A stretch of 64,000 bases of DNA from an uncultured Bacteroidota bacterium (GTDB lineage: Bacteria; Bacteroidota; Bacteroidia; Bacteroidales; P3): assembly GCA_902800395.1 (NCBI GenBank), contig CADCEC010000004.1:256381-320380 (forward strand), written 5' to 3'. This document shows positions 1 to 64,000 of this stretch, piece after piece. Below the pieces are notes generated by a model. That model was not told where the DNA came from and did not search any database. It worked only from the letters and a program-made list of their open reading frames with translations. Within the stretch, counting starts at the first letter, position 1; every line of letters starts with the position of its first letter. The position numbers and the translations under genes were made by a program.

Positions 1-342
1 GCGGCGGCCTCGACCATGTCGCCCGCCGACGTCACGGGCGTGGTGCGCGCGCTGAGCGACGCGATGGTGAAGTACCTCGCCGACGGGCGCCCGGTGAAGC
101 TCGACCGCATCGGCACCTTCCGCCTGACGGCATCGGCCTCGGGCAACGGCGTGGAGCGCGAGGAGGACTGCTCGGCGGCGCAGTTCAACTCGGTGACGGT
201 GCGTTTCCTGCCCGACAAGCGGCGGCGCCCCGGCGGACAGTCGGGACATGTGCCGGTGCTGGCCCTCGGCTCCATCCCCTGGGAGCGCGTCAAGGCCCTT
301 CGCCCGCGACGGACGGAAAAGCAAACTGATGATAAACAATAA
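1..342 (+). CDS. HU-related DNA-binding protein, 3' part
   Basis: The frame is open from base 1, so the gene starts left of the window and only its C-terminal part is seen. The visible part has the pattern of the Bacteroidetes HU-related (TIGR01201-type) family: an SPADV helix start, then a DGRPVKLDRIGTFRL strand-turn, then a V-RF-P strand. Family members are small nucleoid-type DNA-binding proteins of about 120-170 residues with no known specific target. The tail after RPGGQSG is basic and probably disordered. The stop lies 10 bases before ispG, so co-transcription is likely. Family assignment is good; the specific role is unknown. Confidence 0.8.
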   Translation, partial: AAASTMSPADVTGVVRALSDAMVKYLADGRPVKLDRIGTFRLTASASGNGVEREEDCSAAQFNSVTVRFLPDKRRRPGGQSGHVPVLALGSIPWERVKALRPRRTEKQTDDKQ

Positions 343-352
343 ACTGTAGACT

Positions 353-1483
353 ATGAGCAGGCAAATCAAGATAGGAAACCTTGCGCTCGGCGGCGGGGCG
401 CCGATAAGGGTGCAGAGCATGACGAATACCGACACGATGGACACGCAGGCCACCGTGGAGCAGGCGCTCCGCATGGTCGAGGCCGGCTGCGAACTGGTGC
501 GCATCACGGCGCCGGACGTGAAGGCCGCCGAGAACCTCGGCCGCATCAAGGAGGAACTGCTGCGCCGCGGCTGCGAGGTGCCGCTGGTGGCCGACATACA
601 CTTCAACCCCAAGGCCGCCGAGGTGGCCGCCACGCTGGTGGAGAAGGTGCGCGTCAACCCGGGAAACTATACGGATAGGAACACCGGCAAGCTGGAGTTC
701 ACCGAGCAGGAATACAACGACGAGCTTCAGCGGATAGGGGAGAGGATGTCCTCACTGATAAAGATATGCAAGGCTCATCACACCGCTATGCGTATCGGCA
801 CCAATCACGGCTCCCTCTCCGAGCGTATCATGAGTCGCTATGGCAACAGCCCCGAAGGCATGGCGCAGTCGGCCATCGAGTTCGCCGAGGTCTGCCGCCA
901 GCAGGACTTCCACGACCTCGTCTTCTCGATGAAAGCCTCTAACGTGAAAGTTATGGTCGACAGCACTAGGCTTTTCGTGAAGAAGATGCATGCCCTCGGG
1001 ATGGATTACCCGATACACCTCGGCGTCACCGAGGCGGGCGACGGCATGCAAGGCCGCCTCAAGTCTGCCGCCGGCATCGGGGCGCTGCTGATTGACGGCA
1101 TTGGCGACACGGTGCGCGTCTCGCTCACCGAAGATCCCGAGCGCGAGATGCCCATCGCCTACGACATCCTGCAGGCCGTCGGCGCCCGCATCACGCAGCC
1201 CGAGTACATCGCTTGCCCCTCCTGCGGCCGCACCCAGTACGACATCCAGACGGCCCTGCGCGAAATCAAGGAGAAGACCCGCCATCTGGTGGGCGTGAAG
1301 ATAGGCGTCATGGGCTGTATCGTCAACGGCCCCGGCGAGATGGCCGACGCCGACTACGGCTACGTCGGCTCAGGTGCCGGGAAGATAACGTTATATAAAG
1401 GAAAGGCTGTTGTAAAGAGGGATATTGACCAAAAGGACGCTGTGGATGAATTAGTAAGGTTTATAGAAAACGATAGGAAATGA
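353..1483 (+). CDS. ispG: 4-hydroxy-3-methylbut-2-enyl diphosphate synthase (flavodoxin/ferredoxin), short form
   Basis: IspG converts MEcPP to HMBPP in the MEP isoprenoid pathway, using a [4Fe-4S] cluster in the cytoplasm. The TIM-barrel start with RVQSMTNTDT is clear. Cluster ligands are visible as C288 and C291 (CPSCGR), C322 (MGCIVNGPGE) and E329. The middle of the protein (RIGTNHGSLSERIMSRYG, FHDLVFSMKASN) matches the Bacteroidetes/Chlamydia/plant type of IspG, which normally carries a large inserted A* domain and reaches about 600 residues. Here the chain is only 376 residues: the sequence passes almost directly from GDTVRVSLTEDPE to the CPSC motif. All catalytic parts remain. The stop overlaps the start of the next gene (ATGA). 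Confidence 0.95.
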   Translation: MSRQIKIGNLALGGGAPIRVQSMTNTDTMDTQATVEQALRMVEAGCELVRITAPDVKAAENLGRIKEELLRRGCEVPLVADIHFNPKAAEVAATLVEKVRVNPGNYTDRNTGKLEFTEQEYNDELQRIGERMSSLIKICKAHHTAMRIGTNHGSLSERIMSRYGNSPEGMAQSAIEFAEVCRQQDFHDLVFSMKASNVKVMVDSTRLFVKKMHALGMDYPIHLGVTEAGDGMQGRLKSAAGIGALLIDGIGDTVRVSLTEDPEREMPIAYDILQAVGARITQPEYIACPSCGRTQYDIQTALREIKEKTRHLVGVKIGVMGCIVNGPGEMADADYGYVGSGAGKITLYKGKAVVKRDIDQKDAVDELVRFIENDRK

Positions 1484-2280
1484 AGTGGAGTTATATATTG
1501 TTTCTGCCGGCTGTGATGTCGATTGTCTGGGCCCTCGTGATAGTGCTCACGAAGAAGCGCTTGACGTCGGCGCAGGCCCTCTTCAGCCTCTCCCTCCTCG
1601 TCTCCGCCTTCGCCATCACTGTCGCAGGCGTCTACTTCCGTGGGCAGGTGGAGAAGCTGTTCATCTATGACTTCCTCCTCGAGGCCTCCACGGTGTTCTG
1701 CCTGCCGCTCTATTACATCAGCATCTGTTCCCTCACCGAGCCCCGCGGCGCCACCCTCAGTCAGCGGCATGTCTTCCTCATTCCCATCCTCTTCACCCTC
1801 GGTCTCGTCATCGGTGCCTTCGGTATGCACCCCAGCCGCTACCAGGCCATGTGTCTTGATGTGGCGGAGAACGGCCGCATCCCGTGGCATCCCGACGACA
1901 TGGCCTACAACTTCATGATACTGTGGAACCAGATAGTGTTCCCGCTACTGATGCTCATCATGGGAACTGTCCTCCTCCTTTTGAGCGAGCGGAAGGTCCG
2001 TCGCTACAAGCAGCGCTTCGACAGCTACTATGCGCAGGGCCTCAACATGCCGCGCCTCAACATCCGCGAGATTGTCATCATCACATGGCTCTTCCTCCCC
2101 TTCATCATGCTCACCATCTACCTCATCGCCTACCGTCCTTATTATTATAAGTATTGGCTCATCCTCTGTGCCCTCATGCTGACGGTGATACAATACCTGA
2201 CAGGACGCTTCGCCTACCGCTACAACTACGACGCCCGCTTCCTCGCCGACTATATCCGCAATCAACCAGAAAACTCATAA
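1480..2280 (+). CDS. Multi-pass membrane protein, related to the next gene's sensor part
   Basis: A 266-residue protein with about seven hydrophobic segments spread over residues 3-245 and a short basic C-terminal tail. It starts inside the ispG stop (ATGA), which favours translational coupling. It resembles the membrane half of the next gene: the same order of segments, a W-PD/N-W-YNF motif between segments 4 and 5, and a KYWLILC or WFFFAYC-like last segment. It lacks the AraC-like tail found there. It is probably a paralogue that lost, or never had, the output domain. No function can be assigned from sequence. Confidence 0.7.
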   Translation: MKWSYILFLPAVMSIVWALVIVLTKKRLTSAQALFSLSLLVSAFAITVAGVYFRGQVEKLFIYDFLLEASTVFCLPLYYISICSLTEPRGATLSQRHVFLIPILFTLGLVIGAFGMHPSRYQAMCLDVAENGRIPWHPDDMAYNFMILWNQIVFPLLMLIMGTVLLLLSERKVRRYKQRFDSYYAQGLNMPRLNIREIVIITWLFLPFIMLTIYLIAYRPYYYKYWLILCALMLTVIQYLTGRFAYRYNYDARFLADYIRNQPENS

Positions 2281-2313
2281 CTATTAACTATTATCTATTA
2301 ACTATAAACTATT
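2281..2313. repeat. 7-bp tandem tract (TATTAAC units)
   Basis: The whole spacer between the two paralogous membrane genes consists of about five degenerate copies of the 7-mer TATTAAC. It is one of the many short-unit tracts in the window and leaves no room for an independent promoter. Confidence 0.75.
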
Positions 2314-3450
2314 ATGACTCCCGTATCCATCGGACTCAACATTCTCGGCCTCGTCACCCTCTTCTGGCCCCTCGCCACGCTCCTTGTCAAGCGTCATGTG
2401 CTCAAGGCGCAATGGCTGATGATGCTGGCCATGTCGATGTTGGCATTCACCTTCTTCCTGTTGGGAAGCCTCTTTAACATATTCTTAATGGGCGAGTATC
2501 GCCTGCTGATACTGTTTTTTATCGTCACCCTTCTCACTCCCCCCATCATCCATATCGCCCTAACTGTCCTTACCCAGCCGCGGGCCTCATTTCTTTCTGC
2601 ACGGATGCTCCTTTTTCCATCGATTCTTTGTATTGTGCTCATGATTCTCTCTGTCATCATCGGTGGGGCTGACCTGTACCGCCTCTGGACAGTGAGTGGA
2701 CTCGAAGGCTCGTCGTGGAGCTTCCTCCCCGATAACTGGACTTACAACTTCATCGTTATCGTCAACTTCTACCTTTTCTGGAGTGTGTTCGTTTTCGAGA
2801 CCCTTTTTATTCTCATCACCAGTATCCGCCAATTCTTCCATTTCAAGCGCATCAACTCCGAGTTCTATACCTCCGACCGTTTCCAAAACCTCAACCTTAA
2901 GGGTGTCTATATCGCCACCAACCTCGGCCTTGCCTTTTTGTTCCTTGGCCAGTTCACTGATATCTTCAATCCCGGAAACGAGCGCTGGTTCTTCTTCGCC
3001 TACTGCCTCCCGTTGGCCCTCCTCCTTTTCTATATCGGCCGCTCCGTCTACAGGATAAACATCGGTGCCGAACGCCTGCCCCTTCGCTCCCGCAGCCGCA
3101 GGGACCCCGCCTTCTTGGTGCGTCAGTTGGATGAATATGTGGAAAAAGAGCAGGCTTTCCTGAATCCCGACCTGTCGGTCTTCATGCTTGCGGAGCATCT
3201 CCACACCACCGAGGACGACATTATCGATACCATCCACCGCTATCACGGCGTTCCCTTTGGCGACTATATCGACGCTCTGCGTGTCCAGCACGTTGTCTCA
3301 CTCATGCTTGCCGAACATCCTGATATCGAGAACCCCGACGTGCTAGCCCATCTCGCCCACCGCTCCGGCTTTCTTACCGTCGACGCCCTCGAAGACGCTT
3401 GGTATCGCAACTTCCGTGCCCCCATTTCTCAGTCGCACATTCTCAACTAA
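2314..3450 (+). CDS. Membrane-bound AraC-like transcriptional regulator
   Basis: 378 residues. The first ~245 hold six to seven hydrophobic segments. The cytosolic tail (about 265-378) follows the AraC/XylS plan seen in many Bacteroidetes membrane regulators: FLNPDLSVFMLAEHLHTTEDD, then GVPFGDYIDALRVQHVVSL, then a second HTH ending HRSGFLTVDALEDAWYRNFRAPIS. The second HTH is somewhat divergent (usual IA--GF-S---F---FK--G--P), so DNA binding is likely but not certain. The layout implies a one-component sensor that detects an envelope signal and acts on promoters from the membrane. It lies directly downstream of a shorter paralogue without the HTH tail. Targets are unknown. Confidence 0.75.
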   Translation: MTPVSIGLNILGLVTLFWPLATLLVKRHVLKAQWLMMLAMSMLAFTFFLLGSLFNIFLMGEYRLLILFFIVTLLTPPIIHIALTVLTQPRASFLSARMLLFPSILCIVLMILSVIIGGADLYRLWTVSGLEGSSWSFLPDNWTYNFIVIVNFYLFWSVFVFETLFILITSIRQFFHFKRINSEFYTSDRFQNLNLKGVYIATNLGLAFLFLGQFTDIFNPGNERWFFFAYCLPLALLLFYIGRSVYRINIGAERLPLRSRSRRDPAFLVRQLDEYVEKEQAFLNPDLSVFMLAEHLHTTEDDIIDTIHRYHGVPFGDYIDALRVQHVVSLMLAEHPDIENPDVLAHLAHRSGFLTVDALEDAWYRNFRAPISQSHILN

Positions 3451-3564
3451 TTACAAAATTAACATAAAAAAATTAACTTAAAAATGCAATAAAATGCAAT
3501 TTTTGCTGTTATTAATGTACTAAAGAGGAAAATAATTGCAGAAAACGCATAAACCGTTTATATT

Positions 3565-4260
3565 ATGAATCTTGGAATTAAACTTCTGGTTGCTGAAGAC
3601 GACCCCAATCTGGGAACCATCCTCAAAGCCTATCTCACGCAGAAGGGTTACACCGTCGTGTGGGCCAAAGATGGTGAGGATGCTATTGTGCAGTTCGATG
3701 CCGAAGATGTCGACGCCTGCATTCTGGATGTCATGATGCCGCAGAAAGACGGCTTCGCCGTGGCCAAGGAAATCCGTAAAGTCGACAAGAAAGTCCCCAT
3801 CATCTTCCTTACTGCCAAGAACCTCGAGGAGGACAAACTGAAGGGCTTCGAGGTCGGTGCCGACGACTACATCACCAAGCCCTTCTCCATGGAAGAGCTC
3901 CTCGCCCGTCTCAACGCCACCATGCGCCGCAGTTTCAACGAGGACCGTCCCGACAAGAACGTCTTCAAGATTGGCGGCTTCACATTCGATTATATCCACC
4001 AAACCCTTACCCTCGGCAACGACGTGCAGCGTCTCACCGCCAAGGAGTGCGACCTCCTGCGCATCTTTGCGGTGAACTACAACCAGCTTGTCGACCGTAA
4101 TACCACCCTCCAGAAAATCTGGAAAGACGACAGCTATTTCGCTGCCCGCAGCATGGATGTCTACATCACCAAACTCCGCAAATACCTCAAAGCCGACCCC
4201 ACAGTGGAAATCGTCAACGTGCACGGTGTGGGATTTAAGCTGACACATAAAGAACAGTGA
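3565..4260 (+). CDS. rprY: OmpR-family response regulator, RprY type
   Basis: 231 residues. The receiver domain (about 5-120) shows the acidic pocket D12/D13, phospho-acceptor D55 (CILDVMMP), T83 and K105 (TKPFSMEE). The winged-helix output domain covers about 133-230, with LTAKECDLLRIF and a RSMDVYITKLRKYL recognition region. Length and sequence fit Bacteroidetes RprY. No histidine kinase gene lies nearby, so its partner (RprX in Bacteroides) must be elsewhere if it has one. The stop overlaps the GTG start of the MBL hydrolase gene (GTGA), so the two are translationally coupled. A roughly 110-base AT-rich leader precedes it. Confidence 0.88.
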   Translation: MNLGIKLLVAEDDPNLGTILKAYLTQKGYTVVWAKDGEDAIVQFDAEDVDACILDVMMPQKDGFAVAKEIRKVDKKVPIIFLTAKNLEEDKLKGFEVGADDYITKPFSMEELLARLNATMRRSFNEDRPDKNVFKIGGFTFDYIHQTLTLGNDVQRLTAKECDLLRIFAVNYNQLVDRNTTLQKIWKDDSYFAARSMDVYITKLRKYLKADPTVEIVNVHGVGFKLTHKEQ

Positions 4261-5018
4261 AACTCACGTTCTTAGGTACGGGAACCTCGCAGGGTGTGCC
4301 GGTAATTGCCTGCCGCTGCAATGTGTGCCGCTCGTCTGACGAGCGGGACACTCGTCTTCGTACCTCCGCTCTTTTGACTGTTGGTAATAATAATATATTA
4401 TTCGATATCGGCCCCGATTTTCGCCAGCAGATGCTACACCACCATGTTGACCATCTCGATGCCATCCTCATTACTCATGCCCACCGCGACCATGTGGGGG
4501 GCTTGGACGATATACGCTCCTTCAACTACGTGCAGCACAGTAAGATGAATCTCTACCTCAACGCCGAAGCCAAGACGGCGCTGCTGCGCGACTACAAGTA
4601 TATCTTCGACTACCATCAGTACCCTGGCCTTCCTGAGGCCGAGTTGCATGAGGTGGGGGAGAGCCCCTTCCTTGCCGCCGGTGAGACGGTCATCCCCATC
4701 TGTGCCATGCACAAGGACCTCCCCATCCTTGGGTTCCGCATCCGAAACTTCGCCTACATCACCGATGCCAACTACATCGCCCCCTCTGAGATGGAAAAGC
4801 TGAAGGGTGTCGATGTGATGGTTATCAACGCCTTACGTAAAGAGAAGCACTTCTCGCACTATTCTCTTCCAGAAGCCCTCGAAGTCATCTCGCAGGTCAA
4901 ACCGCGTGAGGCCTACCTTACCCATATCAGCCACGAACTGGGCCTGCATGCCGTCGTCGAGCGCGAGCTCCCCGCCGGCGTCCACCTCGCCTACGACAAC
5001 CGAACTCTTAACTTTTAA
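4257..5018 (+). CDS. MBL-fold metallo-hydrolase (PhnP-like)
   Basis: 253 residues starting with GTG, which overlaps the rprY stop. The N-terminus has GTGTSQGVPV followed by CRCNVC, as in PhnP/YycJ-like MBL proteins with an extra N-terminal Cys-rich metal site. The metal-binding HxHxDH motif is at 74-79 (HAHRDH); a later DAN and a C-terminal THISHELG supply further ligands. The family hydrolyses phosphodiester bonds in small molecules. The physiological substrate of Bacteroidetes members next to rprY is not known to me. The last codons run into a 7-bp tandem tract (ACTCTTA units, 5006-5031). Confidence 0.85.
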   Translation: MKLTFLGTGTSQGVPVIACRCNVCRSSDERDTRLRTSALLTVGNNNILFDIGPDFRQQMLHHHVDHLDAILITHAHRDHVGGLDDIRSFNYVQHSKMNLYLNAEAKTALLRDYKYIFDYHQYPGLPEAELHEVGESPFLAAGETVIPICAMHKDLPILGFRIRNFAYITDANYIAPSEMEKLKGVDVMVINALRKEKHFSHYSLPEALEVISQVKPREAYLTHISHELGLHAVVERELPAGVHLAYDNRTLNF

Positions 5019-5031
5019 CTCTTAACTAAAA

Positions 5032-5931
5032 ATGATTTCCGTCTGCATACCCATCCACAACTACGACGTTCTGCCGTTGGCAGAAAGCATCATCGCCCAA
5101 GGCGGTGACGTGGAATTGGTATGTATCGACGACGGCTCGTCACCGGAATTTATCGAACGTAATCGTCCCATCGAGAAGATGGGCAAGTATATCGTCCTCG
5201 GCGAGAATGTAGGCCGTGCCCGCGTCCGTAACCTCTTCCTCGAGCACACGCAGGGCGACTGGCTCCTCTTCCTCGACAACGACTCGGAGGTACCCGAGAA
5301 CTTCCTGGAAACCTATCACTCAACACTCGACACTCAACCCTCATTCGATGTCATCGTCGGTGGCCGCATCTACGACGAGCGTGGCAACAACCGCGAGCAC
5401 GGCCTGCGTTACCTCTATGGCACCCGTGTCGAGAGCCAGACTGCTGCCGTCCGCAGCCAGCATCCATACAAGTCGTTCATGACCAATAATTTCGTTGTTC
5501 GACGGAGCGTTCTCGAACAGATAGGTTTCGACTCGCGTCTCTGCCAGTACGGCCACGAGGACACCCTCTTCGGCTACCGCCTCGAGCAGCAGCGCGTCCC
5601 TATCCTCCATATTGACAATGCCGTCGTCAACGGCTATGTGGAGACCAACGAGGAGTTCCTCCAGAAGACCGTCGAAGGTGTTGGCAGCCTGGTGCAGATC
5701 TATAGTTTCATGCGAGACGATGCCGATTTCTGTCGTTCCGTGCGACTCCTCAAGGCCTACGAAAAAGTAAAAAGATGGCATCTCCAAGGTCTTGTCTTGC
5801 ATATATTCAAGACAATTCAAAAAAAATTGGAAAAGAATTTCCTCTCGGGCAACGGATTGTCACTCAATAAGTTTAACTTCTATAAACTGGGTACCTTTAT
5901 CAAAAAACTGCCCCCAACAACCCCAAGGTAA
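5032..5931 (+). CDS. Family 2 glycosyltransferase
   Basis: 299 residues, GT-A fold. The nucleotide-sugar pocket shows VCIDDGSS (D33, D34) and the metal-binding DND at 82-84 after GDWLLFLDND. NVGRARVRNLFLEHTQG is the usual helix before it. MTNNFVVRRSVLEQIGFDSRL and GHEDTLFGYRL (the acceptor-side ED motif) follow. There is no transmembrane segment, so it is a soluble or peripheral enzyme, probably adding a sugar to a lipid-linked glycan; donor and acceptor cannot be told. A short 7-bp tract encodes HSTLDTQ near residue 97. Confidence 0.88.
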   Translation: MISVCIPIHNYDVLPLAESIIAQGGDVELVCIDDGSSPEFIERNRPIEKMGKYIVLGENVGRARVRNLFLEHTQGDWLLFLDNDSEVPENFLETYHSTLDTQPSFDVIVGGRIYDERGNNREHGLRYLYGTRVESQTAAVRSQHPYKSFMTNNFVVRRSVLEQIGFDSRLCQYGHEDTLFGYRLEQQRVPILHIDNAVVNGYVETNEEFLQKTVEGVGSLVQIYSFMRDDADFCRSVRLLKAYEKVKRWHLQGLVLHIFKTIQKKLEKNFLSGNGLSLNKFNFYKLGTFIKKLPPTTPR

Positions 5932-5985
5932 CAACAGTCCCCCGTATATTATATATAGATTAAGAAATATAAAACATCAAATCAT

Positions 5986-6915
5986 ATGAGAACGAACTAT
6001 ATGAGAATACTCCTTGCCATCGGTGCCATTGCCCTTCTGGCAGGCTGCGGCAGCAGCCGTTTTGTGTCGGCCGACCGCGACCTGGAAGGTATTTATCTGG
6101 GCAAGTCGTACTACGATGTCGTCAGCGATTTCGGCTATCCCGATGCCTCCTATCGTGACAACGAGGGTGGTACCCGCATCACCTACAATGCTGTCTCGCT
6201 CGAGGGCACCCGTGCCGCCGTCCTCTACAGCCGTCATGTCGTGCGCAACGCCCGCACCCACGAGGAGGGTTGCCCGAAGGGAAGCCTCGTCTTCTATTTC
6301 AACCCCACGATGAAATGCTATGCTATCAACTCCACCTTTGAGCGTGTGAGCGACAAGGCCGAGGCCGCCGAGCGCATCCCAGAACCTACCTATGTCGTCA
6401 AGCCCCGTGTGCCGCGTTCGTTCGACTTCCCCGTCGTCAAGAGCCGCTCGCCTTTTGCCAAGGTCGTCACCATCGAGAAACTGGAGATAGAGCGCGACAA
6501 GACTGTCGTCTATTTCTCCTACTGCGACCGCACCCCGGCCCACCGTCCCCTCTACGACAAGGGCCTCTCCATCAATAAGGATGTCTATATCTGCGATCTC
6601 GCCACCGGCAAGCACTACAAGCTGCAGTCCACCGAGGGCATCACCCTCTATCCCGAGTACACCCCCTTCGCCCACAACCGCGGCGGCTACGATGTCCTCG
6701 TCTACTCCCTCACCTTCGAGGCCTTGCCACCCGATGTCAAAGCCATCGACATCGTTGAGCCCGGCGCCGAAGGCTTCAACTTCTATGGCATCGACGTCAT
6801 CTCTCCCATCAACTTCCGTCAGATGAAGAAACTCGAAGATGCCAAGCTGCTGAACACCAAACCCTACGAACCGGAACCCGAAGAGGAACCGGAGTCCGAA
6901 TACGAAAATAATTAA
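5986..6915 (+). CDS. Uncharacterised lipoprotein
   Basis: 309 residues with a lipoprotein signal ending LLAGC (C21 from the first ATG, C16 from the second at residue 6, which is also a good start). The mature part has a small SmpA/OmlA-like opening (GIYLGKSYYDVVSDFGYPD) of the kind used in short outer-membrane lipoproteins, then an unrecognised beta-rich region, and an acidic tail (EPEPEEEPESE). It sits 8 bases before the S9 peptidase gene and probably shares its transcript. Function unknown. Confidence 0.7.
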   Translation: MRTNYMRILLAIGAIALLAGCGSSRFVSADRDLEGIYLGKSYYDVVSDFGYPDASYRDNEGGTRITYNAVSLEGTRAAVLYSRHVVRNARTHEEGCPKGSLVFYFNPTMKCYAINSTFERVSDKAEAAERIPEPTYVVKPRVPRSFDFPVVKSRSPFAKVVTIEKLEIERDKTVVYFSYCDRTPAHRPLYDKGLSINKDVYICDLATGKHYKLQSTEGITLYPEYTPFAHNRGGYDVLVYSLTFEALPPDVKAIDIVEPGAEGFNFYGIDVISPINFRQMKKLEDAKLLNTKPYEPEPEEEPESEYENN

Positions 6916-6923
6916 AAATACCT

Positions 6924-9041
6924 ATGAAAAGAACAATACTTACAATGGCAGCGGCCGCCTTGTGTATGGCTGCCTGCAGTACGAAACAGGCCGAAGAGAA
7001 CGTCATCGGCAAGCCCAATGTCCCTGTCGTCGACGGCCGCTTTACTCCCGAGGTGATGTGGAGCCTCGGCGTCATGAGCGAGTATGCCGTCAGCCCCGAC
7101 GGCAGCCAGGTGCTCTACACCCTGCGCTATACCGACATGGAGCAGAACAAGAACAACGCCGAGCTGTATGTGATGCCTGTCGCCGGCGGCGAAGCCCAGC
7201 GCCTCACCACCACCGCCTCCACCGAGTTCAACCCCGCATGGATGGACAACGACAACATCCTCTTCTGCCGCGACACTAATATCGTCGCCATGAGCCTCAA
7301 GGACAAGAGCGAGAGCGTCGTGGCTGCCTGCAGCCGTGGTTTCGAGGGCTTTAAGTTGGCTCCCGACGGCAAGTCGCTAGTCTATATCAGCACCATCCCC
7401 GTCAAGCGTCCCGACCATATCGAGAAGCTCTATGCCGGCCTCGACAAGACCACCGGCCGCATCAACGAGGACCTCATGTATCGCCACTGGGATAACTGGG
7501 TGGACGAAATTCCCCACATTTACTATGTCCCCTTTGAGGGTGGCAAGGCCCAGATGGACAAGGCTGTCGACATCTTGGGAGACGAGCCTTACGAGAGTCC
7601 CATGCGTCCTTGGGGTGGCACCGAGCAGTATAACTACAGCCCCGACAGCAAGACCATCGCCTACACCTGCCGCAAGAAGACCGGCTACGACTATGCCATC
7701 TCCACCAACAGCGACATCTACCTTTATGATATCGCCACCGGCGAGACGAAAAACATCTCTGAGGGCATGATGGGCTACGACCAGAACCCCGTCTTTTCCC
7801 ACGATGGCAAGATGATTGCTTGGGAGAGCATGGAGCGCGACGGCTATGAGGCCGACAAGCAGCGCCTCATCGTCATGGACCTCGCCAGCGGCACCAAGGT
7901 CGACCTCACCGAGGAATTCGACTACGGCGTTAGCAACATCGTCTGGACCAACGACGACAAGGAGCTCCTCGCCGTCATCATGTTCCGCGGTACCCTCGAG
8001 GTCTTCGCCTTTGATAGAGAGACCAAAGCCCTCCGCCAGCTCACCGAGGGCCAGCACGACATCAACAGTTTCCAGCTCAATGGTAACACCCTCGTTGCCT
8101 CGCAGGTCTCCATGCAGTATCCTGCCACCCTCTACACCTACAACCTGAATGAGAACCAGGCCGAGGGTAAGAAACTCTCCACTTTCAACGATGAGACCCT
8201 CAACCAGGTGCGCATGGGCAAGGTCGAGCCCTACTGGATCAAGACCGTCGACGGCAAGGACATGCTCACATGGCTCATCTATCCTTACGACTACGACAGC
8301 ACCAAGACTTATCCCGCGCTGCTCTTCTGCGAGGGTGGTCCCCAGAGCATCGTCAGCCAGTTCTGGAGCACCCGTTGGAACTTCGAGGTGATGTCTGGCG
8401 CCGGCTACTTCGTCATCGCCCCCAACCGCCGCGGTGTCCCCGGCTTCGGTATGGAGTGGGAGGAGGAGATCTCCGGCGACTACGGCGGACTCTGCATGCA
8501 GGACTACATGGCCGCCACCGACTGGGCTGCCGCCAACATCAAGCAGATTGACAAAGAGCGCATCGGCGCCTGCGGCGCCTCCTTCGGCGGCTACAGCATC
8601 TACTGGCTCGCCGGACACAACCACGACGTCAAGGGCTACAACGAAGGCCGCCGCTTCAAGGCCTTCCTCGCCCACAACGGCATGTTCAACTTCGAGCAAC
8701 AGTACCTCGAGACCGAAGAAATGTGGTTCGAGAACTGGGAGATTGGCGGTCCCTACTGGGAGCGCGACAAGAACGCCAAGATCAAGAAAGGCTTCTCCAA
8801 CTCGCCCCACCTCTTCGTGGGAGAATGGAATACCCCCATCTGCGTCATCCACAGCGAGTTCGACTTCCGCATCGTAGCCTCGCAGGGCATGGCCGCCTAC
8901 AACGCCGCCCAGCTGCGCCGCATCCCCAGCCGTTACCTCTATTTCCCCGACGAGACACACTGGGTGCTGAAGCCCCAGAACAGCCTCCTCTGGCACCGTA
9001 ACTTCATCGACTGGTTCGATGAGTGGCTGAAAAAGAACTAA
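6924..9041 (+). CDS. S9 family peptidase, DPP5-like lipoprotein
   Basis: 705 residues with a lipoprotein signal (C18). The middle is a beta-propeller with WD40-like/TolB motifs (SPDGSQVLY, SPDSKTIAY, SHDGKMIAW). The C-terminal alpha/beta-hydrolase domain has the catalytic set S553 (GASFGGYS), D647 (HSEFDFRI) and H679 (DETHWVL). The end closely follows Porphyromonas DPP5 (dipeptidyl peptidase 5): GDYGG, ETEEMWFENWEIGG, WNTPI, PQN. The expected role is removing dipeptides from peptides at the periplasmic face for amino-acid uptake. It is the last gene before a strong terminator. Confidence 0.92.
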   Translation: MKRTILTMAAAALCMAACSTKQAEENVIGKPNVPVVDGRFTPEVMWSLGVMSEYAVSPDGSQVLYTLRYTDMEQNKNNAELYVMPVAGGEAQRLTTTASTEFNPAWMDNDNILFCRDTNIVAMSLKDKSESVVAACSRGFEGFKLAPDGKSLVYISTIPVKRPDHIEKLYAGLDKTTGRINEDLMYRHWDNWVDEIPHIYYVPFEGGKAQMDKAVDILGDEPYESPMRPWGGTEQYNYSPDSKTIAYTCRKKTGYDYAISTNSDIYLYDIATGETKNISEGMMGYDQNPVFSHDGKMIAWESMERDGYEADKQRLIVMDLASGTKVDLTEEFDYGVSNIVWTNDDKELLAVIMFRGTLEVFAFDRETKALRQLTEGQHDINSFQLNGNTLVASQVSMQYPATLYTYNLNENQAEGKKLSTFNDETLNQVRMGKVEPYWIKTVDGKDMLTWLIYPYDYDSTKTYPALLFCEGGPQSIVSQFWSTRWNFEVMSGAGYFVIAPNRRGVPGFGMEWEEEISGDYGGLCMQDYMAATDWAAANIKQIDKERIGACGASFGGYSIYWLAGHNHDVKGYNEGRRFKAFLAHNGMFNFEQQYLETEEMWFENWEIGGPYWERDKNAKIKKGFSNSPHLFVGEWNTPICVIHSEFDFRIVASQGMAAYNAAQLRRIPSRYLYFPDETHWVLKPQNSLLWHRNFIDWFDEWLKKN

Positions 9042-9066
9042 GAAGTAAGAGCTAAGAACTAAGAGT

Positions 9067-9096
9067 AAAGCCCGCCCTCACAAGGGCGGGCTTTTT
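9067..9096 (+). terminator. Rho-independent terminator after the S9 peptidase gene
   Basis: A GC-rich stem, AAAGCCCGCCCT paired with AGGGCGGGCTTT around a CACA loop, is followed by TTTTTAATTT. It is preceded by a 7-bp tract (TAAGAAG-like units, 9041-9068). Confidence 0.92.
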
Positions 9097-9596
9097 AATT
9101 TCACCTCGATGGGGCTCTTATTATATGGTGTCGCCGGGGTCCGTGGGCTGATGCCCACGGCTAAAGAATGCCGCCCGTAAACGGACTAAATTTTACCTTT
9201 TTAACACTTGTTATGAAAGTTTAACCATCTTTTACCAAAGTAAAATTTGATAAGAAGAGGATTAAAATTTGATAAAAAGAGGATAAGAAGAGGGTCACTT
9301 TTATATGCTGATTAACAGCATTTTAGCCTAGTATGTTTTACTAAACGGCTAAAATGCTGAATACCAGTAGTTTGTATTTCTTAAAATTTGTTAAAATGGA
9401 AAATTGGCAAAAATCGCGAAACCTCACGTTTAGAGGGGTCGTTTAACATCTATTAACAATCGGCAAAAACGGCAAAAAATATGTCGGCGAATTGTTCGAA
9501 TTCAGCGAAAGATTATTCGCATAATTCGCTCAATTCGCCGACAGAAAAAGTGGTGCCGACAGAAAAGATTTCGCCGGCAGAAAAAGCCGTTGGCCG
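9097..9596. other. AT-rich intergenic region with three hairpins and short tandem repeats
   Basis: No gene seen. It holds a CCGTGGGC-TGAT-GCCCACGG hairpin (9141-9160), two copies of a 22-bp unit starting TAAAATTTGATAA (9241-9284), a 13-bp perfect inverted repeat CAGCATTTTAGCC/GGCTAAAATGCTG (9316-9328/9347-9359) whose loop adds a 5-bp TAGTA/TACTA stem, and a 12-bp inverted repeat GTCGGCGAATTG/CAATTCGCCGAC (9483-9494/9531-9542). The last is followed on the minus strand by a T-rich stretch and could terminate valS. Confidence 0.7.
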
Positions 9597-12338
9597 TTAG
9601 CTGAGGCTTGCAATCTGAGCCTTGAGGGCGGCAATCTTGGTCTCGGCGTCGCGCTGCTTGTTGCGCTCCTTCTCGATGACGGCGGCGGGGGCACCGTTGA
9701 CGAACTTCTCGTTGCTGAGTTTGCCCATGACGCTGCGCAGGAAGCCTTCAGCATATTTCAGCTCGTCCTGCAGCTTCTTGAGCTCCTCGTCTTTGTTGAC
9801 GTTCTCGGGCATCGGCACGAAGCACTCCATGGTGCCGACCATGAAGGAGAGTGCACCGGCGGGCTTCTCTTTCACCTCTTTGATGGCGCTGACATTAGCC
9901 AGTTTCTGCACGATGCCGTTGAAGTTGGCGAAGCGGTAGCGGTCGTCGGCAGCGATGAACGACACCTCGAGGGCCTCCTTCGGCGAGAGGTTGCGGGTGT
10001 TGCGGATGTTGCGCACGCCGGCGATAACCTCACGGGCGGTGTCGAACTCGTCGAGCATCCGCTGGTCGTAGAAGACGGAGGTGGGCATGTGCTGGTTCAT
10101 GATGCTGTAGTTGGCATTGATGAAAGCAGCCTGCTCGTCGTCCTTGCCGATGGTCTGTAGGGCATGCCATATCTCTTCGGTGACGAAGGGCATGAAGGGG
10201 TGCATGAGGAGCATGAGGCGGGAGAAGATGCTGATGGTGGCGTCGTAGGTCTCGCGGTCGATGGGGGTGCCGTAGGCGGGTTTCACCATCTCGAGGTACC
10301 ACGAGCAGAAGTCGTCCCAGATGAGCTTGTAGGTAGCCATGAGGGCCTCGCTGAGGCGATACTGGTCGAAGTCTTTCTCGATTTCCTCGATGACCTGGGC
10401 CATGCGCTGCTCCATCCACTGGACGGCGACGGAGTTGTTGTCGGACTGGTTGGACTGGTCAGACTTGTCGGACCCGTCGGACACTTTCCAGCCGGAGACG
10501 AGGCGCAGGGCGTTCCACATCTTGTTGCTGAAGTTGCGGCCTTGCTCGCAGATCTTCTCGTCGAAGAGGATATCGTTGCCGGCAGGGGCGGTGAGGAGCA
10601 TGCCCATGCGGACGCCATCGGCACCGTATTCTTCCATCAGTTTGATGGGGTCGGGGCTGTTGCCGAGCGATTTGGACATCTTGCGACCCAGCTTGTCGCG
10701 CACCACACCGGTGAAGTAGACGTTGCGGAACGGCACGTCGTGCATATACTCCTCGCCAGCCATAATCATGCGGGCCACCCAGAAGAAGATGATGTCGGGG
10801 GCGGTGATGAGGTCGACGGTGGGGTAGTAGTAGTTGATTTCAGGATTGCCGGGGTTGCGGATTCCGTCGAAGAGGGAGATAGGCCAGAGCCAAGAGCTGA
10901 ACCAGGTGTCGAGGGCGTCCTCGTCCTGACGGAGCTCGCCGGTGTAGTCGTATTTTTCCTTGGCAATCTTCTTGGCTTCTTCCTCGTTGAGGGCCACGAC
11001 GATCTCCTCTTTGCCGTTCACCTCGAGATACCAAGCCGGGATGCGATGGCCCCACCAGAGCTGGCGGCTGATACACCAATCCTGGATGTTCTCGAGCCAC
11101 TGGCGGTAGGTGTTCTTGTACTTCTCGGGGTAGAACTTAATCTTGCCTTCCATGACGGGCGGCAGGGCGATGTCGGCGAAGTGCTGCATCTTGAGGAACC
11201 ACTGCAGTGAGAGACGGGGTTCGATGGCGGTATCGGGGTTGCGCTGCGAGTAGCCCACCTTGTTGGTGTAGTCTTCCACTTTCTCCATGAGACCGGCGGC
11301 TTCGAGGTCTTTGGCAATCTGCTTGCGGCAGGCGAAACGGTCCATGCCGACGTAGAGGGGCGACTGCTCCGAGATGGTGCCGTTGTCGTTGAAGATGTCG
11401 ATGGTGTCGAGGTTGTGGGTCTTGCCGAGGTTGTAGTCATTGACGTCGTGGGCGGGGGTGACCTTTAGACATCCGGTGCCGAACTCGATGTCGACATAGC
11501 GGTCCTCGATGACGGGCACCTCACGACCCACGAGGGGCACGATGACGCGGTGGCCGCGGAGCCACTGGTTCTTCGGGTCTTTGGGGTTGATGCACATGGC
11601 GGTGTCGCCCATGATGGTCTCGGGACGCGTGGTGGCCACGACGGCGTAGTAGCCTTTTTCATCGCGGTGGATGATATTGCCCTGCTCTTCAAGGTCCTTA
11701 AGGTCCTTAAGGTCTTTAAGGTCCTTAATGTAGTATTTCAGGTAGTAGAGCTTCGAGCGCTCTTCTTTGTATTCTACCTCCTCTGTCGAGAGGGCGGTGA
11801 GGGCCTTGGGATCCCAGTTGATCATGCGGAGGCCACGGTAGATGAGACCTTTGTTGTAGAGGTCGACGAAGACGCGGGTGACGCTCTCGCTGCGGGTCTC
11901 GTCCATGGTGAAGGCCGTGCGATCCCAATCGCAGCTGGCACCGAGCTTGCGGAGCTGCTGCAGGATGATGCCGCCATGCTTGTGGGTCCACTCCCAGGCA
12001 TGCTCGAGGAACTGCTCGCGGGTGAGGTCGTGCTTCTTGATGCCCTGTTCCGAGAGAGCCTTCACCACCTTGGCCTCGGTGGCGATGGAGGCGTGGTCGG
12101 TGCCGGGGACCCAGCAGGCGTTCTTGCCCTGCATGCGGGCGCGACGGACGATGACATCCTGGATGGTGTTGTTGAGCATGTGGCCCATGTGGAGGACGCC
12201 GGTGACGTTGGGCGGCGGAATAACGATGGTATAGGGAACGCGGTGGTCGGGCTCAGAGTGGAAGAGTTTCTTGTCAAGCCAAAACTGATACCATTTCTCC
12301 TCGACGGCACGAGGGTCGTATTTCGAAGCGAGTTCCAT
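9597..12338 (-). CDS. valS: Valyl-tRNA synthetase
   Basis: 913 residues, class I. The HIGH-type motif is [12 protein letters not shown] near residue 38 and the KMSKS motif is [11 protein letters not shown]. The editing domain, the [14 protein letters not shown] block, the anticodon-binding domain and the C-terminal coiled coil ([19 protein letters not shown]) are all present. Two in-frame low-complexity stretches are unusual: a KDL repeat from 9-bp units (11691-11729) and an SDxSDxS stretch from 9-bp units (10441-10482). The start lies 2 bases after the beta-barrel-like gene, so both are probably one transcript. Confidence 0.97.
10441..10482 (-). repeat. 9-bp tandem tract inside valS (TCGGACnnG units)
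   Basis: Nearly five units such as TCGGACTGG, TTGGACTGG and TCGGACCCG. They are in frame in valS and encode alternating SD-type residues. The same 9-mer family recurs in the glucan synthase gene at 60521-60554 and 61962-61984. Confidence 0.85.
11691..11729 (-). repeat. 9-bp tandem tract inside valS (AAGGTCCTT units)
   Basis: Four copies of AAGGTCCTT, one with a single change, encoding four KDL tripeptides in the editing-domain region. Each unit is nearly self-complementary. Confidence 0.88.
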
Positions 12339-12340
12339 GA

Positions 12341-12976
12341 TTACTTATTACTTTTGTTTTTTCTGTTCTGATAATATTTTTCGGCACCCTCGGTCCATTT
12401 GTTGGTTGTCTTGGAGGGGATGGAGAGGCCGATGCCGAAGTTGAAACCGTTGAGCTCCTTGAATTTAGGTACGATTTCGTAGCCCACGGAGAAGTGAATC
12501 ATGTAGACGTTGATGACGATGGAGGGCGCCATGGTGAAGTAGGTGTTGCTCTCCTTGGTGTAGGTGTTGGTGAGGGCGTCGTAGATGACATCCTTGGTCT
12601 TGTCCATACCGAGGACAAGCATGGGACGGAAGGAGAGGGCACCGAGGCCGGTGACATCCTCGTCGAAGTTATAGCCTATCCAGCCGCAGCGGAGCGACCA
12701 GGTGGGTTCGCGGTATTCGGTGACAATTCCGGTGATAGGGTCGGTGGCGATATCGTAGCGGGTGCCTTCCTCGGCCCAGCCGATAGACAGGAAGGAACCG
12801 CCGGCGAGGGAGATGCCATATTTGTAGCCGGGCTGGTAACTATAGCCGATAATCTTGGTCCAGTCGTTCTTGAGTGAGAAGAAACTGTTGCTGCTGGTGT
12901 TGTTATTGTTTTTGTTTTGAGCAAAAGAGACGGCCATCAACGAGAGCATGGCGACAAAGAGGATGTTTTTTTTCAT
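12341..12976 (-). CDS. Secreted outer-membrane beta-barrel-like protein
   Basis: 211 residues with a signal peptide ([19 protein letters not shown]) and an N-rich linker. The rest alternates polar and hydrophobic residues, with aromatic strand ends ([40 protein letters not shown]), the pattern of a small outer-membrane barrel. No named family recognised. A Bacteroidetes promoter box lies 76 bases upstream. It is upstream of and nearly fused to valS, a pairing with no obvious functional logic beyond a shared transcript. Confidence 0.7.
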
Positions 12977-13051
12977 ATTATAAAGTGTATTTATTTATTA
13001 TATAATTTGTTTCTAGTTTTTTACGGAGAAAGCCCCCGTGAATCAAACTTG

Positions 13052-13059
13052 CAAATATA
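13052..13059 (-). promoter_or_regulatory. TAnnTTTG promoter box for the barrel gene and valS
   Basis: CAAATATA on the plus strand reads TATATTTG on the minus strand, at a plausible distance upstream of the gene ending at 12976. Confidence 0.65.
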
Positions 13060-13128
13060 CGAAGAAAAGTGGAATGTGAAAGTAGAAAAAATGATTTTTA
13101 TTTTTTTTATTGGTTCAGTTTTTTTTTG

Positions 13129-13136
13129 TATCTTTG
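13129..13136 (+). promoter_or_regulatory. TAnnTTTG promoter box for kamA
   Basis: TATCTTTG preceded by a T-rich spacer and a TTGG at 13110-13113 as possible -33 element; about 68 bases before the kamA start. Confidence 0.75.
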
Positions 13137-13204
13137 CAGAATCTAGATTGTATATGTTTAGGCATATTTTATTGATTAATAAGTAAAAAAGAAATAATAT
13201 AGTT

Positions 13205-14455
13205 ATGAAAGTGAACCGCAGAAAAGAACTGTTCCCGAACGTCACGGACGAGCAGTGGAACGACTGGAAATGGCAGGTGAAGAACCGCATCGAGACTTAC
13301 GAAGAACTGAGTAAGTATTTCACCTTCGCGCCCGAAGAGGCCGAGGGTATCAAGAAGGCTTTGGCCAAGTTCCGTATGGCCATCACTCCGTACTACCTCT
13401 CGTTGATAGACCCCAACGACCCGTACGACCCCATCCGTCGTCAGGCCATCCCCGCCGGCGAGGAGTGCAACATCGCCCCTGCCGACCTCAACGACCCGCT
13501 GCATGAGGACGAGGATTCTCCCGCTCCCGGACTGACCCACCGTTATCCGGACCGCGTGCTGTTCCTCATCACCGACATGTGCTCGATGTACTGCCGCCAC
13601 TGCACTCGCCGTCGTTTCGCCGGTCAGAAGGACGACGAGAGTCCCAGCGAGCGCATCGAGAAGTGTCTGGCCTACATCGAGAAGACCCCGCAGGTTCGCG
13701 ACGTGCTGCTCAGCGGTGGCGACTGTCTGATGGTCAGCGATCAGAAACTCGAGTATATCATCGGCCGTCTGCGCAAGATTCCGCACGTGGAGATCGTCCG
13801 CCTCGGCAGCCGCACCCCTGTGGTTTGCCCGCAGCGCATCACCCCCGAACTGTGCGAGATGCTGAAGAAATATCATCCCATCTGGCTCAACACCCACTTC
13901 AACCATCCCAACGAGTTCACCCCCGAGGCCGAGCAGGCTCTCGCCCGTCTGGCCAATGCCGGTATTCCCCTGGGCAACCAGACCGTGCTGCTGCGCGGCG
14001 TGAACGACTGCGTGCATGTGATGAAGAAACTGATGCACGAGCTGGTGCGTAACCGCGTGCGTCCTTACTATATCTACCAGTGCGACTTGAGCATGGGTCT
14101 CGAGCATTTCCGCACCCCCGTGAGCAAGGGCATCGAGATTATCGAGAACCTGCGTGGTCACACCAGCGGCTATGCTGTGCCCACCTTCGTGGTCGACGCT
14201 CCCGGCGGTGGTGGCAAGACCCCCGTCATGCCCCAGTATGTCATCTCGCAGAGCCCCGACAAGGTCATCCTGCGCAACTTCGAAGGTGTCATCACCACCT
14301 ATACCGAGCCGCGTGAATACCACGAGGAGTGCCACTGTGAGGCCTGCCAGGCCAAACGCCGTGTGGACGAAGGCGTTGCCTCGCTGCTGGAGACCGACCG
14401 CATGGCTCTCGAGCCCAGCCACCTCATGCGCCACGAACGCAACAAGAAAAAATAA
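13205..14455 (+). CDS. kamA: Lysine 2,3-aminomutase (radical SAM)
   Basis: 416 residues. The radical SAM cluster cysteines are C126, C130 and C133 (MCSMYCRHC), followed by the family signature TRRRFAG. The PLP-binding lysine is K338 in APGGGGKTP, matching K337 of clostridial KamA. The C-terminal Cys residues (CHCEACQAKRR) fit the zinc/oligomerisation tail. It interconverts L-lysine and L-beta-lysine, the first step of lysine fermentation, and is also a route to beta-lysine. No other kam genes are adjacent. It has its own promoter, and porQ follows within a few bases. Confidence 0.93.
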   Translation: MKVNRRKELFPNVTDEQWNDWKWQVKNRIETYEELSKYFTFAPEEAEGIKKALAKFRMAITPYYLSLIDPNDPYDPIRRQAIPAGEECNIAPADLNDPLHEDEDSPAPGLTHRYPDRVLFLITDMCSMYCRHCTRRRFAGQKDDESPSERIEKCLAYIEKTPQVRDVLLSGGDCLMVSDQKLEYIIGRLRKIPHVEIVRLGSRTPVVCPQRITPELCEMLKKYHPIWLNTHFNHPNEFTPEAEQALARLANAGIPLGNQTVLLRGVNDCVHVMKKLMHELVRNRVRPYYIYQCDLSMGLEHFRTPVSKGIEIIENLRGHTSGYAVPTFVVDAPGGGGKTPVMPQYVISQSPDKVILRNFEGVITTYTEPREYHEECHCEACQAKRRVDEGVASLLETDRMALEPSHLMRHERNKKK

Positions 14456-14458
14456 AAG

Positions 14459-15523
14459 TTGAAAACGGAAAGTGGAAAGTGGAAAGTGTTGGTGCTGATT
14501 TGCGTCAGCATTGCTTTCCACTTTCCTCTTTCTACTTTCCACTCACTAAGGGCCCAGATTGCCGGCCTCAACACCTTGACGGTGCTGGACCTGAGTGGTC
14601 AGGCGCGGACGTCGGGATTGGGCTTTGACTACCTGACGCTCTACGACAACGACCCGACGGTGGGACTAGACAACCCGTCGCTGCTGCGCAAGGAGCTGTG
14701 CGGCATCGGGTCGCTGAGTTTCGTCTCCGTCTTTGACGGAGCCTCCATGGGATCGCTCTCCTATGCCCACCATTTCGAGCATTTCGGGACGCTGATGTTC
14801 TCTTTCCGTTTCAACAACTATGGCACTTTCGAAGGCTATGACGAAGAGGAGATGCCGATAGGTGATGTGTCGGCGGCCGACTATGCCCTCACCGTGGGGT
14901 GGGGGACGTGGCTCGACTCGAACTTCAGCGTGGGCGTGAACTTCAAACCTGTCCTGTCGCACTATGACAGTTACACCGCTTTCGCGGTGGCCTTTGATGT
15001 GGCGGGCAGTTTCGTTAGCAACAACCGCCGCTTCGCCGCCACGCTGATGGGTCGCAATATTGGGGCGCAGATTGCTACCTTTGACGGCACAAGCGAATCG
15101 CTGCCTTTCGAGGTGAGTGCCGAAGTGTCGTACAAGCTGTCCAAGGCACCGTTCCGCTTCTTCTTCGCTGCCACAGAATTGCAGCGATGGAATCTGCGCT
15201 ATGAAGACCCCAACAACCCCACCACGACGGTGGACCCTTTCACCGGCGAGGTGAAAAAGGAAGGGTGGTTCGAGGGCTTCTTCGACAACCTGTTGCGCCA
15301 CACGCAGTTTGGCGTGGAGCTGAACCTTGGCAAAGCTTTCTTCGCCCGCGTAGGCTACAGCTACCGTCAGACGGCGGAGATGAAAGCCATCGACGCTATC
15401 AACCTCAGCGGTTTCTCCTTTGGCTTCGGACTGCGGACCAAGCGGTTCGAGTTTAGTTATGCCCACAAGGACTACCACCTCACGCAGGCACCGGACTTCT
15501 TCACTTTGAGTTATAGGTTTTAG
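14459..15523 (+). CDS. porQ: Type IX secretion system protein PorQ
   Basis: 354 residues, outer-membrane beta-barrel of the PorV/PorQ (FadL-like) type: GLNTLTVLDLSGQARTSGLG and later the repeated strand pattern with YSYRQTAEM, GFSFGFGLRTKRFEFSYAH and a terminal SYRF. PorQ belongs to the T9SS attachment complex that anchors cargo. The start is odd: no ATG is available. The frame opens with TTG at 14459 and offers GTG/TTG codons at 14486-14494, and the signal-peptide region is built largely from a GGAAAGT 7-bp tract and its inverted copy. A usable hydrophobic core (VLVLICVSIAF) and an LRAQ cleavage site remain. Confidence 0.85.
   Translation: MKTESGKWKVLVLICVSIAFHFPLSTFHSLRAQIAGLNTLTVLDLSGQARTSGLGFDYLTLYDNDPTVGLDNPSLLRKELCGIGSLSFVSVFDGASMGSLSYAHHFEHFGTLMFSFRFNNYGTFEGYDEEEMPIGDVSAADYALTVGWGTWLDSNFSVGVNFKPVLSHYDSYTAFAVAFDVAGSFVSNNRRFAATLMGRNIGAQIATFDGTSESLPFEVSAEVSYKLSKAPFRFFFAATELQRWNLRYEDPNNPTTTVDPFTGEVKKEGWFEGFFDNLLRHTQFGVELNLGKAFFARVGYSYRQTAEMKAIDAINLSGFSFGFGLRTKRFEFSYAHKDYHLTQAPDFFTLSYRF
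14464..14541. repeat. Inverted pair of GGAAAGT 7-bp tracts at the porQ start
   Basis: Three GGAAAGT units (14467-14487) face inverted copies (CTTTCCA units, 14514-14541). GGAAAGTGGAAAG at 14474-14486 pairs perfectly with 14514-14526 (13 bp). The hairpin covers the porQ translation start. Confidence 0.85.
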
Positions 15524-15525
15524 TT

Positions 15526-16470
15526 ATGCAGTTTATCGTTTCGAATCAGACGGAGCCGTATTGGAATATCTCCGTTGAGAATTATCTTGTCGAGCACGCT
15601 GAATGCGTGACGCTATATCTTTGGCGCAACCGCCGCACGGTTGTGATTGGCCAGAACCAGAATCCCTACAGTGAGGTGAATGTCGAGGCACTCGAGGCTG
15701 ATGGCGGCTTCCTGATGCGCCGCAAGACCGGTGGCGGCGCCGTCTACCACGACGACGGCAACCTCAACTTCTCCTTCGTGGTTCCCAAGGAGTTGTACGA
15801 CCAGACGCGGCAATTTAGCGTTATCCAGCGCGCTGTGGAATCGTTCGGGCTACACACGGAGTTGAGCGGACGTAATGATATTTTGGCGGAAGGACGCAAG
15901 TTCAGCGGCAATGCCTTCAGCAAGGGCCGTGTCAACGACCTGCATCATGGAACCATCCTTGTCAAAGGCAATATGGACGACCTGGCGCGTTACCTGAAGC
16001 CCAAGCCCGCCAAGCTGCAGAAACACGGCGTCGCCTCGGTGCGCAGCCGCGTGGTCAACCTCTCTGAGCTTAACCCTGAGATAAATGCCGAGGCGCTTGC
16101 TCCGCGCTTGCGCGAGGCCTTCGAGGTCGAGTATGGTGGCGTGGCTATGGAAGTCTCCTTTGATAGTCTGATGCAGTTGCCCGCTGTGCGAGAACTGCAC
16201 GACCACTTTGCCTCCGACGAGTGGAAATACGGTCGCTGGCGTACTTTCTTGGCTCAGCGCAGTGCTCAGTTCGAGTGGGGTGGGGTAGAGTTGGCTCTTA
16301 CCATCGACGAGGCCCGCGGCGTCATCACCGAGGTACAGATAGCTTCCGACGCCCTCGACCTCGCCGCTTTGGAAACTGTGAAACAAAAACTAACAGGCGC
16401 CAGTGTGGAAACGGCGCCTGTGTGTTGCGACAATCAAATAGAAAAAGATATCTTTTCTCTTATTTATTAG
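15526..16470 (+). CDS. lplA: Lipoate-protein ligase A
   Basis: 314 residues of the LplA/biotin ligase fold. The lipoate-binding motif RRKTGGGAVYHD and the downstream GRNDILAEGRKFSGNAF block with the catalytic lysine region are intact. A C-terminal accessory domain (about 245-314) is present, so it may activate and transfer free lipoate by itself. GcvH, a known lipoate acceptor, is encoded 3 kb away. It is 2 bases after porQ and its 3' end overlaps the convergent winged-helix gene by 11 bases. A 9-bp perfect hairpin (ACAGGCGCC/GGCGCCTGT, 16393-16421) lies in the last codons. Confidence 0.92.
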   Translation: MQFIVSNQTEPYWNISVENYLVEHAECVTLYLWRNRRTVVIGQNQNPYSEVNVEALEADGGFLMRRKTGGGAVYHDDGNLNFSFVVPKELYDQTRQFSVIQRAVESFGLHTELSGRNDILAEGRKFSGNAFSKGRVNDLHHGTILVKGNMDDLARYLKPKPAKLQKHGVASVRSRVVNLSELNPEINAEALAPRLREAFEVEYGGVAMEVSFDSLMQLPAVRELHDHFASDEWKYGRWRTFLAQRSAQFEWGGVELALTIDEARGVITEVQIASDALDLAALETVKQKLTGASVETAPVCCDNQIEKDIFSLIY

Positions 16471-16750
16471 TTTGAATGTATTCCTGCAAAGCGCTTACGT
16501 ATTGCGAGAAAGCATCTCTCCCGGTTTGAGTGATTTTACAGGTGGTACAGGGCATCTTCCCTTTGAATCCTTTTTCTACTGTGATGTAGTTGGCGGCGGT
16601 CAGTTTGTCTATCTGGACGCTCAGGTTTCCCGAGGTGGCGCCTGTCTGGCCCTTGAGGAAGGTGAAGTCGGCCGACTCCACCCCCGCAAGGATAGACATG
16701 ATTGCCAGCCGCAACTCGGAATGAAGCAGTGGGTCGAGTTTGGGTAACAT
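16460..16750 (-). CDS. Small winged-helix transcriptional regulator
   Basis: 96 residues, essentially only a winged helix-turn-helix: ELRLAIMSILAG, then TFLKGQTGATSGNLSVQIDKL (recognition helix), then the wing TVEKGFKGKMPCTTCKIT. This is the ArsR/MarR-like HTH_27 type found in Bacteroidetes next to small membrane proteins. The CTTC pair in the wing could respond to metal or oxidation, but this is inference. It follows the membrane protein gene by 2 bases, so they form an operon and probably a functional pair. Confidence 0.82.
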   Translation of the reverse strand: MLPKLDPLLHSELRLAIMSILAGVESADFTFLKGQTGATSGNLSVQIDKLTAANYITVEKGFKGKMPCTTCKITQTGRDAFSQYVSALQEYIQTNK

Positions 16751-16752
16751 AA

Positions 16753-17346
16753 TTACTTATATTGATATTTGACAATGATACCGGTAATCACCATCACGAT
16801 GCCGCCCAAAGTAAAAAGCAGCAATTGGGCTTCATCGTGTAACAAAGTGGCTACCCATGCACCTCCCACGCCGATGACGAAACCGGCCACAATTGCAGGC
16901 CAGTTTTTTAGCAATATTCCCGAAATTGTTTCGGTGAATCCAAATATCAAAACGATGAGTAGTGTGATGCGCATGGGCATCGGAGTTACAAACATCGACA
17001 ATAGACAAATTGATGTCACGAATACTCCATATGAGAGCCACAACCAGCCAATCATTTTGCTAATCATGTTTTGAGGCACCGCATTGTCCTTTTTTCCAAG
17101 AAGCGAAGAAAGGGGATAGCCGATGACGGGCATCACAAACCACAGGAAGTTCCACGATGGTTTGCCTGTGGCATGCCACAATTCATAAATCACTAGGGAA
17201 AACAGTGCGAGCAGCAGACCCCAAAAGACAAAATATTTGGCATTGCTTTTTAGGATGCAACGCCGACTATTGTTCATCATCTCATTGATAAGATTGAGGC
17301 TCTCCTGAGCCGTCATTTCTTTGTTTTGTTCCATTTCTTTAAACAA
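16753..17346 (-). CDS. Integral membrane protein paired with the winged-helix regulator
   Basis: Up to 197 residues with five clear hydrophobic segments, from FVFWGLLLALFSLVIY to LFTLGGIVMVITGIIV. The first ~35 residues are cytosolic and polar (QNKEMTAQESLNLINEMM). The internal ATG at residue 5 (MEQNKEM) is a likely true start. Such proteins are common partners of small HTH regulators in Bacteroidetes, but their activity is unknown. A promoter box lies about 77 bases upstream of the called start. Confidence 0.72.
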   Translation of the reverse strand: MFKEMEQNKEMTAQESLNLINEMMNNSRRCILKSNAKYFVFWGLLLALFSLVIYELWHATGKPSWNFLWFVMPVIGYPLSSLLGKKDNAVPQNMISKMIGWLWLSYGVFVTSICLLSMFVTPMPMRITLLIVLIFGFTETISGILLKNWPAIVAGFVIGVGGAWVATLLHDEAQLLLFTLGGIVMVITGIIVKYQYK

Positions 17347-17422
17347 TTAGTTTGTTTTTAAACATTGATTATTAATCTTTTGTGATACGAATTGGGCTGC
17401 GCAGCTTGATTGAATCACGATG

Positions 17423-17430
17423 CAAATATA
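17423..17430 (-). promoter_or_regulatory. TAnnTTTG promoter box for the membrane protein and HTH operon
   Basis: CAAATATA on the plus strand (TATATTTG on minus), in an AT-rich 213-base gap. Confidence 0.65.
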
Positions 17431-17506
17431 AACAAGTTTATGAAATAAACTAAAATAATTTGGATTATTTAACATTTTTTATGAAAAGCGGTATCGGATG
17501 ATTCTT

Positions 17507-17534
17507 AAAAAAAGCGGGACCAATTTGGTCCCGC
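17507..17534 (-). terminator. Terminator of glyS
   Basis: GCGGGACCAA/TTGGTCCCGC stem around a short loop, followed on the minus strand by seven T. Confidence 0.92.
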
Positions 17535-17559
17535 ATAATAATATGTATTTAATTATTCA

Positions 17560-19113
17560 CTAAAGTTTGGCCTTGAGATAGGCGGGCAGCTGGTCGATGC
17601 TGACGCGCTCCTGCTGCATGGTGTCGCGGTGGCGCACGGTGACAGCGTTGTCGGTCAGGGTGTCGTTGTCGACGGTGATGCAGAAGGGGGTGCCGATGGC
17701 ATCCTGGCGGCGGTAGCGGCGGCCGATGGCGTCCTTCTCGTCGTACTGCACCATCATGTCGGGCATCAGCAGGTGCTGTATCTCGCGGGCCTTCTCGGGC
17801 AAACCGTCTTTCTTCACCAAGGGCAGCACGGCGGCTTTGTAAGGCGCCAGCTTGGCGGGCAGGCTGAGCACCACGCGGGTGCTGCCGTCCTCGAGGGTCT
17901 CCTCCTTCAGCGAGTGGCTGAAGATGGCGAGGAAGGTGCGGTCGACACCGATGGAGGTCTCGATGACGTATGGCGTGTAGCTCTCGTTCAGTTCGCTGTC
18001 GAAGTACTGCAGTTTCTTGCCGCTGAACTCGCTGTGGCGGCTCAGGTCGAAGTCGGTGCGGCTATGGATGCCCTCCAGCTCCTTGAAGCCGAAGGGGAAC
18101 TTGAACTCGATGTCGGTGGCGGCGTTGGCATAGTGGGCCAGTTTCTCGTGGTCGTGGTAGCGGTAGCAGTCGGCCGGGATGCCGAGGGCGAGGTGCCACT
18201 GCAGGCGCTCCTCTTTCCAGTGCTTGAACCACTCCAGCTCCGTTCCGGGACGCACAAAGAACTGCATCTCCATCTGCTCGAACTCCCTCATGCGGAAGAT
18301 GAACTGGCGGGCCACGATCTCGTTGCGGAAAGCTTTGCCAATCTGGGCGATGCCGAAGGGAATCTTCATGCGGCCGCTCTTCTGCACGTTGAGGAAGTTG
18401 ACGAAGATGCCCTGTGCCGTTTCGGGACGCAAATACAGGGTATCGCTGTCGTCGATGACGCTGCCCATCTTGTCGCTTTGCGAGGTTCGGTCACTTACGT
18501 TCCCGCTCCTCATGGCGAACATGAGGTTGAACTGGCGTACGTCGGTCCAGTTGCGGGTGCCGCTGATGGGGCAGACAATCTCCAGGTCGAGGATGAGCTG
18601 CTTCAGGCCGTCCAGGTCGTTGCGGTTCATGCAGTCGGCGTAGCGTTCGTGAATCTCGTCGATTTTCTTTTGGTGCTCCAGCACACGGGCGTTGGTGGTG
18701 ACGAACTGCTGGCGGTCGAAGGCGTCGCCGAAACGCTTGTGGGCCTTCTCGCACTCCTTCTCAATCTTTTCCTCAATCTTGGCGATATGGTCCTCGATGA
18801 GCACGTCGGCGCGGTAGCGTTTCTTGCTGTCCTTGTTGTCGATAAGGGGGTCGTTGAAGGCATCCACGTGGCCACTGGCCTTCCAGATGCGGGGATGCAT
18901 GAAGATGGCGCTGTCGAGACCCACGATGTTCTCGTGCATCTGCACCATGGCCTTCCACCAGTACTGCTTGATATTGTTTTTCAGTTCCACGCCCAGTTGT
19001 CCGTAGTCGTAGACTGCGGCGAGGCCGTCGTAGATTTCCGAGCTTGGGAAGATGAATCCGTATTCCTTGGCGTGAGCCACCACTTTCTTGAAAAAGTCGT
19101 CTTGATTTGCCAT
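17560..19113 (-). CDS. glyS: Glycyl-tRNA synthetase, single-chain type
   Basis: 517 residues, class II. It belongs to the alpha2, eukaryote-like GlyRS: an N-terminal FIFPSSEIYDGLAAVYDYGQLGVELKNN-type start (motif 1 region), the FRNEI motif 2, REFEQMEMQFF, and a C-terminal anticodon-binding domain (PAKLAPYKAAVLPL). It charges tRNA-Gly in the cytoplasm. Directly upstream on the same strand is gcvH, 116 bases away with a weak hairpin between, so partial co-transcription is possible. Confidence 0.97.
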   Translation of the reverse strand: MANQDDFFKKVVAHAKEYGFIFPSSEIYDGLAAVYDYGQLGVELKNNIKQYWWKAMVQMHENIVGLDSAIFMHPRIWKASGHVDAFNDPLIDNKDSKKRYRADVLIEDHIAKIEEKIEKECEKAHKRFGDAFDRQQFVTTNARVLEHQKKIDEIHERYADCMNRNDLDGLKQLILDLEIVCPISGTRNWTDVRQFNLMFAMRSGNVSDRTSQSDKMGSVIDDSDTLYLRPETAQGIFVNFLNVQKSGRMKIPFGIAQIGKAFRNEIVARQFIFRMREFEQMEMQFFVRPGTELEWFKHWKEERLQWHLALGIPADCYRYHDHEKLAHYANAATDIEFKFPFGFKELEGIHSRTDFDLSRHSEFSGKKLQYFDSELNESYTPYVIETSIGVDRTFLAIFSHSLKEETLEDGSTRVVLSLPAKLAPYKAAVLPLVKKDGLPEKAREIQHLLMPDMMVQYDEKDAIGRRYRRQDAIGTPFCITVDNDTLTDNAVTVRHRDTMQQERVSIDQLPAYLKAKL

Positions 19114-19158
19114 TAAGGTAAAGTTTAAAGTTTAACGGTTAAAGTTTAAAGATTAAAG
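19113..19158. repeat. 7-bp tandem tract (AAAGTTT units) upstream of glyS
   Basis: About five degenerate AAAGTTT/AACGGTT units immediately before the glyS start. Similar units occur at 24768-24803. Confidence 0.75.
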
Positions 19159-19178
19159 GATTGGGGAGAGAGGGAGAA

Positions 19179-19214
19179 AAGAATGGCCGCCCAAGTAGGC
19201 AGCCATTCTTCGTG
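19179..19214 (-). terminator. Hairpin after gcvH, probable partial terminator
   Basis: AAGAATGGC at 19179 pairs with GCCATTCTT at 19202-19210, with an inner imperfect stem. On the minus strand it is followed by TTTTCTC. Confidence 0.6.
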
Positions 19215-19229
19215 TTCTGACGATAGGGT

Positions 19230-19607
19230 TTAGGCACCGATTTTGGCGGTGTAGGCAGCGGCGTCCATGAGGGCGTCGATGTCGGCCATGTTCTCGGGTT
19301 TGATTTTGATAATCCAGCCATTGCCGTAAGGATCGGCGTTGATGGCGGAAGCATCCTCGAGAGCGGTGTTGAACTCCACGACCTCGCCTTTGACAGGCAT
19401 GAGCAGGTCGGCCACAGTCTTGACGGCCTCAACGGAGCCAAAAGCTTCGCCAGCCTCGATGGTCTCACCCTCGCAGGTGACGTCCACGAAGACGATGTCG
19501 CCGAGCTCGTGCTGAGCGTAATCAGTGATACCAACGAAAGCAAATTCGCCTTCAATACGCACCCATTCGTCGTCCTGGGTGTACTTCAGATTTGCAGGAA
19601 TGTTCAT
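19230..19607 (-). CDS. gcvH: Glycine cleavage system H protein
   Basis: 125 residues, full length. The lipoyl-carrier motif is [15 protein letters not shown] with the lipoylated K63. The rest ([27 protein letters not shown]) is typical. H protein shuttles the aminomethyl group between the P, T and L proteins; those genes are not in this window. A lipoate ligase gene lies 3 kb away. A promoter box is present 46 bases upstream. Confidence 0.96.
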
Positions 19608-19652
19608 ATTCTTATTAAATTATATGTATAAATCCGTTTGTTAAAACAGATG

Positions 19653-19660
19653 CAAAAATA
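19653..19660 (-). promoter_or_regulatory. TAnnTTTG promoter box for gcvH
   Basis: CAAAAATA on plus (TATTTTTG on minus), upstream of the gcvH start. Confidence 0.7.
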
Positions 19661-19734
19661 CATATTTTTTTTTTATTTGGGAGGAAAAAAATAAAAAAAA
19701 GTAAAATTTTTTTCTTCAATTGAAAAAAAAGAAT

Positions 19735-19742
19735 TACTTTTG
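19735..19742 (+). promoter_or_regulatory. TAnnTTTG promoter box for rho
   Basis: TACTTTTG, leaving a leader of about 120 bases before the rho start. Autoregulation through the leader is known for rho in other bacteria; here it is only a possibility. Confidence 0.6.
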
Positions 19743-19867
19743 CAACGTCAAAACAAGGAAAGTAAGAGAAGAGGAATCTTTGCGAGTGTTTGACAATAAG
19801 CATCTTAATTTGCTTTTTCCCCCACACATTGAAATGTATCAACCAATCAACTTATTAGTCTATTTGC

Positions 19868-21667
19868 ATGTTTAGTAAATCTGAACTCACTGCCAAAGCC
19901 CACATCGAACTTATCGAGATGGCAAAAGAGATGGGCATTTCCAAGGCCACGCGCATGGATGCGCAGGAACTGGTCTACAAAATTCTGGATTATCAGGCTT
20001 CCAATCCCGATAAGTCGTCCCCGGCTCCTGCCGACGACGACCACAAGGCTCACAAGCGTCAGCACATGAAACCCAAGCTGTTGGCCGAATCGACACTGAA
20101 AAATCCCGAGGTGCACAAGAACCGTTCTAAAAAAGAGAATGGAAAAACGAAAAATGAAAAGCCGGCAGTCGAAGCCCCTAAAGACTTTAATCCCCAGCTG
20201 AATATCATGGACCTTGAGATGCCTGTTGTGCCCGAGGTGCCGGAATGGAAAATGGAGAACAGGGAGCTGAGGATTGAGAAGCCGGAGGAAGTAAAGTCCC
20301 AAGAGGCCGAGGCTGTGGCCCCCAAGCAGGAGGAGCTTCCCCAGCAGTCTGGCAAGAAGAAACGCGGCCGCCCGAAAAAGAACGCCCAGGACGCTCAAAA
20401 TAATCAGAGTAATCAGAATACTCAGAGTACTCCGGAAACTCCGGTTTCTGAACCAAAGCAGGAACCTAGACAGGAAGCCAAACCGGAGCCTAGGCCGGAA
20501 CCTAAACCGGAGCAAAAACAAGAGCCTCGACGTGAGTATGCCTTCGAACACGAGGGGGTCATTGAGGCCGAGGGCGTATTGGAGATGGTTCCTGATGGCT
20601 ACGGATTCCTCCGCTCGAGCGACTACAACTATCTCTCGTCGCCCGACGACATCTATATCAGTCCGCAGCAGATTCGCAACTACGGTCTGAAGACCGGTGA
20701 TACCGTTCGTGGCAAGGTGCGTCCGCCGCGTGAGGGCGACAAATTCTTCCCTATGGTTAAGGTGTTAGAGATAAATGGTCTCACGCCCGACCGTATCCGT
20801 GACCGTATCCCCTTTGAAAGTCTCACGCCCCTCTTCCCCAACCAGAAATTCAAACTCACAGGCCATCCGCAGGAGACCCTCTCCACCCGCATCATCGACC
20901 TCTTTACCCCTATTGGAAAGGGTCAGCGCGGCCTCATCGTGGCTCAGCCCAAGACCGGTAAGACCACTCTGCTCAAGGAAGTGGCCAATGCCATCGCCTT
21001 CAACCACCCAGAGGTCTATCTCATGGTGCTGCTTATCGACGAGCGCCCCGAGGAGGTCACCGATATGCAACGCTCTGTGAAGGCCGAGGTCATTGCCTCC
21101 ACCTTCGATGAGCCTGCCGACCGTCACGTGCGCATCGCCAACATCGTCCTTGAAAAAGCCAAGCGCCTCACCGAGTGCGGTCATGACGTGATGATAGTGC
21201 TCGACTCCATCACCCGCCTGGCCCGCGCCTACAACACCGTGCAGCCCGCCAGCGGAAAGGTGCTCTCCGGTGGCGTCGAGGCCAACGCCTTGCAGAAACC
21301 CAAGCGCTTCTTCGGTGCCGCCCGTAAGATTGAAGGCGGCGGCTCGCTCACCATCATCGCTACTGCCCTCACCGAGACTGGCTCCAAGATGGACGACGTC
21401 ATCTTCGAGGAATTCAAGGGTACCGGCAACATGGAGCTGCAGCTCGACCGTAAGCTCAGCAACCGCCGACTCTATCCCGCCATCGACCTCACGGCCTCCA
21501 GCACCCGTCGCGACGACCTGCTGGTGAAGCCCGACATCCTGACCCGTAGTGTGGTGCTACGCAATCACCTCACCGACCTCACCCCTGTGGAGGCCATGGA
21601 GTTCCTCCAGAAGCAGATGTCGCACACCAAGAACAACGAAGAGTTTTTGTACACCATGGATAAATAG
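19868..21667 (+). CDS. rho: Transcription termination factor Rho with long disordered N-terminal insert
   Basis: 599 residues against about 420 in E. coli. Order: Rho_N helical domain (about 1-45), a charged and Q/P/E-rich disordered region (about 48-225), the cold-shock RNA-binding domain ([21 protein letters not shown]), then the ATPase with P-loop AQPKTGKTT (K365), Walker [15 protein letters not shown] and the R/Q-loop region. The insert contains a 9-bp tandem tract (20401-20444) and repeated EPxPE units. Bacteroides Rho has a similar disordered insert that is known to drive condensate formation. threonine aldolase follows 5 bases later. Confidence 0.96.
20401..20444 (+). repeat. 9-bp tandem tract inside rho
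   Basis: Five degenerate units (AATCAGAGT, AATCAGAAT, ACTCAGAGT, ACTCCGGAA, ACTCCGG) in frame, encoding the N/Q/S/T-rich part of the disordered insert. Confidence 0.75.
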
Positions 21668-21672
21668 CAGTT

Positions 21673-22692
21673 ATGAAACGAGGATTTGGCTCAGACAATC
21701 ATTCCGGTATTAGCCCTGAGGTGCTGCAGGCCATTACTGCTGCCAACATAGACCATGCATTAGCCTATGGCGATGACGAGTGGTGCGCCCGCACCGAAGA
21801 ACTCTTCCGCCGCGAGTTCGGCCCGCAGGCCAGGGTATATTTCGTCTTCAACGGCACCGGTGCCAACGTGCTCTGCATCGACGCCATGTGCCGCTCGCAC
21901 GAGGCTGTGGTGTGCGCTGAGACGGCACATATCAACGTTGACGAATGCGGTGCTCCCCAGCGTGTCGTCGGCTGCCGTCTGCTCACCGTCGACACCCCCG
22001 ACGGCAAGCTCACTCCCGAGTTGGTGAAGACACGGTTGCATGGCTTCGGCTTTGAACACCACTCGCAGCCCAAAGCCATCAGCATCACGCAGAGCACTGA
22101 GCTCGGCACCCTCTACACCCTCGACGAAATCCGCGCCCTCGCCGACCTCGCGCATTCCTATCATATGTATCTCCACATGGACGGTGCCCGTCTGGCCAAT
22201 GCCGCCGTCGCCCTCGGCTGCACCTTCAAGGAGATGACCACCGACCTCGGCGTCGATTGCCTCTCTTTCGGCGGCACCAAGAACGGCATGCTTATGGGTG
22301 AGAGCTGCGTGATTCTTAATCCGGCACTCGACATAGACATGAAATACCGCCGCAAACAGATGACGCAACTTTGCAGCAAGATGCGCTTCATCGCCGCACA
22401 GTTCGAGGCCTACCTCACCACAGGCCTCTGGCGTCGCAACGCCGAGCACAGTAACCGCATGGCCCAGCTGTTGCACGAGGAAGTGAAGAAGTTGGGTGTG
22501 AGGGTGATGTATGATGTGCAGGTCAACAGCGTCTTCGTCCAGCTGCCCGCTGAAGTCTGGCATGCGCTTCAGAAAGAGTATTTCTTCTACGACTGGGACG
22601 AGGCGCAGAATGTCGTCCGTTGGATGTGCTCTTTCGACACCACCGAGGAGGATATTCACTCCTTCATCGCCGCCCTAAAACGTCTGTTATAA
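21673..22692 (+). CDS. Low-specificity threonine aldolase family protein
   Basis: 339 residues, PLP-dependent fold type I (beta-eliminating lyase family). FGSDNHSGISPEVL at the start, the HMDGARLANA motif and the PLP-lysine motif SFGGTKNG (K203) are intact. Family members cleave L-threonine or L-allo-threonine to glycine and acetaldehyde. Closeness to gcvH and glyS makes a glycine-related role sensible. A strong terminator follows. Confidence 0.9.
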   Translation: MKRGFGSDNHSGISPEVLQAITAANIDHALAYGDDEWCARTEELFRREFGPQARVYFVFNGTGANVLCIDAMCRSHEAVVCAETAHINVDECGAPQRVVGCRLLTVDTPDGKLTPELVKTRLHGFGFEHHSQPKAISITQSTELGTLYTLDEIRALADLAHSYHMYLHMDGARLANAAVALGCTFKEMTTDLGVDCLSFGGTKNGMLMGESCVILNPALDIDMKYRRKQMTQLCSKMRFIAAQFEAYLTTGLWRRNAEHSNRMAQLLHEEVKKLGVRVMYDVQVNSVFVQLPAEVWHALQKEYFFYDWDEAQNVVRWMCSFDTTEEDIHSFIAALKRLL

Positions 22693-22718
22693 AGTGCTGT
22701 TGAACAATCACCAATAAT

Positions 22719-22746
22719 GGTGACCCTGTGGGGTCGCCATTTTTTT
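22719..22746 (+). terminator. Terminator after threonine aldolase
   Basis: GGTGACCC/GGGTCGCC stem with a TGTG loop and ATTTTTTT tail, abutting the feoB promoter. Confidence 0.92.
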
Positions 22747-22747
22747 G

Positions 22748-22755
22748 TATCTTTG
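22748..22755 (+). promoter_or_regulatory. TAnnTTTG promoter box for feoB
   Basis: TATCTTTG. It lies inside the longest reading frame of feoB, which shows that the first in-frame ATG at 22745 cannot be the start and that ATG 22775 is used, with a leader of about 15 bases. Confidence 0.8.
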
Positions 22756-22774
22756 CAGTTCAAAACCGAATGTA

Positions 22775-24754
22775 ATGAAACAATATAAAGTGGCCGTTGT
22801 AGGCAGCGTAAATAGTGGAAAGTCAGAGTTGTGTAAGGCGCTGAAAGAGGTTGTTTCGCGTCGCGCTGACGGGGCCGAAATCGACTGGAACGAGGTTCAC
22901 GACTGTGAAGAAGTGGAGCAATACGACCCGGATGTGGTGCTGCAGGTGGTCGACAGTATGGACCTCGACGAGAGTCTCGTCTTTACTCCACAGCTTATCG
23001 ATATGCACCGTCGCCTGTTACTGGCTTTCGTCAAATACGACCTCTTGTTGGAGACTGGGCATTCCCTCGACATGCGTAGCCTCGAGAAGCAGATGGGTGT
23101 GCTGGCGCGAACTGTCAACCCGCTCACCGGCGACGGTATCGACGAGCTGGCTGCCAAGGTGGTGCATGCCGCCGAGGGTAGGGTGGAGGTGCTGCGCCAC
23201 GTGCATGTCGACTATGGTCAGGACGTGATGCATGCCGTCAAGCGTATCGTCGACTTCCTCGTTCATCACTCCTCGCTCATCACTCATCATTCAAAAAGAT
23301 ACCTTGCCATCCGTCTCCTCGAGCGTCCGGTGGAGACGCTGCCACTTTTCAAGGATGAGCCTTGGTACGAAGACCTCGTTGCCCTAGTGGAACGTGAGCG
23401 CAAGCATCTTTTTGTGGAGCTCAAGCGTCCTCCCGAAGAGATTATTCATGAGGCGCGCCACGGATATGTCAGCGGTGCCCTTGCCGCTGCCCTCAAGCAT
23501 GGCGACGACAACAGTGACCACACCCTCCGACAGCGTGTCGACGCGGTGCTCACCAATCGCAAGATAGGCTTCCCCATTCTTGTGGCCGTGTTGTTTGCCG
23601 TCTTTGAGTGTACCTTCACCCTTGGAGCCTATCCCCAGGAGTGGATACAGATGGGTATCGATGCCCTCTGTGGCTGGCTGTCTGGTGTGTTGCCTGAGGG
23701 CTGGTTCTCATCGATGATGGTCGATGGCGTGGTGCAGGGCGTAGGTGCTGTGTTGGCTTTCCTGCCGAATATTGTCATCCTCTTCTTCTTCCTCTCCATC
23801 CTCGAGGATGTGGGCTATATGGCGCGTGCCGCCTACCTGATGGACGGCATCATGCACCGCGTGGGACTCCACGGCCGCTCCTTCATTCCCATGCTTGTGG
23901 GCTTCGGCTGCAATGTGCCGGCCATTATGGCGGCGCGTGACATCCAGAACCGCAAGGATCGCACTCTCACCATGCTGATGATACCCTTTATGAGTTGCTC
24001 GGCACGATTACCGGTCTACATGCTGCTGGTTTCTGCCTTCTTCCCACGCTATCAGGCGCTGGTGATGATATCGCTCTACCTCATCGGCATCGTTCTCTCC
24101 ATCCTCTTCGCCCTGATGATGAAACACACGCGGTGGTTCCGCAAGGAGGGCGACGAAGACTATGTCAGTGAGTTGCCAGCCTTCCGGCGTCCTACGCTCC
24201 GCAACACCGGCATGCACATCTGGGAGCGCTGCGCCGACTACCTGAAGAAGATTTCCACGGTGATTCTCGCCGCCTCGGTGGTCATCTGGGCCCTTACCTA
24301 CTTTCCCCGTGCCGAAGTCAATTCCGCCGACCCCCTCGAGGCGCAGCGCATACAGAAGGAGCAGAGTTATCTGGCACAGATAGGCCGCGCTATGGAACCC
24401 GTCATGTCGCCTCTGGGCTTCGACTGGCGCATGAACGTCTGCATCCTCACGGGGCTTCCTGCCAAAGAAGCTATCGTCAGCACCATGGCCATCCTCTACC
24501 ACGAACCCACGGAGGTCTTGGAGGAGGCAGAGAATTCTGCCCTTGCCGCCACGCTGAAGAAGAACGAAGTGTTCACCCCCACGACGGCCTTCGGCTTCAT
24601 GATGTTCGTCCTGCTCTATTTCCCCTGTATCGCCACCATCGCCACCCTGCGGCGCGAGATTGGGCGAGGCTGGGCCGCCTTTTCGGTAGTTAACAGCATC
24701 GTTCTCGCCTGGCTAGTCGCAGCCCTCATCTATCAGCTTTCGCTGCTGATGTGA
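22775..24754 (+). CDS. feoB: Ferrous iron transporter FeoB with degenerate G domain
   Basis: 659 residues. The membrane part is typical: two Gate-like halves with GFGCNVPAIMAARDI, FMSCSARLPVYMLL, then GLPAKEAIVSTM and the final helices. The N-terminal G domain is short. G1 is kept (GSVNSGKS, 10-17), but the G2/G3 segment (normally DxPG) is missing, and G4 NxxD is replaced by VKYD (86-89), while flanking sequence (DPDVVLQVVDSMDLD, GDGIDEL) still aligns. GTP binding and hydrolysis are therefore doubtful. No FeoA domain is fused or adjacent. A 7-bp tract (23261-23292) encodes HHSSLITHHS in the linker. Confidence 0.92.
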   Translation: MKQYKVAVVGSVNSGKSELCKALKEVVSRRADGAEIDWNEVHDCEEVEQYDPDVVLQVVDSMDLDESLVFTPQLIDMHRRLLLAFVKYDLLLETGHSLDMRSLEKQMGVLARTVNPLTGDGIDELAAKVVHAAEGRVEVLRHVHVDYGQDVMHAVKRIVDFLVHHSSLITHHSKRYLAIRLLERPVETLPLFKDEPWYEDLVALVERERKHLFVELKRPPEEIIHEARHGYVSGALAAALKHGDDNSDHTLRQRVDAVLTNRKIGFPILVAVLFAVFECTFTLGAYPQEWIQMGIDALCGWLSGVLPEGWFSSMMVDGVVQGVGAVLAFLPNIVILFFFLSILEDVGYMARAAYLMDGIMHRVGLHGRSFIPMLVGFGCNVPAIMAARDIQNRKDRTLTMLMIPFMSCSARLPVYMLLVSAFFPRYQALVMISLYLIGIVLSILFALMMKHTRWFRKEGDEDYVSELPAFRRPTLRNTGMHIWERCADYLKKISTVILAASVVIWALTYFPRAEVNSADPLEAQRIQKEQSYLAQIGRAMEPVMSPLGFDWRMNVCILTGLPAKEAIVSTMAILYHEPTEVLEEAENSALAATLKKNEVFTPTTAFGFMMFVLLYFPCIATIATLRREIGRGWAAFSVVNSIVLAWLVAALIYQLSLLM

Positions 24755-24755
24755 A

Positions 24756-24861
24756 ATAACGGTTAATGGGTAACGTTTAAAGTTTAACGTTTAACGGTTA
24801 AAGATGAAACTACCCACTGCCAACTACCCACTGCCCACTGCCCACTACCCACTATCAACTA
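24756..24861. repeat. Two adjacent 7-bp tracts (AACGTTT and CCCACTG units)
   Basis: The first part (24768-24803) is made of AACGTTT/AAAGTTT units, the second (24811-24858) of about seven CCCACTG/CCAACTA units. No gene is needed to explain this DNA. Confidence 0.82.
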
Positions 24862-25043
24862 ACAGAAAACAACATAATTTGAATTCAACTCACTATGTTC
24901 TAAGAAGATGGCTATTTGTGGCTCTCCTCTTTTTGTGTGGAACCGCCATAACGACATCCTGTGATAAGGAAAATGAGCCCGCACAATCTGCCACCACAAA
25001 AATCCGCTACCACTGTGCCGCCCTGGCGGAGTATTACACATAA
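24804..25043 (+). CDS. Possible small lipoprotein (doubtful)
   Basis: A 79-codon frame. The first ~19 residues are the translation of the CCCACTG tract and are probably not real. The rest could be a short lipoprotein: a hydrophobic segment (WLFVALLFLCGTAITTSC) followed by DKENEP. A TTG in the HNLNST region could be an alternative start. There is no homology I recognise. It may also be the remains of a longer lipoprotein gene. Confidence 0.3.
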   Translation: MKLPTANYPLPTAHYPLSTNRKQHNLNSTHYVLRRWLFVALLFLCGTAITTSCDKENEPAQSATTKIRYHCAALAEYYT

Positions 25044-25146
25044 AGCAGGACAGAGACGTCAGGTAGACGTTATGTCAACACTGCGTAAACGTAAAGTGTA
25101 AATTTCTGCGATGTCGAAAAAATATCGTGTCTTTCCTCTTAAAAAC

Positions 25147-25206
25147 ATAAATTGCCATAAATTATCCACAAATAAATTAATGGTAAATTCATGATAATTA
25201 GCGTTT
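25147..25206. repeat. 60-bp dispersed element, copy A
   Basis: The same length and layout as copy B at 39728-39787: arms AATTGCCAnnAATT and AATTCnTGATAATT form an imperfect inverted repeat around a TTAATGGTA core. It lies 47 bases upstream of the -7 box of the VanX-like gene. Confidence 0.75.
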
Positions 25207-25252
25207 AATAAAAAGTTTTTCGTGTGTCTGTGTGTGTTTCTGAAATTTTATG

Positions 25253-25260
25253 TAAATTTG
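25253..25260 (+). promoter_or_regulatory. TAnnTTTG promoter box for the VanX-like gene
   Basis: TAAATTTG. The position favours the ATG at 25283 over the ATG at 25265 as translation start. Confidence 0.65.
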
Positions 25261-25282
25261 CACTTTGAAAAATAGATTGATT

Positions 25283-26101
25283 ATGAGAACTTTTTCCGTT
25301 GCCTTGAAGTGTAGGACACTTGTTCTGCTGGCCGTTGCGGCCATGTTTTTTGCTGCCTGTCATACTGCGGACAAAGAAGTAGTTGACAGTGGGAAGTGGG
25401 CAGCCGACAGCCTTCAACTTTCAACAGAGTCCGGCGATAACAGCGATTTCGTGGCCATCACCGACGTGGTGCCCGATGTGATTTTGGAAATCCGCTACTA
25501 CGGCACCTACAATTTCGTCGGCACCCGTATCGACGGCTACGAACAGCCAATAGCCTTGATGACCAAGCAGGCCGCCGACAGCCTCCGCGCCGTGAGCGAC
25601 GACCTCATCAAGCAGGGTTATCGTCTCAAGATTTACGATGCCTACCGTCCGCAGATGGGTGTCGACCACTTCGTGCGCTGGGGCAAAGACCTCAATGACA
25701 CATTGATGAAGACTTATTTCTATCCCAACGAGACGAAGGACAGCCTCTTTATCAAAGATTACATCGCCACCCACAGCAGCCATTCGCGCGGCTCTACGGT
25801 GGACCTCACCCTCTTCGATATGCGTACTGAGAAAGAGGTCGACATGGGCGGCACCTTCGACTGGTTCGGCCGCGAGAGCCACCCCGACTGTGGCGGCAAT
25901 CCAACGACGGGCAAATGGAGAAGTAACGACACCCTCACTGCCCAGCAGTTCACCAACCGTATGATTCTCCGCAAGGCCATGCTGCGCCACGGTTTCAAGC
26001 CATACGACTGCGAGTGGTGGCACTTCACCCTCCGCAACGAACCCTACCCCGACACCTACTTCACCTTCCCGGTAAAGAGTTTTAATGTTGAAAGGTTTTA
26101 G
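25283..26101 (+). CDS. D-alanyl-D-alanine dipeptidase (VanX/DdpX-like), lipoprotein
   Basis: 272 residues from the preferred ATG, with a lipoprotein signal (C26, AACHTAD). Peptidase family M15D: zinc and catalytic residues H167 and D174 (SHSRGSTVDL), E244 and H247 (CEWWHF), plus YDAYRP with the active-site arginine. Family members cleave D-Ala-D-Ala dipeptide. In a Gram-negative periplasm this is usually peptidoglycan recycling or nutrient use, not vancomycin resistance. No vanH/vanA-like genes are near. The N-terminal linker includes SGKW and LQLSTE, echoes of the 7-bp tracts. Confidence 0.9.
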   Translation: MRTFSVALKCRTLVLLAVAAMFFAACHTADKEVVDSGKWAADSLQLSTESGDNSDFVAITDVVPDVILEIRYYGTYNFVGTRIDGYEQPIALMTKQAADSLRAVSDDLIKQGYRLKIYDAYRPQMGVDHFVRWGKDLNDTLMKTYFYPNETKDSLFIKDYIATHSSHSRGSTVDLTLFDMRTEKEVDMGGTFDWFGRESHPDCGGNPTTGKWRSNDTLTAQQFTNRMILRKAMLRHGFKPYDCEWWHFTLRNEPYPDTYFTFPVKSFNVERF

Positions 26102-26127
26102 GGTTGAAATGTCATTATCCCCTGTAC

Positions 26128-26147
26128 AGCCATTTCATGAAATGGCT
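26128..26147. repeat. Perfect 20-bp palindrome upstream of the ABC gene
   Basis: AGCCATTTCA followed directly by its reverse complement, 19 bases before the start codon of the fused ABC transporter. It could be an operator or a dispersed palindromic element. Confidence 0.6.
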
Positions 26148-26166
26148 CTACTAAACACAAAACAAT

Positions 26167-28920
26167 ATGATTGATAGCTTTTACAACAATCTGATTGTCG
26201 AAGACCGTTACCGGATGATTCTCGACGGTCTGCAGGTGACGCTGCTCATCACCGTCTGCGCCGCCTTGCTGGGGACGCTGCTGGGCGGCCTGGTGTGCTG
26301 GATGCGCATGAGCCGCCGCACATGGCTGCAGCGCACCGCCAAGGTGTATATCGAAATCATGCGCGGTACACCCGTGCTGGTGCTGCTCATGCTGATGTAC
26401 TACGTGGTGATGGCGCCGGTGGACGCTACGGGCATCGTGGTGGCCATCGTCACCTTTGCCATGAACACGGCGGCCTATGTCAGCGAGATGCTGCGCACCG
26501 CCATCGAGGGCATCGACCGCGGACAGACCGAAGCTGGCCTGGCTTTGGGTTACACACCTCGTCAGACATTCTTGAGGATTGTACTTCCGCAGGTGGTCAA
26601 GGCCGTGATGCCCGTCTACCAAGGCGAGATGATCAGCTTGCTGAAAGGCACCAGCATTGTGGGCTACATCGCCGTGTCCGATATGACAAGGGCCTCCGAC
26701 TTGATACGCTCGCGCACCTTCGACGCCTTCTTCCCCCTTATCGTGACGGCCATCATCTACTTCTTTATGGCATGGCTCATCGGGCTGCTGCTGCGGTCGC
26801 TGGTCGAACGCAAGCGCACGAAAGCCATCGTGGCGGCTGTGGCGCTGGCGATAGGCGGGACGGTCTGTTATCTGCCGGCGATGCTCGGCTCCGACAAGAC
26901 CGCCGCGGTGACGGATGCCCCTGAAGTGTTCAAGGCTCTCAGCGGGAAGCGTGTGGGTGTAGTCATCGGCAGCGTACAGGACATGGCCGTAAGCAACATG
27001 GCACCCGATGCCGACATTATGCGAATCACAAGCAATGCCGACATGTTGACTGCGCTGGAGAACGGCAAGGTGGATGTGGCCGGTGGAGATAATCTCTCTG
27101 TGGTGTTCAACAAGGAGATTACCTCGAAGGTGGACACAGTGAATGCCTGCCTGCCGGCGACGCCTCTCGGAGCTTGTTTCCAGCTGGACAACAGAGCGCT
27201 GAAGCAGGACTTCGACAGCTTCCTGGCCGATATCCACAGTGACGGCACCTACCAGAAGATTATTGATCGGTGGAGCAATGCCGACGACCCCTCGTCGGTG
27301 GCTCGCCCTCAACAGCGCGGCACGGGTCGGACGTTGCACGTAGCCATCTACCCGGCCATGCCTCCTTTCAGCTTTATCAGTTCCGGCGAACCCTCCGGCT
27401 TGGAGATAGACCTGTTGACCGAGTGGGCCAACCGTCGCAACTGGCGGCTGGAGTTCCTTGCGATGGAGTTCGCCTCGCAGATTCCCGCCGTGCAGATGGG
27501 CAAGGTCGATATGGCTATGGGTGTCATCAGCATCACTGAGGAGCGGCAGAAGCAGGTGCTCTTCTCCGAAGGCTACCTCAATGAGCATACCGTGTTCTAT
27601 ACGAGAAAAGGGGAAGCCGGGATACTCACCAATTCTTCGCAGCCCTCCTCGCCTGCGGAAAGCGGAAATAAATGGCCATGGGTTGTGGCCATAGTGGTAA
27701 TAGTCGGTGGTGGCGCATGGTTCATCATTCGCCGCAAACGTCGTTCTCACTCAAGCAATCAAGCAATCACACAATCAAGCAATCCCGACGCTCTCCTCAT
27801 CACCATTTCCCACCTGAAGAAAAGCTACGGGACGCTCGATGTGTTGAAAGACATCAATGCCGACATCCATCGCGGCGAGGTCATCTCCATCATCGGTCCC
27901 TCGGGTACAGGCAAGAGCACTTTGCTCCGCTGCCTGAATCTGTTGGAACAGCCCACCGGAGGCAGTGTCATCGTCGATGGAGAGGATATCCTCACTAAAG
28001 GTTATCCCGTCCATTTGATGCGCCAAAAGATGGGTATGGTGTTCCAATCGTTCAACCTCTTCCCGCACAAGACCGTGCTCGAAAATGTGATGTTGGCCCC
28101 TTGCCAGTTGCTCCATGAAGATCCTGAGAAGGCATGTGAGGAAGGTTTGGCGCTCCTTCGTAAAGTAGGACTGGCAGAGAAAGCCGATGTCTATCCATCG
28201 AGTCTCTCGGGCGGTCAGAAACAGCGTGTGGCCATCGCCCGCGCTCTGGCCATGAAGCCCGAGGTCATCCTCTTCGACGAACCCACGTCGGCCCTCGACC
28301 CCACCATGGTGGGCGAAGTGCTCAGCGTCATCCGTCAGCTGGCCAACGAAGGCATGACCATGCTCATTGTCACCCACGAGATGAAGTTTGCCCACGACGT
28401 GAGCACGCGCATCTTCTTCATGTACGACGGCTACATCCACGAGGATGGCTCGCCACAGCAGGTTTTCGAGAATCCTGTCCACAGCGCCACCAAGGCCTTC
28501 ATCCAGCGCATTCGCAAGGAGGTGTTCGAGATTGACGGTCCCGACTTCGATATCCTTAGTATGCAGTCGGCCATCAATGCCTTCTGCTACAAATATGGCA
28601 TCACCGAGAAGCAGGCGGCGGCGCAAGAATGCGTTAATGCGTTAATGCGTAAATCTGAATTCGTTGATTCGTTAATTCGTAAATGCGTTAGTGATGACGC
28701 AATAACGCAATCAAGCAATAACGCATTCAACCACCACCACATCACCGTCCGCATCACCCACAGCGAGCAGTCGGGAGTCACCGCCCTCGATTTCATGGTG
28801 AAAAATCTGGAAACCACGCCGCTGAGCGACGCACAGCGTAATGAACTGGCCGGGATGTGCCAGCAGGTAGTAGAGGAACCTACCAAGCTGGGCTTCCGCG
28901 TGAAACTAATTTTGAAATGA
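26167..28920 (+). CDS. Single-chain polar amino acid-type ABC importer: permease, permuted substrate-binding domain, ATPase
   Basis: 917 residues hold a whole importer. Residues 1-225 are a HisM/GlnP-type permease (GLQVTLLITV; the EAA-like EAGLALGYTPRQTFLRIVLPQ). After a helix near 222-240 comes an extracytoplasmic SBP_bac_3-like region: 250-370 matches the second half of such proteins (LSGKRVGVVIGS to DGTYQKIIDRW), and 389-483 matches the first half (LHVAIYPAMPPFSFI to FYTRKGE), so the order is swapped. A helix at about 503-522 returns to the cytosol. The ATPase has Walker A 577-585 (GPSGTGKST), LSGGQ 680-684, Walker B 700-705 and H737. The C-terminal extension includes a tandem tract (28630-28727). 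Polar amino acid uptake is inferred. Confidence 0.9.
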   Translation: MIDSFYNNLIVEDRYRMILDGLQVTLLITVCAALLGTLLGGLVCWMRMSRRTWLQRTAKVYIEIMRGTPVLVLLMLMYYVVMAPVDATGIVVAIVTFAMNTAAYVSEMLRTAIEGIDRGQTEAGLALGYTPRQTFLRIVLPQVVKAVMPVYQGEMISLLKGTSIVGYIAVSDMTRASDLIRSRTFDAFFPLIVTAIIYFFMAWLIGLLLRSLVERKRTKAIVAAVALAIGGTVCYLPAMLGSDKTAAVTDAPEVFKALSGKRVGVVIGSVQDMAVSNMAPDADIMRITSNADMLTALENGKVDVAGGDNLSVVFNKEITSKVDTVNACLPATPLGACFQLDNRALKQDFDSFLADIHSDGTYQKIIDRWSNADDPSSVARPQQRGTGRTLHVAIYPAMPPFSFISSGEPSGLEIDLLTEWANRRNWRLEFLAMEFASQIPAVQMGKVDMAMGVISITEERQKQVLFSEGYLNEHTVFYTRKGEAGILTNSSQPSSPAESGNKWPWVVAIVVIVGGGAWFIIRRKRRSHSSNQAITQSSNPDALLITISHLKKSYGTLDVLKDINADIHRGEVISIIGPSGTGKSTLLRCLNLLEQPTGGSVIVDGEDILTKGYPVHLMRQKMGMVFQSFNLFPHKTVLENVMLAPCQLLHEDPEKACEEGLALLRKVGLAEKADVYPSSLSGGQKQRVAIARALAMKPEVILFDEPTSALDPTMVGEVLSVIRQLANEGMTMLIVTHEMKFAHDVSTRIFFMYDGYIHEDGSPQQVFENPVHSATKAFIQRIRKEVFEIDGPDFDILSMQSAINAFCYKYGITEKQAAAQECVNALMRKSEFVDSLIRKCVSDDAITQSSNNAFNHHHITVRITHSEQSGVTALDFMVKNLETTPLSDAQRNELAGMCQQVVEEPTKLGFRVKLILK
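27752..27785 (+). repeat. 8-bp tandem tract inside the ABC gene (AATCAAGC units)
   Basis: Four units encode the NQAITQSSN linker between the returning membrane helix and the ATPase domain. Confidence 0.8.
28630..28727 (+). repeat. 8-bp tandem tract with inverted partner in the ABC gene
   Basis: GCGTTAAT units (28630-28690) and inverted AATAACGC-like units (28698-28724), in frame, encode ALMRKSEFVDSLIRK and AITQSSNNAF. Confidence 0.8.
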
Positions 28921-28924
28921 TTTC

Positions 28925-29038
28925 ATGATGAATGGCGAATTAGACCATATCAATATTGATGGTGGCAATATCGTTTGGGGACGCAATTGGGATTTGATAT
29001 TTCCCATTGAGCAATTGCACGAAGGTGTGATTCTTTAA
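28925..29038 (+). pseudogene. DUF2442-like C-terminal remnant or tiny gene
   Basis: A 37-codon frame 4 bases after the ABC stop. The sequence (INIDGGNIVW, NWDLIFPIEQLHEG) resembles the end of DUF2442-type proteins, which are about 80 residues and often sit beside toxin-antitoxin genes. Only this end is present, so I read it as a fragment. It is weakly supported because of its size. Confidence 0.35.
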
Positions 29039-29064
29039 AATCGAGATATAACGATAACAAATCA

Positions 29065-29107
29065 TCACCTCCGTCGAGATTTTTCTCAGCGGAGGTGAAT
29101 TTTTTTT
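29065..29107 (+). terminator. Terminator after the ABC transporter region
   Basis: TCACCTCCG pairs with CGGAGGTGA, followed by ATTTTTTTT. Confidence 0.9.
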
Positions 29108-29127
29108 AACGGTTTAAAAAAAAGTTG

Positions 29128-29135
29128 TATTTTTG
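29128..29135 (+). promoter_or_regulatory. TAnnTTTG promoter box for the structured leader and subtilase
   Basis: TATTTTTG. It is the only promoter box I see before the subtilase gene and implies a leader of about 235 bases. Confidence 0.75.
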
Positions 29136-29141
29136 CACCGT

Positions 29142-29353
29142 GAAACACAAAATCAAAAATATGTAGAAACTAGACATTACTAAGACATAGACAAAGCGTT
29201 TGCGCTTACGATAGATACTCCTCAAAGTTCCAACAAAAAGTATCACTCACAGTAATGCGGTAAACGCCCACACGTTATCGTGGGCTTTACTTGTTGAGTG
29301 ATACAGGTCGTGGAACACCTGAGGAGTATACAAGCAGAGTCCACGACTTTTTT
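29142..29353 (+). ncRNA. Structured leader RNA with terminator (candidate attenuator or 6S-like RNA)
   Basis: Nested stems: ATACTCCTCA 29215-29224 with TGAGGAGTAT 29320-29329; GTTCCA 29227-29232 with TGGAAC 29311-29316; GTATCACTCA 29240-29249 with TGAGTGATAC 29295-29304; GTAAA 29260-29264 with TTTAC 29286-29290; GCCCAC 29266-29271 with GTGGGC 29280-29285. A competing stem, GTCGTGGA 29307-29314 with TCCACGAC 29340-29347, is followed by TTTTTT. The two structures share bases 29311-29314, so they exclude each other. No reading frame of note is inside. A stand-alone 6S-like RNA is an alternative to an attenuator. Confidence 0.7.
29307..29353 (+). terminator. Terminator at the end of the structured leader
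   Basis: 8-bp stem GTCGTGGA/TCCACGAC with six T, 24 bases before the subtilase start codon. Confidence 0.75.
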
Positions 29354-29376
29354 ATATATCCATAAAACAAAATACC

Positions 29377-32300
29377 ATGAAAAAACAAATTATCTTTTTC
29401 GCGCTGCTGCTGGCGAGCATGACGCTGGCGGCGCAGGTTCGCAATCCTTTTGAGATGGCGACGAACAACGAGGATGAGGTGGTACACCTCGAACAATGGC
29501 AGCAGCATGCTGCAAAGCCGCTGCAGGCTATCGTCAAGTTGCAGGACTACAGCAATTACACGATTGTGGCACCGAAGCCCGGAGCCTCTGGAAAATCCAG
29601 TGATTCTGGCTCCTCCGGAAGAATCACCTGCCCTGCCATTCAGCAGGTGCTGGAAGGATATGTCATCGAGAGTATCGAGCAGCTCTGCCCCACCTTCGTG
29701 ATGCCGAAGGAACCGCGCCGTTCGGCTTCCTACGGTGGCGGCGAGGTCCGCGACCATGACCTCAGCCAGATGTACCTTATCACGCTGAGCGAGGAGAGCC
29801 CCAAACGGGAATATGAACTTATCGAAGAACTTTCGGCATTGGACGAGGTGGAGTTTGCTGAGCCGAACTATCTGGTCTTCGCGCTGGGTTCTCCCGACAT
29901 ACAGGATCTCGGCAATCCAGGAAATGTGGCCGATGCGACCTATTGCGCAAGTCCGAAAACCATCGACGCTCCTCTTCCCGATATCAATTTGAACGGAAGG
30001 AAAACAAGTGGTGTATTCACCCCGAACGACCCGATGTACTCCCTGCAGTGGGGAATCCCGGCGTGTGGCATCGACAGCCTGCTGACGGCTCCGAAGCGCG
30101 ACAGCGCGTGGCGACCTGTTATCTGCATCCTCGATACGGGTGTCGACCCCGACCACCCCGACTTGGCCGACAATATCTGGACCAACACGGCCGAGCAGAA
30201 CGGCGCTGCCAATCAGGACGACGACAACAACGGCTTCCGCGACGATATCCATGGCTGGGACTTCGTGAACCAGACGGGTGATATCCACGATTTCAACAGT
30301 CACGGAACCCATTGTGCCGGTATTGCGGGAGCCGTCACCAACAACGGCATCGGCATCGCCGGTGCCTGTCCCGACGCACTGATTATGCCCGTGGCGGTGA
30401 TGCAGAGCGACGGCACGGGCGATATTGCCACCATTATCCAAGGTATTAACTACGCCGCCCAGAATGGCGCTGAAATTATTAGCATGAGTATAGGTACTTA
30501 CGCCTATAGTATTGCTATGGAACAGGCTCTTGCTGTTGCATACCATAATGCCGTGCTGGTAGCGGCCGCAGGTAATGATGGTGGGTATATTCACCCGAAT
30601 TGTCCCATGCCTTTTGTCGGTCCCATGTTCCCTGGTGCTTTTACTTTTGTACTTGGAGTGCAAGCAACATTTCAAGGTGGTGGTTTGGCTAACTTTTCAA
30701 ACATAGATTGTGACGGACCCTCCTATTCCCTATTTTCAGAGGAACAATTATACAACTATGAACTCTCGGCTCCCGGTGTCGGCATTATGAGCATTGTGCC
30801 TAATGGACAGTACCGTAATTACAATGGCACAAGTATGGCCACACCATTGGTGGCGGGTGGCATTGCCAGCCTGCTGCAACGTCGTGAGTATTTGACCAAA
30901 GAGATTCTATTTGGTGACCTGATTAACTACACGCATGAGTTTCAGCCCGTCGACTTTTGGGCCGCCTACAATGGCGACAGCATCGTCCCTGCGATTTTGC
31001 AAATGGTGGCATTGGAAATCAACGATACGACTTACGGCGACAGCAGTATGTATGCCGATGCCGGAGAGCGAGTGCAGTTGTATCCTACTATCCGTACAGT
31101 GTGGGGTTCTGCCGACAGCGTGGAAATGTGGTTGGAATTTCAAGAATTTGAAGATACCAACACCATTCAGATTCTTCAAAACCATGTGCAACTTGGACAC
31201 CCTTTATCAGCCTATGCAAAGGCCAAATCTATTAATCCCATAGATATCCGTATCGCTGACAATGTTGTGGATGGACGTCATATATGTCTTTCATTGTGTG
31301 CTATCGCACCCAATGCTACTGATACATTGCGACACGATTTTGTGATGAAAGTTACAAATGGCGTAAAATTGCATGGCATGCTTATTCATAATGATACTTT
31401 ATGGCCTAATGTTCATTATATTGTTACTGACAATTACGCTATTGTTGACGGAGTAGAGCTTGTTATTAAGCCCGGTGTAATGCTTAAGTTTAATGATGGG
31501 GTGAAACTATCTAATGCAGGTAAAATTTATGCAATGGGGACCCCAGATAGTATGATTACATTTACTAAAACAGACCTTGGACAGGGATGGGGTGGTATTG
31601 TATTAAATGTAGCAGACACGCTAGGTTATGTGATAATTGAATATCTTAATGAACATGTCACAAATCAATCAAGTATTCGTTTCTGTGATTATATATTTCA
31701 CAGAAACTATAATATCTCATATAATGGAACGACCGTACACTTAAGAAAATATAAAAATGCACTCTTAGTTAATAGTGTTGTTAGAAACAATACTGTACAA
31801 AATGTTTTTGATAAGCTCCCAAATGTTCAATTATCATCTATTTACTCAAATTCTTGTGTTTTTTCTAGTTGGATCTTTGGCAGAGAAAAAGATTCAGATA
31901 TTGGCGGTGAACATTATTTTAAAAGTTTATCAGATTCTGTTACACCTGTTAACAATAATATCATTAATAATTACAGTTATAATGGTAGTGGAGTGGGAGT
32001 GCCAGGTGATCCTGATTGGCTATCGGATTTATGGCCATTAAGAACTAATATTTTCAACAATAATAGTTTTTCAAATAAAATTGATTTATCTATAGGTGGA
32101 GTGACACCTTTTGTTACATCACCAAGAGGATTATACATCGGAACCTCAATAGAATCCATCGCCAGACAACACATTTTTGATTTTGAATACCCACAGAGTG
32201 GTGTTTTTGGATTTGTAGACCTAACCTATATGGAACATGAACCAATCCATGAAGCACATGGCATTGTCTGGAAAGTAGAAGTCAATGGCTACGATGCTCA

Positions 32301-33756
32301 GGATGAGTTTGACAGCATTATTCCGTTAGGTGTGGGAACACATGAGTTTAAGGTCTACTTCAACCGTGCTATGGACACCAGCATCACTCCGATGGTGGCC
32401 ATGGGTGTGCGCCCGCCTTATACACAGACGGCCATCGGCGAAAACGCCTCATGGAGCGCCGACAGCATCATCTATACTGCCCATCTCACCCTTACGGGAC
32501 GAATACCCATCGATGGCCTTAATCGTATCTATGTCAGCGGCGCTCAGGACGACGAGCATTTCGAGATACCCTACGAGAACCTGCGCTTTAATGTCTATGT
32601 GGCCTCCTCCGGCTCAATGAGCGCAGGCTTCCAGGCTACACCGGGCATCGGCAAGGTGGACCTCGAATGGAACGACCAAGAGGTGAACTACGACGACTTC
32701 CTCGGCTTCAACATCTACCGCTACCAGTACGACAGCGTAAGGGTGTACAATAACTCAACACACCAATACGATACATTATGGATGCCCGTCGACACCATCC
32801 GCTTGAACCAGACACTGGTGCAGGACACCACCTATACCGACTTCGACGTGGTGCCTGGCACGCGCTACTATTATTTCTATAAGATTCTCAGCACCTCGCT
32901 GACGGAGAACAGCCCCTCGAAGACCGTCAGCTGCGTGCCCAACAGCACCATCCCGGGCGACGCCAACGGCAGCTATGCCGTCGACGTGGCCGATGTCATC
33001 AGCGTCATCAACTACGTCACGGGACAGAACCCGCAGCCCTTCCTCTTCGAGGCTGCCGACGTGAACGGCGACGGGGTCATCAACGTGCTCGATATTGTGA
33101 GCATCATCAACATCATCCTGCACCCCAATCAGCAACAGCCGAATGCCAAAACGCAGTATACAGCCATCTATACCCTCGAAAATGACACCCTCTATATCAA
33201 CACCCCTGTGGATCTTGCGGGCTTGCAGTTTACCCTCGGTGGCTGCTTGCGCAGCGACATCGAGGTGCTGCCGGCTCTCACCGGCTTCGAGTGTGCCAAC
33301 GTGGAAGAGGATGGCAACTTGACGATGCTCTTCTACAGCATGAGCGGTGCCACAGTGCCAGCAGGAAAGACCGCGCTGCTGAGAATCCAAAATGCGAATT
33401 CCGAAATCCAAAGCATTGTCCTTAGCGACTCGCAGGGACAGAACGTTATTGCCATGAACGGCGACGCTGTGGGCATCACCGATATCGAAACTATTCAGGC
33501 CCAGTTTGCTACAGCCTATCCCAACCCCTTCAGCGACAAGGTACGCTTGGAGATGACGGTGGGCAACTATAGCCGCATTAACCTCGTCTTCACCGACCTA
33601 ATGGGCCGCACGGTGGATCGTCGCGAGGTTTCTACTCCGACAGCGGGACGCTACAGCCTCATGTGGGATGCTACAGGACTGCCGCGCGGCATCTACTTCG
33701 CCACACTCTACGCCGACGGTCAGAAGGCGCAGACCATCAAACTCGTCGTGAAATAA
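29377..33756 (+). CDS. Secreted S8 subtilisin-like protease with dockerin-like module and T9SS sorting domain
   Basis: 1459 residues. Signal peptide 1-19; pro-region; S8 catalytic domain with D253 (ILDTGVD), H309 (NSHGTHCAG) and S486 (GTSMATP). Beyond it are unrecognised beta-rich regions and an Fn3-like stretch, then a dockerin-like pair of calcium loops at about 1191-1250 (GDANGSYAVDVADVISVINY, DVNGDGVINVLDIVSIINI), a cohesin-like region, and a type A T9SS C-terminal domain at about 1379-1459 (AYPNPFSDK to IKLVVK). It is thus secreted through T9SS, where PorQ would help. The segment encoding about residues 660-960 is much richer in A+T than the rest. Preceded by a structured leader. Confidence 0.92.
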   Translation: MKKQIIFFALLLASMTLAAQVRNPFEMATNNEDEVVHLEQWQQHAAKPLQAIVKLQDYSNYTIVAPKPGASGKSSDSGSSGRITCPAIQQVLEGYVIESIEQLCPTFVMPKEPRRSASYGGGEVRDHDLSQMYLITLSEESPKREYELIEELSALDEVEFAEPNYLVFALGSPDIQDLGNPGNVADATYCASPKTIDAPLPDINLNGRKTSGVFTPNDPMYSLQWGIPACGIDSLLTAPKRDSAWRPVICILDTGVDPDHPDLADNIWTNTAEQNGAANQDDDNNGFRDDIHGWDFVNQTGDIHDFNSHGTHCAGIAGAVTNNGIGIAGACPDALIMPVAVMQSDGTGDIATIIQGINYAAQNGAEIISMSIGTYAYSIAMEQALAVAYHNAVLVAAAGNDGGYIHPNCPMPFVGPMFPGAFTFVLGVQATFQGGGLANFSNIDCDGPSYSLFSEEQLYNYELSAPGVGIMSIVPNGQYRNYNGTSMATPLVAGGIASLLQRREYLTKEILFGDLINYTHEFQPVDFWAAYNGDSIVPAILQMVALEINDTTYGDSSMYADAGERVQLYPTIRTVWGSADSVEMWLEFQEFEDTNTIQILQNHVQLGHPLSAYAKAKSINPIDIRIADNVVDGRHICLSLCAIAPNATDTLRHDFVMKVTNGVKLHGMLIHNDTLWPNVHYIVTDNYAIVDGVELVIKPGVMLKFNDGVKLSNAGKIYAMGTPDSMITFTKTDLGQGWGGIVLNVADTLGYVIIEYLNEHVTNQSSIRFCDYIFHRNYNISYNGTTVHLRKYKNALLVNSVVRNNTVQNVFDKLPNVQLSSIYSNSCVFSSWIFGREKDSDIGGEHYFKSLSDSVTPVNNNIINNYSYNGSGVGVPGDPDWLSDLWPLRTNIFNNNSFSNKIDLSIGGVTPFVTSPRGLYIGTSIESIARQHIFDFEYPQSGVFGFVDLTYMEHEPIHEAHGIVWKVEVNGYDAQDEFDSIIPLGVGTHEFKVYFNRAMDTSITPMVAMGVRPPYTQTAIGENASWSADSIIYTAHLTLTGRIPIDGLNRIYVSGAQDDEHFEIPYENLRFNVYVASSGSMSAGFQATPGIGKVDLEWNDQEVNYDDFLGFNIYRYQYDSVRVYNNSTHQYDTLWMPVDTIRLNQTLVQDTTYTDFDVVPGTRYYYFYKILSTSLTENSPSKTVSCVPNSTIPGDANGSYAVDVADVISVINYVTGQNPQPFLFEAADVNGDGVINVLDIVSIINIILHPNQQQPNAKTQYTAIYTLENDTLYINTPVDLAGLQFTLGGCLRSDIEVLPALTGFECANVEEDGNLTMLFYSMSGATVPAGKTALLRIQNANSEIQSIVLSDSQGQNVIAMNGDAVGITDIETIQAQFATAYPNPFSDKVRLEMTVGNYSRINLVFTDLMGRTVDRREVSTPTAGRYSLMWDATGLPRGIYFATLYADGQKAQTIKLVVK

Positions 33757-33904
33757 TATTAAAAAACCTATCAGACAAACTCAATCAGATTGTAAAGATT
33801 GTAAAAGAAAAATTTAAAACAGAATATAAAGAACAGAAAAGAGATGATGCAGACGTTCTTTTTAAATCTTTTAAAATATGATTGAGAAAAAAAATTGAGT
33901 TGTT

Positions 33905-36900
33905 ATGAAGAGATTAATCATATTGATATGTTTTGTGGTGGGGCTGGCGGTGCAGGCGCAGAACACGCTGAGCCTCGTGGGCGGCAGCGGCCATCCAGGC
34001 GATACTGTGACGGTTACCCTGTCGCTCGCCAATAGCGATGCCGTCACCGCCCTGCAGACCTTCATTCCGCTAGGCGACAACCTCACCTATGTGCCCGGTA
34101 GCGCCACATTATCCAACCGCAGCAACGGCCACCAACTGACGGCCACCGTAGTCAATGGCAGCCTGCGCATCTACAGCTACTCTCTCAGCCTCAACACCTA
34201 CACGGGCAACAGCGGCACATTGCTGACCTTCCGCGTGGTGCTGGGCTTGGAACCCGGAGCCATCACCCTGATACCCACCGAAACGGTGCTCTCTTCCGCG
34301 ACCGGCAGCGGCCTGACGGTAAGCAACACAGCAGGTACCGTCACCGTGCTGGCCCCCAAGGTTCACCTAAGTGTTAGTTCCATCGACTACGGCCATGTGC
34401 CGATACGCAGCAGCTACACGCAGAATGTCACCCTGCAGAATGTCGGCAACGAGTCGTTGACGCTCACGGGTGTAACCTTTAGCGACAATACCCTTGCTGC
34501 CAGCACCACCACAGCAACTATCGCAGCGGGAGGACAAAGAAACATCACCATTACTTATAGTCCTGTGCAGGCGGGTGCCACCACGATGAGCGCCACCTTC
34601 CTCACCAACGCCCGTGTGGGCGACAGCCTCCTCACCATCACCGCCGACCCTTACGCGGTCAACGAGCTGCGCCCGCTGAACGTGAGCGGCTATACCGACA
34701 GCGTGGTTACTGTGGAGTTGCGGATGAATAATATGGACAGCATCGTAGGCTTGCAAACCTCCATCAAACTGCCGTCGGCACTCACCTATGTGGCTGGCAG
34801 TTTCGCTGCCGATGCCACCCGTGCTGCGGGTTATCTCGCCACAGCAGGATTGCAAGGCGACACGCTGACGCTGCTGCTCACCAGCTTGAATAACACACCC
34901 ATTCATGGAGCCGATGGCGTAGTGGCCCGATTCCAATTGCGACTGCATGGCTACGGGAGCTATTCATTATGGCTGCAGGAAACGGCCCTAAGCGACAGCA
35001 CAGGCACCAACGTGCTTTCGGCTGTCTATGCCGGTTCGGTGAATATCTACAGTCCCTATCTGAGCATCAACAGCAGTTTGAATCTTGGAAACACGCCCGT
35101 CAATGAGACAGCCTCAGCTGACTTGCCGTTATATAATAGTGGCAATGCACCGTTGGTGATTGACCGCATCGTCTTTACGCAGGACGGATGGCAACTGCTC
35201 AACACGCTGCCGCTGACGGTGAACAACTACGGACGCGACACCTTGCATGTCACCTATAATGGTACTGCCGAGGGAACGCACAACGCCGAGTTGTTGCTCT
35301 ATACCAATGACCCGCGCAACGACCTGAAGCGCATTGGTCTCACGGCTCAGCGCTATGAGCCCAATAGCCTCTACTTGGCGGGGAATGCGGATGCCAGCGC
35401 TTCAACACCCGAGGTAGACATTGTGCTGGACAACTACTCCGATGTCACCGCCTTGCAGATGGATGTGCAGTATCCTTACCAGTACTTCGGGCTTAATCCC
35501 TCCGACATCACTCTCAGCGAACGCAGCAACGGCCATATCATCAGTACCGCTCGACTTGATGACTCCACCCTGCGGGTGCTGATACTCTCGATGCAGAACA
35601 ACTCCTTTATCGGCAATAGCGGTGCGGTAGCGAGGATGCAACTGCACGCCTACGACAGCCTTTCCATCGACAGTTATCCCATCACACTTGGCAATGTGGT
35701 CTCCTCTTGTAGCGATGGTGTGGACCGCTTGAGTAGCATCCAGAGCATCGGCTGGTTCGCCACCCGACTGGTTCATGACACTACCACCCTCGAGGTACAT
35801 GATACCAGTTATGTGGATGTCCACGATACCACATACGTTCACGACACCACCTATATTGATGTGCCCTATGCAGTTCACGATACTACCATTATTAGAGACA
35901 CCACCTATATTGATGTACCCTATGCTGTACATGACACTACCATAGTTCACGACACCACCTATATCGATGTACCCTATGCTGTACATGACACTATAGTGGT
36001 AGTGGACACTTTGATTGTGAATAACTATATTCACGATACAGGAACTGTAGTGATTGTCGATACACTGATAGTAAATCACTACATTTATGACACGATAACG
36101 ATGCACGATACTGACTATGTTAATATTTTCGTGCATGACACCACTATTATGAAAGATACCATCTTCTTGCCAGTCTTTGTACACGACACTTCATATATTG
36201 CTGTGCATGATACCACTACCCTTTATGATACACTTACAGTAACAGAGTATATTGCAGTTCACGACACCACCACACTTTATGATACACTAACAATGACAGA
36301 ATACATAGCTGTCCACGATACTACAATACTGCGTGATACAACATTCTTCCCTGTTATCATGTATGATACCGCATACGTTGCTGTGCATGACACCACCACC
36401 CTCTACGATACGCTGACGGTAACGGAGTATGTTGCTGTCCATGATACAACCTATCTTGACGTGCTTGACACATTGCGGCTATGGGATACTGTTCAGGTAA
36501 ATGTCTATATCTACGATACTCTGACAGAATATATTGCGGTTCACGATACCATCACTCAAACAAATACTGTGTATGTGCCTGTATACATTCATGACACCTC
36601 CTATGTCGCGGTACATGACACAACAACCCTCTATGATACACTAACGGTGACGGAATATATTGCAGTTCACGATACCGTCACACAAACGAATACTGTGTTT
36701 GTTCCTGTGTACATTAACGACACCTCTTATGTCGCGGTACATGACACAACAACCCTCTATGATACACTAACGGTGACGGAATATATTACGGTTCACGATA
36801 CCACCATACAGAACGACACAGTGTATTTCCCCGTATATGTACCGGATACAACCTATATCACGATAACAGACACTGTGATAAATGTTGTGTATGACACCAT

Positions 36901-37327
36901 CACAAATACCGTCCATGACACTATCACCAACACTGTTTATGACACCATCACCAATACGGTGTATGATACGGTAGACAACTATATCTACGACACCACGCTG
37001 GTGACGGTGACGGATACGTTATGGATGACGCTACACGACACTATTTATCTGACGGAGTACATTCACGACACCATCTATATCCACGACACCATTATTGTTG
37101 GGGTGGACGATGTGGAAGCCATCAACGCCAAGATTTACATCAACAACGGCCAGATAGTGGTGGACGGAGCGGAGGGCAACCAGGTGTGGCTGTACGATGC
37201 GGTGGGCCGCATGATAGCCACTAAGCAGGAGGACTCTGCACCGATACGCTTCAATGTCCCCGCCTCAGGTACCTACCTCGTCAAGGTCGGCAACCATCCT
37301 GCCCGACTGGTGGTGGTGATACGATAA
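33905..37327 (+). CDS. Large exported protein: three cohesin-like modules, HDT-repeat stalk, T9SS-type end
   Basis: 1140 residues with a signal peptide (LIILICFVVGLAVQAQ). Three cohesin-like modules at about 20-150, 252-385 and 487-615 (GHPGDTVTVTLSLANSD; DSVVTVELRMNNMD; PEVDIVLDNYSD) alternate with ASH/choice-of-anchor-D-like modules. From about 621 to 1068 runs a low-complexity stalk of HDT/YDT motifs with an approximate 18-residue unit (YIAVHDTTTLYDTLTVTE). The end (AKIYINNGQIVVDGAEGNQ to RLVVVIR) looks like a short T9SS type A sorting domain. The gene lies 148 bases after the dockerin-bearing subtilase. No enzymatic domain is seen; a scaffold or surface stalk role is inferred. Confidence 0.85.
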   Translation: MKRLIILICFVVGLAVQAQNTLSLVGGSGHPGDTVTVTLSLANSDAVTALQTFIPLGDNLTYVPGSATLSNRSNGHQLTATVVNGSLRIYSYSLSLNTYTGNSGTLLTFRVVLGLEPGAITLIPTETVLSSATGSGLTVSNTAGTVTVLAPKVHLSVSSIDYGHVPIRSSYTQNVTLQNVGNESLTLTGVTFSDNTLAASTTTATIAAGGQRNITITYSPVQAGATTMSATFLTNARVGDSLLTITADPYAVNELRPLNVSGYTDSVVTVELRMNNMDSIVGLQTSIKLPSALTYVAGSFAADATRAAGYLATAGLQGDTLTLLLTSLNNTPIHGADGVVARFQLRLHGYGSYSLWLQETALSDSTGTNVLSAVYAGSVNIYSPYLSINSSLNLGNTPVNETASADLPLYNSGNAPLVIDRIVFTQDGWQLLNTLPLTVNNYGRDTLHVTYNGTAEGTHNAELLLYTNDPRNDLKRIGLTAQRYEPNSLYLAGNADASASTPEVDIVLDNYSDVTALQMDVQYPYQYFGLNPSDITLSERSNGHIISTARLDDSTLRVLILSMQNNSFIGNSGAVARMQLHAYDSLSIDSYPITLGNVVSSCSDGVDRLSSIQSIGWFATRLVHDTTTLEVHDTSYVDVHDTTYVHDTTYIDVPYAVHDTTIIRDTTYIDVPYAVHDTTIVHDTTYIDVPYAVHDTIVVVDTLIVNNYIHDTGTVVIVDTLIVNHYIYDTITMHDTDYVNIFVHDTTIMKDTIFLPVFVHDTSYIAVHDTTTLYDTLTVTEYIAVHDTTTLYDTLTMTEYIAVHDTTILRDTTFFPVIMYDTAYVAVHDTTTLYDTLTVTEYVAVHDTTYLDVLDTLRLWDTVQVNVYIYDTLTEYIAVHDTITQTNTVYVPVYIHDTSYVAVHDTTTLYDTLTVTEYIAVHDTVTQTNTVFVPVYINDTSYVAVHDTTTLYDTLTVTEYITVHDTTIQNDTVYFPVYVPDTTYITITDTVINVVYDTITNTVHDTITNTVYDTITNTVYDTVDNYIYDTTLVTVTDTLWMTLHDTIYLTEYIHDTIYIHDTIIVGVDDVEAINAKIYINNGQIVVDGAEGNQVWLYDAVGRMIATKQEDSAPIRFNVPASGTYLVKVGNHPARLVVVIR
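35770..37110 (+). repeat. HDT-repeat coding region
   Basis: About 1.3 kb of diverged in-frame repeats with recurrent CAYGAYACN (His-Asp-Thr) motifs. Some 54-base units near 36190-36300 and 36600-36800 are nearly identical in amino acids but vary at third positions, so it is an old repeat held by selection on the protein, unlike the short tracts. Confidence 0.88.
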
Positions 37328-37346
37328 ATTCCACAAAACCAACAAT

Positions 37347-37378
37347 AAAGCCTCCTTCAGCGGGAGGCTTTGCTGTTT
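37347..37378 (+). terminator. Terminator after the cohesin-like protein gene
   Basis: AAAGCCTCC/GGAGGCTTT stem, followed by TGCTGTTTTA. Confidence 0.8.
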
Positions 37379-37418
37379 TAGTGTTTAAATTGCTATAAGT
37401 TAGTCTTTTGTACACTAG

Positions 37419-37474
37419 TTGTTCAGTACTTGTTCAGTACTTGTTCAGTTAATCACTGAACAAGTACTGAACAA
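37419..37474. repeat. 11-bp tandem array with inverted partner
   Basis: Three TTGTTCAGTAC units (37419, 37430, 37441) face the inverted copies. Bases 37430-37449 pair perfectly with 37455-37474 (20 bp) around a TAATC loop. The array at 53784-53849 has the same plan. Confidence 0.92.
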
Positions 37475-37571
37475 ATGAAGAATAACGACTGAATAACAGA
37501 GTCTGTTAAGGGGTGGGAGAAGTTTGGATGTGGGCGGCGAGCAAAAACAATTTTTTGTGGGATTCTGCGTT

Positions 37572-38252
37572 ATGATTCCAATAAAGACAGAAAAGGTGAT
37601 ACAGATTGCTCATATCGAGACGCCGTTCAAGACCAAGTTCGGGGTTCCGCGACAAGCGGGACTGACGGAGTATGAGGCGCGGGTGGTTTTCGAGCCTGAG
37701 TTTCGCGTGGCGGAGGCTGTCCGCGGAATCGAAGAGTTCGACTACCTCTGGCTCATCTGGCAGTTTCACCTCGCCGAACGTAAGGAATGGTCGCCCACTG
37801 TGCGTCCACCACGATTGGGAGGCAACAAGAGGGTAGGGGTCTTCGCTACCCGCAGTCCTTTCCGTCCCAATCCCATCGGGCTCTCCTGTGTGCGCCTGCA
37901 GAGGGTGGAACCGGGACCTGTGTTGGTGGTGCAGGGAGCCGACCTCGTTGACGGTACCCCCATCTACGACATCAAACCCTACCTTTCCTATGCCGACAGC
38001 CACCCCGAGGCTCGCAGCGGCTTTGCCCAGTCGGCACCGCCGGCAGCGCTTACAGTCGAAGACCCTGAGGGCCTGCTGATGACCATTCCGTTCAACCTCC
38101 GTGATGCTCTTTGCCAATCTCTGTCTCAGGATCCTCGTCCTCATTATCAGGACAATCCCGACCGCGTCTATGCGATGCTCTTTGACAAATGGGAGGTTCA
38201 TTTCCGCGTCGACAGAAGTTCCGTGACGATAACTTCTGTTAAAAAATGTTAA
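37572..38252 (+). CDS. trmO: tRNA (N6-threonylcarbamoyladenosine37-N6)-methyltransferase TrmO
   Basis: 226 residues from the preferred ATG; the frame is open from 37524, but those extra residues do not look like the family. TrmO/YaeB signatures: IAHIETPFKTKFGVPRQAGL, the RPPRLGGNKRVGVFATRSPFRPNPIGLS core (SAM and tRNA contact region), and DLVDGTPIYDIKPYL. It methylates t6A37 of tRNAs that read ACY codons. The C-terminal region (DNPDRVYAM) is the family's small domain. Cytoplasmic; no operon partner is apparent, and the sigma factor gene starts 30 bases later. Confidence 0.92.
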   Translation: MIPIKTEKVIQIAHIETPFKTKFGVPRQAGLTEYEARVVFEPEFRVAEAVRGIEEFDYLWLIWQFHLAERKEWSPTVRPPRLGGNKRVGVFATRSPFRPNPIGLSCVRLQRVEPGPVLVVQGADLVDGTPIYDIKPYLSYADSHPEARSGFAQSAPPAALTVEDPEGLLMTIPFNLRDALCQSLSQDPRPHYQDNPDRVYAMLFDKWEVHFRVDRSSVTITSVKKC

Positions 38253-38282
38253 CAATGCAGCGTTTTTCATTTTTTCCCGTCT

Positions 38283-38804
38283 ATGCAAATAATGAGCGAC
38301 GAATACACACAGTTGGTGAAGAGGTGCCGCAAGCGTGACGAGCGCGCCATGCGGGCACTCTATGAGGAGATGGCTCCCATGGCTATGGGTGTGTGTATGC
38401 GTTACTCTCGCAGCCGCGAGGAGGCGCAAGATTTGATGCAGGACGGATTCGTTAAGGTCTTTGAGAAACTGGGGTCGCTGAAAGAACCCGAAAAAGTGGG
38501 GGCGTGGATTCACCAGATTATGGTGAATGTGTGTATCGATTCTTTCCATAGTCGTAAGGAGTTTCGCTATCTCGACGACATTGAGGCAGAACCTGTAACG
38601 CTGCCCTTGGACCCTTTTGCGATGGATGAGATAGTTGCTGCCATCCAGCAGTTGCCATTACACCAGCGGGCGGTCTTCAACCTCGTAGAGGTGGAGGGCT
38701 TCAGCTGTGAGGAATCCGCTCAGAAATTAGGACAGAAGGCTTCGGCCGTCCGTGCCACCCTCTGTAGAGCCAAAGCGGCACTGAGGGAAATGCTGAATAA
38801 TTGA
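38283..38804 (+). CDS. ECF-type sigma-70 family factor
   Basis: 173 residues. Sigma2: ALYEEMAPMAMGVCMRY, EEAQDLMQDGFVKVFEKL, and KVGAWIHQIMVNVCIDSF. Sigma4: LPLHQRAVFNLVEVEGFSCEESAQKLGQKASAVRATLCRAKAAL. A start at ATG 38292 (MSDEY) is also possible. The stop overlaps or adjoins the next gene, which encodes a membrane protein placed like an anti-sigma factor. The regulon is unknown. Confidence 0.92.
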   Translation: MQIMSDEYTQLVKRCRKRDERAMRALYEEMAPMAMGVCMRYSRSREEAQDLMQDGFVKVFEKLGSLKEPEKVGAWIHQIMVNVCIDSFHSRKEFRYLDDIEAEPVTLPLDPFAMDEIVAAIQQLPLHQRAVFNLVEVEGFSCEESAQKLGQKASAVRATLCRAKAALREMLNN

Positions 38805-38854
38805 GAATTGAAAATAGAGCGCAGGCTTCTAGCCGGCAAAAAAAGAAACTGGAT

Positions 38855-39700
38855 ATGGATTTGAAAGATTATCGTGAACAGCCCGACAATGGACTTTTTG
38901 AAAAGATAGAACGCCGTCTGCGGCATCGCCGTCTGATGCGTCGCGCCGGTGTCGCTGCCGGTGTTGTGGCAGTTGTCGCCGTGGTTGCGGTGACGCTGTG
39001 GCCAGCAGGTGAAGCGAATGAGGCTATTGTGGCTTCCAGGGTGGCGTTGCAGCAACCTGCTGTACAGCCGCAGTCCGTCGCTGCCATCGATAGTGTGGAT
39101 ACTGTGGCTCCTGCCGCCGTCACGCAGCATACATCTGTGAATCGGAATCAGCAGAATCCTGACCGGATTGCCCCTTTTGTCGCCGCCAAGGAGGCTCCTG
39201 ATGATGCCGTTACCGAAACGAGGACTTTGTCTATCTCGCAAACACAGGCTTCTCAAGTTGATGTTGTTGAGTTGAATACAGTTTATGAGGCTCCGCGAAA
39301 AGTAGTGTCCGAGCAGCCGAAGACTCAGCCCAAACAAACGGTTGCCGTACCCGATACCGTCTATCATTCTTCTGTCCCCGTCAAGAATGACCCTACTGTT
39401 GAGCCCGTGCCTCACGAGGACAATCTCTTCTGGGTGCCCAACATCATTGTTCCGGCGGGAGATGTAGAAGAAAACCGTACCTTCACCATGAAGTTTACAT
39501 CCACGGTGACACAGTTCCAGATTACCATTTACAACCGTGGTGGACGCCAAGTGTTTCACAGTACAGACCCTGCTTTCGTTTGGGATGGCACATCCAAAGG
39601 TTCTGCCATGTCACAAGGGGCTTATATCTGGCTGGCGAAGTTTCGTGATTCGTCGGGCAAGCTTCATGAGGAGCACGGCACCGTGACTCTTATCAGGTAA
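38855..39700 (+). CDS. Single-pass membrane protein with gliding-type (CHU_C) C-terminal domain, candidate anti-sigma partner
   Basis: 281 residues from ATG 38855. The frame can be extended to a TTG at 38801, but the added part is a 7-bp tract overlapping the sigma stop. A short charged cytosolic head (LFEKIERRLRHRRLMRR), one helix at about 31-49, a long Q/V/A/P-rich periplasmic linker, and an end that matches the gliding-motility-associated C-terminal domain (VPNIIVPAGD, FQITIYNRGGRQVFHS, FVWDGTSKGSAMSQGAYIWLAKF). The topology and the gene order after an ECF factor suggest sigma control, although no classical anti-sigma motif is seen. Confidence 0.75.
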   Translation: MDLKDYREQPDNGLFEKIERRLRHRRLMRRAGVAAGVVAVVAVVAVTLWPAGEANEAIVASRVALQQPAVQPQSVAAIDSVDTVAPAAVTQHTSVNRNQQNPDRIAPFVAAKEAPDDAVTETRTLSISQTQASQVDVVELNTVYEAPRKVVSEQPKTQPKQTVAVPDTVYHSSVPVKNDPTVEPVPHEDNLFWVPNIIVPAGDVEENRTFTMKFTSTVTQFQITIYNRGGRQVFHSTDPAFVWDGTSKGSAMSQGAYIWLAKFRDSSGKLHEEHGTVTLIR

Positions 39701-39727
39701 AACAGAAAAACAACCGCACAAGAAAGC

Positions 39728-39787
39728 GCGAATTGCCACGAATTGTTCAGGATATTCTTAATGGTAAATTCGTGATAATTCGTGTTT
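39728..39787. repeat. 60-bp dispersed element, copy B
   Basis: Matches copy A at 25147-25206 in both arms and the TTAATGGTAAATTC core, with the same spacing. It ends 48 bases before the RNase P promoter box. Confidence 0.75.
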
Positions 39788-39834
39788 TACATTATTTATT
39801 TTTATATTTGTATTCCTTATTTGGATTTTTTGTG

Positions 39835-39842
39835 TATTTTTG
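39835..39842 (+). promoter_or_regulatory. TAnnTTTG promoter box for RNase P RNA
   Basis: TATTTTTG, 7 bases before the first P1 base at 39849, as expected for the transcription start. Confidence 0.85.
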
Positions 39843-39848
39843 CACCCC

Positions 39849-40290
39849 AAATAGCGAGGGCCATTCTATCGCTCGGCACCTGTTGCTGAGAGGAAAGTCC
39901 GGGCAGCTCGAGCCACCATGCTTCCTAACGGGAAGGCACTTGGGTAGTTAACAATTAATAGATAAAAGTTAATAGTTAATTGTTCGGGTGACAGCGAGCG
40001 CCACAGAAAACAAACCGCCTTTTATCGTAAGGTGAGAGGTAAGGGTGAAAACGCGGGGTAAGAGCCCACGACGTGTCGCGGTGACGCGCACGATGGCAAG
40101 CCTCATGGGCTGAAAGACCATGTATACCGACATGTAAGGGCTGGCTCGCCCGAAGGGTCGGGAGTTGTCGGCAAAGCCGACACCCACCCATTGTCGGGGG
40201 GTAGGTTGATTGAGACCGTCGGTGACGGCGGCCCTAGATTGATGATAGAACACGACAGAACCCGGCTTACAGACCCAAGCTATTTTTTTT
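39849..40290 (+). ncRNA. rnpB: RNase P RNA, class A
   Basis: Conserved blocks in order: GAGGAAAGTCCGGGC (39888 on), CCACAGAAAACAAACCGCC, GGTAAGGGTGAAAACGCGG, GTAAGAGCCCAC, and AGAACACGACAGAACCCGGC near the 3' end. P1 is AAATAGC 39849-39855 with GCTATTT 40279-40285, running into a T-tract that serves as terminator. It is the ribozyme that removes tRNA 5' leaders. Unusual: a 7-bp tandem tract (39946-39984), with self-pairing ends AACAATTAA/TTAATTGTT, sits in a peripheral stem after the P9-like CTTCC-TAAC-GGGAAG hairpin. Confidence 0.96.
39946..39984 (+). repeat. 7-bp tandem tract inside RNase P RNA
   Basis: Units such as AGTTAAC, AATTAAT, AGTTAAT and AGTTAAT. AACAATTAA at 39950-39958 pairs with TTAATTGTT at 39976-39984, so the insert extends a helix and leaves the conserved core intact. 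Confidence 0.8.
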
Positions 40291-40332
40291 GAATTAAGAG
40301 TTAAGAAGTAAGAACTAAGATTAGAAGTCGAC

Positions 40333-41190
40333 ATGGAATGCAAACGCCATATCAAAGCAAAGAAGCTAAGTTGCATCAGTCTCATAGCTTTTAGTTCATA
40401 CTTCTTGCTTTCTCTTACGGCCTGTTCGGGTGAATATGTTGGCGTTTCGCGCGCCGATGTGCTACGTTATCAGACGGTTCCCACGTATGGCGCCCTGCAT
40501 GAACTGGCGACATCCTATGCCCAATCACTTAACGACGCCGTGCGAGTCGACACCCTCCACCCTGGCATGTATGCCGAATATGGTGTTGCTCTTGCTCTTA
40601 TGGGGCATACAGGTACAGCCTGCCGAATGCTTAATGCCGAAATGAAGGCTTTCCCTGAAAGTCGTGGTCTGGTGGAGCGTATCAAGAAACGTCTTATGCC
40701 TGACATGCTGTTCGACACCTTGGCAACGCCGCATGATACAGCCAACCTTGCTCAGCTAGCCTCTTGGGCTTACGACTCTATCACAGCCCTCAAACCTCTG
40801 CCTCCAGTGGCACCTGTCATCGACAGTACCGATAGCGTCTGGATATCACAGCAGACTCCTGTCGATTCGATAGAATATCCCATTCGACTCACCGCCACTC
40901 AGAAGCGTGAACTTTTGGAGAAGCAACAGGCCGAAGAGGCTGCCCGTCAGCAGCATGTCGCCGATTCTATCGCCGCTGTCAAGCAGGCTACCATCGATGC
41001 CCGCAAGCAGGCGCAGGCCGACCGTGAGCGCGAGAAGAAGGAAAAAGAACAAGCTCGCAAGGCGGAACAGAAAGCCCGAGAGCAGCAGCGTGAGGAGGAA
41101 CGCAAGCAGAAGGCTGCCCAGCGTGAAGAGGAACGCAAACGCAAAGCCGCTGAACGCGAGGAGGCCAAAAATAACAAGAAGAAAAACTGA
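40333..41190 (+). CDS. DUF4810-type lipoprotein with charged C-terminal coil
   Basis: 285 residues with a lipoprotein signal (C31, LTACSGEY). About 36-120 follows DUF4810 (YGALHELATSYAQSL, HPGMYAEYGVALALMGHTGTACRMLNAEMKAFPES). From about 195 on it is a long charged alpha-helix (EEAARQQ, then R/E/K-rich repeats) likely to form a coiled coil. In other bacteria DUF4810 and DUF799 lipoproteins are encoded with a CsgG-like protein and are thought to act together at the outer membrane. Here DUF799 follows by 18 bases, but no csgG is in the window. Preceded by a 7-bp tract (40293-40331). Confidence 0.8.
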   Translation: MECKRHIKAKKLSCISLIAFSSYFLLSLTACSGEYVGVSRADVLRYQTVPTYGALHELATSYAQSLNDAVRVDTLHPGMYAEYGVALALMGHTGTACRMLNAEMKAFPESRGLVERIKKRLMPDMLFDTLATPHDTANLAQLASWAYDSITALKPLPPVAPVIDSTDSVWISQQTPVDSIEYPIRLTATQKRELLEKQQAEEAARQQHVADSIAAVKQATIDARKQAQADREREKKEKEQARKAEQKAREQQREEERKQKAAQREEERKRKAAEREEAKNNKKKN

Positions 41191-41208
41191 ACTAAGAAGT
41201 ATCAGGAT

Positions 41209-42006
41209 ATGGAAAGTAAACACCATAATAGAACAATGATGCTAAGTCGTGTCAGCCTATTAGTTCTTGGTTCATACTTCATACTTTGTCTCGCTTCCTG
41301 CTCCAGCCAGAAGAAGCTCGATGCCTATAGTGAAATCTACTCCGAGCGTCCCCAGGTACTATACATCGCTCCTCTCAACGACCTCTCCATGCGTCACGCT
41401 TTCCGTACTATTGATGATTCCATCTATAACCTCTCACTCAATATCGCTGCGAAGCATCTCTATCTCTCCGCTGCCGATCCTCTGATTCGTCACGGATACT
41501 ATCTTCCCGGTCCCTTGGCATCGGCACAAATTGCCGCTACCGAGTGGCGCACAGGAAAACAGCTCCGCAACGATGATATCAAGGATTACTATACAGACCT
41601 GGGCATTGACGCCGTTCTCTTCATTACACTCCACGGGTGGAACGCCACCTACAATACTTGGACTGTAGAGGTGGAGTATGTTCTTCGTTCCGCACGTACG
41701 GGCAACGAACTGTTTCATGTCTCTGTCAATGCCATGAAGGTACTCAACACCGACTTCAAAGGGAAACTCCTGCCACTCCGTGAAGATGTTGACTTCGCAC
41801 GCCGTTACGGCTGTGATGTCGAGACCGCTCAGCGTTGCCGCCTCGTGGAAATTCTTAACCAATATGTGCTCAAGGACCTGCCGTCCGGCCTCAAGGCCCG
41901 CCAGCACACCACCGAAGGCTATATCCCTTCTCACCCGGAATTTTTTAACCTTAAGATACACCCCGACGGTAGCGTCCAGATGCTCAAAACCGAACTCTAC
42001 GAGTAG
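41209..42006 (+). CDS. DUF799 (GNA1162-like) lipoprotein
   Basis: 265 residues, lipoprotein signal with C31 (LASCSSQK). The fold signature IAPLNDLSMRHAFRTIDDSIYN, YYLPGPLASAQIAATEWRTG and GIDAVLFITLHGWNATYNTW fits the GNA1162 family (TolB-N-like domain). It sits in tandem with the DUF4810 lipoprotein. The signal-peptide regions of the two genes are similar at DNA level (both read CTAAGT, TTAGTTC and TTCATACTTC in order). Outer-membrane complex role inferred from family context. Confidence 0.82.
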   Translation: MESKHHNRTMMLSRVSLLVLGSYFILCLASCSSQKKLDAYSEIYSERPQVLYIAPLNDLSMRHAFRTIDDSIYNLSLNIAAKHLYLSAADPLIRHGYYLPGPLASAQIAATEWRTGKQLRNDDIKDYYTDLGIDAVLFITLHGWNATYNTWTVEVEYVLRSARTGNELFHVSVNAMKVLNTDFKGKLLPLREDVDFARRYGCDVETAQRCRLVEILNQYVLKDLPSGLKARQHTTEGYIPSHPEFFNLKIHPDGSVQMLKTELYE

Positions 42007-42007
42007 T

Positions 42008-42706
42008 ATGAAAGTCGAAGTCTCACTCTCTCCTGCCCTCTATCCCTACCGTACCCTCATTGGCCACCATGCGACGGTGGCGATTGACGTCTTACGTGCC
42101 ACTACCGCTGTCTGTGCAGCCTTCCAAGCGGGCTGCAGGGAAGTGGTGCCGCTGGATACGTTGGAAGGATTGGAGCCTTATCGTGCACAGGGTTATGCTG
42201 TCGCTGCCGAGCGTGGCGGCAAGAAACTGCCTGGCTCCGACTATGGAAACTCGCCTACGGAATACATGAGCAAGGATATGAGCGGTATCCGTCTGGCCTA
42301 CAGCACCACCAACGGCACCGTCTCCATCCTTCGTGCTTCCGATGCCGAGTTGACGTTGGTAGGGGCTTTCGCCAATATCGATGCGCTGTGCGAGCGTCTC
42401 CTACGCGAGAATAGAGATGTTGTCCTCCTCTGTTCCGGCTGGCAAAACGACTTCTGTCTCGAGGATACCCTCGTCGCCGGTGCCATCATTCATCGACTGG
42501 GTGGAGTCCACGGCGACGCAGCAGCTATGTCTTTGGCAATGTGGCTGCAAGCCAAGTCCGACCCCTATGCCTACTGCCAGAACGCCACTCATGTGCACCG
42601 TCTCCAGGCTTTTGGCCCTCAGGCCCAGGCCGATATTGAGTTTGCTTTTAAGATGAATACCTGCCCCGTGGTACCTGTTTTAAAGAAAGGAATCCTCATG
42701 TTATGA
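42008..42706 (+). CDS. comB: 2-phosphosulfolactate phosphatase family protein
   Basis: 232 residues. A longer frame opens at 41780 inside the preceding gene, but ATG 42008 starts the family sequence (VEVSLSPALYP). ComB motifs: VAIDVLRATTAVCAAFQAG, AERGGKKLPGSDYGNSP, YSTTNGT, CSGWQNDFCLEDTLVAG. The founding enzyme acts in archaeal coenzyme M synthesis. Bacterial members have uncertain roles, possibly sulfonate or phosphate-ester metabolism. The start is 1 base after the DUF799 stop and the end overlaps the PAP2 gene by 4 bases. Confidence 0.9.
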   Translation: MKVEVSLSPALYPYRTLIGHHATVAIDVLRATTAVCAAFQAGCREVVPLDTLEGLEPYRAQGYAVAAERGGKKLPGSDYGNSPTEYMSKDMSGIRLAYSTTNGTVSILRASDAELTLVGAFANIDALCERLLRENRDVVLLCSGWQNDFCLEDTLVAGAIIHRLGGVHGDAAAMSLAMWLQAKSDPYAYCQNATHVHRLQAFGPQAQADIEFAFKMNTCPVVPVLKKGILML

Positions 42707-43344
42707 AGAGAATTGGACTCATACTCCTGCTCTTCGTCTTTCTCCTGCCCGTCCGCGCACAGGACACCGCAGGCATTACCCCGCCTGCAAGTCTCTGTGA
42801 GAATATCATGTTGACCGCCACCTCTACAGGCCTTCTCGGACTTGGATTTCTCGCTGCCTATCAACCCGAAGTCAACAGTTGGGCGGTAGCTTTACGCGAC
42901 GAAGTGATGTATTACAACCCTACGAAACTCACTTTTGACAACTACCTGCAATACGTTCCCGCCGTCGCCCCTGCGGTCTTCCATCTCTGTGGCTTCGAAG
43001 GGGTACACGACTTCAAGAAACTTCTCCTCCTCGAGGGATGCAGCTACCTGCTGGGTTCCGGGTGGCTCAACGCCTTTAAGTATGGCTTCGCCAAGGAGCG
43101 TCCCGATTCATCGAAGCAGAACAGTTTTCCCTCTGGACACACCTTCACCGCTTTCGTCGGTGCCGAGATTATCCGCCGCGAATACGGAAAGGAGTATCCG
43201 TGGCTTGCCGTCGCGGCCTACTCTGTGGCCACACTTGTGGGGGTGATGCGCGTCTACAACAACCGCCACTGGGCCGGCGATGTCCTCGCCGGCGCAGGGC
43301 TTGGAATCTTAAGTACAACCCTCGTATATTGGGTCCTTGATTAA
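42703..43344 (+). CDS. PAP2-family membrane phosphatase
   Basis: 213 residues with a signal-like N-terminus (LILLLFVFLLPVRAQ). The three PAP2 motifs are KYGFAKERPD, the FPSGHTFTA centre and RVYNNRHWAGDV. Members dephosphorylate lipid phosphates such as undecaprenyl diphosphate or phosphatidate at the periplasmic face. The substrate here is not known. Start overlaps comB (ATGA), so they are coupled. Confidence 0.92.
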   Translation: MKRIGLILLLFVFLLPVRAQDTAGITPPASLCENIMLTATSTGLLGLGFLAAYQPEVNSWAVALRDEVMYYNPTKLTFDNYLQYVPAVAPAVFHLCGFEGVHDFKKLLLLEGCSYLLGSGWLNAFKYGFAKERPDSSKQNSFPSGHTFTAFVGAEIIRREYGKEYPWLAVAAYSVATLVGVMRVYNNRHWAGDVLAGAGLGILSTTLVYWVLD

Positions 43345-43367
43345 TTGAAAATTGAAATTTTAGAGAT

Positions 43368-45056
43368 ATGAAATTATTTAGCAATGTTAAAGGCGACCTC
43401 TTCGGTGGTGTTACCGCCGGTATCGTCGCGCTGCCTTTGGCACTGGCCTTCGGCATTCAGGCGTTCAGCGCTGTTCCCGATGGAGCCTCCATGGGTGCTT
43501 ATGTCGGCCTCACGGGAGCCATGCTCCTCGGCTTCTTTGCCGCCCTCTTCGGTGGCACTCACAGCCAGATTTCCGGCCCCACCGGTCCCATGACTGTCAT
43601 TACCGCTACGCTGGTCTCCGGAGCTTGGGCCTCTTCGGGCGGCTCCCTCTCAGAGGTCTTCATCTCGATGGCCCTCGCTGCCATCTTCTGCGGCCTCTTC
43701 CAGATTCTCTTCGGCATCATCAAGATTGGCAAGTATGTGCGTTACATCCCTTATCCCGTCCTTAGTGGCTTCATGAGTGGTATCGGCGTCATCATTATCT
43801 TGCAGCAGCTCTACCCCTTGGTGGGTGGCAGTGGTAGCGGCTCGATGGTGGATCAGCTTGCCGGACTCCCTGATGCCTTTGGCTCCACCAACCTCACAGC
43901 ACTCCTTCTCGGCATTGGCACCGTGGTCATTATCTATCTCTTTCCATTGATTACCAAGAAGGTACCATCGACCCTTGTGGCCCTTATTGTGATGACTGTC
44001 ATTTCACTCTTCCTCCCCAAGGGCACCTTTTCTGTCATCGGTGAGATTCCTGCGGGTCTCCCCGTACCTTTCTTTGCCAACGAGCATGTGTCTCTCGAGG
44101 GACTCAATTGGGGCACCATTCTCATTGCCGCTATTATTCCTGGCCTCACCCTTGCGGGTCTTGGTTCCATCGACACGTTGCTCACCTCTGTAGTGGCCGA
44201 TAATATCACCAAGACCAAGCACAACTCCAATCAGGAGCTTATCGGACAGGGCATCGGCAATGCCGTAGCTGGACTTTTCTGTGGCCTCCCTGGCGCCGGC
44301 GCCACCATGCGTACCGTCGTCAATGTCAAGAGTGGCGGCCGCACTCAGCTCTCTGGCATGACCCATGCCATCCTTTTGTTGGCCATCATGTTAGGTCTCG
44401 GTAGTGTGGTGCAGTATGTGCCGCTGTCGGTCCTCGCTGGTATTCTTCTCACTGTAGGTTGGGGTATCATCGACTTCAAGGGCTTCAAGGACCTCGTGAA
44501 GATTCCTCGCGCCGACGCCGTGGTGCTTATCGTAGTGTTCCTTGTCACCGTCTTTGTCGATCTCCTCACCGCCGTGGGTATCGGCATGGTCATCGCCTGC
44601 GTGCTCTTCATGAAACGTGCTTCCGACCTCGTGGAGGGAGGATACAGCAGTCAGGAACTCACCAACTTCGACAAGGAGAGCCCATGGGATGACGAGCACG
44701 GCATGCCCGACACGGTGGCGCACAAAATCTATGTACAGCGTCTCAACGGTCCCATCTTCTTCGGTACTATCAACAAGTTCAAAGAGGTGATGCAGACCGT
44801 CCCGGCCGATGCCAAGATTGTCATCATCCGTATGCGGCTGGTTTCCTTTATGGACCAAAGCGGACTCTACGCCATGGAGGAAGCTATCAAGGACCTCCAG
44901 AGCCGTGGTGCCCAGGTGCTTATGACCATCATACAGCCTCAGCCTATGTACATGCTTAAGAACATGAAACTTATCCCCGAAGTCGTTCCCGAGGACCATA
45001 CCTTCCCCACATTCGAGGCTTGTACTGAATATCTTAGAAATCAATTAAATAAATAA
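43368..45056 (+). CDS. SulP-family anion transporter with STAS domain
   Basis: 562 residues. An about 10-14 segment membrane domain of the SLC26/SulP type (AGIVALPLALAFGIQAFS, ISGPTGPMTVI, GAGATMRTVVNVKSGGRTQLSGM), then a cytosolic STAS domain from about 440 (YVQRLNGPIFFGT, MRLVSFMDQSGLYAME). It transports sulfate, bicarbonate or another anion; the exact ion cannot be deduced. A 7-bp ATTGAAA tract precedes the start. Confidence 0.93.
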   Translation: MKLFSNVKGDLFGGVTAGIVALPLALAFGIQAFSAVPDGASMGAYVGLTGAMLLGFFAALFGGTHSQISGPTGPMTVITATLVSGAWASSGGSLSEVFISMALAAIFCGLFQILFGIIKIGKYVRYIPYPVLSGFMSGIGVIIILQQLYPLVGGSGSGSMVDQLAGLPDAFGSTNLTALLLGIGTVVIIYLFPLITKKVPSTLVALIVMTVISLFLPKGTFSVIGEIPAGLPVPFFANEHVSLEGLNWGTILIAAIIPGLTLAGLGSIDTLLTSVVADNITKTKHNSNQELIGQGIGNAVAGLFCGLPGAGATMRTVVNVKSGGRTQLSGMTHAILLLAIMLGLGSVVQYVPLSVLAGILLTVGWGIIDFKGFKDLVKIPRADAVVLIVVFLVTVFVDLLTAVGIGMVIACVLFMKRASDLVEGGYSSQELTNFDKESPWDDEHGMPDTVAHKIYVQRLNGPIFFGTINKFKEVMQTVPADAKIVIIRMRLVSFMDQSGLYAMEEAIKDLQSRGAQVLMTIIQPQPMYMLKNMKLIPEVVPEDHTFPTFEACTEYLRNQLNK

Positions 45057-45069
45057 AAATACTAAAATT

Positions 45070-45780
45070 ATGGGTCGCGCATTTGAATACCGTAAAGCAA
45101 GAAAACTGAAACGTTGGGGCCATATGGCCCGTACCTTCACCAAAATTGGTAAAGAAATCGAACTCGCCGTCCTCGCCGGCGGTCCCGATCCCTCGAGCAA
45201 CCTCCGCCTGCGTCTGCTCATGCAGACCGCCAAGAGCGAGTCAATGCCCAAGGAGAACGTCGAACGTGCTATCAAGCGTGCCACTGAGAAGGACAAGTCA
45301 GCCTACAAGGAGGTCGTCTACGACGGCAAAGGTCCTCACGGTGTTGCCGTAGTCGTCGAGACCGCCACCGACAATCCTACCCGCACTGTCGCCAATCTCC
45401 GTGCTGCCTTCGTCCGTGGTAAGGGCGAGCTCGGCACCATGGGTATGAATGACTTCCTCTTCGAGCGCAAGTGCTCCTTCGTCGTCGCTTGGCGCGATGA
45501 CATCGATATGGACGAGCTCGAGCTTGAACTCATCGACTGCGATATCGACGAGGTCTTTCGTGATGAGGATGAAATCCTTATCTACGCTGACTTCGCCAAC
45601 TATGGTCCCATATCCAAGTTCCTTGAAGACAAAGGTCTTGAAATTAAGTCCTTCAAATTCGAGCGCATCCCTCTTACCACACGAGAACTCTCCGAAGAGG
45701 AGCAGGAGGAGGTCAACGGTCTCCTCGAGCGTCTCGAGAACGACGACGATGTTGTGAACGTATTCCATAATATGGCATAA
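45070..45780 (+). CDS. yebC: YebC/PmpR family protein
   Basis: 236 residues, full length: GRAFEYRKARKLKRWGHMARTF opening, NVERAIKRA, GPHGVAVVVETATDNPTRTVANLR and the GLEIKSFKFERIP C-terminal domain. The family includes DNA-binding regulators and, as shown for some members, factors that help ribosomes through polyproline stretches. It starts 13 bases after SulP. Confidence 0.95.
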   Translation: MGRAFEYRKARKLKRWGHMARTFTKIGKEIELAVLAGGPDPSSNLRLRLLMQTAKSESMPKENVERAIKRATEKDKSAYKEVVYDGKGPHGVAVVVETATDNPTRTVANLRAAFVRGKGELGTMGMNDFLFERKCSFVVAWRDDIDMDELELELIDCDIDEVFRDEDEILIYADFANYGPISKFLEDKGLEIKSFKFERIPLTTRELSEEEQEEVNGLLERLENDDDVVNVFHNMA

Positions 45781-45878
45781 GATTTTTTTTATGCTGTAAA
45801 AGTAATATCTGTAGGGATTTGCGTGTGGCTGTGAAAATATTTTTTTCACATTGTTGTTTTTATTTCGCAAAAAATTCG

Positions 45879-45886
45879 TATCTTTG
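45879..45886 (+). promoter_or_regulatory. TAnnTTTG promoter box upstream of the 45933 gene
   Basis: TATCTTTG, with a TTG 22 bases upstream as possible -33 element; about 45 bases before the start codon. Confidence 0.75.
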
Positions 45887-45932
45887 CATTCGATTTAGTT
45901 ATTGTAAATAATAATAAGAATAAGATAAAAAC

Positions 45933-46679
45933 ATGAAAGTCAGAACAATTATCCAGATCGTGCTCGCCGTTGTTATCATCGGCCTGGGCTTCCTGCTGTT
46001 CAAAAACTTTAAGAAGGACATCGACTTCGATAACGAATACACTGCCCGCCGCAACGCCTGCGCTGAGAAGCTGAAGGTGATTCGTACCCTCGAAGAGGCT
46101 TATAAACAGACCTATGGTGTCTACTGTGGCAACTTCGACACCCTCATCAACCGCCTCATGAATGAGGATAGTTTGTTGGTGAACAAGGAAGAGTATGACG
46201 AAGAGGCCATCGCTAAGGCTGGTATTACTGTCCACGATGTGCAGAATATGGCCTCCGACGAGGCTCGCACCAAAGGCTTTATCGTCGAGCGTCGCGGCTA
46301 TGTCAACCCCATCGAAGAATTCCGCAAGAAGAAGGATAACAAGGACTTTGTTATTAGAGACCCCAAGAGCGGTGTGGATCGTCAGATTACCGACGATGAG
46401 ATTCGGAATATCCGTTATGTGCCTGGTTTTGGCAAGGATAAGGAATTCAAGCTTGTGGCCAAGCAGAACGAGGGCGTGTGGGTCTTCATGGCTTGGATTG
46501 ACTTCGAGGATCTCTATGTGGGTGACAGGATTGACCCCGTGCTGCTGAAGAACAAGATTGCCGCCATCAACGAGAAGTCGAAGAAACTTCTTGATCAGAA
46601 CCCCGATGCCGACCCCATCTACACCAGTTGGCGTGTGGGTGACACCCTGAAACCTGAAACGAGAGGTAACTTTGAATAA
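45933..46679 (+). CDS. Membrane-anchored uncharacterised protein
   Basis: 248 residues with one N-terminal membrane segment (IIQIVLAVVIIGLGFLLF) and a soluble part beginning FDNEYTARRNACAEKLKVIRTLEEAYKQTYGVYCGNFDTLI. This N-terminus recalls pseudopilin-like or Bacteroidetes-specific proteins found before DUF3822 and rsmD. The rest is charged with no known domain. First gene of the group 45933-48092. Function unknown. Confidence 0.75.
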   Translation: MKVRTIIQIVLAVVIIGLGFLLFKNFKKDIDFDNEYTARRNACAEKLKVIRTLEEAYKQTYGVYCGNFDTLINRLMNEDSLLVNKEEYDEEAIAKAGITVHDVQNMASDEARTKGFIVERRGYVNPIEEFRKKKDNKDFVIRDPKSGVDRQITDDEIRNIRYVPGFGKDKEFKLVAKQNEGVWVFMAWIDFEDLYVGDRIDPVLLKNKIAAINEKSKKLLDQNPDADPIYTSWRVGDTLKPETRGNFE

Positions 46680-46690
46680 ACCAAAACCCT

Positions 46691-47506
46691 ATGTATCGTA
46701 GCAAATCATTGATTGTCACCAACAGTGCGTTTGCTCCGGGAGAAAAAAGATTATCCATTTGCCTTCGGCCAAATGGATTTTCTTTTTCGGAGTTGACAGC
46801 CTCCGGTGTGCTGTTGACCTTCGGCGAGGCCGAGGGGGAACACTCCAAGGCGATGACGGGCGTGATGGCTGACGTGAAGGCGTTCTTTAACAGCGTGGGC
46901 ATCCGTCCGCTGGGTTACGGTGGCATGCAACTGGTGGTACTCAGCGACGAGAGCGTTTGGGTGCCCGACGAGCTCTATTCCGCCACCTCGAATCGTCACT
47001 ACTTAAAGTTGGTGGGTGGCAAAGCGCTGACGGCGCTGACGGCACCTTGTGGCTCGTTGGCTTCCACGGCGGTGTTCGCCGCCGACGAGTCACTGACGAT
47101 GGCCTTCAAAGTGGCTTTCCCCGGTATGAAGGTGATAAACCAGCATGTGCGGTTGGCTTCCATGGGTCTCGAGAAGCGTAGCGCGGCGCATCCCGTCCTG
47201 CTCACCTATTGGCGCGACCACATGATTGACTATGCCGCCTACCGCGACGGACGTTATATCTTCGGCAACACCATCCCATACGCTGACGACAACGAGGCTC
47301 TATTCCACACCGTAGAGGTGATGAAGAGTTATGGCCTTGAGAATGCTGGCACCGAACTGCTGATGTGCGGCGATGTGGATCGCGAGCGCTTCTCCCTGCT
47401 GCGTCCCTATTTCCCGTCGGTATCGCTCTACACGGGCGCGCACACTTCCTACCTCAACCCCGAATTCAAGACCCTACACACTTACCGTAATGCTCTGATA
47501 TTATAA
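46691..47506 (+). CDS. DUF3822 family protein
   Basis: 271 residues. It has the ASKHA/actin-like layout of DUF3822, a Bacteroidetes-restricted family that commonly precedes rsmD (LSICLRPNGFSFSEL near the N-terminus; LLMCGDVDRERFSLLRPYF near the end). A hairpin lies in its early codons (ATCCATTTG 46753-46761 with CAAATGGAT 46770-46778). Biochemical role not known. The following spacer is an 8-bp GGAGATAA tract (47514-47547). Confidence 0.82.
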   Translation: MYRSKSLIVTNSAFAPGEKRLSICLRPNGFSFSELTASGVLLTFGEAEGEHSKAMTGVMADVKAFFNSVGIRPLGYGGMQLVVLSDESVWVPDELYSATSNRHYLKLVGGKALTALTAPCGSLASTAVFAADESLTMAFKVAFPGMKVINQHVRLASMGLEKRSAAHPVLLTYWRDHMIDYAAYRDGRYIFGNTIPYADDNEALFHTVEVMKSYGLENAGTELLMCGDVDRERFSLLRPYFPSVSLYTGAHTSYLNPEFKTLHTYRNALIL

Positions 47507-47549
47507 TTATAAAGGAGATAAGGAGCCTGGAGATAAGGAGATAAGACAA

Positions 47550-48092
47550 ATGCGAATTATAGCAGGAACACTCAAGGGACGTCGTCTGAACCCGCCGGCA
47601 AATCTACCGGTGAGGCCGACGACCGATATGGCTCGCGAGGGACTCTTCAATATCCTCAACAACTATGTCGACTTCGACGAGTGTACGGTGATGGACCTCT
47701 TCGCCGGTACCGGCGCTATGTCGGTGGAGTTTATCTCTCGTGGCGTGCGCGAGGTGACGGCGGTGGATATCAACAACGCCTGCACCGACTATATCAAGTC
47801 GGAAGCGCAGCGGTTGGAATTGAATAATCTCCGAGTGGTGCGGGCCGATGTGTTCGACCTGCTGAAGCGTGCCAACCGCAAGTTCGATATCGTCTTTGCC
47901 GACCCGCCCTACGCCATAGAAGGGTTGGAGACATTGCCCGGCCTGGTCTTCGATCGTCAGGTGCTTACCGATGACGGCATCTTCATCCTCGAGCATCCGC
48001 GCGAGTATAGTTTCGAGGAGCATCCCCACTTCTGGCAGCACCGCAACTACGGCAAAGTCAACTTTACGTTTTTCGCAATGCAACTAGATTAA
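47550..48092 (+). CDS. rsmD: 16S rRNA (guanine(966)-N(2))-methyltransferase
   Basis: 180 residues: RIIAGTLKGRRLNPPANLPVRPTTDMAREGLFNIL opening typical of RsmD, SAM loop MDLFAGTGAMSVEFISRG, acidic AVDINN, and catalytic FADPPYAI. It methylates G966 of 16S rRNA during 30S assembly. In the expected DUF3822-rsmD order. Confidence 0.95.
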   Translation: MRIIAGTLKGRRLNPPANLPVRPTTDMAREGLFNILNNYVDFDECTVMDLFAGTGAMSVEFISRGVREVTAVDINNACTDYIKSEAQRLELNNLRVVRADVFDLLKRANRKFDIVFADPPYAIEGLETLPGLVFDRQVLTDDGIFILEHPREYSFEEHPHFWQHRNYGKVNFTFFAMQLD

Positions 48093-48093
48093 A

Positions 48094-48238
48094 GTTAAGA
48101 ATATGGAAGTTAAAGAAGTTATAGAAGTTAAAGAAGTTAAAGACAAATGTGCAAGACGATGCTATTGTCTTTAACTCCTAGCGAGCGAAGCGAGCGATAA
48201 CTTCTTTTATTCTTTAACTCCCTAACCTCCAAAAACAG
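48094..48238. repeat. 9-bp tandem tract with inverted partner between rsmD and purC
   Basis: GAAGTTAAA units (48109-48145), then inverted GTCTTTAACT (48167-48176) and AACTTCTTTTATTCTTTAACTCC (in part). AGTTAAAGAC pairs with GTCTTTAACT. A GCGAGCGAAGCGAGCG run lies at 48181-48196. Confidence 0.8.
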
Positions 48239-48243
48239 TATAT

Positions 48244-49191
48244 ATGAACGCAATCGTAAAAACCAACTTCAATTTCCCGAAGCAGAAAAGCCTCTATGTG
48301 GGCAAAGTGCGCGATGTCTACAACATCGACGACAAGTATATGGCGATGGTGGTGAGCGACCGCATCTCCGCCTTTGATGTCGTTCTCCCCAAGGGCATCC
48401 CCTACAAGGGTCAGGTGCTCAACCAGATTGCTGCCAAGTTCCTCGACGCCACCGCCGACATCCTGCCCAACTGGAAGCTCGCCACTCCCGATCCCATGGT
48501 CACCGTGGGACTCAAGTGCGAAGGGTTCCGCGTGGAGATGATTGTTCGCGGCTACCTCGCCGGCAGCGCCTGGCGCGAGTATAAGGCCGGTGCCCGCACC
48601 CTCTGCGGCGTGCCGCTGCCCGAAGGTATGGTCGAGAACCAGAAGTTCCCGACCCCCATCGTCACCCCCACCACCAAGGCCGACGAAGGTCACGACGAGA
48701 ACATCAGCCGTGAGGAGATTATCCGCACGGGCCTCGTCAGCAAGGAAGACTACGACCAGCTGGAGTGTTACGCCCTGCAGCTCTTCCAGCGTGGTACCGA
48801 GATGGCCGCCCAGAAGGGCCTCATCCTGGTGGACACCAAGTACGAGTTCGGCAAACGCGACGGCAAGATCTACCTCATCGACGAGATTCACACTCCCGAC
48901 AGCAGCCGTTATTTCTATGCCGAGGGCTATGAGGAGCGTCTGAAGAAAGGCGAGCACCAGCGTCAGCTCAGCAAGGAGTTCGTCCGCGAGTGGCTCATGG
49001 ACAACGGCTTCCAGGGTAAGGAAGGCCAGCAGGTGCCCGAAATGACCGACGAGATCGTCAACAGCATCTCCGACCGCTACATCGAGCTTTACGAGCACAT
49101 CACGGGAGAAAAGTTCCAGAAAGCCGACGACTGCGCCGATGTCGCTGCCCGCATCGAGAAGAACGTCTCCGACTACTTGAAGACGCTCTGA
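48244..49191 (+). CDS. purC: Phosphoribosylaminoimidazole-succinocarboxamide synthase
   Basis: 315 residues, the longer (yeast/Bacteroidetes-type) SAICAR synthase. [46 protein letters not shown], and [31 protein letters not shown] mark the ATP and CAIR/aspartate sites. Step of purine synthesis. Its last base is shared with the CYTH gene start (coupled). Confidence 0.96.
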
Positions 49192-49676
49192 TGGAAATAG
49201 AGCGCAAATATCTTGTGCGGGAACTGCCATCGGACCTCGATGGTTATCCCCACGTCGAGATAGAGCAATGTTACCTATGCACATCGCCCACCGTGCGCAT
49301 CCGCCGGATGGGCGATGTGTATATCTTGACTGTCAAAGAGAAAGTAATAAGTGGAAAGCGGAAAGTGGAAAGTGGAAAGCCTGAGGCAATTGTGAATCGC
49401 GAGGAGGAGTTCGCCCTCAGTGCCGAAGCTTATGAACGTCTGAAGGCAAAATGCGAAGGACGTCCGGTGCTGAAGACCCGCTACAAGATTCCGCTGGAGG
49501 GTGGCCTCACAGCCGAACTTGATATCTTCCACGACGCCCATGAAGGCCTGCGCCTTGTCGAGGTGGAATTCCCCGACACCGCCGTCTCCAACACCTTCAC
49601 GCCCCCCGCCTGGTTCGGCGAGGATGTCTCCTCCGACCGCCGCTACCGTAACAGCTGGCTGGCATTCAACGAGTAA
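49191..49676 (+). CDS. CYTH-domain phosphatase-like protein
   Basis: 161 residues. The ExExK signature is E2, E4, K6 (MEIERKYLV); later RIRRMGDVYILTVK, LKTRYKI and LELDIF/VEVEF strands (tunnel fold) follow. Members hydrolyse inorganic triphosphate or make cAMP; this small form is usually a triphosphatase. A GGAAAGT tract (49351-49380) is in frame and adds SGKRKVESGKPE to a loop after the first strands. Overlaps purC by one base. Confidence 0.88.
   Translation: MEIERKYLVRELPSDLDGYPHVEIEQCYLCTSPTVRIRRMGDVYILTVKEKVISGKRKVESGKPEAIVNREEEFALSAEAYERLKAKCEGRPVLKTRYKIPLEGGLTAELDIFHDAHEGLRLVEVEFPDTAVSNTFTPPAWFGEDVSSDRRYRNSWLAFNE
49351..49380 (+). repeat. 7-bp GGAAAGT tract inside the CYTH gene
   Basis: About four GGAAAGT/GGAAAGC units in frame, in the loop between K-E-K and REEEF strands. 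Confidence 0.85.
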
Positions 49677-49683
49677 AATAAAA

Positions 49684-49715
49684 CGAGCGTCCCGATTGGG
49701 ACGCTCGCTCTTTCT
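49684..49715. terminator. Bidirectional terminator between the CYTH and acyl-CoA dehydrogenase genes
   Basis: CGAGCGTCCC/GGGACGCTCG stem, loop GATT. The minus strand has a TTTTATTTTA tail, the plus strand CTCTTTCT; it serves two convergent genes. Confidence 0.9.
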
Positions 49716-49729
49716 GGTAAAAGGTCGAC

Positions 49730-51442
49730 TTACTCGGCGCGGAAGCTGGCGAGGTCGGCCTCGGTGAAGTGCATGATGTAGTAGGCCTTGGCGCAGACAT
49801 CTTCCTCGGTCATGCGGACGTAGACGTTGGCGCTCTTCTCGAAGAGTTCGGGGGCGCGGCTGGCGTCATCGATAATCAGGAGGCTCATGATGATCTCGCA
49901 GGTCATGTCGTACAGGCGGCGGGCCAGGAAGTCGTGGAGCTCCTGGCTGTTGGCGTCGTTGACGTATTTGACGGCTTGCTCATATAAATTGATGAGGGGC
50001 TCAATGCGGGCCTTCAATGCAGTGGCGGAACCGCTGCACACACTGTTGAGCATGTCGCGCATCACCTGCAGGTAGGTGCCGTTGGTGATGTAACGCACGG
50101 CGGCGACGACCTGCAGCTGGGTGGTACCTTCATAGATGCTGAAGATACGGGCGTCGCGGTAGAGTCGCTGGCTCTTGTATTCCATGATGAAGCCGGAGCC
50201 GCCGTGGATGCTGATGGCGTCGTAGGCGTTTTGGTTGGCATACTCGGAGTTCATACCCTTGGCGATGGGGGTGAAGGCGTCGGCTAGGCGGTTGTACATC
50301 TTCATCTCGGCGCGTTCCTCGGGAGTGAGCTTGCGGTCGCGCTGGATATCCTCGAGGCACTTGTAGAGGTCCACATATCGGGCGGTCTGGTAGAGCAGGC
50401 TGCGGCCGGCATCGAGCTTGGCTTTCATGCGGCTCAGCATGTCGTAGACAGCAGGGAACTTGATAATCTTCTCGCCGAATTGGGCACGTTCGCGGGCATA
50501 AGCGAGGCCTTCGTTGTAGGCTTCCTGGCTCAGGCCTACGCTCTGGGCGGCAATACCCAAACGGGCGCCGTTCATCAGGGCCATCACATATTTGATGAGG
50601 CCAAGTTTGCGGTCGCCGCAGAGTTCGGCCTTTGCGTTCTTGTAGGTGAGCTCGCAGGTGGGGCTGCCGTGGATACCGAGCTTGTGCTCGATGTGGCGCA
50701 CGTCGACGCCGCCGTTGCGCTTGTCGTAGATGAACATCGACAGGCCGCGGCCGTCCTTGGTGCCCTCCTCGCTGCGGGCGAGGACGAGGTGGATGTCACT
50801 GTCACCGTTGGTGATGAAGCGCTTCACGCCGTTGAGGCGCCAGCAGTTCTCCTTCTCATCGAAGGTGGCCTTGAGCATCACGCGCTGGAGGTCGGAGCCT
50901 GCGTCGGGCTCGGTGAGGTCCATACTCATGGTCTCGCCGGCGCAGATGCGCGGGATGTACTTTTGACGTTGTTCCTCGCTACCGAACTCATAGAGAGTGT
51001 CGATGCAGCTCTGCAGGCTCCAGATGTTCTGGAAGCCGGCGTCGGCGGCGGCCACCAGCTCGCTGGCCATCGAGAAGATGACGTTGGGGAGGTTCAATCC
51101 GCCGTAGCGGCGCGGCATGGAGACACCATAAAGACCGGCCTTGCGGGTCTGCTCAAGGTTCTCGAAGGTCTTCGAGGCATAAATCATGCGGTTGTTCTCC
51201 AGGTGCGGACCCTCGAGGTCTACGCTCTCGGAGTTGACGGCGAGGGTGTTGGCGGCCACGTCACCGGTGATTTCGAGCACGCGTTTGTAGTTCTCCATAG
51301 CGTCCTCGAAGTCCACGGGGGCGTAGTCGATGCCCTTCTGGGCGTCCTCGTAATTCTTTTCGCGAAGCTCGACCAGGCGCTTCATTTGCGGATGCTCCAG
51401 GTGGAACGCAATCTCAGGATGGTCGGTATAGTAATTAGCCAT
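49730..51442 (-). CDS. Acyl-CoA dehydrogenase family protein
   Basis: 570 residues. The N-terminal domain and the FAD middle domain (MSMDLTEPDAGSDLQ, RFITNGD) and the C-terminal four-helix domain with the catalytic base region YEGTTQLQV. A C-terminal extension (about 470-570) as in the larger ACAD forms. It lies downstream of etfB-etfA and should pass electrons to EtfAB. The substrate chain length is not readable; amino-acid or fatty-acid oxidation or crotonyl-CoA reduction are possible. A 21-bp repeat array separates it from etfA. Confidence 0.93.
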   Translation of the reverse strand: MANYYTDHPEIAFHLEHPQMKRLVELREKNYEDAQKGIDYAPVDFEDAMENYKRVLEITGDVAANTLAVNSESVDLEGPHLENNRMIYASKTFENLEQTRKAGLYGVSMPRRYGGLNLPNVIFSMASELVAAADAGFQNIWSLQSCIDTLYEFGSEEQRQKYIPRICAGETMSMDLTEPDAGSDLQRVMLKATFDEKENCWRLNGVKRFITNGDSDIHLVLARSEEGTKDGRGLSMFIYDKRNGGVDVRHIEHKLGIHGSPTCELTYKNAKAELCGDRKLGLIKYVMALMNGARLGIAAQSVGLSQEAYNEGLAYARERAQFGEKIIKFPAVYDMLSRMKAKLDAGRSLLYQTARYVDLYKCLEDIQRDRKLTPEERAEMKMYNRLADAFTPIAKGMNSEYANQNAYDAISIHGGSGFIMEYKSQRLYRDARIFSIYEGTTQLQVVAAVRYITNGTYLQVMRDMLNSVCSGSATALKARIEPLINLYEQAVKYVNDANSQELHDFLARRLYDMTCEIIMSLLIIDDASRAPELFEKSANVYVRMTEEDVCAKAYYIMHFTEADLASFRAE

Positions 51443-51502
51443 AATCTTAATGTTTTCTGTGTTTTATGTCGTTTTTCTCTCGGGGCTCGTTGGGGTGGCT
51501 CG

Positions 51503-51692
51503 ATTTCCCATTGGGATTTTGCAATTTCCCATTGGGATTTTGCAATTTCTCATTGAGATTTTTCATTTTCCCATTGGGATTTTTTCGTTTCTCATTGGGG
51601 CTTTAAAATTTCCCCACGGGATTTTTAATTTTCCCCACGGGATTTTGCAAAATCCCCACGGGATTTCTCAATTTCCCCACGGGATTTTTTCG
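51503..51692. repeat. Nine-unit 21-bp palindromic array
   Basis: Units start at 51503, 51524, 51545, then about every 21-22 bases. Five have TTCCCATTGGGATTTT-like centres and four TTCCCCACGGGATTTT; each unit is a short palindrome. Lies between the etfA stop and the acyl-CoA dehydrogenase start in an otherwise tight operon. There are no variable spacers, so it is not CRISPR. Confidence 0.92.
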
Positions 51693-51721
51693 CCTCCCGT
51701 CCCGGCAGCCCTCCGGCGGCT

Positions 51722-52777
51722 TTACTTGCTGTTCTGTTTGTAGTACTTAATCATCTTAGGCACAACCTCTTCCACCGTGCCGGTAATCACATAGTCGGCA
51801 ATCTTGTTGATGGGGGCCTCGGGGTCGGAGTTGATGCTGATGATGATGCCCGAGTCCTGCATGCCGGCGATGTGCTGGATCTGGCCGCTGATGCCGCAGG
51901 CGATGTACACCTTGGGGTGCACCGTGACGCCCGTCTGGCCAATCTGGCGGTCGTTGTCAATCCAGCCGGCGTCGACGGCGGCGCGGCTGCCGCCCACCTC
52001 GCCGTGCAGCACTTTGGCCAGCTCGAACAGGCTGTCGAAGCCCTCCTTCGAGCCCACGCCGTAACCGCCGGCCACGACGATGGGGGCGCCTTTCAGGTTG
52101 TGCTTCGCGGCCTCCACATGGTGGTCGAGCACTTTTACTACAAAGGCTTCTGGCGAGACATATTTACTTACTTCCGGATAGACGACCTCTTTCTTGCAGG
52201 CCTGGGAGGCCTTGGCTCCACTTCGGTCGCCGAGCCCGTCATAGATGGCCTTCTGCATGACGCCGCTGCGCACGGTGGCCATCTGCGGACGGTGGTCGGG
52301 GTTGACGATGGTGGCCACAATGTTGCCGCCGAAAGCGGGACGGATCTGGTACAGCAGGTTCTCATACACCTTGCCGCTCTTCTTGTCCTCGTAGGGGCCG
52401 ATTTCGAGCTGCGTGCAGTCGGCGGTGAGGCCGCTGGTGAGGCTCGACGAGACACGCGGGCCGAGGTCGCGGCCGATGACCGTGGCGCCCATCAGGCAGA
52501 TCTGCGGCTGCTCCTCCTTGAAGAGGTTCACCACGATGTCGGTGTGCGGCGCCGAAGTGTAGGGGAAGAGCTCGGGGGCATCGAACACGAAGAGCTTGTC
52601 CACGCCGTAGGGCAACACCTGCTCCTCCACTTTGCCCTTGATGCCGGTGCCGATGGCCACAGCGTGAAGTTCCACGCCCAGCTCATTGGCCAGCTTACGG
52701 CCTTTGGTCAGAAGTTCCTGCGACACCTCGCGCACTTCCGTTCCTTCAATCTCAATATATACGAATACGTTGTTCAT
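51722..52777 (-). CDS. etfA: Electron transfer flavoprotein alpha subunit
   Basis: 351 residues from ATG 52777. A TTG 9 bases earlier would overlap etfB; the ATG gives a TAAC-ATG junction and is preferred. The C-terminal FAD domain is clear: GGYGVGSKEGFDSL, SRAAVDAGWIDNDRQIGQTGVTV, and ISGQIQHIAGMQDS--I--IN-DPEAPI. With EtfB it carries electrons from acyl-CoA dehydrogenase to the respiratory chain or takes part in bifurcation. Confidence 0.96.
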   Translation of the reverse strand: MNNVFVYIEIEGTEVREVSQELLTKGRKLANELGVELHAVAIGTGIKGKVEEQVLPYGVDKLFVFDAPELFPYTSAPHTDIVVNLFKEEQPQICLMGATVIGRDLGPRVSSSLTSGLTADCTQLEIGPYEDKKSGKVYENLLYQIRPAFGGNIVATIVNPDHRPQMATVRSGVMQKAIYDGLGDRSGAKASQACKKEVVYPEVSKYVSPEAFVVKVLDHHVEAAKHNLKGAPIVVAGGYGVGSKEGFDSLFELAKVLHGEVGGSRAAVDAGWIDNDRQIGQTGVTVHPKVYIACGISGQIQHIAGMQDSGIIISINSDPEAPINKIADYVITGTVEEVVPKMIKYYKQNSK

Positions 52778-52778
52778 G

Positions 52779-53648
52779 TTAGCCAATGATTTTGTCGTTT
52801 AACAACTCTTTGATGAGGCCGTCGATGTCGGCATCGGCTCCTGTGAGGGTCTTGCTCTCCTTGGCCTGGAAGGCGATGCTCTGCACCTCTTTCACCTTGG
52901 TGGGCGAGCCGCTCATGCCGCACTGGTTGGGGTCGCCGTCCACGTCGGCCACGCTCCACTGCGTGAGGTTGAGGTAGGGGCGCTCGGCGCGGAGACCCTT
53001 GCGGCTGTCGTCCTCGGCCACCTCGAGCGGGCAGGCGGCGTACTTGTACTTCATCACCATCTTGGCGTTGGCGGGGCGGCATTCGGCGGCGCTGCCGTTG
53101 ACGGTAACAACGAGGGGCAGCGGAGCCTCCACCACCTCTACGCCGCCGTCAATCATGCGACGGATGGTGGCTTTTCCGTCCTTAATACCAAGAATCTCTT
53201 CAGCGTAGGTCACCTGATTGAGGCCCAGCTTCTGAGCCACTTGGGGACCCACCTGAGCGGTGTCGCCGTCGATGGCCTGACGGCCACCAATGACGAGGTC
53301 CACGTCGCCAATCTTCTTGATGGCGGTGGCCAAAGCATAACTGGTAGCCAGCGTATCGGCACCGGCAAACAGTCTGTCAGTCAGCAGCCAGCCGGTGTCG
53401 GCGCCGCGGTAGAGACCTTCGCGGATAATCTCGCCAGCACGCGGCGGACCCATGGTCAGCAACCCCACGGTGGTGCCGGGGTTCTGTTCCTTGATGCGGA
53501 GCGCTTGCTCCAGGGCATTCAAATCTTCGGGATTAAAAATAGCGGGCAGCGCGGCACGGTTCACCGTCCCCTCCGCTGTCATAGCATCCTTGCCAACATT
53601 CCTTGTATCAGGAACTTGTTTCGCAAGTACAACAATCTTCAAACTCAT
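52779..53648 (-). CDS. etfB: Electron transfer flavoprotein beta subunit
   Basis: 289 residues: IVVLAKQVPDTRNVGKD start, NPEDLNALEQALRIKE, adenine-nucleotide region VIGGRQAIDGDTAQVGPQVAQKLG, and a C-terminal SPTKV. Pairs with etfA. First gene of the etfB-etfA-acyl-CoA dehydrogenase operon. The promoter box lies 23 bases upstream. Confidence 0.95.
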   Translation of the reverse strand: MSLKIVVLAKQVPDTRNVGKDAMTAEGTVNRAALPAIFNPEDLNALEQALRIKEQNPGTTVGLLTMGPPRAGEIIREGLYRGADTGWLLTDRLFAGADTLATSYALATAIKKIGDVDLVIGGRQAIDGDTAQVGPQVAQKLGLNQVTYAEEILGIKDGKATIRRMIDGGVEVVEAPLPLVVTVNGSAAECRPANAKMVMKYKYAACPLEVAEDDSRKGLRAERPYLNLTQWSVADVDGDPNQCGMSGSPTKVKEVQSIAFQAKESKTLTGADADIDGLIKELLNDKIIG

Positions 53649-53670
53649 AAATTAACATAATTTAAAAATG

Positions 53671-53678
53671 CAAAGATA
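53671..53678 (-). promoter_or_regulatory. TAnnTTTG promoter box for the etf operon
   Basis: CAAAGATA on plus (TATCTTTG on minus). The 7-bp AAATTGA tract (53688-53720) lies in its -33 region. Confidence 0.8.
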
Positions 53679-53783
53679 CGAATAAATTGAAAATTGAAAA
53701 TTGAAAAATGAAAATTTAACAAAAAAATGACCCATTGAGTCTTTTCTTAACATATAGTAGCCTATATATACGATTGTTATATG

Positions 53784-53849
53784 TTTGTTGTTCGTTTGTT
53801 AATCGAACAACAAACGAACAACAAACGAACAACAAACGAACAACAAACG
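53784..53849. repeat. 11-bp tandem array with inverted partner
   Basis: Four perfect AACAACAAACG units (53806-53849). The 17 bases at 53784-53800 are the reverse complement of 53809-53825, around AATCGAAC. Same plan and AATC centre as at 37419-37474. The rest of the 303-base gap holds only AT-rich DNA and the two regulatory sites. Confidence 0.92.
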
Positions 53850-53889
53850 AATAGATAACGTACATCTATACTACTTGAATTTTTGAGCA

Positions 53890-53920
53890 TAAAAAAAGAG
53901 CAGCCCACATGGAGCTGCTC
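53890..53920 (-). terminator. Terminator after the OmpA-family gene
   Basis: GAGCAGC/GCTGCTC stem, with seven T on the minus strand. Confidence 0.9.
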
Positions 53921-53951
53921 TAATTCTTAGCGAAAATAGAGGCTTTCAGTC

Positions 53952-55421
53952 TTATTTTTTGACGAATTCCACGCGGCGATTTTTGGCGCGGCCCTCGTCG
54001 GTGTTGTTGTCGGCGATGGGGGAATGGGAACCCTTACCCACAGCTGTGAGGCGAGACTTGTCGATGCCCTGATTCACAAGGGCGGCGACAATGGCCTCGG
54101 CGCGCTTCTGGGAGAGCGGGTCGTTGACCTTGTCGGAGCCGGTATTGTCGCAGTGGCCTTGGACTTCGAATTTAATGTCCTTTTTTTCATTCATCAGCTT
54201 GGCGATGCGGTTGATTTCCACCATGGATTCGGGCTTGAGGTCAGCTTTTCCGGTCTCGAAAGTGATGGCGTAGGTTACAATCTTGCCGTCGGAGGTCAGG
54301 CGGTCGTACAGCGGCACAGCGCCTTTGGCGAGGCGGACGTTGGAGATGCCCGAATATTTATAGGTGCCGTTATGCCGGAACCAGAAGCAGCGGGGCGCCA
54401 GGGCGACGGGGATGTTGATGACCCGCATGCCGTTGATGTAGCCCTTGAAGGCCCGCTGGTTGAAGGAGAAGGCGAAGTGGTTCCACTCGCCGGGCTTCAG
54501 GGGGTTGTCCTTGTTGTTGTAATCAGAATAAGCGTCATTCAGGCCCAGTTGTTTCTCTCCCGTCGTGGACGACTCCTTGTCTGGCTTGGTCATCGACCAG
54601 TACAGGGTGGAAGAACCGTCGCTGCGCCAGTTGAAGGTGATTTCTCCGCACTCACCGCTGTTCCAGTCGATTTTCTCCTCGTTGGCAAAGGTGAGGTGGA
54701 GGTCGTTGGTCTGGCTGTCATCGTATTCTGCTTCCACTTCATTGAGATAGAAGTCGAATTCCAGCGTGAAGACCTCCGGCAGGAAGGCGCGTTTTTCCTT
54801 CATCAGCGGGATCACCACTCCGTAGCCGTCATCGGTGAAGGCCAGGACCTTGCGGCCGGCTAAGGAGCCCACCTCGGCATAGCCTTCCATCAGGTCCCAG
54901 CGCGAGGGGAACTCGCCCAGCTTCTCGCTGGCGAAGTCGTCCTCGAAGAAGATTTCGTCGCCGGGGACGAAGTCGCTCTTGGCGTAGGCACTCTCCACCT
55001 GCTTCTTGGCTTTGGGCTTGGCAGCCGTTCCTGTGCCGGGTTTCTTGGCGCCGCATTCTTCGCAGAACTTGCCGCTGTTACCTTCCTTGCCACATTCGGG
55101 GCAGGTCCAGCCGGCATTCTGACCGGGCTTTTTGGCACCGCATTCTTCGCAGAACTTGCCGCTGTTGCCCTCCTTGCCACATTCGGGGCAGGTCCAGCCG
55201 GTGGCGGTCTTTTCTTCGGTCTCCTGCTCCGTCGTTTCGTTTTCCTCCTGCTCTTTTAGGTTGCCATCGAGCATGTCGTTCACTTTTTTCTCGACCTTGT
55301 TTTCGATATTCTGCTCGGCAGTTTCCTTGGCTTTCTGGCCGAGACGCTCGAGAAAGCTCTGTGCGCTGGCGATGTTGCCGGCAAGCATCAGGGAGGATAC
55401 AATCAGTACAAATCTTTTCAT
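53952..55421 (-). CDS. Exported OmpA-family protein with two zinc ribbons
   Basis: 489 residues. Signal peptide to NIASAQ; a charged helix; then two nearly identical 26-residue zinc ribbons (each WTCPECGKEGNSGKFCEECG), a middle jelly-roll-like region (about 165-370; LEFDFYLNEVEAEYDD, WNHFAFSFNQRAFKGYINGMRV, concanavalin-like), and an OmpA peptidoglycan-binding end (VQGHCDNTGSDKVNDPLSQKRAEA, GKGSHSPIADNNTDEGRAKNRRVEF). Zinc ribbons of this rubredoxin-like type are common in cytosolic proteins; on an exported one they are unusual. Last gene of the 57314-53952 group. Confidence 0.85.
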   Translation of the reverse strand: MKRFVLIVSSLMLAGNIASAQSFLERLGQKAKETAEQNIENKVEKKVNDMLDGNLKEQEENETTEQETEEKTATGWTCPECGKEGNSGKFCEECGAKKPGQNAGWTCPECGKEGNSGKFCEECGAKKPGTGTAAKPKAKKQVESAYAKSDFVPGDEIFFEDDFASEKLGEFPSRWDLMEGYAEVGSLAGRKVLAFTDDGYGVVIPLMKEKRAFLPEVFTLEFDFYLNEVEAEYDDSQTNDLHLTFANEEKIDWNSGECGEITFNWRSDGSSTLYWSMTKPDKESSTTGEKQLGLNDAYSDYNNKDNPLKPGEWNHFAFSFNQRAFKGYINGMRVINIPVALAPRCFWFRHNGTYKYSGISNVRLAKGAVPLYDRLTSDGKIVTYAITFETGKADLKPESMVEINRIAKLMNEKKDIKFEVQGHCDNTGSDKVNDPLSQKRAEAIVAALVNQGIDKSRLTAVGKGSHSPIADNNTDEGRAKNRRVEFVKK

Positions 55422-55441
55422 TGTTTTTGATTTTTTGATTT

Positions 55442-56530
55442 CTATTCAGTTTTTTCGGTTCGCAGCAGTTGATAGTTGTCGTCAAAGACATCCACCATGC
55501 CGTCTTTGCGGCTCATTTTGAAGATTCCGTTTGCATCATCGTAGAGGCCTGTGTAGGTGGGCTTCACTTTCTCGATGCCGTCTTCTCCGACAATGCCTAT
55601 CAGTTTTCCATCCTTCGAGACCAGCCAGCCGAAGCCGAACTTATTGTCGACCATGGTATAGACGAAGGGGGAGAGCGTTTTCCCGTCGTAGTCCACGAAG
55701 CCGAATTTCCCGTTTTTGTTGAAACAGGCAGAATGCTTTCCATAGCCGCGGCTGTCGTAGAAGTCGTAGATGAATGGGATGCGCACACGGCCGTCGTAGC
55801 CTCTGGCTCCGGCGCGGATGCTGCCGTTCTTTTCCTTTCCCTCTAGGAAAATGATATCCTCGTCGGGATAATAAGCTCGGATTCTGTAATACTTTGCTTC
55901 CAGAATGGTCTTTCCTTCCAAACTTATTACTCCCCATGTGTAGTCCGCTTGCTCGCTCAGATTCCTGACAAGGTCCTGTGCGTCGGGGAGCGGTCCGTAG
56001 ATGGGGGCTTCCGTCACGGCATAGAGGCCGTTGCCGATGTCTTGGTATTGGGAGTAGGCCTTGTGGTTGATGGCCAGCTTCTTGAGGTCGCGAAGGATTG
56101 CCGCTGGGTTGACGGAGAAAGAGGTGACCGTAGGGTTTCCCATTTTGTTATACTCAGCCATTTGGCTTTCCGCCTCACGGAGTTGTGCACGCAGTTCGCC
56201 CGCAAGTTCGGGGTGCTCCTTAATCATCTTCTCCACTTCGGCCTTTATCTTTGCAAATTCGCTGTTCCCATCAGAGAGACCCCGGTTCAGCCTCATTTGG
56301 CCATACTCTTCGGCAAAGGTCTTAAGGCGGAGGTAGAGGGGGTCGTTCTCGTCGATGGCATCCTCGGGCATGAGCAGATATTGCTGAAGGACGTGAGTGG
56401 GATGATTGTCCGACGATTTGGAAAATTCCTCTGACGCCGCATATTGCAGGTCTGTGATGTTCATCCATTCTTGCGCCGCCGCCGTCAGTGTGAATCCCAG
56501 TACAATGAGACAAATAGCCAGTTTTTTCAT
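55442..56530 (-). CDS. Secreted WG-repeat-like protein
   Basis: 362 residues with a signal peptide (LAICLIVLGFTLTAAAQ). An amphipathic helical N-terminal half (EFAKIKAEVEKMIKEHPELAGEL), then repeats of the WG type (YTWGVISLEGKTILEAKYYRI, GKFGFVDYDGKTLSPFVYT, KLIGIVGEDGIEKVKPTYTG). WG repeats are widespread, of unknown binding function. It sits 20 bases upstream of the OmpA-family gene and is probably on the same transcript. Confidence 0.75.
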   Translation of the reverse strand: MKKLAICLIVLGFTLTAAAQEWMNITDLQYAASEEFSKSSDNHPTHVLQQYLLMPEDAIDENDPLYLRLKTFAEEYGQMRLNRGLSDGNSEFAKIKAEVEKMIKEHPELAGELRAQLREAESQMAEYNKMGNPTVTSFSVNPAAILRDLKKLAINHKAYSQYQDIGNGLYAVTEAPIYGPLPDAQDLVRNLSEQADYTWGVISLEGKTILEAKYYRIRAYYPDEDIIFLEGKEKNGSIRAGARGYDGRVRIPFIYDFYDSRGYGKHSACFNKNGKFGFVDYDGKTLSPFVYTMVDNKFGFGWLVSKDGKLIGIVGEDGIEKVKPTYTGLYDDANGIFKMSRKDGMVDVFDDNYQLLRTEKTE

Positions 56531-56561
56531 GGTGGCAAAATATGGTTGCTATTATGGTATG

Positions 56562-57314
56562 TCAATCAATGAGGTCTTCTTTCACCAAGGTGATGATATT
56601 AGTTGTCAGGCTGGTGTAAGGTTGATTATTGATGACGGCACTGCAGGAAGCTGTATAGTGCGATCCGTTGTAGAGATAGGTGTCGGCCCAGTTGGCAGTA
56701 ATGGTATTGTGTTCGGGAAGCGCACGCAGGTCGGCGATAAATTCTTCGAGGCTGGAGGCATGGGGATAGGGCGTCTCGTGCGGGCCGTCCCACTGCCCAT
56801 TGTCCAGGTTACCCCACGTGATGTTGCCGCCGCAGTAGTATGTATCGCGCTCCCAGTCGGCCAGCACGCGGAGCTCGTCGTTGATGAAGTAGATGTCGTT
56901 TTCGATGCAGATGGCCTGACTGGAGGTGTTGAGGTGGTTTTCATGCATGACGACACCGCCGACGAGGTTGTCAATCTCAGGAAAGTCGCAACGCAAATAG
57001 CAGGCGTAGTAGTCGCCCATGATGTTGCCCTTGATAAAGGCGCGCACATTCTCCGCATCTTCTGCGTCAAGTTCTTCAGGGTCGATCTCGGTGAAACCCA
57101 TTGCCATCACGCGGTTGCAGGCTTCATCCCAGTCAGTGTTTATCAGCGAACGCATGAGGGTGTAACTCATGAAAGTAGAGTCTGTCTGGACGGTACCGCC
57201 GCCACCACCGCCGTTATTACCGCCACCACCGTTGTTGGTATTGTCTTTTTCGCCGCAGGCAACCATCGCTGTCATCGCAAAGGCGATCATCAGTGCTGAA
57301 AAAACTTTTTTCAT
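56562..57314 (-). CDS. Uncharacterised lipoprotein
   Basis: 250 residues, lipoprotein signal (C20, MVACGEK) followed by a Gly/Asn-rich linker (NNGGGGNNGGGGGG). The remainder has no recognised domain. First gene of the group 57314-53952 and 31 bases before the WG-repeat gene, with a promoter box 46 bases upstream. Confidence 0.7.
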   Translation of the reverse strand: MKKVFSALMIAFAMTAMVACGEKDNTNNGGGGNNGGGGGGTVQTDSTFMSYTLMRSLINTDWDEACNRVMAMGFTEIDPEELDAEDAENVRAFIKGNIMGDYYACYLRCDFPEIDNLVGGVVMHENHLNTSSQAICIENDIYFINDELRVLADWERDTYYCGGNITWGNLDNGQWDGPHETPYPHASSLEEFIADLRALPEHNTITANWADTYLYNGSHYTASCSAVINNQPYTSLTTNIITLVKEDLID

Positions 57315-57359
57315 TGTGTTTGAGATTTGAAGTTATTAAACCGAATTAATTTTAAATTG

Positions 57360-57367
57360 CAAAGATA
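57360..57367 (-). promoter_or_regulatory. TAnnTTTG promoter box for the 57314-53952 group
   Basis: CAAAGATA on plus (TATCTTTG on minus), with CAAA 20 bases further (57388-57391) as a -33 TTTG element. Confidence 0.8.
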
Positions 57368-57426
57368 CAAATTGTTTTTGAACTGACCAAAAAAATCTTT
57401 TTTTTTACTTTATCGAACTTTTTTTG

Positions 57427-57434
57427 TATCTTTG
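57427..57434 (+). promoter_or_regulatory. TAnnTTTG promoter box for the glucan synthase gene
   Basis: TATCTTTG, 28 bases before the start codon at 57462; divergent from the minus-strand box at 57360. Confidence 0.8.
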
Positions 57435-57461
57435 CACTTTGCTTTATTATATATTGCGTGT

Positions 57462-60400
57462 ATGAAGAATATTTATAAAGAGTTCAAAAACAGTGTAAAG
57501 GAGATTACACGGTATTATATGCTGCTGGTGGAGGAGACACGAAATCAGCGACTGGTGGGTAGCACCAACGAGTGGGTGCTCGATAATTACTACATGATTA
57601 GTGAGCAGGAGAAGGTGCTGAAGGAGGAGTTGAAGGGAGTGGAAAGTGGAAAGTGGAAAGTGGGAAGCAAGAGGGTGGATGTGTTGTGGAAGCTGCTGGA
57701 GGGCTACCTGCGGAAGTGCCACCACCAGGTGGACAAGACTTTATTCTTCCGCTACCTGAGCCAGGTGCAGGTGAAGGGCAAGGACTATCTGAGCTACCCC
57801 GAGGTGTGTGCGCTGCTGCCGCTGACGAAGGCCATCCTCATCAAAGAGTTGGCGGACCTGTGTCGTCAGCTGGAGGCTGAGAAGAGTTACCACTATGTGC
57901 CGACGGACCGCGGACAGGCGGACATGGAGCAGTTGGACAAGGCTGCGCAGGAGAACTTGCAGATGATGAATATCTTCAACTCGCTGAAGAAAATGACACG
58001 TCTGCCGCTGTCGGAGCTTATCGATGCGGTGAGTTTCTCGGAGCGTATGCTGAAGGGCGAGAAGGCCGGTATGTACGACGAGATGCAGGACAAGACGAAG
58101 GAGGACTACAGGGCGAAGGTGGTGCAGCTGTTGCGAAGTGGAAAGTGGAAAACGGAAAGTGGAAAGCGTCTGTCGGAGTATGAGTTTGTGAAGGAATTGG
58201 TGGCGAAGGCTGACGAAAAGGGAGAACATGTGGGGTGGCAGCTGTTTCCGCCGAAACGCTGGAAGGCCCGCGCACATAGTTATATCTGGATCGTTACGCT
58301 GGGAAGTCTGTTGCTGGCGGCATTGATAGGTTATGGGTTATGGGTTATGGGTTATGGAGATGGGCTTAATTGGCTGTGGGTAGTGCTGACTGTGTTGCTG
58401 TGGCTGCCAATGAGCCAGGTGATGATAGACCTCTTCAACTGGCTGCTGGGCAAGTTGCACAGGCCCATGGGAACGTTCAAGATGAAATTCAAGGACGGCA
58501 TGATTCCCGAGGAGTATACCACGATGGTCATCATGCCCACCATATTGAAGAACCGTGCGAAGGTGGAAGAGCTGCTGGGGGTGCTGGAGGTATACTATCT
58601 CTCCAACATCAATCGTGGTAATGGGCGCGATGGTTTTAGTGGAACGAATGGGCAGAATTTGTACTATACTCTCGTGGGCGATGCGGCATCGTACAAGGAG
58701 GCCGATGCACCGTGGGACGACGAGGTGGTGCAGGCCGGTTTGGAGAAAGTGAAGGAGTTGAATGAGAAATACGGTGCTCATATTTTCAACTTCGTCTATC
58801 GCAAGCGTGCCTGGAGCGAAGGCGAGCAGACTTGGCTGGGATACGAGCGCAAGCGTGGCGCGATACTGCACTTTAACGACTTGGTGTTGGGAAACACCAC
58901 CGAGGAGGAGAAACAGGTGCGTTTCCGCTGCGAGACCATCAGCGAGTGGCAGAACCGGCCGCCGCAGTTTATCATCACGCTGGACACCGATACCGAGTTG
59001 GTACTCTATTCAGCGCAGAAGTTGATTGGCGCAATGGCGCATCCGCTGAACCGTGCACAACTGAGCCCCGATGGACGCCGCGTGGACCGCGGTTACGGCA
59101 TCATGCAGCCGAGGGTGAATGTCGACGTGGAGGTGACTAATAAGAGCCGCTTTGCGCAGTTGTTTGCCGGCCTGGGTGGTCTGGATGTGTATACCACGGC
59201 CAGTTTCGAGCTTTATCAGGATATCTTCAACGAGGGCTCCTTCTGTGGCAAGGGCATCTACGACCTAAAGGTGTTCCAGCAGGTACTGAAGGGCACCTTC
59301 CCGGAGAATCTCATACTGAGTCACGATCTCATTGAGGGTTGTCATATCCGTTGCGGTCTCATCAACGATGTGGAACTCTTCGACGACAACCCGAGCAACT
59401 GGATTGACGACGCCAAGCGTCACCATCGCTGGACGCGCGGTGACTGGCAGATTATCCCGTGGCTGAAAAACAGGGTGAAGAATGAGAAGGGTGAGAGGGT
59501 GAAAAACCAGGTGAACACCATCGGCAAGTGGAAGATATTCGACAACCTGCGCCGCTCGATGCTGAGCCTTAGTCTGGTGGTTTTGATTTTGGTTGGTTAT
59601 GGAATCTCCGCGTGGCAGAATTACGCAGTTCAGCAAGGAATCAGTGGGTCGTGGTTTGTGCTGGTGGCACTTGTCGCTGTGGCGAGCCCGATAGTGTTCT
59701 TCATCGTGGGACAGGTGACGAAGGTGCCTCGTTTTGGCAAGCGCTACCGCTACTACATGACGCTGATGCGTGGATTCAAGGTGATTATCTACCGTTCTTT
59801 GGTGCAGTTCGCGCTGCTCCCCAAGGAGGCGTGGATGTATACCGACGCTGCTGTCCGGGCCTGCTACCGCATGTGGTTTTCGCATAGAAACCTGCTGGCA
59901 TGGATTACCAGCGACGAAGCCTCCAAGAGTACCAAGGGTACCTTGGGCGACTATTTGGGGAAATTCTGGATTAACTATGTGGTGTCTGCTGTGGTGTTCT
60001 GTATGGCACTGCTGGGCCATGTGGGCATCGGCGCCTGGGGAGCTGCAGGATTCTGCATGGCGACCTGGTGCAGTGCGCCCTTCCTGATGTACTGGCTGGG
60101 TAAGAAATTCCCACAGGACAAGAAGAACCTTAATGCGAAGGAGACCGACGAGGTGCGCCGTCTGGCGCAAAAGACCTGGAGTTTCTTCGACAAGCTGATA
60201 ACCGAAGAGAACAACTGGCTTATTCCCGACAATTATCAATTGAATCGTGACAAGAAGACCGACTACAAGACCTCACCGACGAATATCGGCTATTCGCTCA
60301 CTGCGGTGGTGAGTGCTGCAGAACTGCAATTCATCAGCGAGAAGGAGGCAGTGAGCCGCATCTCACAGATTATTCACACTGTCGGTCGACTTGAGAAATG

Positions 60401-63400
60401 GAACGGTCACCTCTACAACTGGTACGACATCAGCACGCTGAAGGCACTACCTAACTTCTTTATTTCCACTTGCGACTCGGGCAACTTCGTGGCCTGTCTC
60501 TATGTGGTGAAAGGTTTCCTGTCCGACTTGTCCGACCCATCCGACTTGTCCGACGCGCTGTTGGCGAAGGTGCAGAGGTTGATTGACCAGACCGACTTCC
60601 GGAAGCTGTACAATCCCGAGTTGGATGTGTTCAGTATCGGCTACGACACGACGAACTACACGCTGCTGCCGTATCACTACAACAACTTCGCCAGTGAGGC
60701 GCGTCTGACGAGCTTCCTGACCATCGCCCAGGGTGACGCTCCCTACAAGCACTGGTTCTGTCTCGACAAGACGCTGGTGCAGTATGAGGGTTACAAAGGC
60801 GTGGCTTCATGGTATGGTACCCTGTTCGAGTATTTCATGCCGCTCATCTTCCTGCCGACCTACAAGCATACGCTGATGGACGAGACCTACAGCTTTGCCA
60901 TCCGTGCCCAGAAGTCATTTTTCCCGTCGCCGTGGGGCATCTCGGAGACGGCCTACAACGAACTCGATGACGCCCAGAACTACAAATACCATGCTTTCGG
61001 TGTTCCCTATCTGAAGTTCCAAAACACTACGCCCGACCGCATCGTGGTGTCGCCCTACAGCTCGCTGATGACCATCGGTATCGACGACCGTGCGGTGTAT
61101 GAGAACATGCAGAAGTTCAAAGCCCTCGAAATGTACGACGACTTCGGATTCTACGAGAGTTATGACGAAGAGGATCATGTGCCCGTGAAGGCGCACTACG
61201 CCCACCATCAGGGTATGATTCTGGCCTCGCTGGCCAATTATCTCTGCGACCACTGCCTGCAGCGCTACTTTATGCAGGAGCCTGCTATGCGTTCCATGGA
61301 AACCTTGCTGAAGGAGAAGGCGCAAGTGAGGCCTTATATTGACCTCAAGGTAACGCAGTACAAGCGCTACCGCTATTCGAAGGTACAGACGGAGAGTGAT
61401 GCTCGTGACTTCGATACCATTGCCAATGTGCCCGAGTTGGGCATCATCAGCAATGGCCAGTACACAGTGCTGATGAACGACCGCGGCAGTGGCTTCTCGC
61501 GCTACCGTAACATCATGCTGGGCCGTTACCGTAAGATCTCCGCCGACCACTACGGCACATACGTCTATATCCGTGATATTCGGAAGGACCACCTTTGGTG
61601 CAACACCTATGCGCCGCTGGATGTGATGCCGGAAGGCTATCATGTGAGCTTTGCGAGCGATAAGATGACCTTCCTGCGTATCGACGACGGCATCGAAACG
61701 AAGACCGAAGTGACTGTCCTCAAGGACCGCAGTGCTGAGATACGCCGCTTGACCTTCACCAACAACAACAGCGAGGATGTCGACCTTGAGTTGACAACCT
61801 ATGGCGAAGTGGTGCTTGCACCGATAGAGGAAGATGTGAACCATCGTGTCTTCAACGGCATGAAGATTACCTCCGAGTTCGACAAAGAACACGAAACCCT
61901 CGTCTTCAGCCGTCCGGGAAACTACGGCACACGCAACTATATGATTCATAAACTCTGGCTCTCCGACCCGTCCGACAAGTCCGATGTTGTGGAATATGAA
62001 ACCTCCAGAGTGAAGTTTATCGGACGCGGCAATAGCCTCCGTCATGCCGACATCATCGACAACCGCCGTACGCTGACGGCTACCGTGGGTACCACCCTCG
62101 ATCCTGTTATGAGTATGCGCCGCCGTGTGCATGTGGCTGCTGGCAAGAGCGTGGAAGCCTATGTCCTCACGGGCTTTGCAAAAGAGAAAGACCATTTGCT
62201 GCAACTCACAGAGCAGTATCAGAGCGGAGTGGATGTGGAGCATGCCTTCAAGACCGCTTCGGTGTTCAACAATATGCGCACCAGCATGTCGCTCCTCAAA
62301 GGCAGCCAGATGCGTCTCTACGGTAGCATCTCGAAGTATATGGCGCAGACTGCCACCCTCGGCAACGACCGTCAGGCCCTCTTGACGAGGAATACGTTGT
62401 CTCAGAGCGGCCTCTGGCGCTTTGGCATCAGTGGCGATTTGGCCATTCTCCTCATGGAGATAGACAGTATGGAGCGCAGCGGCTTCGCCAAAGAGATGCT
62501 GCGGGCTTTCGAGTACTACAAGGTTCACGGCATGCGTCTCGACCTCGTCTTCATCAACGATGCGCCACTTCATGAGCGCGAAGGCCTTTCTCACTTCATC
62601 CGCAATATGGCCAACACCGAGCACCTATGGGCAGAGCACAGCGATGCCGGCAAGGTGTATGTGCTCGACGGAAGCGATGTCACAGAAGCCGAGCGCATCT
62701 TGCTGCGCACCGTGGCGCGTCTCACCTTCAACACCGCCGACGGTATCACCGTTGAAGAGCAGCTCCGCCGGCTCGAAATCGCCAACCAGCACTATCAGGA
62801 CAAGGTGGAATACCCAGTCCTCAAGCCCAATAGGGAATTCCGTGTCTGGAGCAACCTCGAGTTCTATAACCAGTATGGTGGCTTCGACCGCGAAGGGCGC
62901 GACTATGTGGTGACCAATACCAATACGCCGATGCCTTGGATCAACGTGCTGTCCAATGAACAGCATTTCGGATGTATCGTCAGCTCCACAATGGCAGGCT
63001 TTACCTTTGCCCACAATGCACAGCAGTTCAAGCTTACAGGCTGGAGCAACGACATAGTGCGCGACAATCCCGCCGAGATGCTCTTGATAAACAAGCAGCA
63101 GTTTGTCCCCGCTACCGCCCGTCACGGGCAAGGATGGTCGGCTTTCGATGCCGAATACGACGACATGAAGGTCGCTGTCCGCGTCTTCGTGGCCTGCGAC
63201 AAGCCTGAGAAATACTATCAAATCAGGGTGAACAACAAAAAGGATGTGCCGATGGAGGTGCAGCTCGACATGGTTTACAAACTCGTTCTCGGCATGAGCG
63301 AGGAGCAGACGGCACGCTACCTTTACTCCGAGTGGGACGAGGCCTCCAATACACTCTCTGTCCGCAACGTCTACCACGCCATCTACCACAACCAGGTGGT

Positions 63401-64000
63401 GCGTCTCACCGCCACCGAGCCCCTCACCGATGTCTCTCTCCACTATCCCAACCGCAAGCGTCTGGGCTTCACAATGAGCATCCCCGCCAAGGGAGAAAAG
63501 GAGTTCGCCTATGTCATCGCTGTTGATACATTGGACGGCGATAACGTATCAACGTATCAACCTATCAACGTATCAACAATCTCCGCTGAGTTCGACAAGG
63601 TCGTCGAATACTGGGACCGCAAACTCTCCTTCATCCAGGTGGAGACTCCCGACCGCTCCTTCAACAACATGCTCAACCGTTGGTACCTCTACCAAGTCTA
63701 CTCCTCCCGTCTCTTCGCTCGTGCCGGCTTCTATCAGGTGGGCGGCGCCACAGGCTTCCGCGACCAGCTCCAGGATGTTATGTCACTCCTCTACAGCGAC
63801 CCCGACTATGCCCGTCGCCAAATTCTCGACCATGCGGCACATCAGTTCCCCGAAGGCGACGTGCTCCACTGGTGGCACGAAAGCCTCCATATGGGGGCCC
63901 GCACCACCTTCTCCGACGACTACCTCTGGCTCGTCTTCGTTACCTACCAGTATGTCAAAGTCACCGGCGACCGCTCCATACTCGAAGAAATGGTGCCCTT
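57462..64000 (+). CDS. Cyclic beta-1,2-glucan synthase-like protein (GT84 plus GH94), incomplete at the right edge
   Basis: An uninterrupted frame of at least 2179 codons from ATG 57462; no stop before the window end. N-terminal cytosolic part, membrane segments at about 271-333; a GT84-like glucosyltransferase with LDTDTEL (D508, D510) and RWTRGDWQ (656-663); membrane segments around 696-882; a glycoamylase-like domain (NWLIPDNYQ, TSPTNIGYSLTAVVSAAELQ); and a GH94 phosphorylase-type domain from about 1287 on (RRRVHVAAGK, VYSSRLFARAGFYQVGGATGFRDQLQD, HWWHESLHMGARTTFSDDYLWL). Cgs/NdvB proteins make and trim cyclic beta-1,2-glucan in the envelope. Six short tandem tracts are in frame (57635, 58135, 58329, 60521, 61962, 63541). 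Confidence 0.9.
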   Translation, partial: MKNIYKEFKNSVKEITRYYMLLVEETRNQRLVGSTNEWVLDNYYMISEQEKVLKEELKGVESGKWKVGSKRVDVLWKLLEGYLRKCHHQVDKTLFFRYLSQVQVKGKDYLSYPEVCALLPLTKAILIKELADLCRQLEAEKSYHYVPTDRGQADMEQLDKAAQENLQMMNIFNSLKKMTRLPLSELIDAVSFSERMLKGEKAGMYDEMQDKTKEDYRAKVVQLLRSGKWKTESGKRLSEYEFVKELVAKADEKGEHVGWQLFPPKRWKARAHSYIWIVTLGSLLLAALIGYGLWVMGYGDGLNWLWVVLTVLLWLPMSQVMIDLFNWLLGKLHRPMGTFKMKFKDGMIPEEYTTMVIMPTILKNRAKVEELLGVLEVYYLSNINRGNGRDGFSGTNGQNLYYTLVGDAASYKEADAPWDDEVVQAGLEKVKELNEKYGAHIFNFVYRKRAWSEGEQTWLGYERKRGAILHFNDLVLGNTTEEEKQVRFRCETISEWQNRPPQFIITLDTDTELVLYSAQKLIGAMAHPLNRAQLSPDGRRVDRGYGIMQPRVNVDVEVTNKSRFAQLFAGLGGLDVYTTASFELYQDIFNEGSFCGKGIYDLKVFQQVLKGTFPENLILSHDLIEGCHIRCGLINDVELFDDNPSNWIDDAKRHHRWTRGDWQIIPWLKNRVKNEKGERVKNQVNTIGKWKIFDNLRRSMLSLSLVVLILVGYGISAWQNYAVQQGISGSWFVLVALVAVASPIVFFIVGQVTKVPRFGKRYRYYMTLMRGFKVIIYRSLVQFALLPKEAWMYTDAAVRACYRMWFSHRNLLAWITSDEASKSTKGTLGDYLGKFWINYVVSAVVFCMALLGHVGIGAWGAAGFCMATWCSAPFLMYWLGKKFPQDKKNLNAKETDEVRRLAQKTWSFFDKLITEENNWLIPDNYQLNRDKKTDYKTSPTNIGYSLTAVVSAAELQFISEKEAVSRISQIIHTVGRLEKWNGHLYNWYDISTLKALPNFFISTCDSGNFVACLYVVKGFLSDLSDPSDLSDALLAKVQRLIDQTDFRKLYNPELDVFSIGYDTTNYTLLPYHYNNFASEARLTSFLTIAQGDAPYKHWFCLDKTLVQYEGYKGVASWYGTLFEYFMPLIFLPTYKHTLMDETYSFAIRAQKSFFPSPWGISETAYNELDDAQNYKYHAFGVPYLKFQNTTPDRIVVSPYSSLMTIGIDDRAVYENMQKFKALEMYDDFGFYESYDEEDHVPVKAHYAHHQGMILASLANYLCDHCLQRYFMQEPAMRSMETLLKEKAQVRPYIDLKVTQYKRYRYSKVQTESDARDFDTIANVPELGIISNGQYTVLMNDRGSGFSRYRNIMLGRYRKISADHYGTYVYIRDIRKDHLWCNTYAPLDVMPEGYHVSFASDKMTFLRIDDGIETKTEVTVLKDRSAEIRRLTFTNNNSEDVDLELTTYGEVVLAPIEEDVNHRVFNGMKITSEFDKEHETLVFSRPGNYGTRNYMIHKLWLSDPSDKSDVVEYETSRVKFIGRGNSLRHADIIDNRRTLTATVGTTLDPVMSMRRRVHVAAGKSVEAYVLTGFAKEKDHLLQLTEQYQSGVDVEHAFKTASVFNNMRTSMSLLKGSQMRLYGSISKYMAQTATLGNDRQALLTRNTLSQSGLWRFGISGDLAILLMEIDSMERSGFAKEMLRAFEYYKVHGMRLDLVFINDAPLHEREGLSHFIRNMANTEHLWAEHSDAGKVYVLDGSDVTEAERILLRTVARLTFNTADGITVEEQLRRLEIANQHYQDKVEYPVLKPNREFRVWSNLEFYNQYGGFDREGRDYVVTNTNTPMPWINVLSNEQHFGCIVSSTMAGFTFAHNAQQFKLTGWSNDIVRDNPAEMLLINKQQFVPATARHGQGWSAFDAEYDDMKVAVRVFVACDKPEKYYQIRVNNKKDVPMEVQLDMVYKLVLGMSEEQTARYLYSEWDEASNTLSVRNVYHAIYHNQVVRLTATEPLTDVSLHYPNRKRLGFTMSIPAKGEKEFAYVIAVDTLDGDNVSTYQPINVSTISAEFDKVVEYWDRKLSFIQVETPDRSFNNMLNRWYLYQVYSSRLFARAGFYQVGGATGFRDQLQDVMSLLYSDPDYARRQILDHAAHQFPEGDVLHWWHESLHMGARTTFSDDYLWLVFVTYQYVKVTGDRSILEEMVP
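57635..57665 (+). repeat. 7-bp GGAAAGT tract in the glucan synthase gene
   Basis: Three to four GGAAAGT units in frame (VESGKWKVGS). A second such tract is at 58135-58167. Confidence 0.88.
58135..58167 (+). repeat. Second GGAAAGT tract in the glucan synthase gene
   Basis: Units GGAAAGT, GGAAAAC, GGAAAGT, GGAAAGC in frame (SGKWKTESGK). Confidence 0.85.
58329..58357 (+). repeat. 7-bp GGTTATG tract in the glucan synthase gene
   Basis: Four perfect GGTTATG units; they encode part of a membrane helix (YGLWVMGYG). Confidence 0.9.
60521..60554 (+). repeat. 9-bp GTCCGACTT tract in the glucan synthase gene
   Basis: Nearly four units encoding [13 protein letters not shown]; a shorter relative is at 61962-61984. 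Same unit family as the valS tract at 10441. Confidence 0.88.
63541..63577 (+). repeat. 8-bp ACGTATCA tract in the glucan synthase gene
   Basis: Four units (one with a change) in frame, encoding VSTYQPINVST. Confidence 0.88.

What the first reader, a model, noticed from the sequence alone, without database searches (positions are those of the whole stretch)
2281..63577. A window-wide family of short tandem tracts with 7, 8, 9 or 11 bp units
Seen directly: more than 25 tracts of 3-9 units each, in spacers (2281, 5006, 9041, 19113, 24756, 40293, 47514, 48109, 53688), inside genes in frame (valS, rho, feoB, ABC, CYTH, glucan synthase) and in RNase P RNA. Within a tract the unit size is fixed; units of different tracts differ, but some recur at distant loci (GGAAAGT at 14467, 49351, 57635, 58135; TCCGACnnG at 10441, 60521, 61962). 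Recurrence of the same unit at unlinked genes argues for copying or templating between loci, not independent slippage alone. I know no named element that fits. This is the strongest candidate in the window for an undescribed process, and it may be a lineage habit of Bacteroidales.
Basis: partly seen in the sequence, partly recalled or inferred. Interest (0 to 1): 0.85.

Follow-up and report, generated by a model that had tools for sequence, protein, structure and literature searches.

The report
Short repeat patches scattered through genomes
A genus of uncultured Bacteroidales bacteria carries, in gene gaps and even inside conserved genes, many patches of roughly 33 bases made of a 7-, 8-, 9- or 11-base word repeated in tandem; the words change between sister species, which points to a continuing and unexplained patch-writing process.

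Summary
The tracts are real and far above chance. The window lies in a 2.41 Mb genome of a large Bacteroidales genus. In 864 kb of it I counted 276 arrays of period 7, 8, 9 or 11. Density is 3.19 per 10 kb here and 0.12 in stretches of ten other families.

One word recurs at unlinked loci (7-mers: 182 same-unit pairs; permutation maximum 38). Arrays of one word tend to start and end at fixed positions of that word. Median length is 32-34 bp whatever the word length. At orthologous sites sister species carry different words or none. 24 of 170 arrays have a close inverted partner. In genes the frame is nearly always kept.

Unit-variant order is not shared between loci beyond chance, which speaks against block copying of existing arrays. 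Loss of MutS, Y1 transposases and RVT_1 reverse transcriptases do not track the arrays.

Dispersed heptamer arrays are known from cyanobacteria, Beggiatoaceae, Xanthomonas and a few Bacteroidetes: a new variant of a known kind. Best reading: short-template patch synthesis at breaks or gaps, then selection. The enzyme is unknown.

The parts
2278..2312 (.). 7-mer array TAACTAT x5, spacer
   Evidence: G052 has a different 7-mer-like spacer here
5003..5027 (.). 7-mer array AACTCTT x3.6 at gene end and spacer
9033..9064 (.). 7-mer array AAGAACT x4.6 at gene end and spacer
10443..10482 (-). 9-mer array in valS coding sequence; array-free in G052, G012, G023 (net +21 here); an 8-mer array in G002 at this site
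11691..11728 (-). 9-mer array AAGGTCCTT x4.2 in valS; shared with G002; G012 has a 7-mer inverted pair; none in G052 and G022
14467..14543 (+). inverted pair of 7-mer arrays (GGAAAGT / CTTTCCA) around a small hairpin, by eye over the signal-peptide coding start of the next ORF; other species carry other units here
   Evidence: single-strand DNA fold z -6.53
19119..19158 (.). 7-mer array TAAAGTT x5.7, spacer; same array in G052 (L031/L080), not in L032 or L037
20401..20432 (+). 9-mer array in the rho ORF, in a low-complexity region
24771..24861 (.). two adjacent 7-mer arrays (TAACGTT; ACTACCC) in the spacer after feoB
27751..27784 (+). 8-mer array TCAAGCAA x4.2 in the ABC-transporter ORF, standard start phase after AC
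28628..28719 (+). 8-mer arrays AATGCGTT, ATTCGTTA, ACGCAATA in the same ORF; absent in L091 (net +66 here)
37408..37474 (.). 11-mer array with inverted partner, tight hairpin in a spacer
   Evidence: z -7.05
39956..39984 (+). 7-mer tract in a variable helix insert of RNase P RNA (39853-40285)
40294..40320 (.). 7-mer array after RNase P RNA; some other species have different 7-mers here
48106..48143 (+). 9-mer array GAAGTTAAA x4.2 ending in GACAAATG, hairpin arm
   Evidence: z -4.17
49349..49379 (+). 7-mer array AAGTGGA x4.4 in an ORF; net +18 against G052
53684..53714 (.). 7-mer array AAATTGA x4.4, spacer
53804..53851 (.). 11-mer array CGAACAACAAA x4.4 with inverted partner
   Evidence: z -6.40
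57638..57667 (+). 7-mer array AGTGGAA x4.3 in a long ORF; G052 has a different periodic sequence of the same length
58136..58166 (+). 7-mer array AAGTGGA x4.4 in the same ORF; present and diverged in G052
58329..58357 (+). 7-mer array GGTTATG x4.1 in the same ORF; G052 has TTTCAAT-like sequence
63543..63577 (+). 8-mer array AACGTATC x4.4 in the same ORF

Best explanation
The tracts are products of one lineage-wide, continuing process that writes patches of about 33 bp, made of a 7-, 8-, 9- or 11-base word repeated in tandem, into sites that tolerate foreign sequence: spacers, protein loops, signal peptides, a variable RNA helix. The words come from a limited set whose dominance differs between sister species. 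In genes a patch replaces part of the local sequence and the frame is kept. A minority come as inverted pairs and make hairpins. Shown: abundance, word recurrence, preferred ends, near-constant length, turnover between species, frame keeping. Inferred: the patch is filler DNA made by reiterative copying of a short template at a break or gap, ended by a length limit near three helical turns rather than by a unit count; selection then keeps what is tolerated. The enzyme and the template are unknown.
For: Period spectrum against shuffles. Same-unit pairs: 7-mers 182 v permutation maximum 38; 8-mers 18 v 4; 9-mers 16 v 3; 11-mers 6 v 1. Word dominance by species: AGTGGAAAGTGGAAAGTGG 191 matches in G000, 46 in G052; its reversal (word AAAGGTG) 29 and 180. 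TCAAGCAATCARGCAATC 55-320 overlapping matches in six genomes, reversed control 0. End phases within one genome: both ends p<0.005 for 8 of 11 words against uniform; against replanted arrays in the same flanks, start reached by 0 of 300 for 9 of 11 words, end by at most 2 of 300 for 10 of 11. Median length 32, 34, 33, 34 bp for periods 7, 8, 9, 11 (4.6, 4.3, 3.7, 3.1 copies; n=276). Different words at one site. Frame kept in 36 of 37 coding comparisons listed. In L074:4770 an array takes the place of a loop, net +18 against 11 of 11 relatives. No doubling signature in 7-mers (lag-2 minus lag-1 identity 0.001, s.e. 0.005).
Against: No strain pair was available, so no gain event was seen directly. 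Net length change at array-free coding sites varies (about +3 to +21, one +66), so it is no simple 33-bp insertion. AATTGAA and AATAGAT show no start-phase preference. 43 of 259 array bins match more than one tested word, so the words are not fully independent. Length varies little less than copy number (CV 0.214 v 0.236); period 9 is spread (spacer median 27.5); 11-mers elsewhere in the genus have median 38 bp; some spacer arrays reach 87-199 bp. Coding exceptions to frame keeping: 27751 v L091 (+7) and 2 of 6 at L060:8847, in both cases where the relative seems to have a gene end. No enzyme found.
Confidence: 0.5

Rival explanations
1. A conventional miniature mobile element, like Rickettsia palindromic elements or MITEs, moved in trans by a transposase; arrays are its arms or halves.
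For: Preferred ends, recurrence with unrelated flanks, inverted pairs with a small apex hairpin, in-frame copies in genes, a fixed GACAAATG border after several 8-10-mer arrays.
Against: Units and even unit lengths differ between copies and species; variant order is not inherited between copies; no target duplication was seen by eye; Y1_Tnp has no match in 7 of 25 genus genomes, among them G014 and G009 which have arrays. Other transposase families were not tested.
Confidence: 0.2
2. Local replication slippage from chance two-unit seeds, with selection removing harmful ones.
For: Arrays are tandem and mostly in spacers (7-mers 12.8 per 10 kb in spacers, 0.62 in genes). Loops over 3 nt escape mismatch repair well, as stated in PMC4060949 (passages).
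Against: It does not predict recurrence of the same word at unlinked loci, species-specific dominant words, preferred end phases or length independent of unit size. mutS1 is present over cut-off in 39 of 41 genomes.
Confidence: 0.17
3. The arrays are functional sites (protein binding, terminators, translational control) kept by selection.
For: At the site after the LAM gene 19 of 30 species have an array. GACAAATG after arrays sometimes holds a start codon (window 47545). Hairpins fold well.
Against: The word at a given site changes between species and many species lack it; arrays sit inside valS and other genes; there is no single motif.
Confidence: 0.1
4. Assembly artefact of metagenome-assembled genomes.
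For: All genomes with names here are titled MAG or uncultured; contig ends are rich in one word in G068.
Against: The same arrays occur at orthologous sites in separately assembled species (19119; L060:10315 in G000 and G052; valS 11691 in G000 and G002); frames stay open.
Confidence: 0.03

Closest known systems
STRR heptamers of heterocystous cyanobacteria, also in rnpB (Vioque 1997; seen as a reference title only; rest recalled)
   Same: 7-bp tandem units dispersed through a genome, in spacers and in RNase P RNA
   Different: Here also 8-, 9- and 11-bp units, many words, many copies in coding sequence; in RNase P RNA I saw it clearly only in this genome
GGGAATC (Xanthomonas) and GGGGA(C/T)T (Nostoc) heptamer repeats (PMC4692102, passages)
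   Same: Dispersed heptamers on both strands, preference for four units, inverted pairs in Xanthomonas, not at the same genes in two related species
   Different: Those are G-quadruplex formers and mostly intergenic; here 12 of 276 arrays have three or more GGG or CCC and the preference follows length, not unit count, so quadruplexes need not explain it
TAACTGA repeats of marine Beggiatoaceae, cyanobacteria and five Bacteroidetes (PMC4679880, abstract and sections 10 and 24)
   Same: Dispersed heptamers, patchy across phyla, absent from matching spacers of close relatives
   Different: One word, largely upstream of start codons in BOGUAY; TAACTGA doublets are 0 in 864 kb here
Rickettsia palindromic elements (PMC10969869, passages)
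   Same: Repeats inserted in frame in unrelated genes
   Different: RPEs are about 150 bp families with conserved sequence; here about 33 bp of periodic words

Membership tests
Dispersed heptamer SSR (STRR / GGGAATC / TAACTGA kind) | Heptanucleotide tandem arrays scattered through the genome well above chance | tested here: met
   165 of 276 arrays have period 7; shuffles near 0
Dispersed heptamer SSR (STRR / GGGAATC / TAACTGA kind) | The named words of those families | tested here: not met
   TAACTGA, GGGAATC, GGGGATT and GGGGACT doublets 0 in 864 kb
Dispersed heptamer SSR (STRR / GGGAATC / TAACTGA kind) | Unit length seven only | tested here: not met
   37 arrays of period 8, 40 of 9, 34 of 11
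G-quadruplex repeats | Four G-tracts of three or more | tested here: not met
   12 of 276 arrays have three or more GGG or CCC
Rickettsia palindromic element / MITE | Copies homologous over the element, with terminal inverted repeats | tested here: not met
   24 of 170 arrays have an inverted partner; flanks unrelated
Rickettsia palindromic element / MITE | In-frame insertion in unrelated genes | tested here: met
   54 of 148 arrays lie inside ORFs by a crude ORF caller
Rickettsia palindromic element / MITE | Target-site duplication | tested here: inconclusive
   None seen by eye at coding sites; sites too diverged to be sure
REP element moved by RAYT | Y1_Tnp gene in the genome | tested here: not met
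   No PF01797 match in 7 of 25 genus genomes, including array-bearing G014 and G009
Reverse-transcriptase-written repeat | An RVT_1 gene in the genome | tested here: not met
   Matches in 17 of 41 genomes; none in array-rich G002 (98% complete). RT kinds outside PF00078 not tested

The most novel reading that the evidence does not exclude
An undescribed enzyme or repair route in these Bacteroidales synthesises about 33 nt of DNA by reiterative copying of a 7-11-nt template, a bacterial analogue in logic of telomerase or polymerase-theta filler synthesis, and inserts it at breaks across the genome; species differ in the templates they hold.
Probability: 0.28. Interest if true: 0.9.

Novelty: new variant of a known kind. 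Interest (0 to 1): 0.66.

Why it matters
Heptamer repeats of bacteria have been known for decades without an origin. Here a genus with more than 59 sampled species gives a natural experiment: the same sites, different words, preferred ends and a length independent of unit size. That makes the origin question testable, questions the quadruplex account of the four-unit preference, and shows a process that rewrites pieces of conserved proteins (valS among them) and signal peptides within a genus.

Tried and rejected
Block copying between arrays: variant order shared in 2 of 666 AAAGTGG pairs (null maximum 4) and at most 1 pair for each of the other tested words. Doubling 1-2-4: no excess identity at lag 2 in 7-mers. 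MutS loss, Y1_Tnp, RVT_1: no tracking. A conserved apex palindrome GGCTGACGCGTCAGCC: 6 places in G041, 1 each in G052 and G068, 0 in G000, G012 and four other-family genomes, so not general. Plasmid and phage collections: one array region tried in each, no match. Viral contigs: the 8-mer pattern 0, the AGTGGAA pattern 13 stretches. RNase P RNA: I expected variation in the same helix across the genus; tracts inside the RNA were clear only in the window, and my pattern missed several loci. A uniform null for end phases was too simple; I repeated it with arrays replanted in the same flanks. In one search the excess of inverted partners vanishes at score 20 (4 v 4).

Full report
Where it is. The window is G000:C4:256381-320380 of a 2,405,839-base genome in 21 contigs. 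The tool places 58 further sampled species in the same genus, drawn from a larger group. That RUG stands for rumen uncultured genome is recalled.

Tandem Repeats Finder and a lag test both find the tracts. In 464 kb of this genome (window plus 20 stretches) the counts at score >=13 are 82 arrays of period 7, 23 of 8, 25 of 9 and 15 of 11; codon-shuffled copies give 0 to 0.67. Periods 3-6 give 2 arrays in all and 13 none; 10 gives 6 and 12 gives 3. With 20 more stretches (864 kb, score >=12) there are 276 arrays of period 7, 8, 9 or 11.

Lineage. Density per 10 kb is 3.19 in this genome, 2.07 in twenty stretches chosen for orthology to the window, 0.97 in ten other stretches of the genus (four of these ten have none), and 0.12 in ten stretches of ten other families (2 arrays in 166 kb). 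The other-family stretches are mostly lower in G+C (0.31-0.51), so the contrast is not perfectly matched. Among 22 further named Bacteroidales loci found through FeoB (L038-L059) the density runs from 0 to 6.8, so the habit is patchy beyond the genus.

Recurrence of words. Among 84 period-7 arrays there are only 34 units; 182 pairs share a unit, against a mean of 20.4 and a maximum of 38 when the letters of each unit are permuted. Dominance differs by species: AAAGTGG in G000, AAAGGTG in G052.

Ends and length. Arrays of one word at unrelated loci begin and end at preferred letters. For TCAAGCAA 19 of 31 arrays in this genome start at the same letter, mostly after AC. Against arrays replanted at random phase in the same flanks, the start preference is reached by 0 of 300 replicates for 9 of 11 words and the end preference by at most 2 of 300 for 10 of 11; AATTGAA shows neither clearly. 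Several 8-10-mer arrays (GGAGATAA, GAAGTTAAA, GGAGTGAAA) run into the same border GACAAATG: by my eye 15 of 25 GACAAATG sites in 464 kb follow such an array. Median lengths are 32, 34, 33 and 34 bp for periods 7, 8, 9 and 11, so copy number falls from 4.6 to 3.1. Other species of the genus give 31, 33, 34 and 38 bp. Length is thus closer to constant than copy number, but not strictly so, and period 9 is spread.

Turnover. At the site after the LAM (lysine-2,3-aminomutase-like) gene 19 of 30 species have an array of score >=9 within 150 bases of the stop, with at least nine different units of 7, 9 or 10 bp, often as inverted pairs; 11 of 30 have none by that measure. By eye the arrays there lie over the signal-peptide start of the next gene. 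In valS 10 of 30 species carry arrays of 7-, 8- or 9-bp units, in a few loop positions (I set aside the conserved RNIRNTRN and two similar protein-like rows). The window site 11691 has a 9-mer in G000 and G002, an inverted 7-mer pair in G012 and none in G052 and G022. At L074:2239 four species have different 7-mers at equal length. Some arrays are shared: 19119 and L060:10315 with G052.

Frame. In one search, 36 of 37 coding-site comparisons differ from the window by a multiple of 3 (some relatives count twice under two locus ids); the exception is 27751 against L091 (+7), where the relative seems to have a gene end. In one search the L074 coding sites (27 comparisons) all differ by multiples of 3; at L060:8847, near a gene end, 2 of 6 do not. 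An array at L074:4770 stands where 11 of 11 relatives have a shorter array-free loop (net +18).

Hairpins. 24 of 170 arrays have an inverted partner within 200 bp at score >=12 against 5 of 170 in a null; at score >=20 it is 4 against 4. Four window examples fold as single-stranded DNA with z from -4.2 to -7.1. Period-11 arrays are the most often paired (by eye).

Mechanism. Local slippage does not predict shared words, species-specific words, preferred ends or a length independent of unit size. A single mobile element does not predict different units and unit lengths. Copying of old arrays would carry their variant order along, and it does not. What remains is fresh synthesis of a clean array from a shared short source, about 33 nt at a time, with loss of some local sequence. 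I infer filler synthesis at breaks or gaps. mutS1 is present over cut-off in 39 of 41 genomes searched. Y1_Tnp has no match in seven of 25 genus genomes and RVT_1 none in several array-bearing ones such as G002, so neither is required.

What is known. STRR, GGGAATC/GGGGA(C/T)T and TAACTGA heptamers are the same kind of thing in other phyla; papers seen as stated in Closest known systems. PMC4692102 (passages) reports a preference for four units and ties it to quadruplexes; here four units are also usual for 7- and 8-mers without quadruplex potential. PMC12699852 (passages) notes enrichment of 6-9-bp repeats in some prokaryotic phyla and high repeat density in Bacteroidota. In nine paper searches I saw no description of this genus, of the length rule or of the end rule; most subscription papers are not in that library.

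Noticed in passing
L333-L345: Viral-labelled contigs (13 stretches, G+C 0.30-0.64) carry exact AGTGGAA arrays, two of them with inverted partners (L334, L345), so this word is not confined to the genus; the contigs' hosts are unknown.
   Followed up: partly
window 47545, 48142; L063:14240; L073:6060: GACAAATG is a shared border after arrays of several different 8-10-mer words, in spacers and inside genes; at 47545 it contains the start codon of the RsmD-like gene.
   Followed up: partly
window 14459-14560, 40294-40420; L069:14772: Signal-peptide coding starts appear to be built from inverted tandem arrays: the purine-rich arm codes the charged N-region, the pyrimidine-rich arm the hydrophobic core (read by eye).
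   Followed up: partly
L061:12953, L062:5083, L068:3601 and window 37408, 53804: 11-mer arrays sit mostly in tight spacer hairpins and may be a class of their own (AACAATGGTTA, AACGAACAACA).
   Followed up: partly
L060-L079 and window: A palindromic dispersed repeat containing CAGGGAATGAATTCCCTG occurs six times in 464 kb (16-mer counts); not an array.
   Followed up: no
L060:1-126: The first 126 bases of contig C1 recur at 91-100% identity at many contig ends of other species: a conserved repeat that breaks assemblies.
   Followed up: no
G021: Genus member at 98% completeness without a mutS1 match over cut-off; its array density was not measured beyond one 19-kb stretch with 2 arrays.
   Followed up: no
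window 35843-36966, 51490-51689, 55036-55201: Longer in-gene repeats of period 54, 126, 24, 21 and 87 bp; they look like ordinary protein repeats.
   Followed up: no
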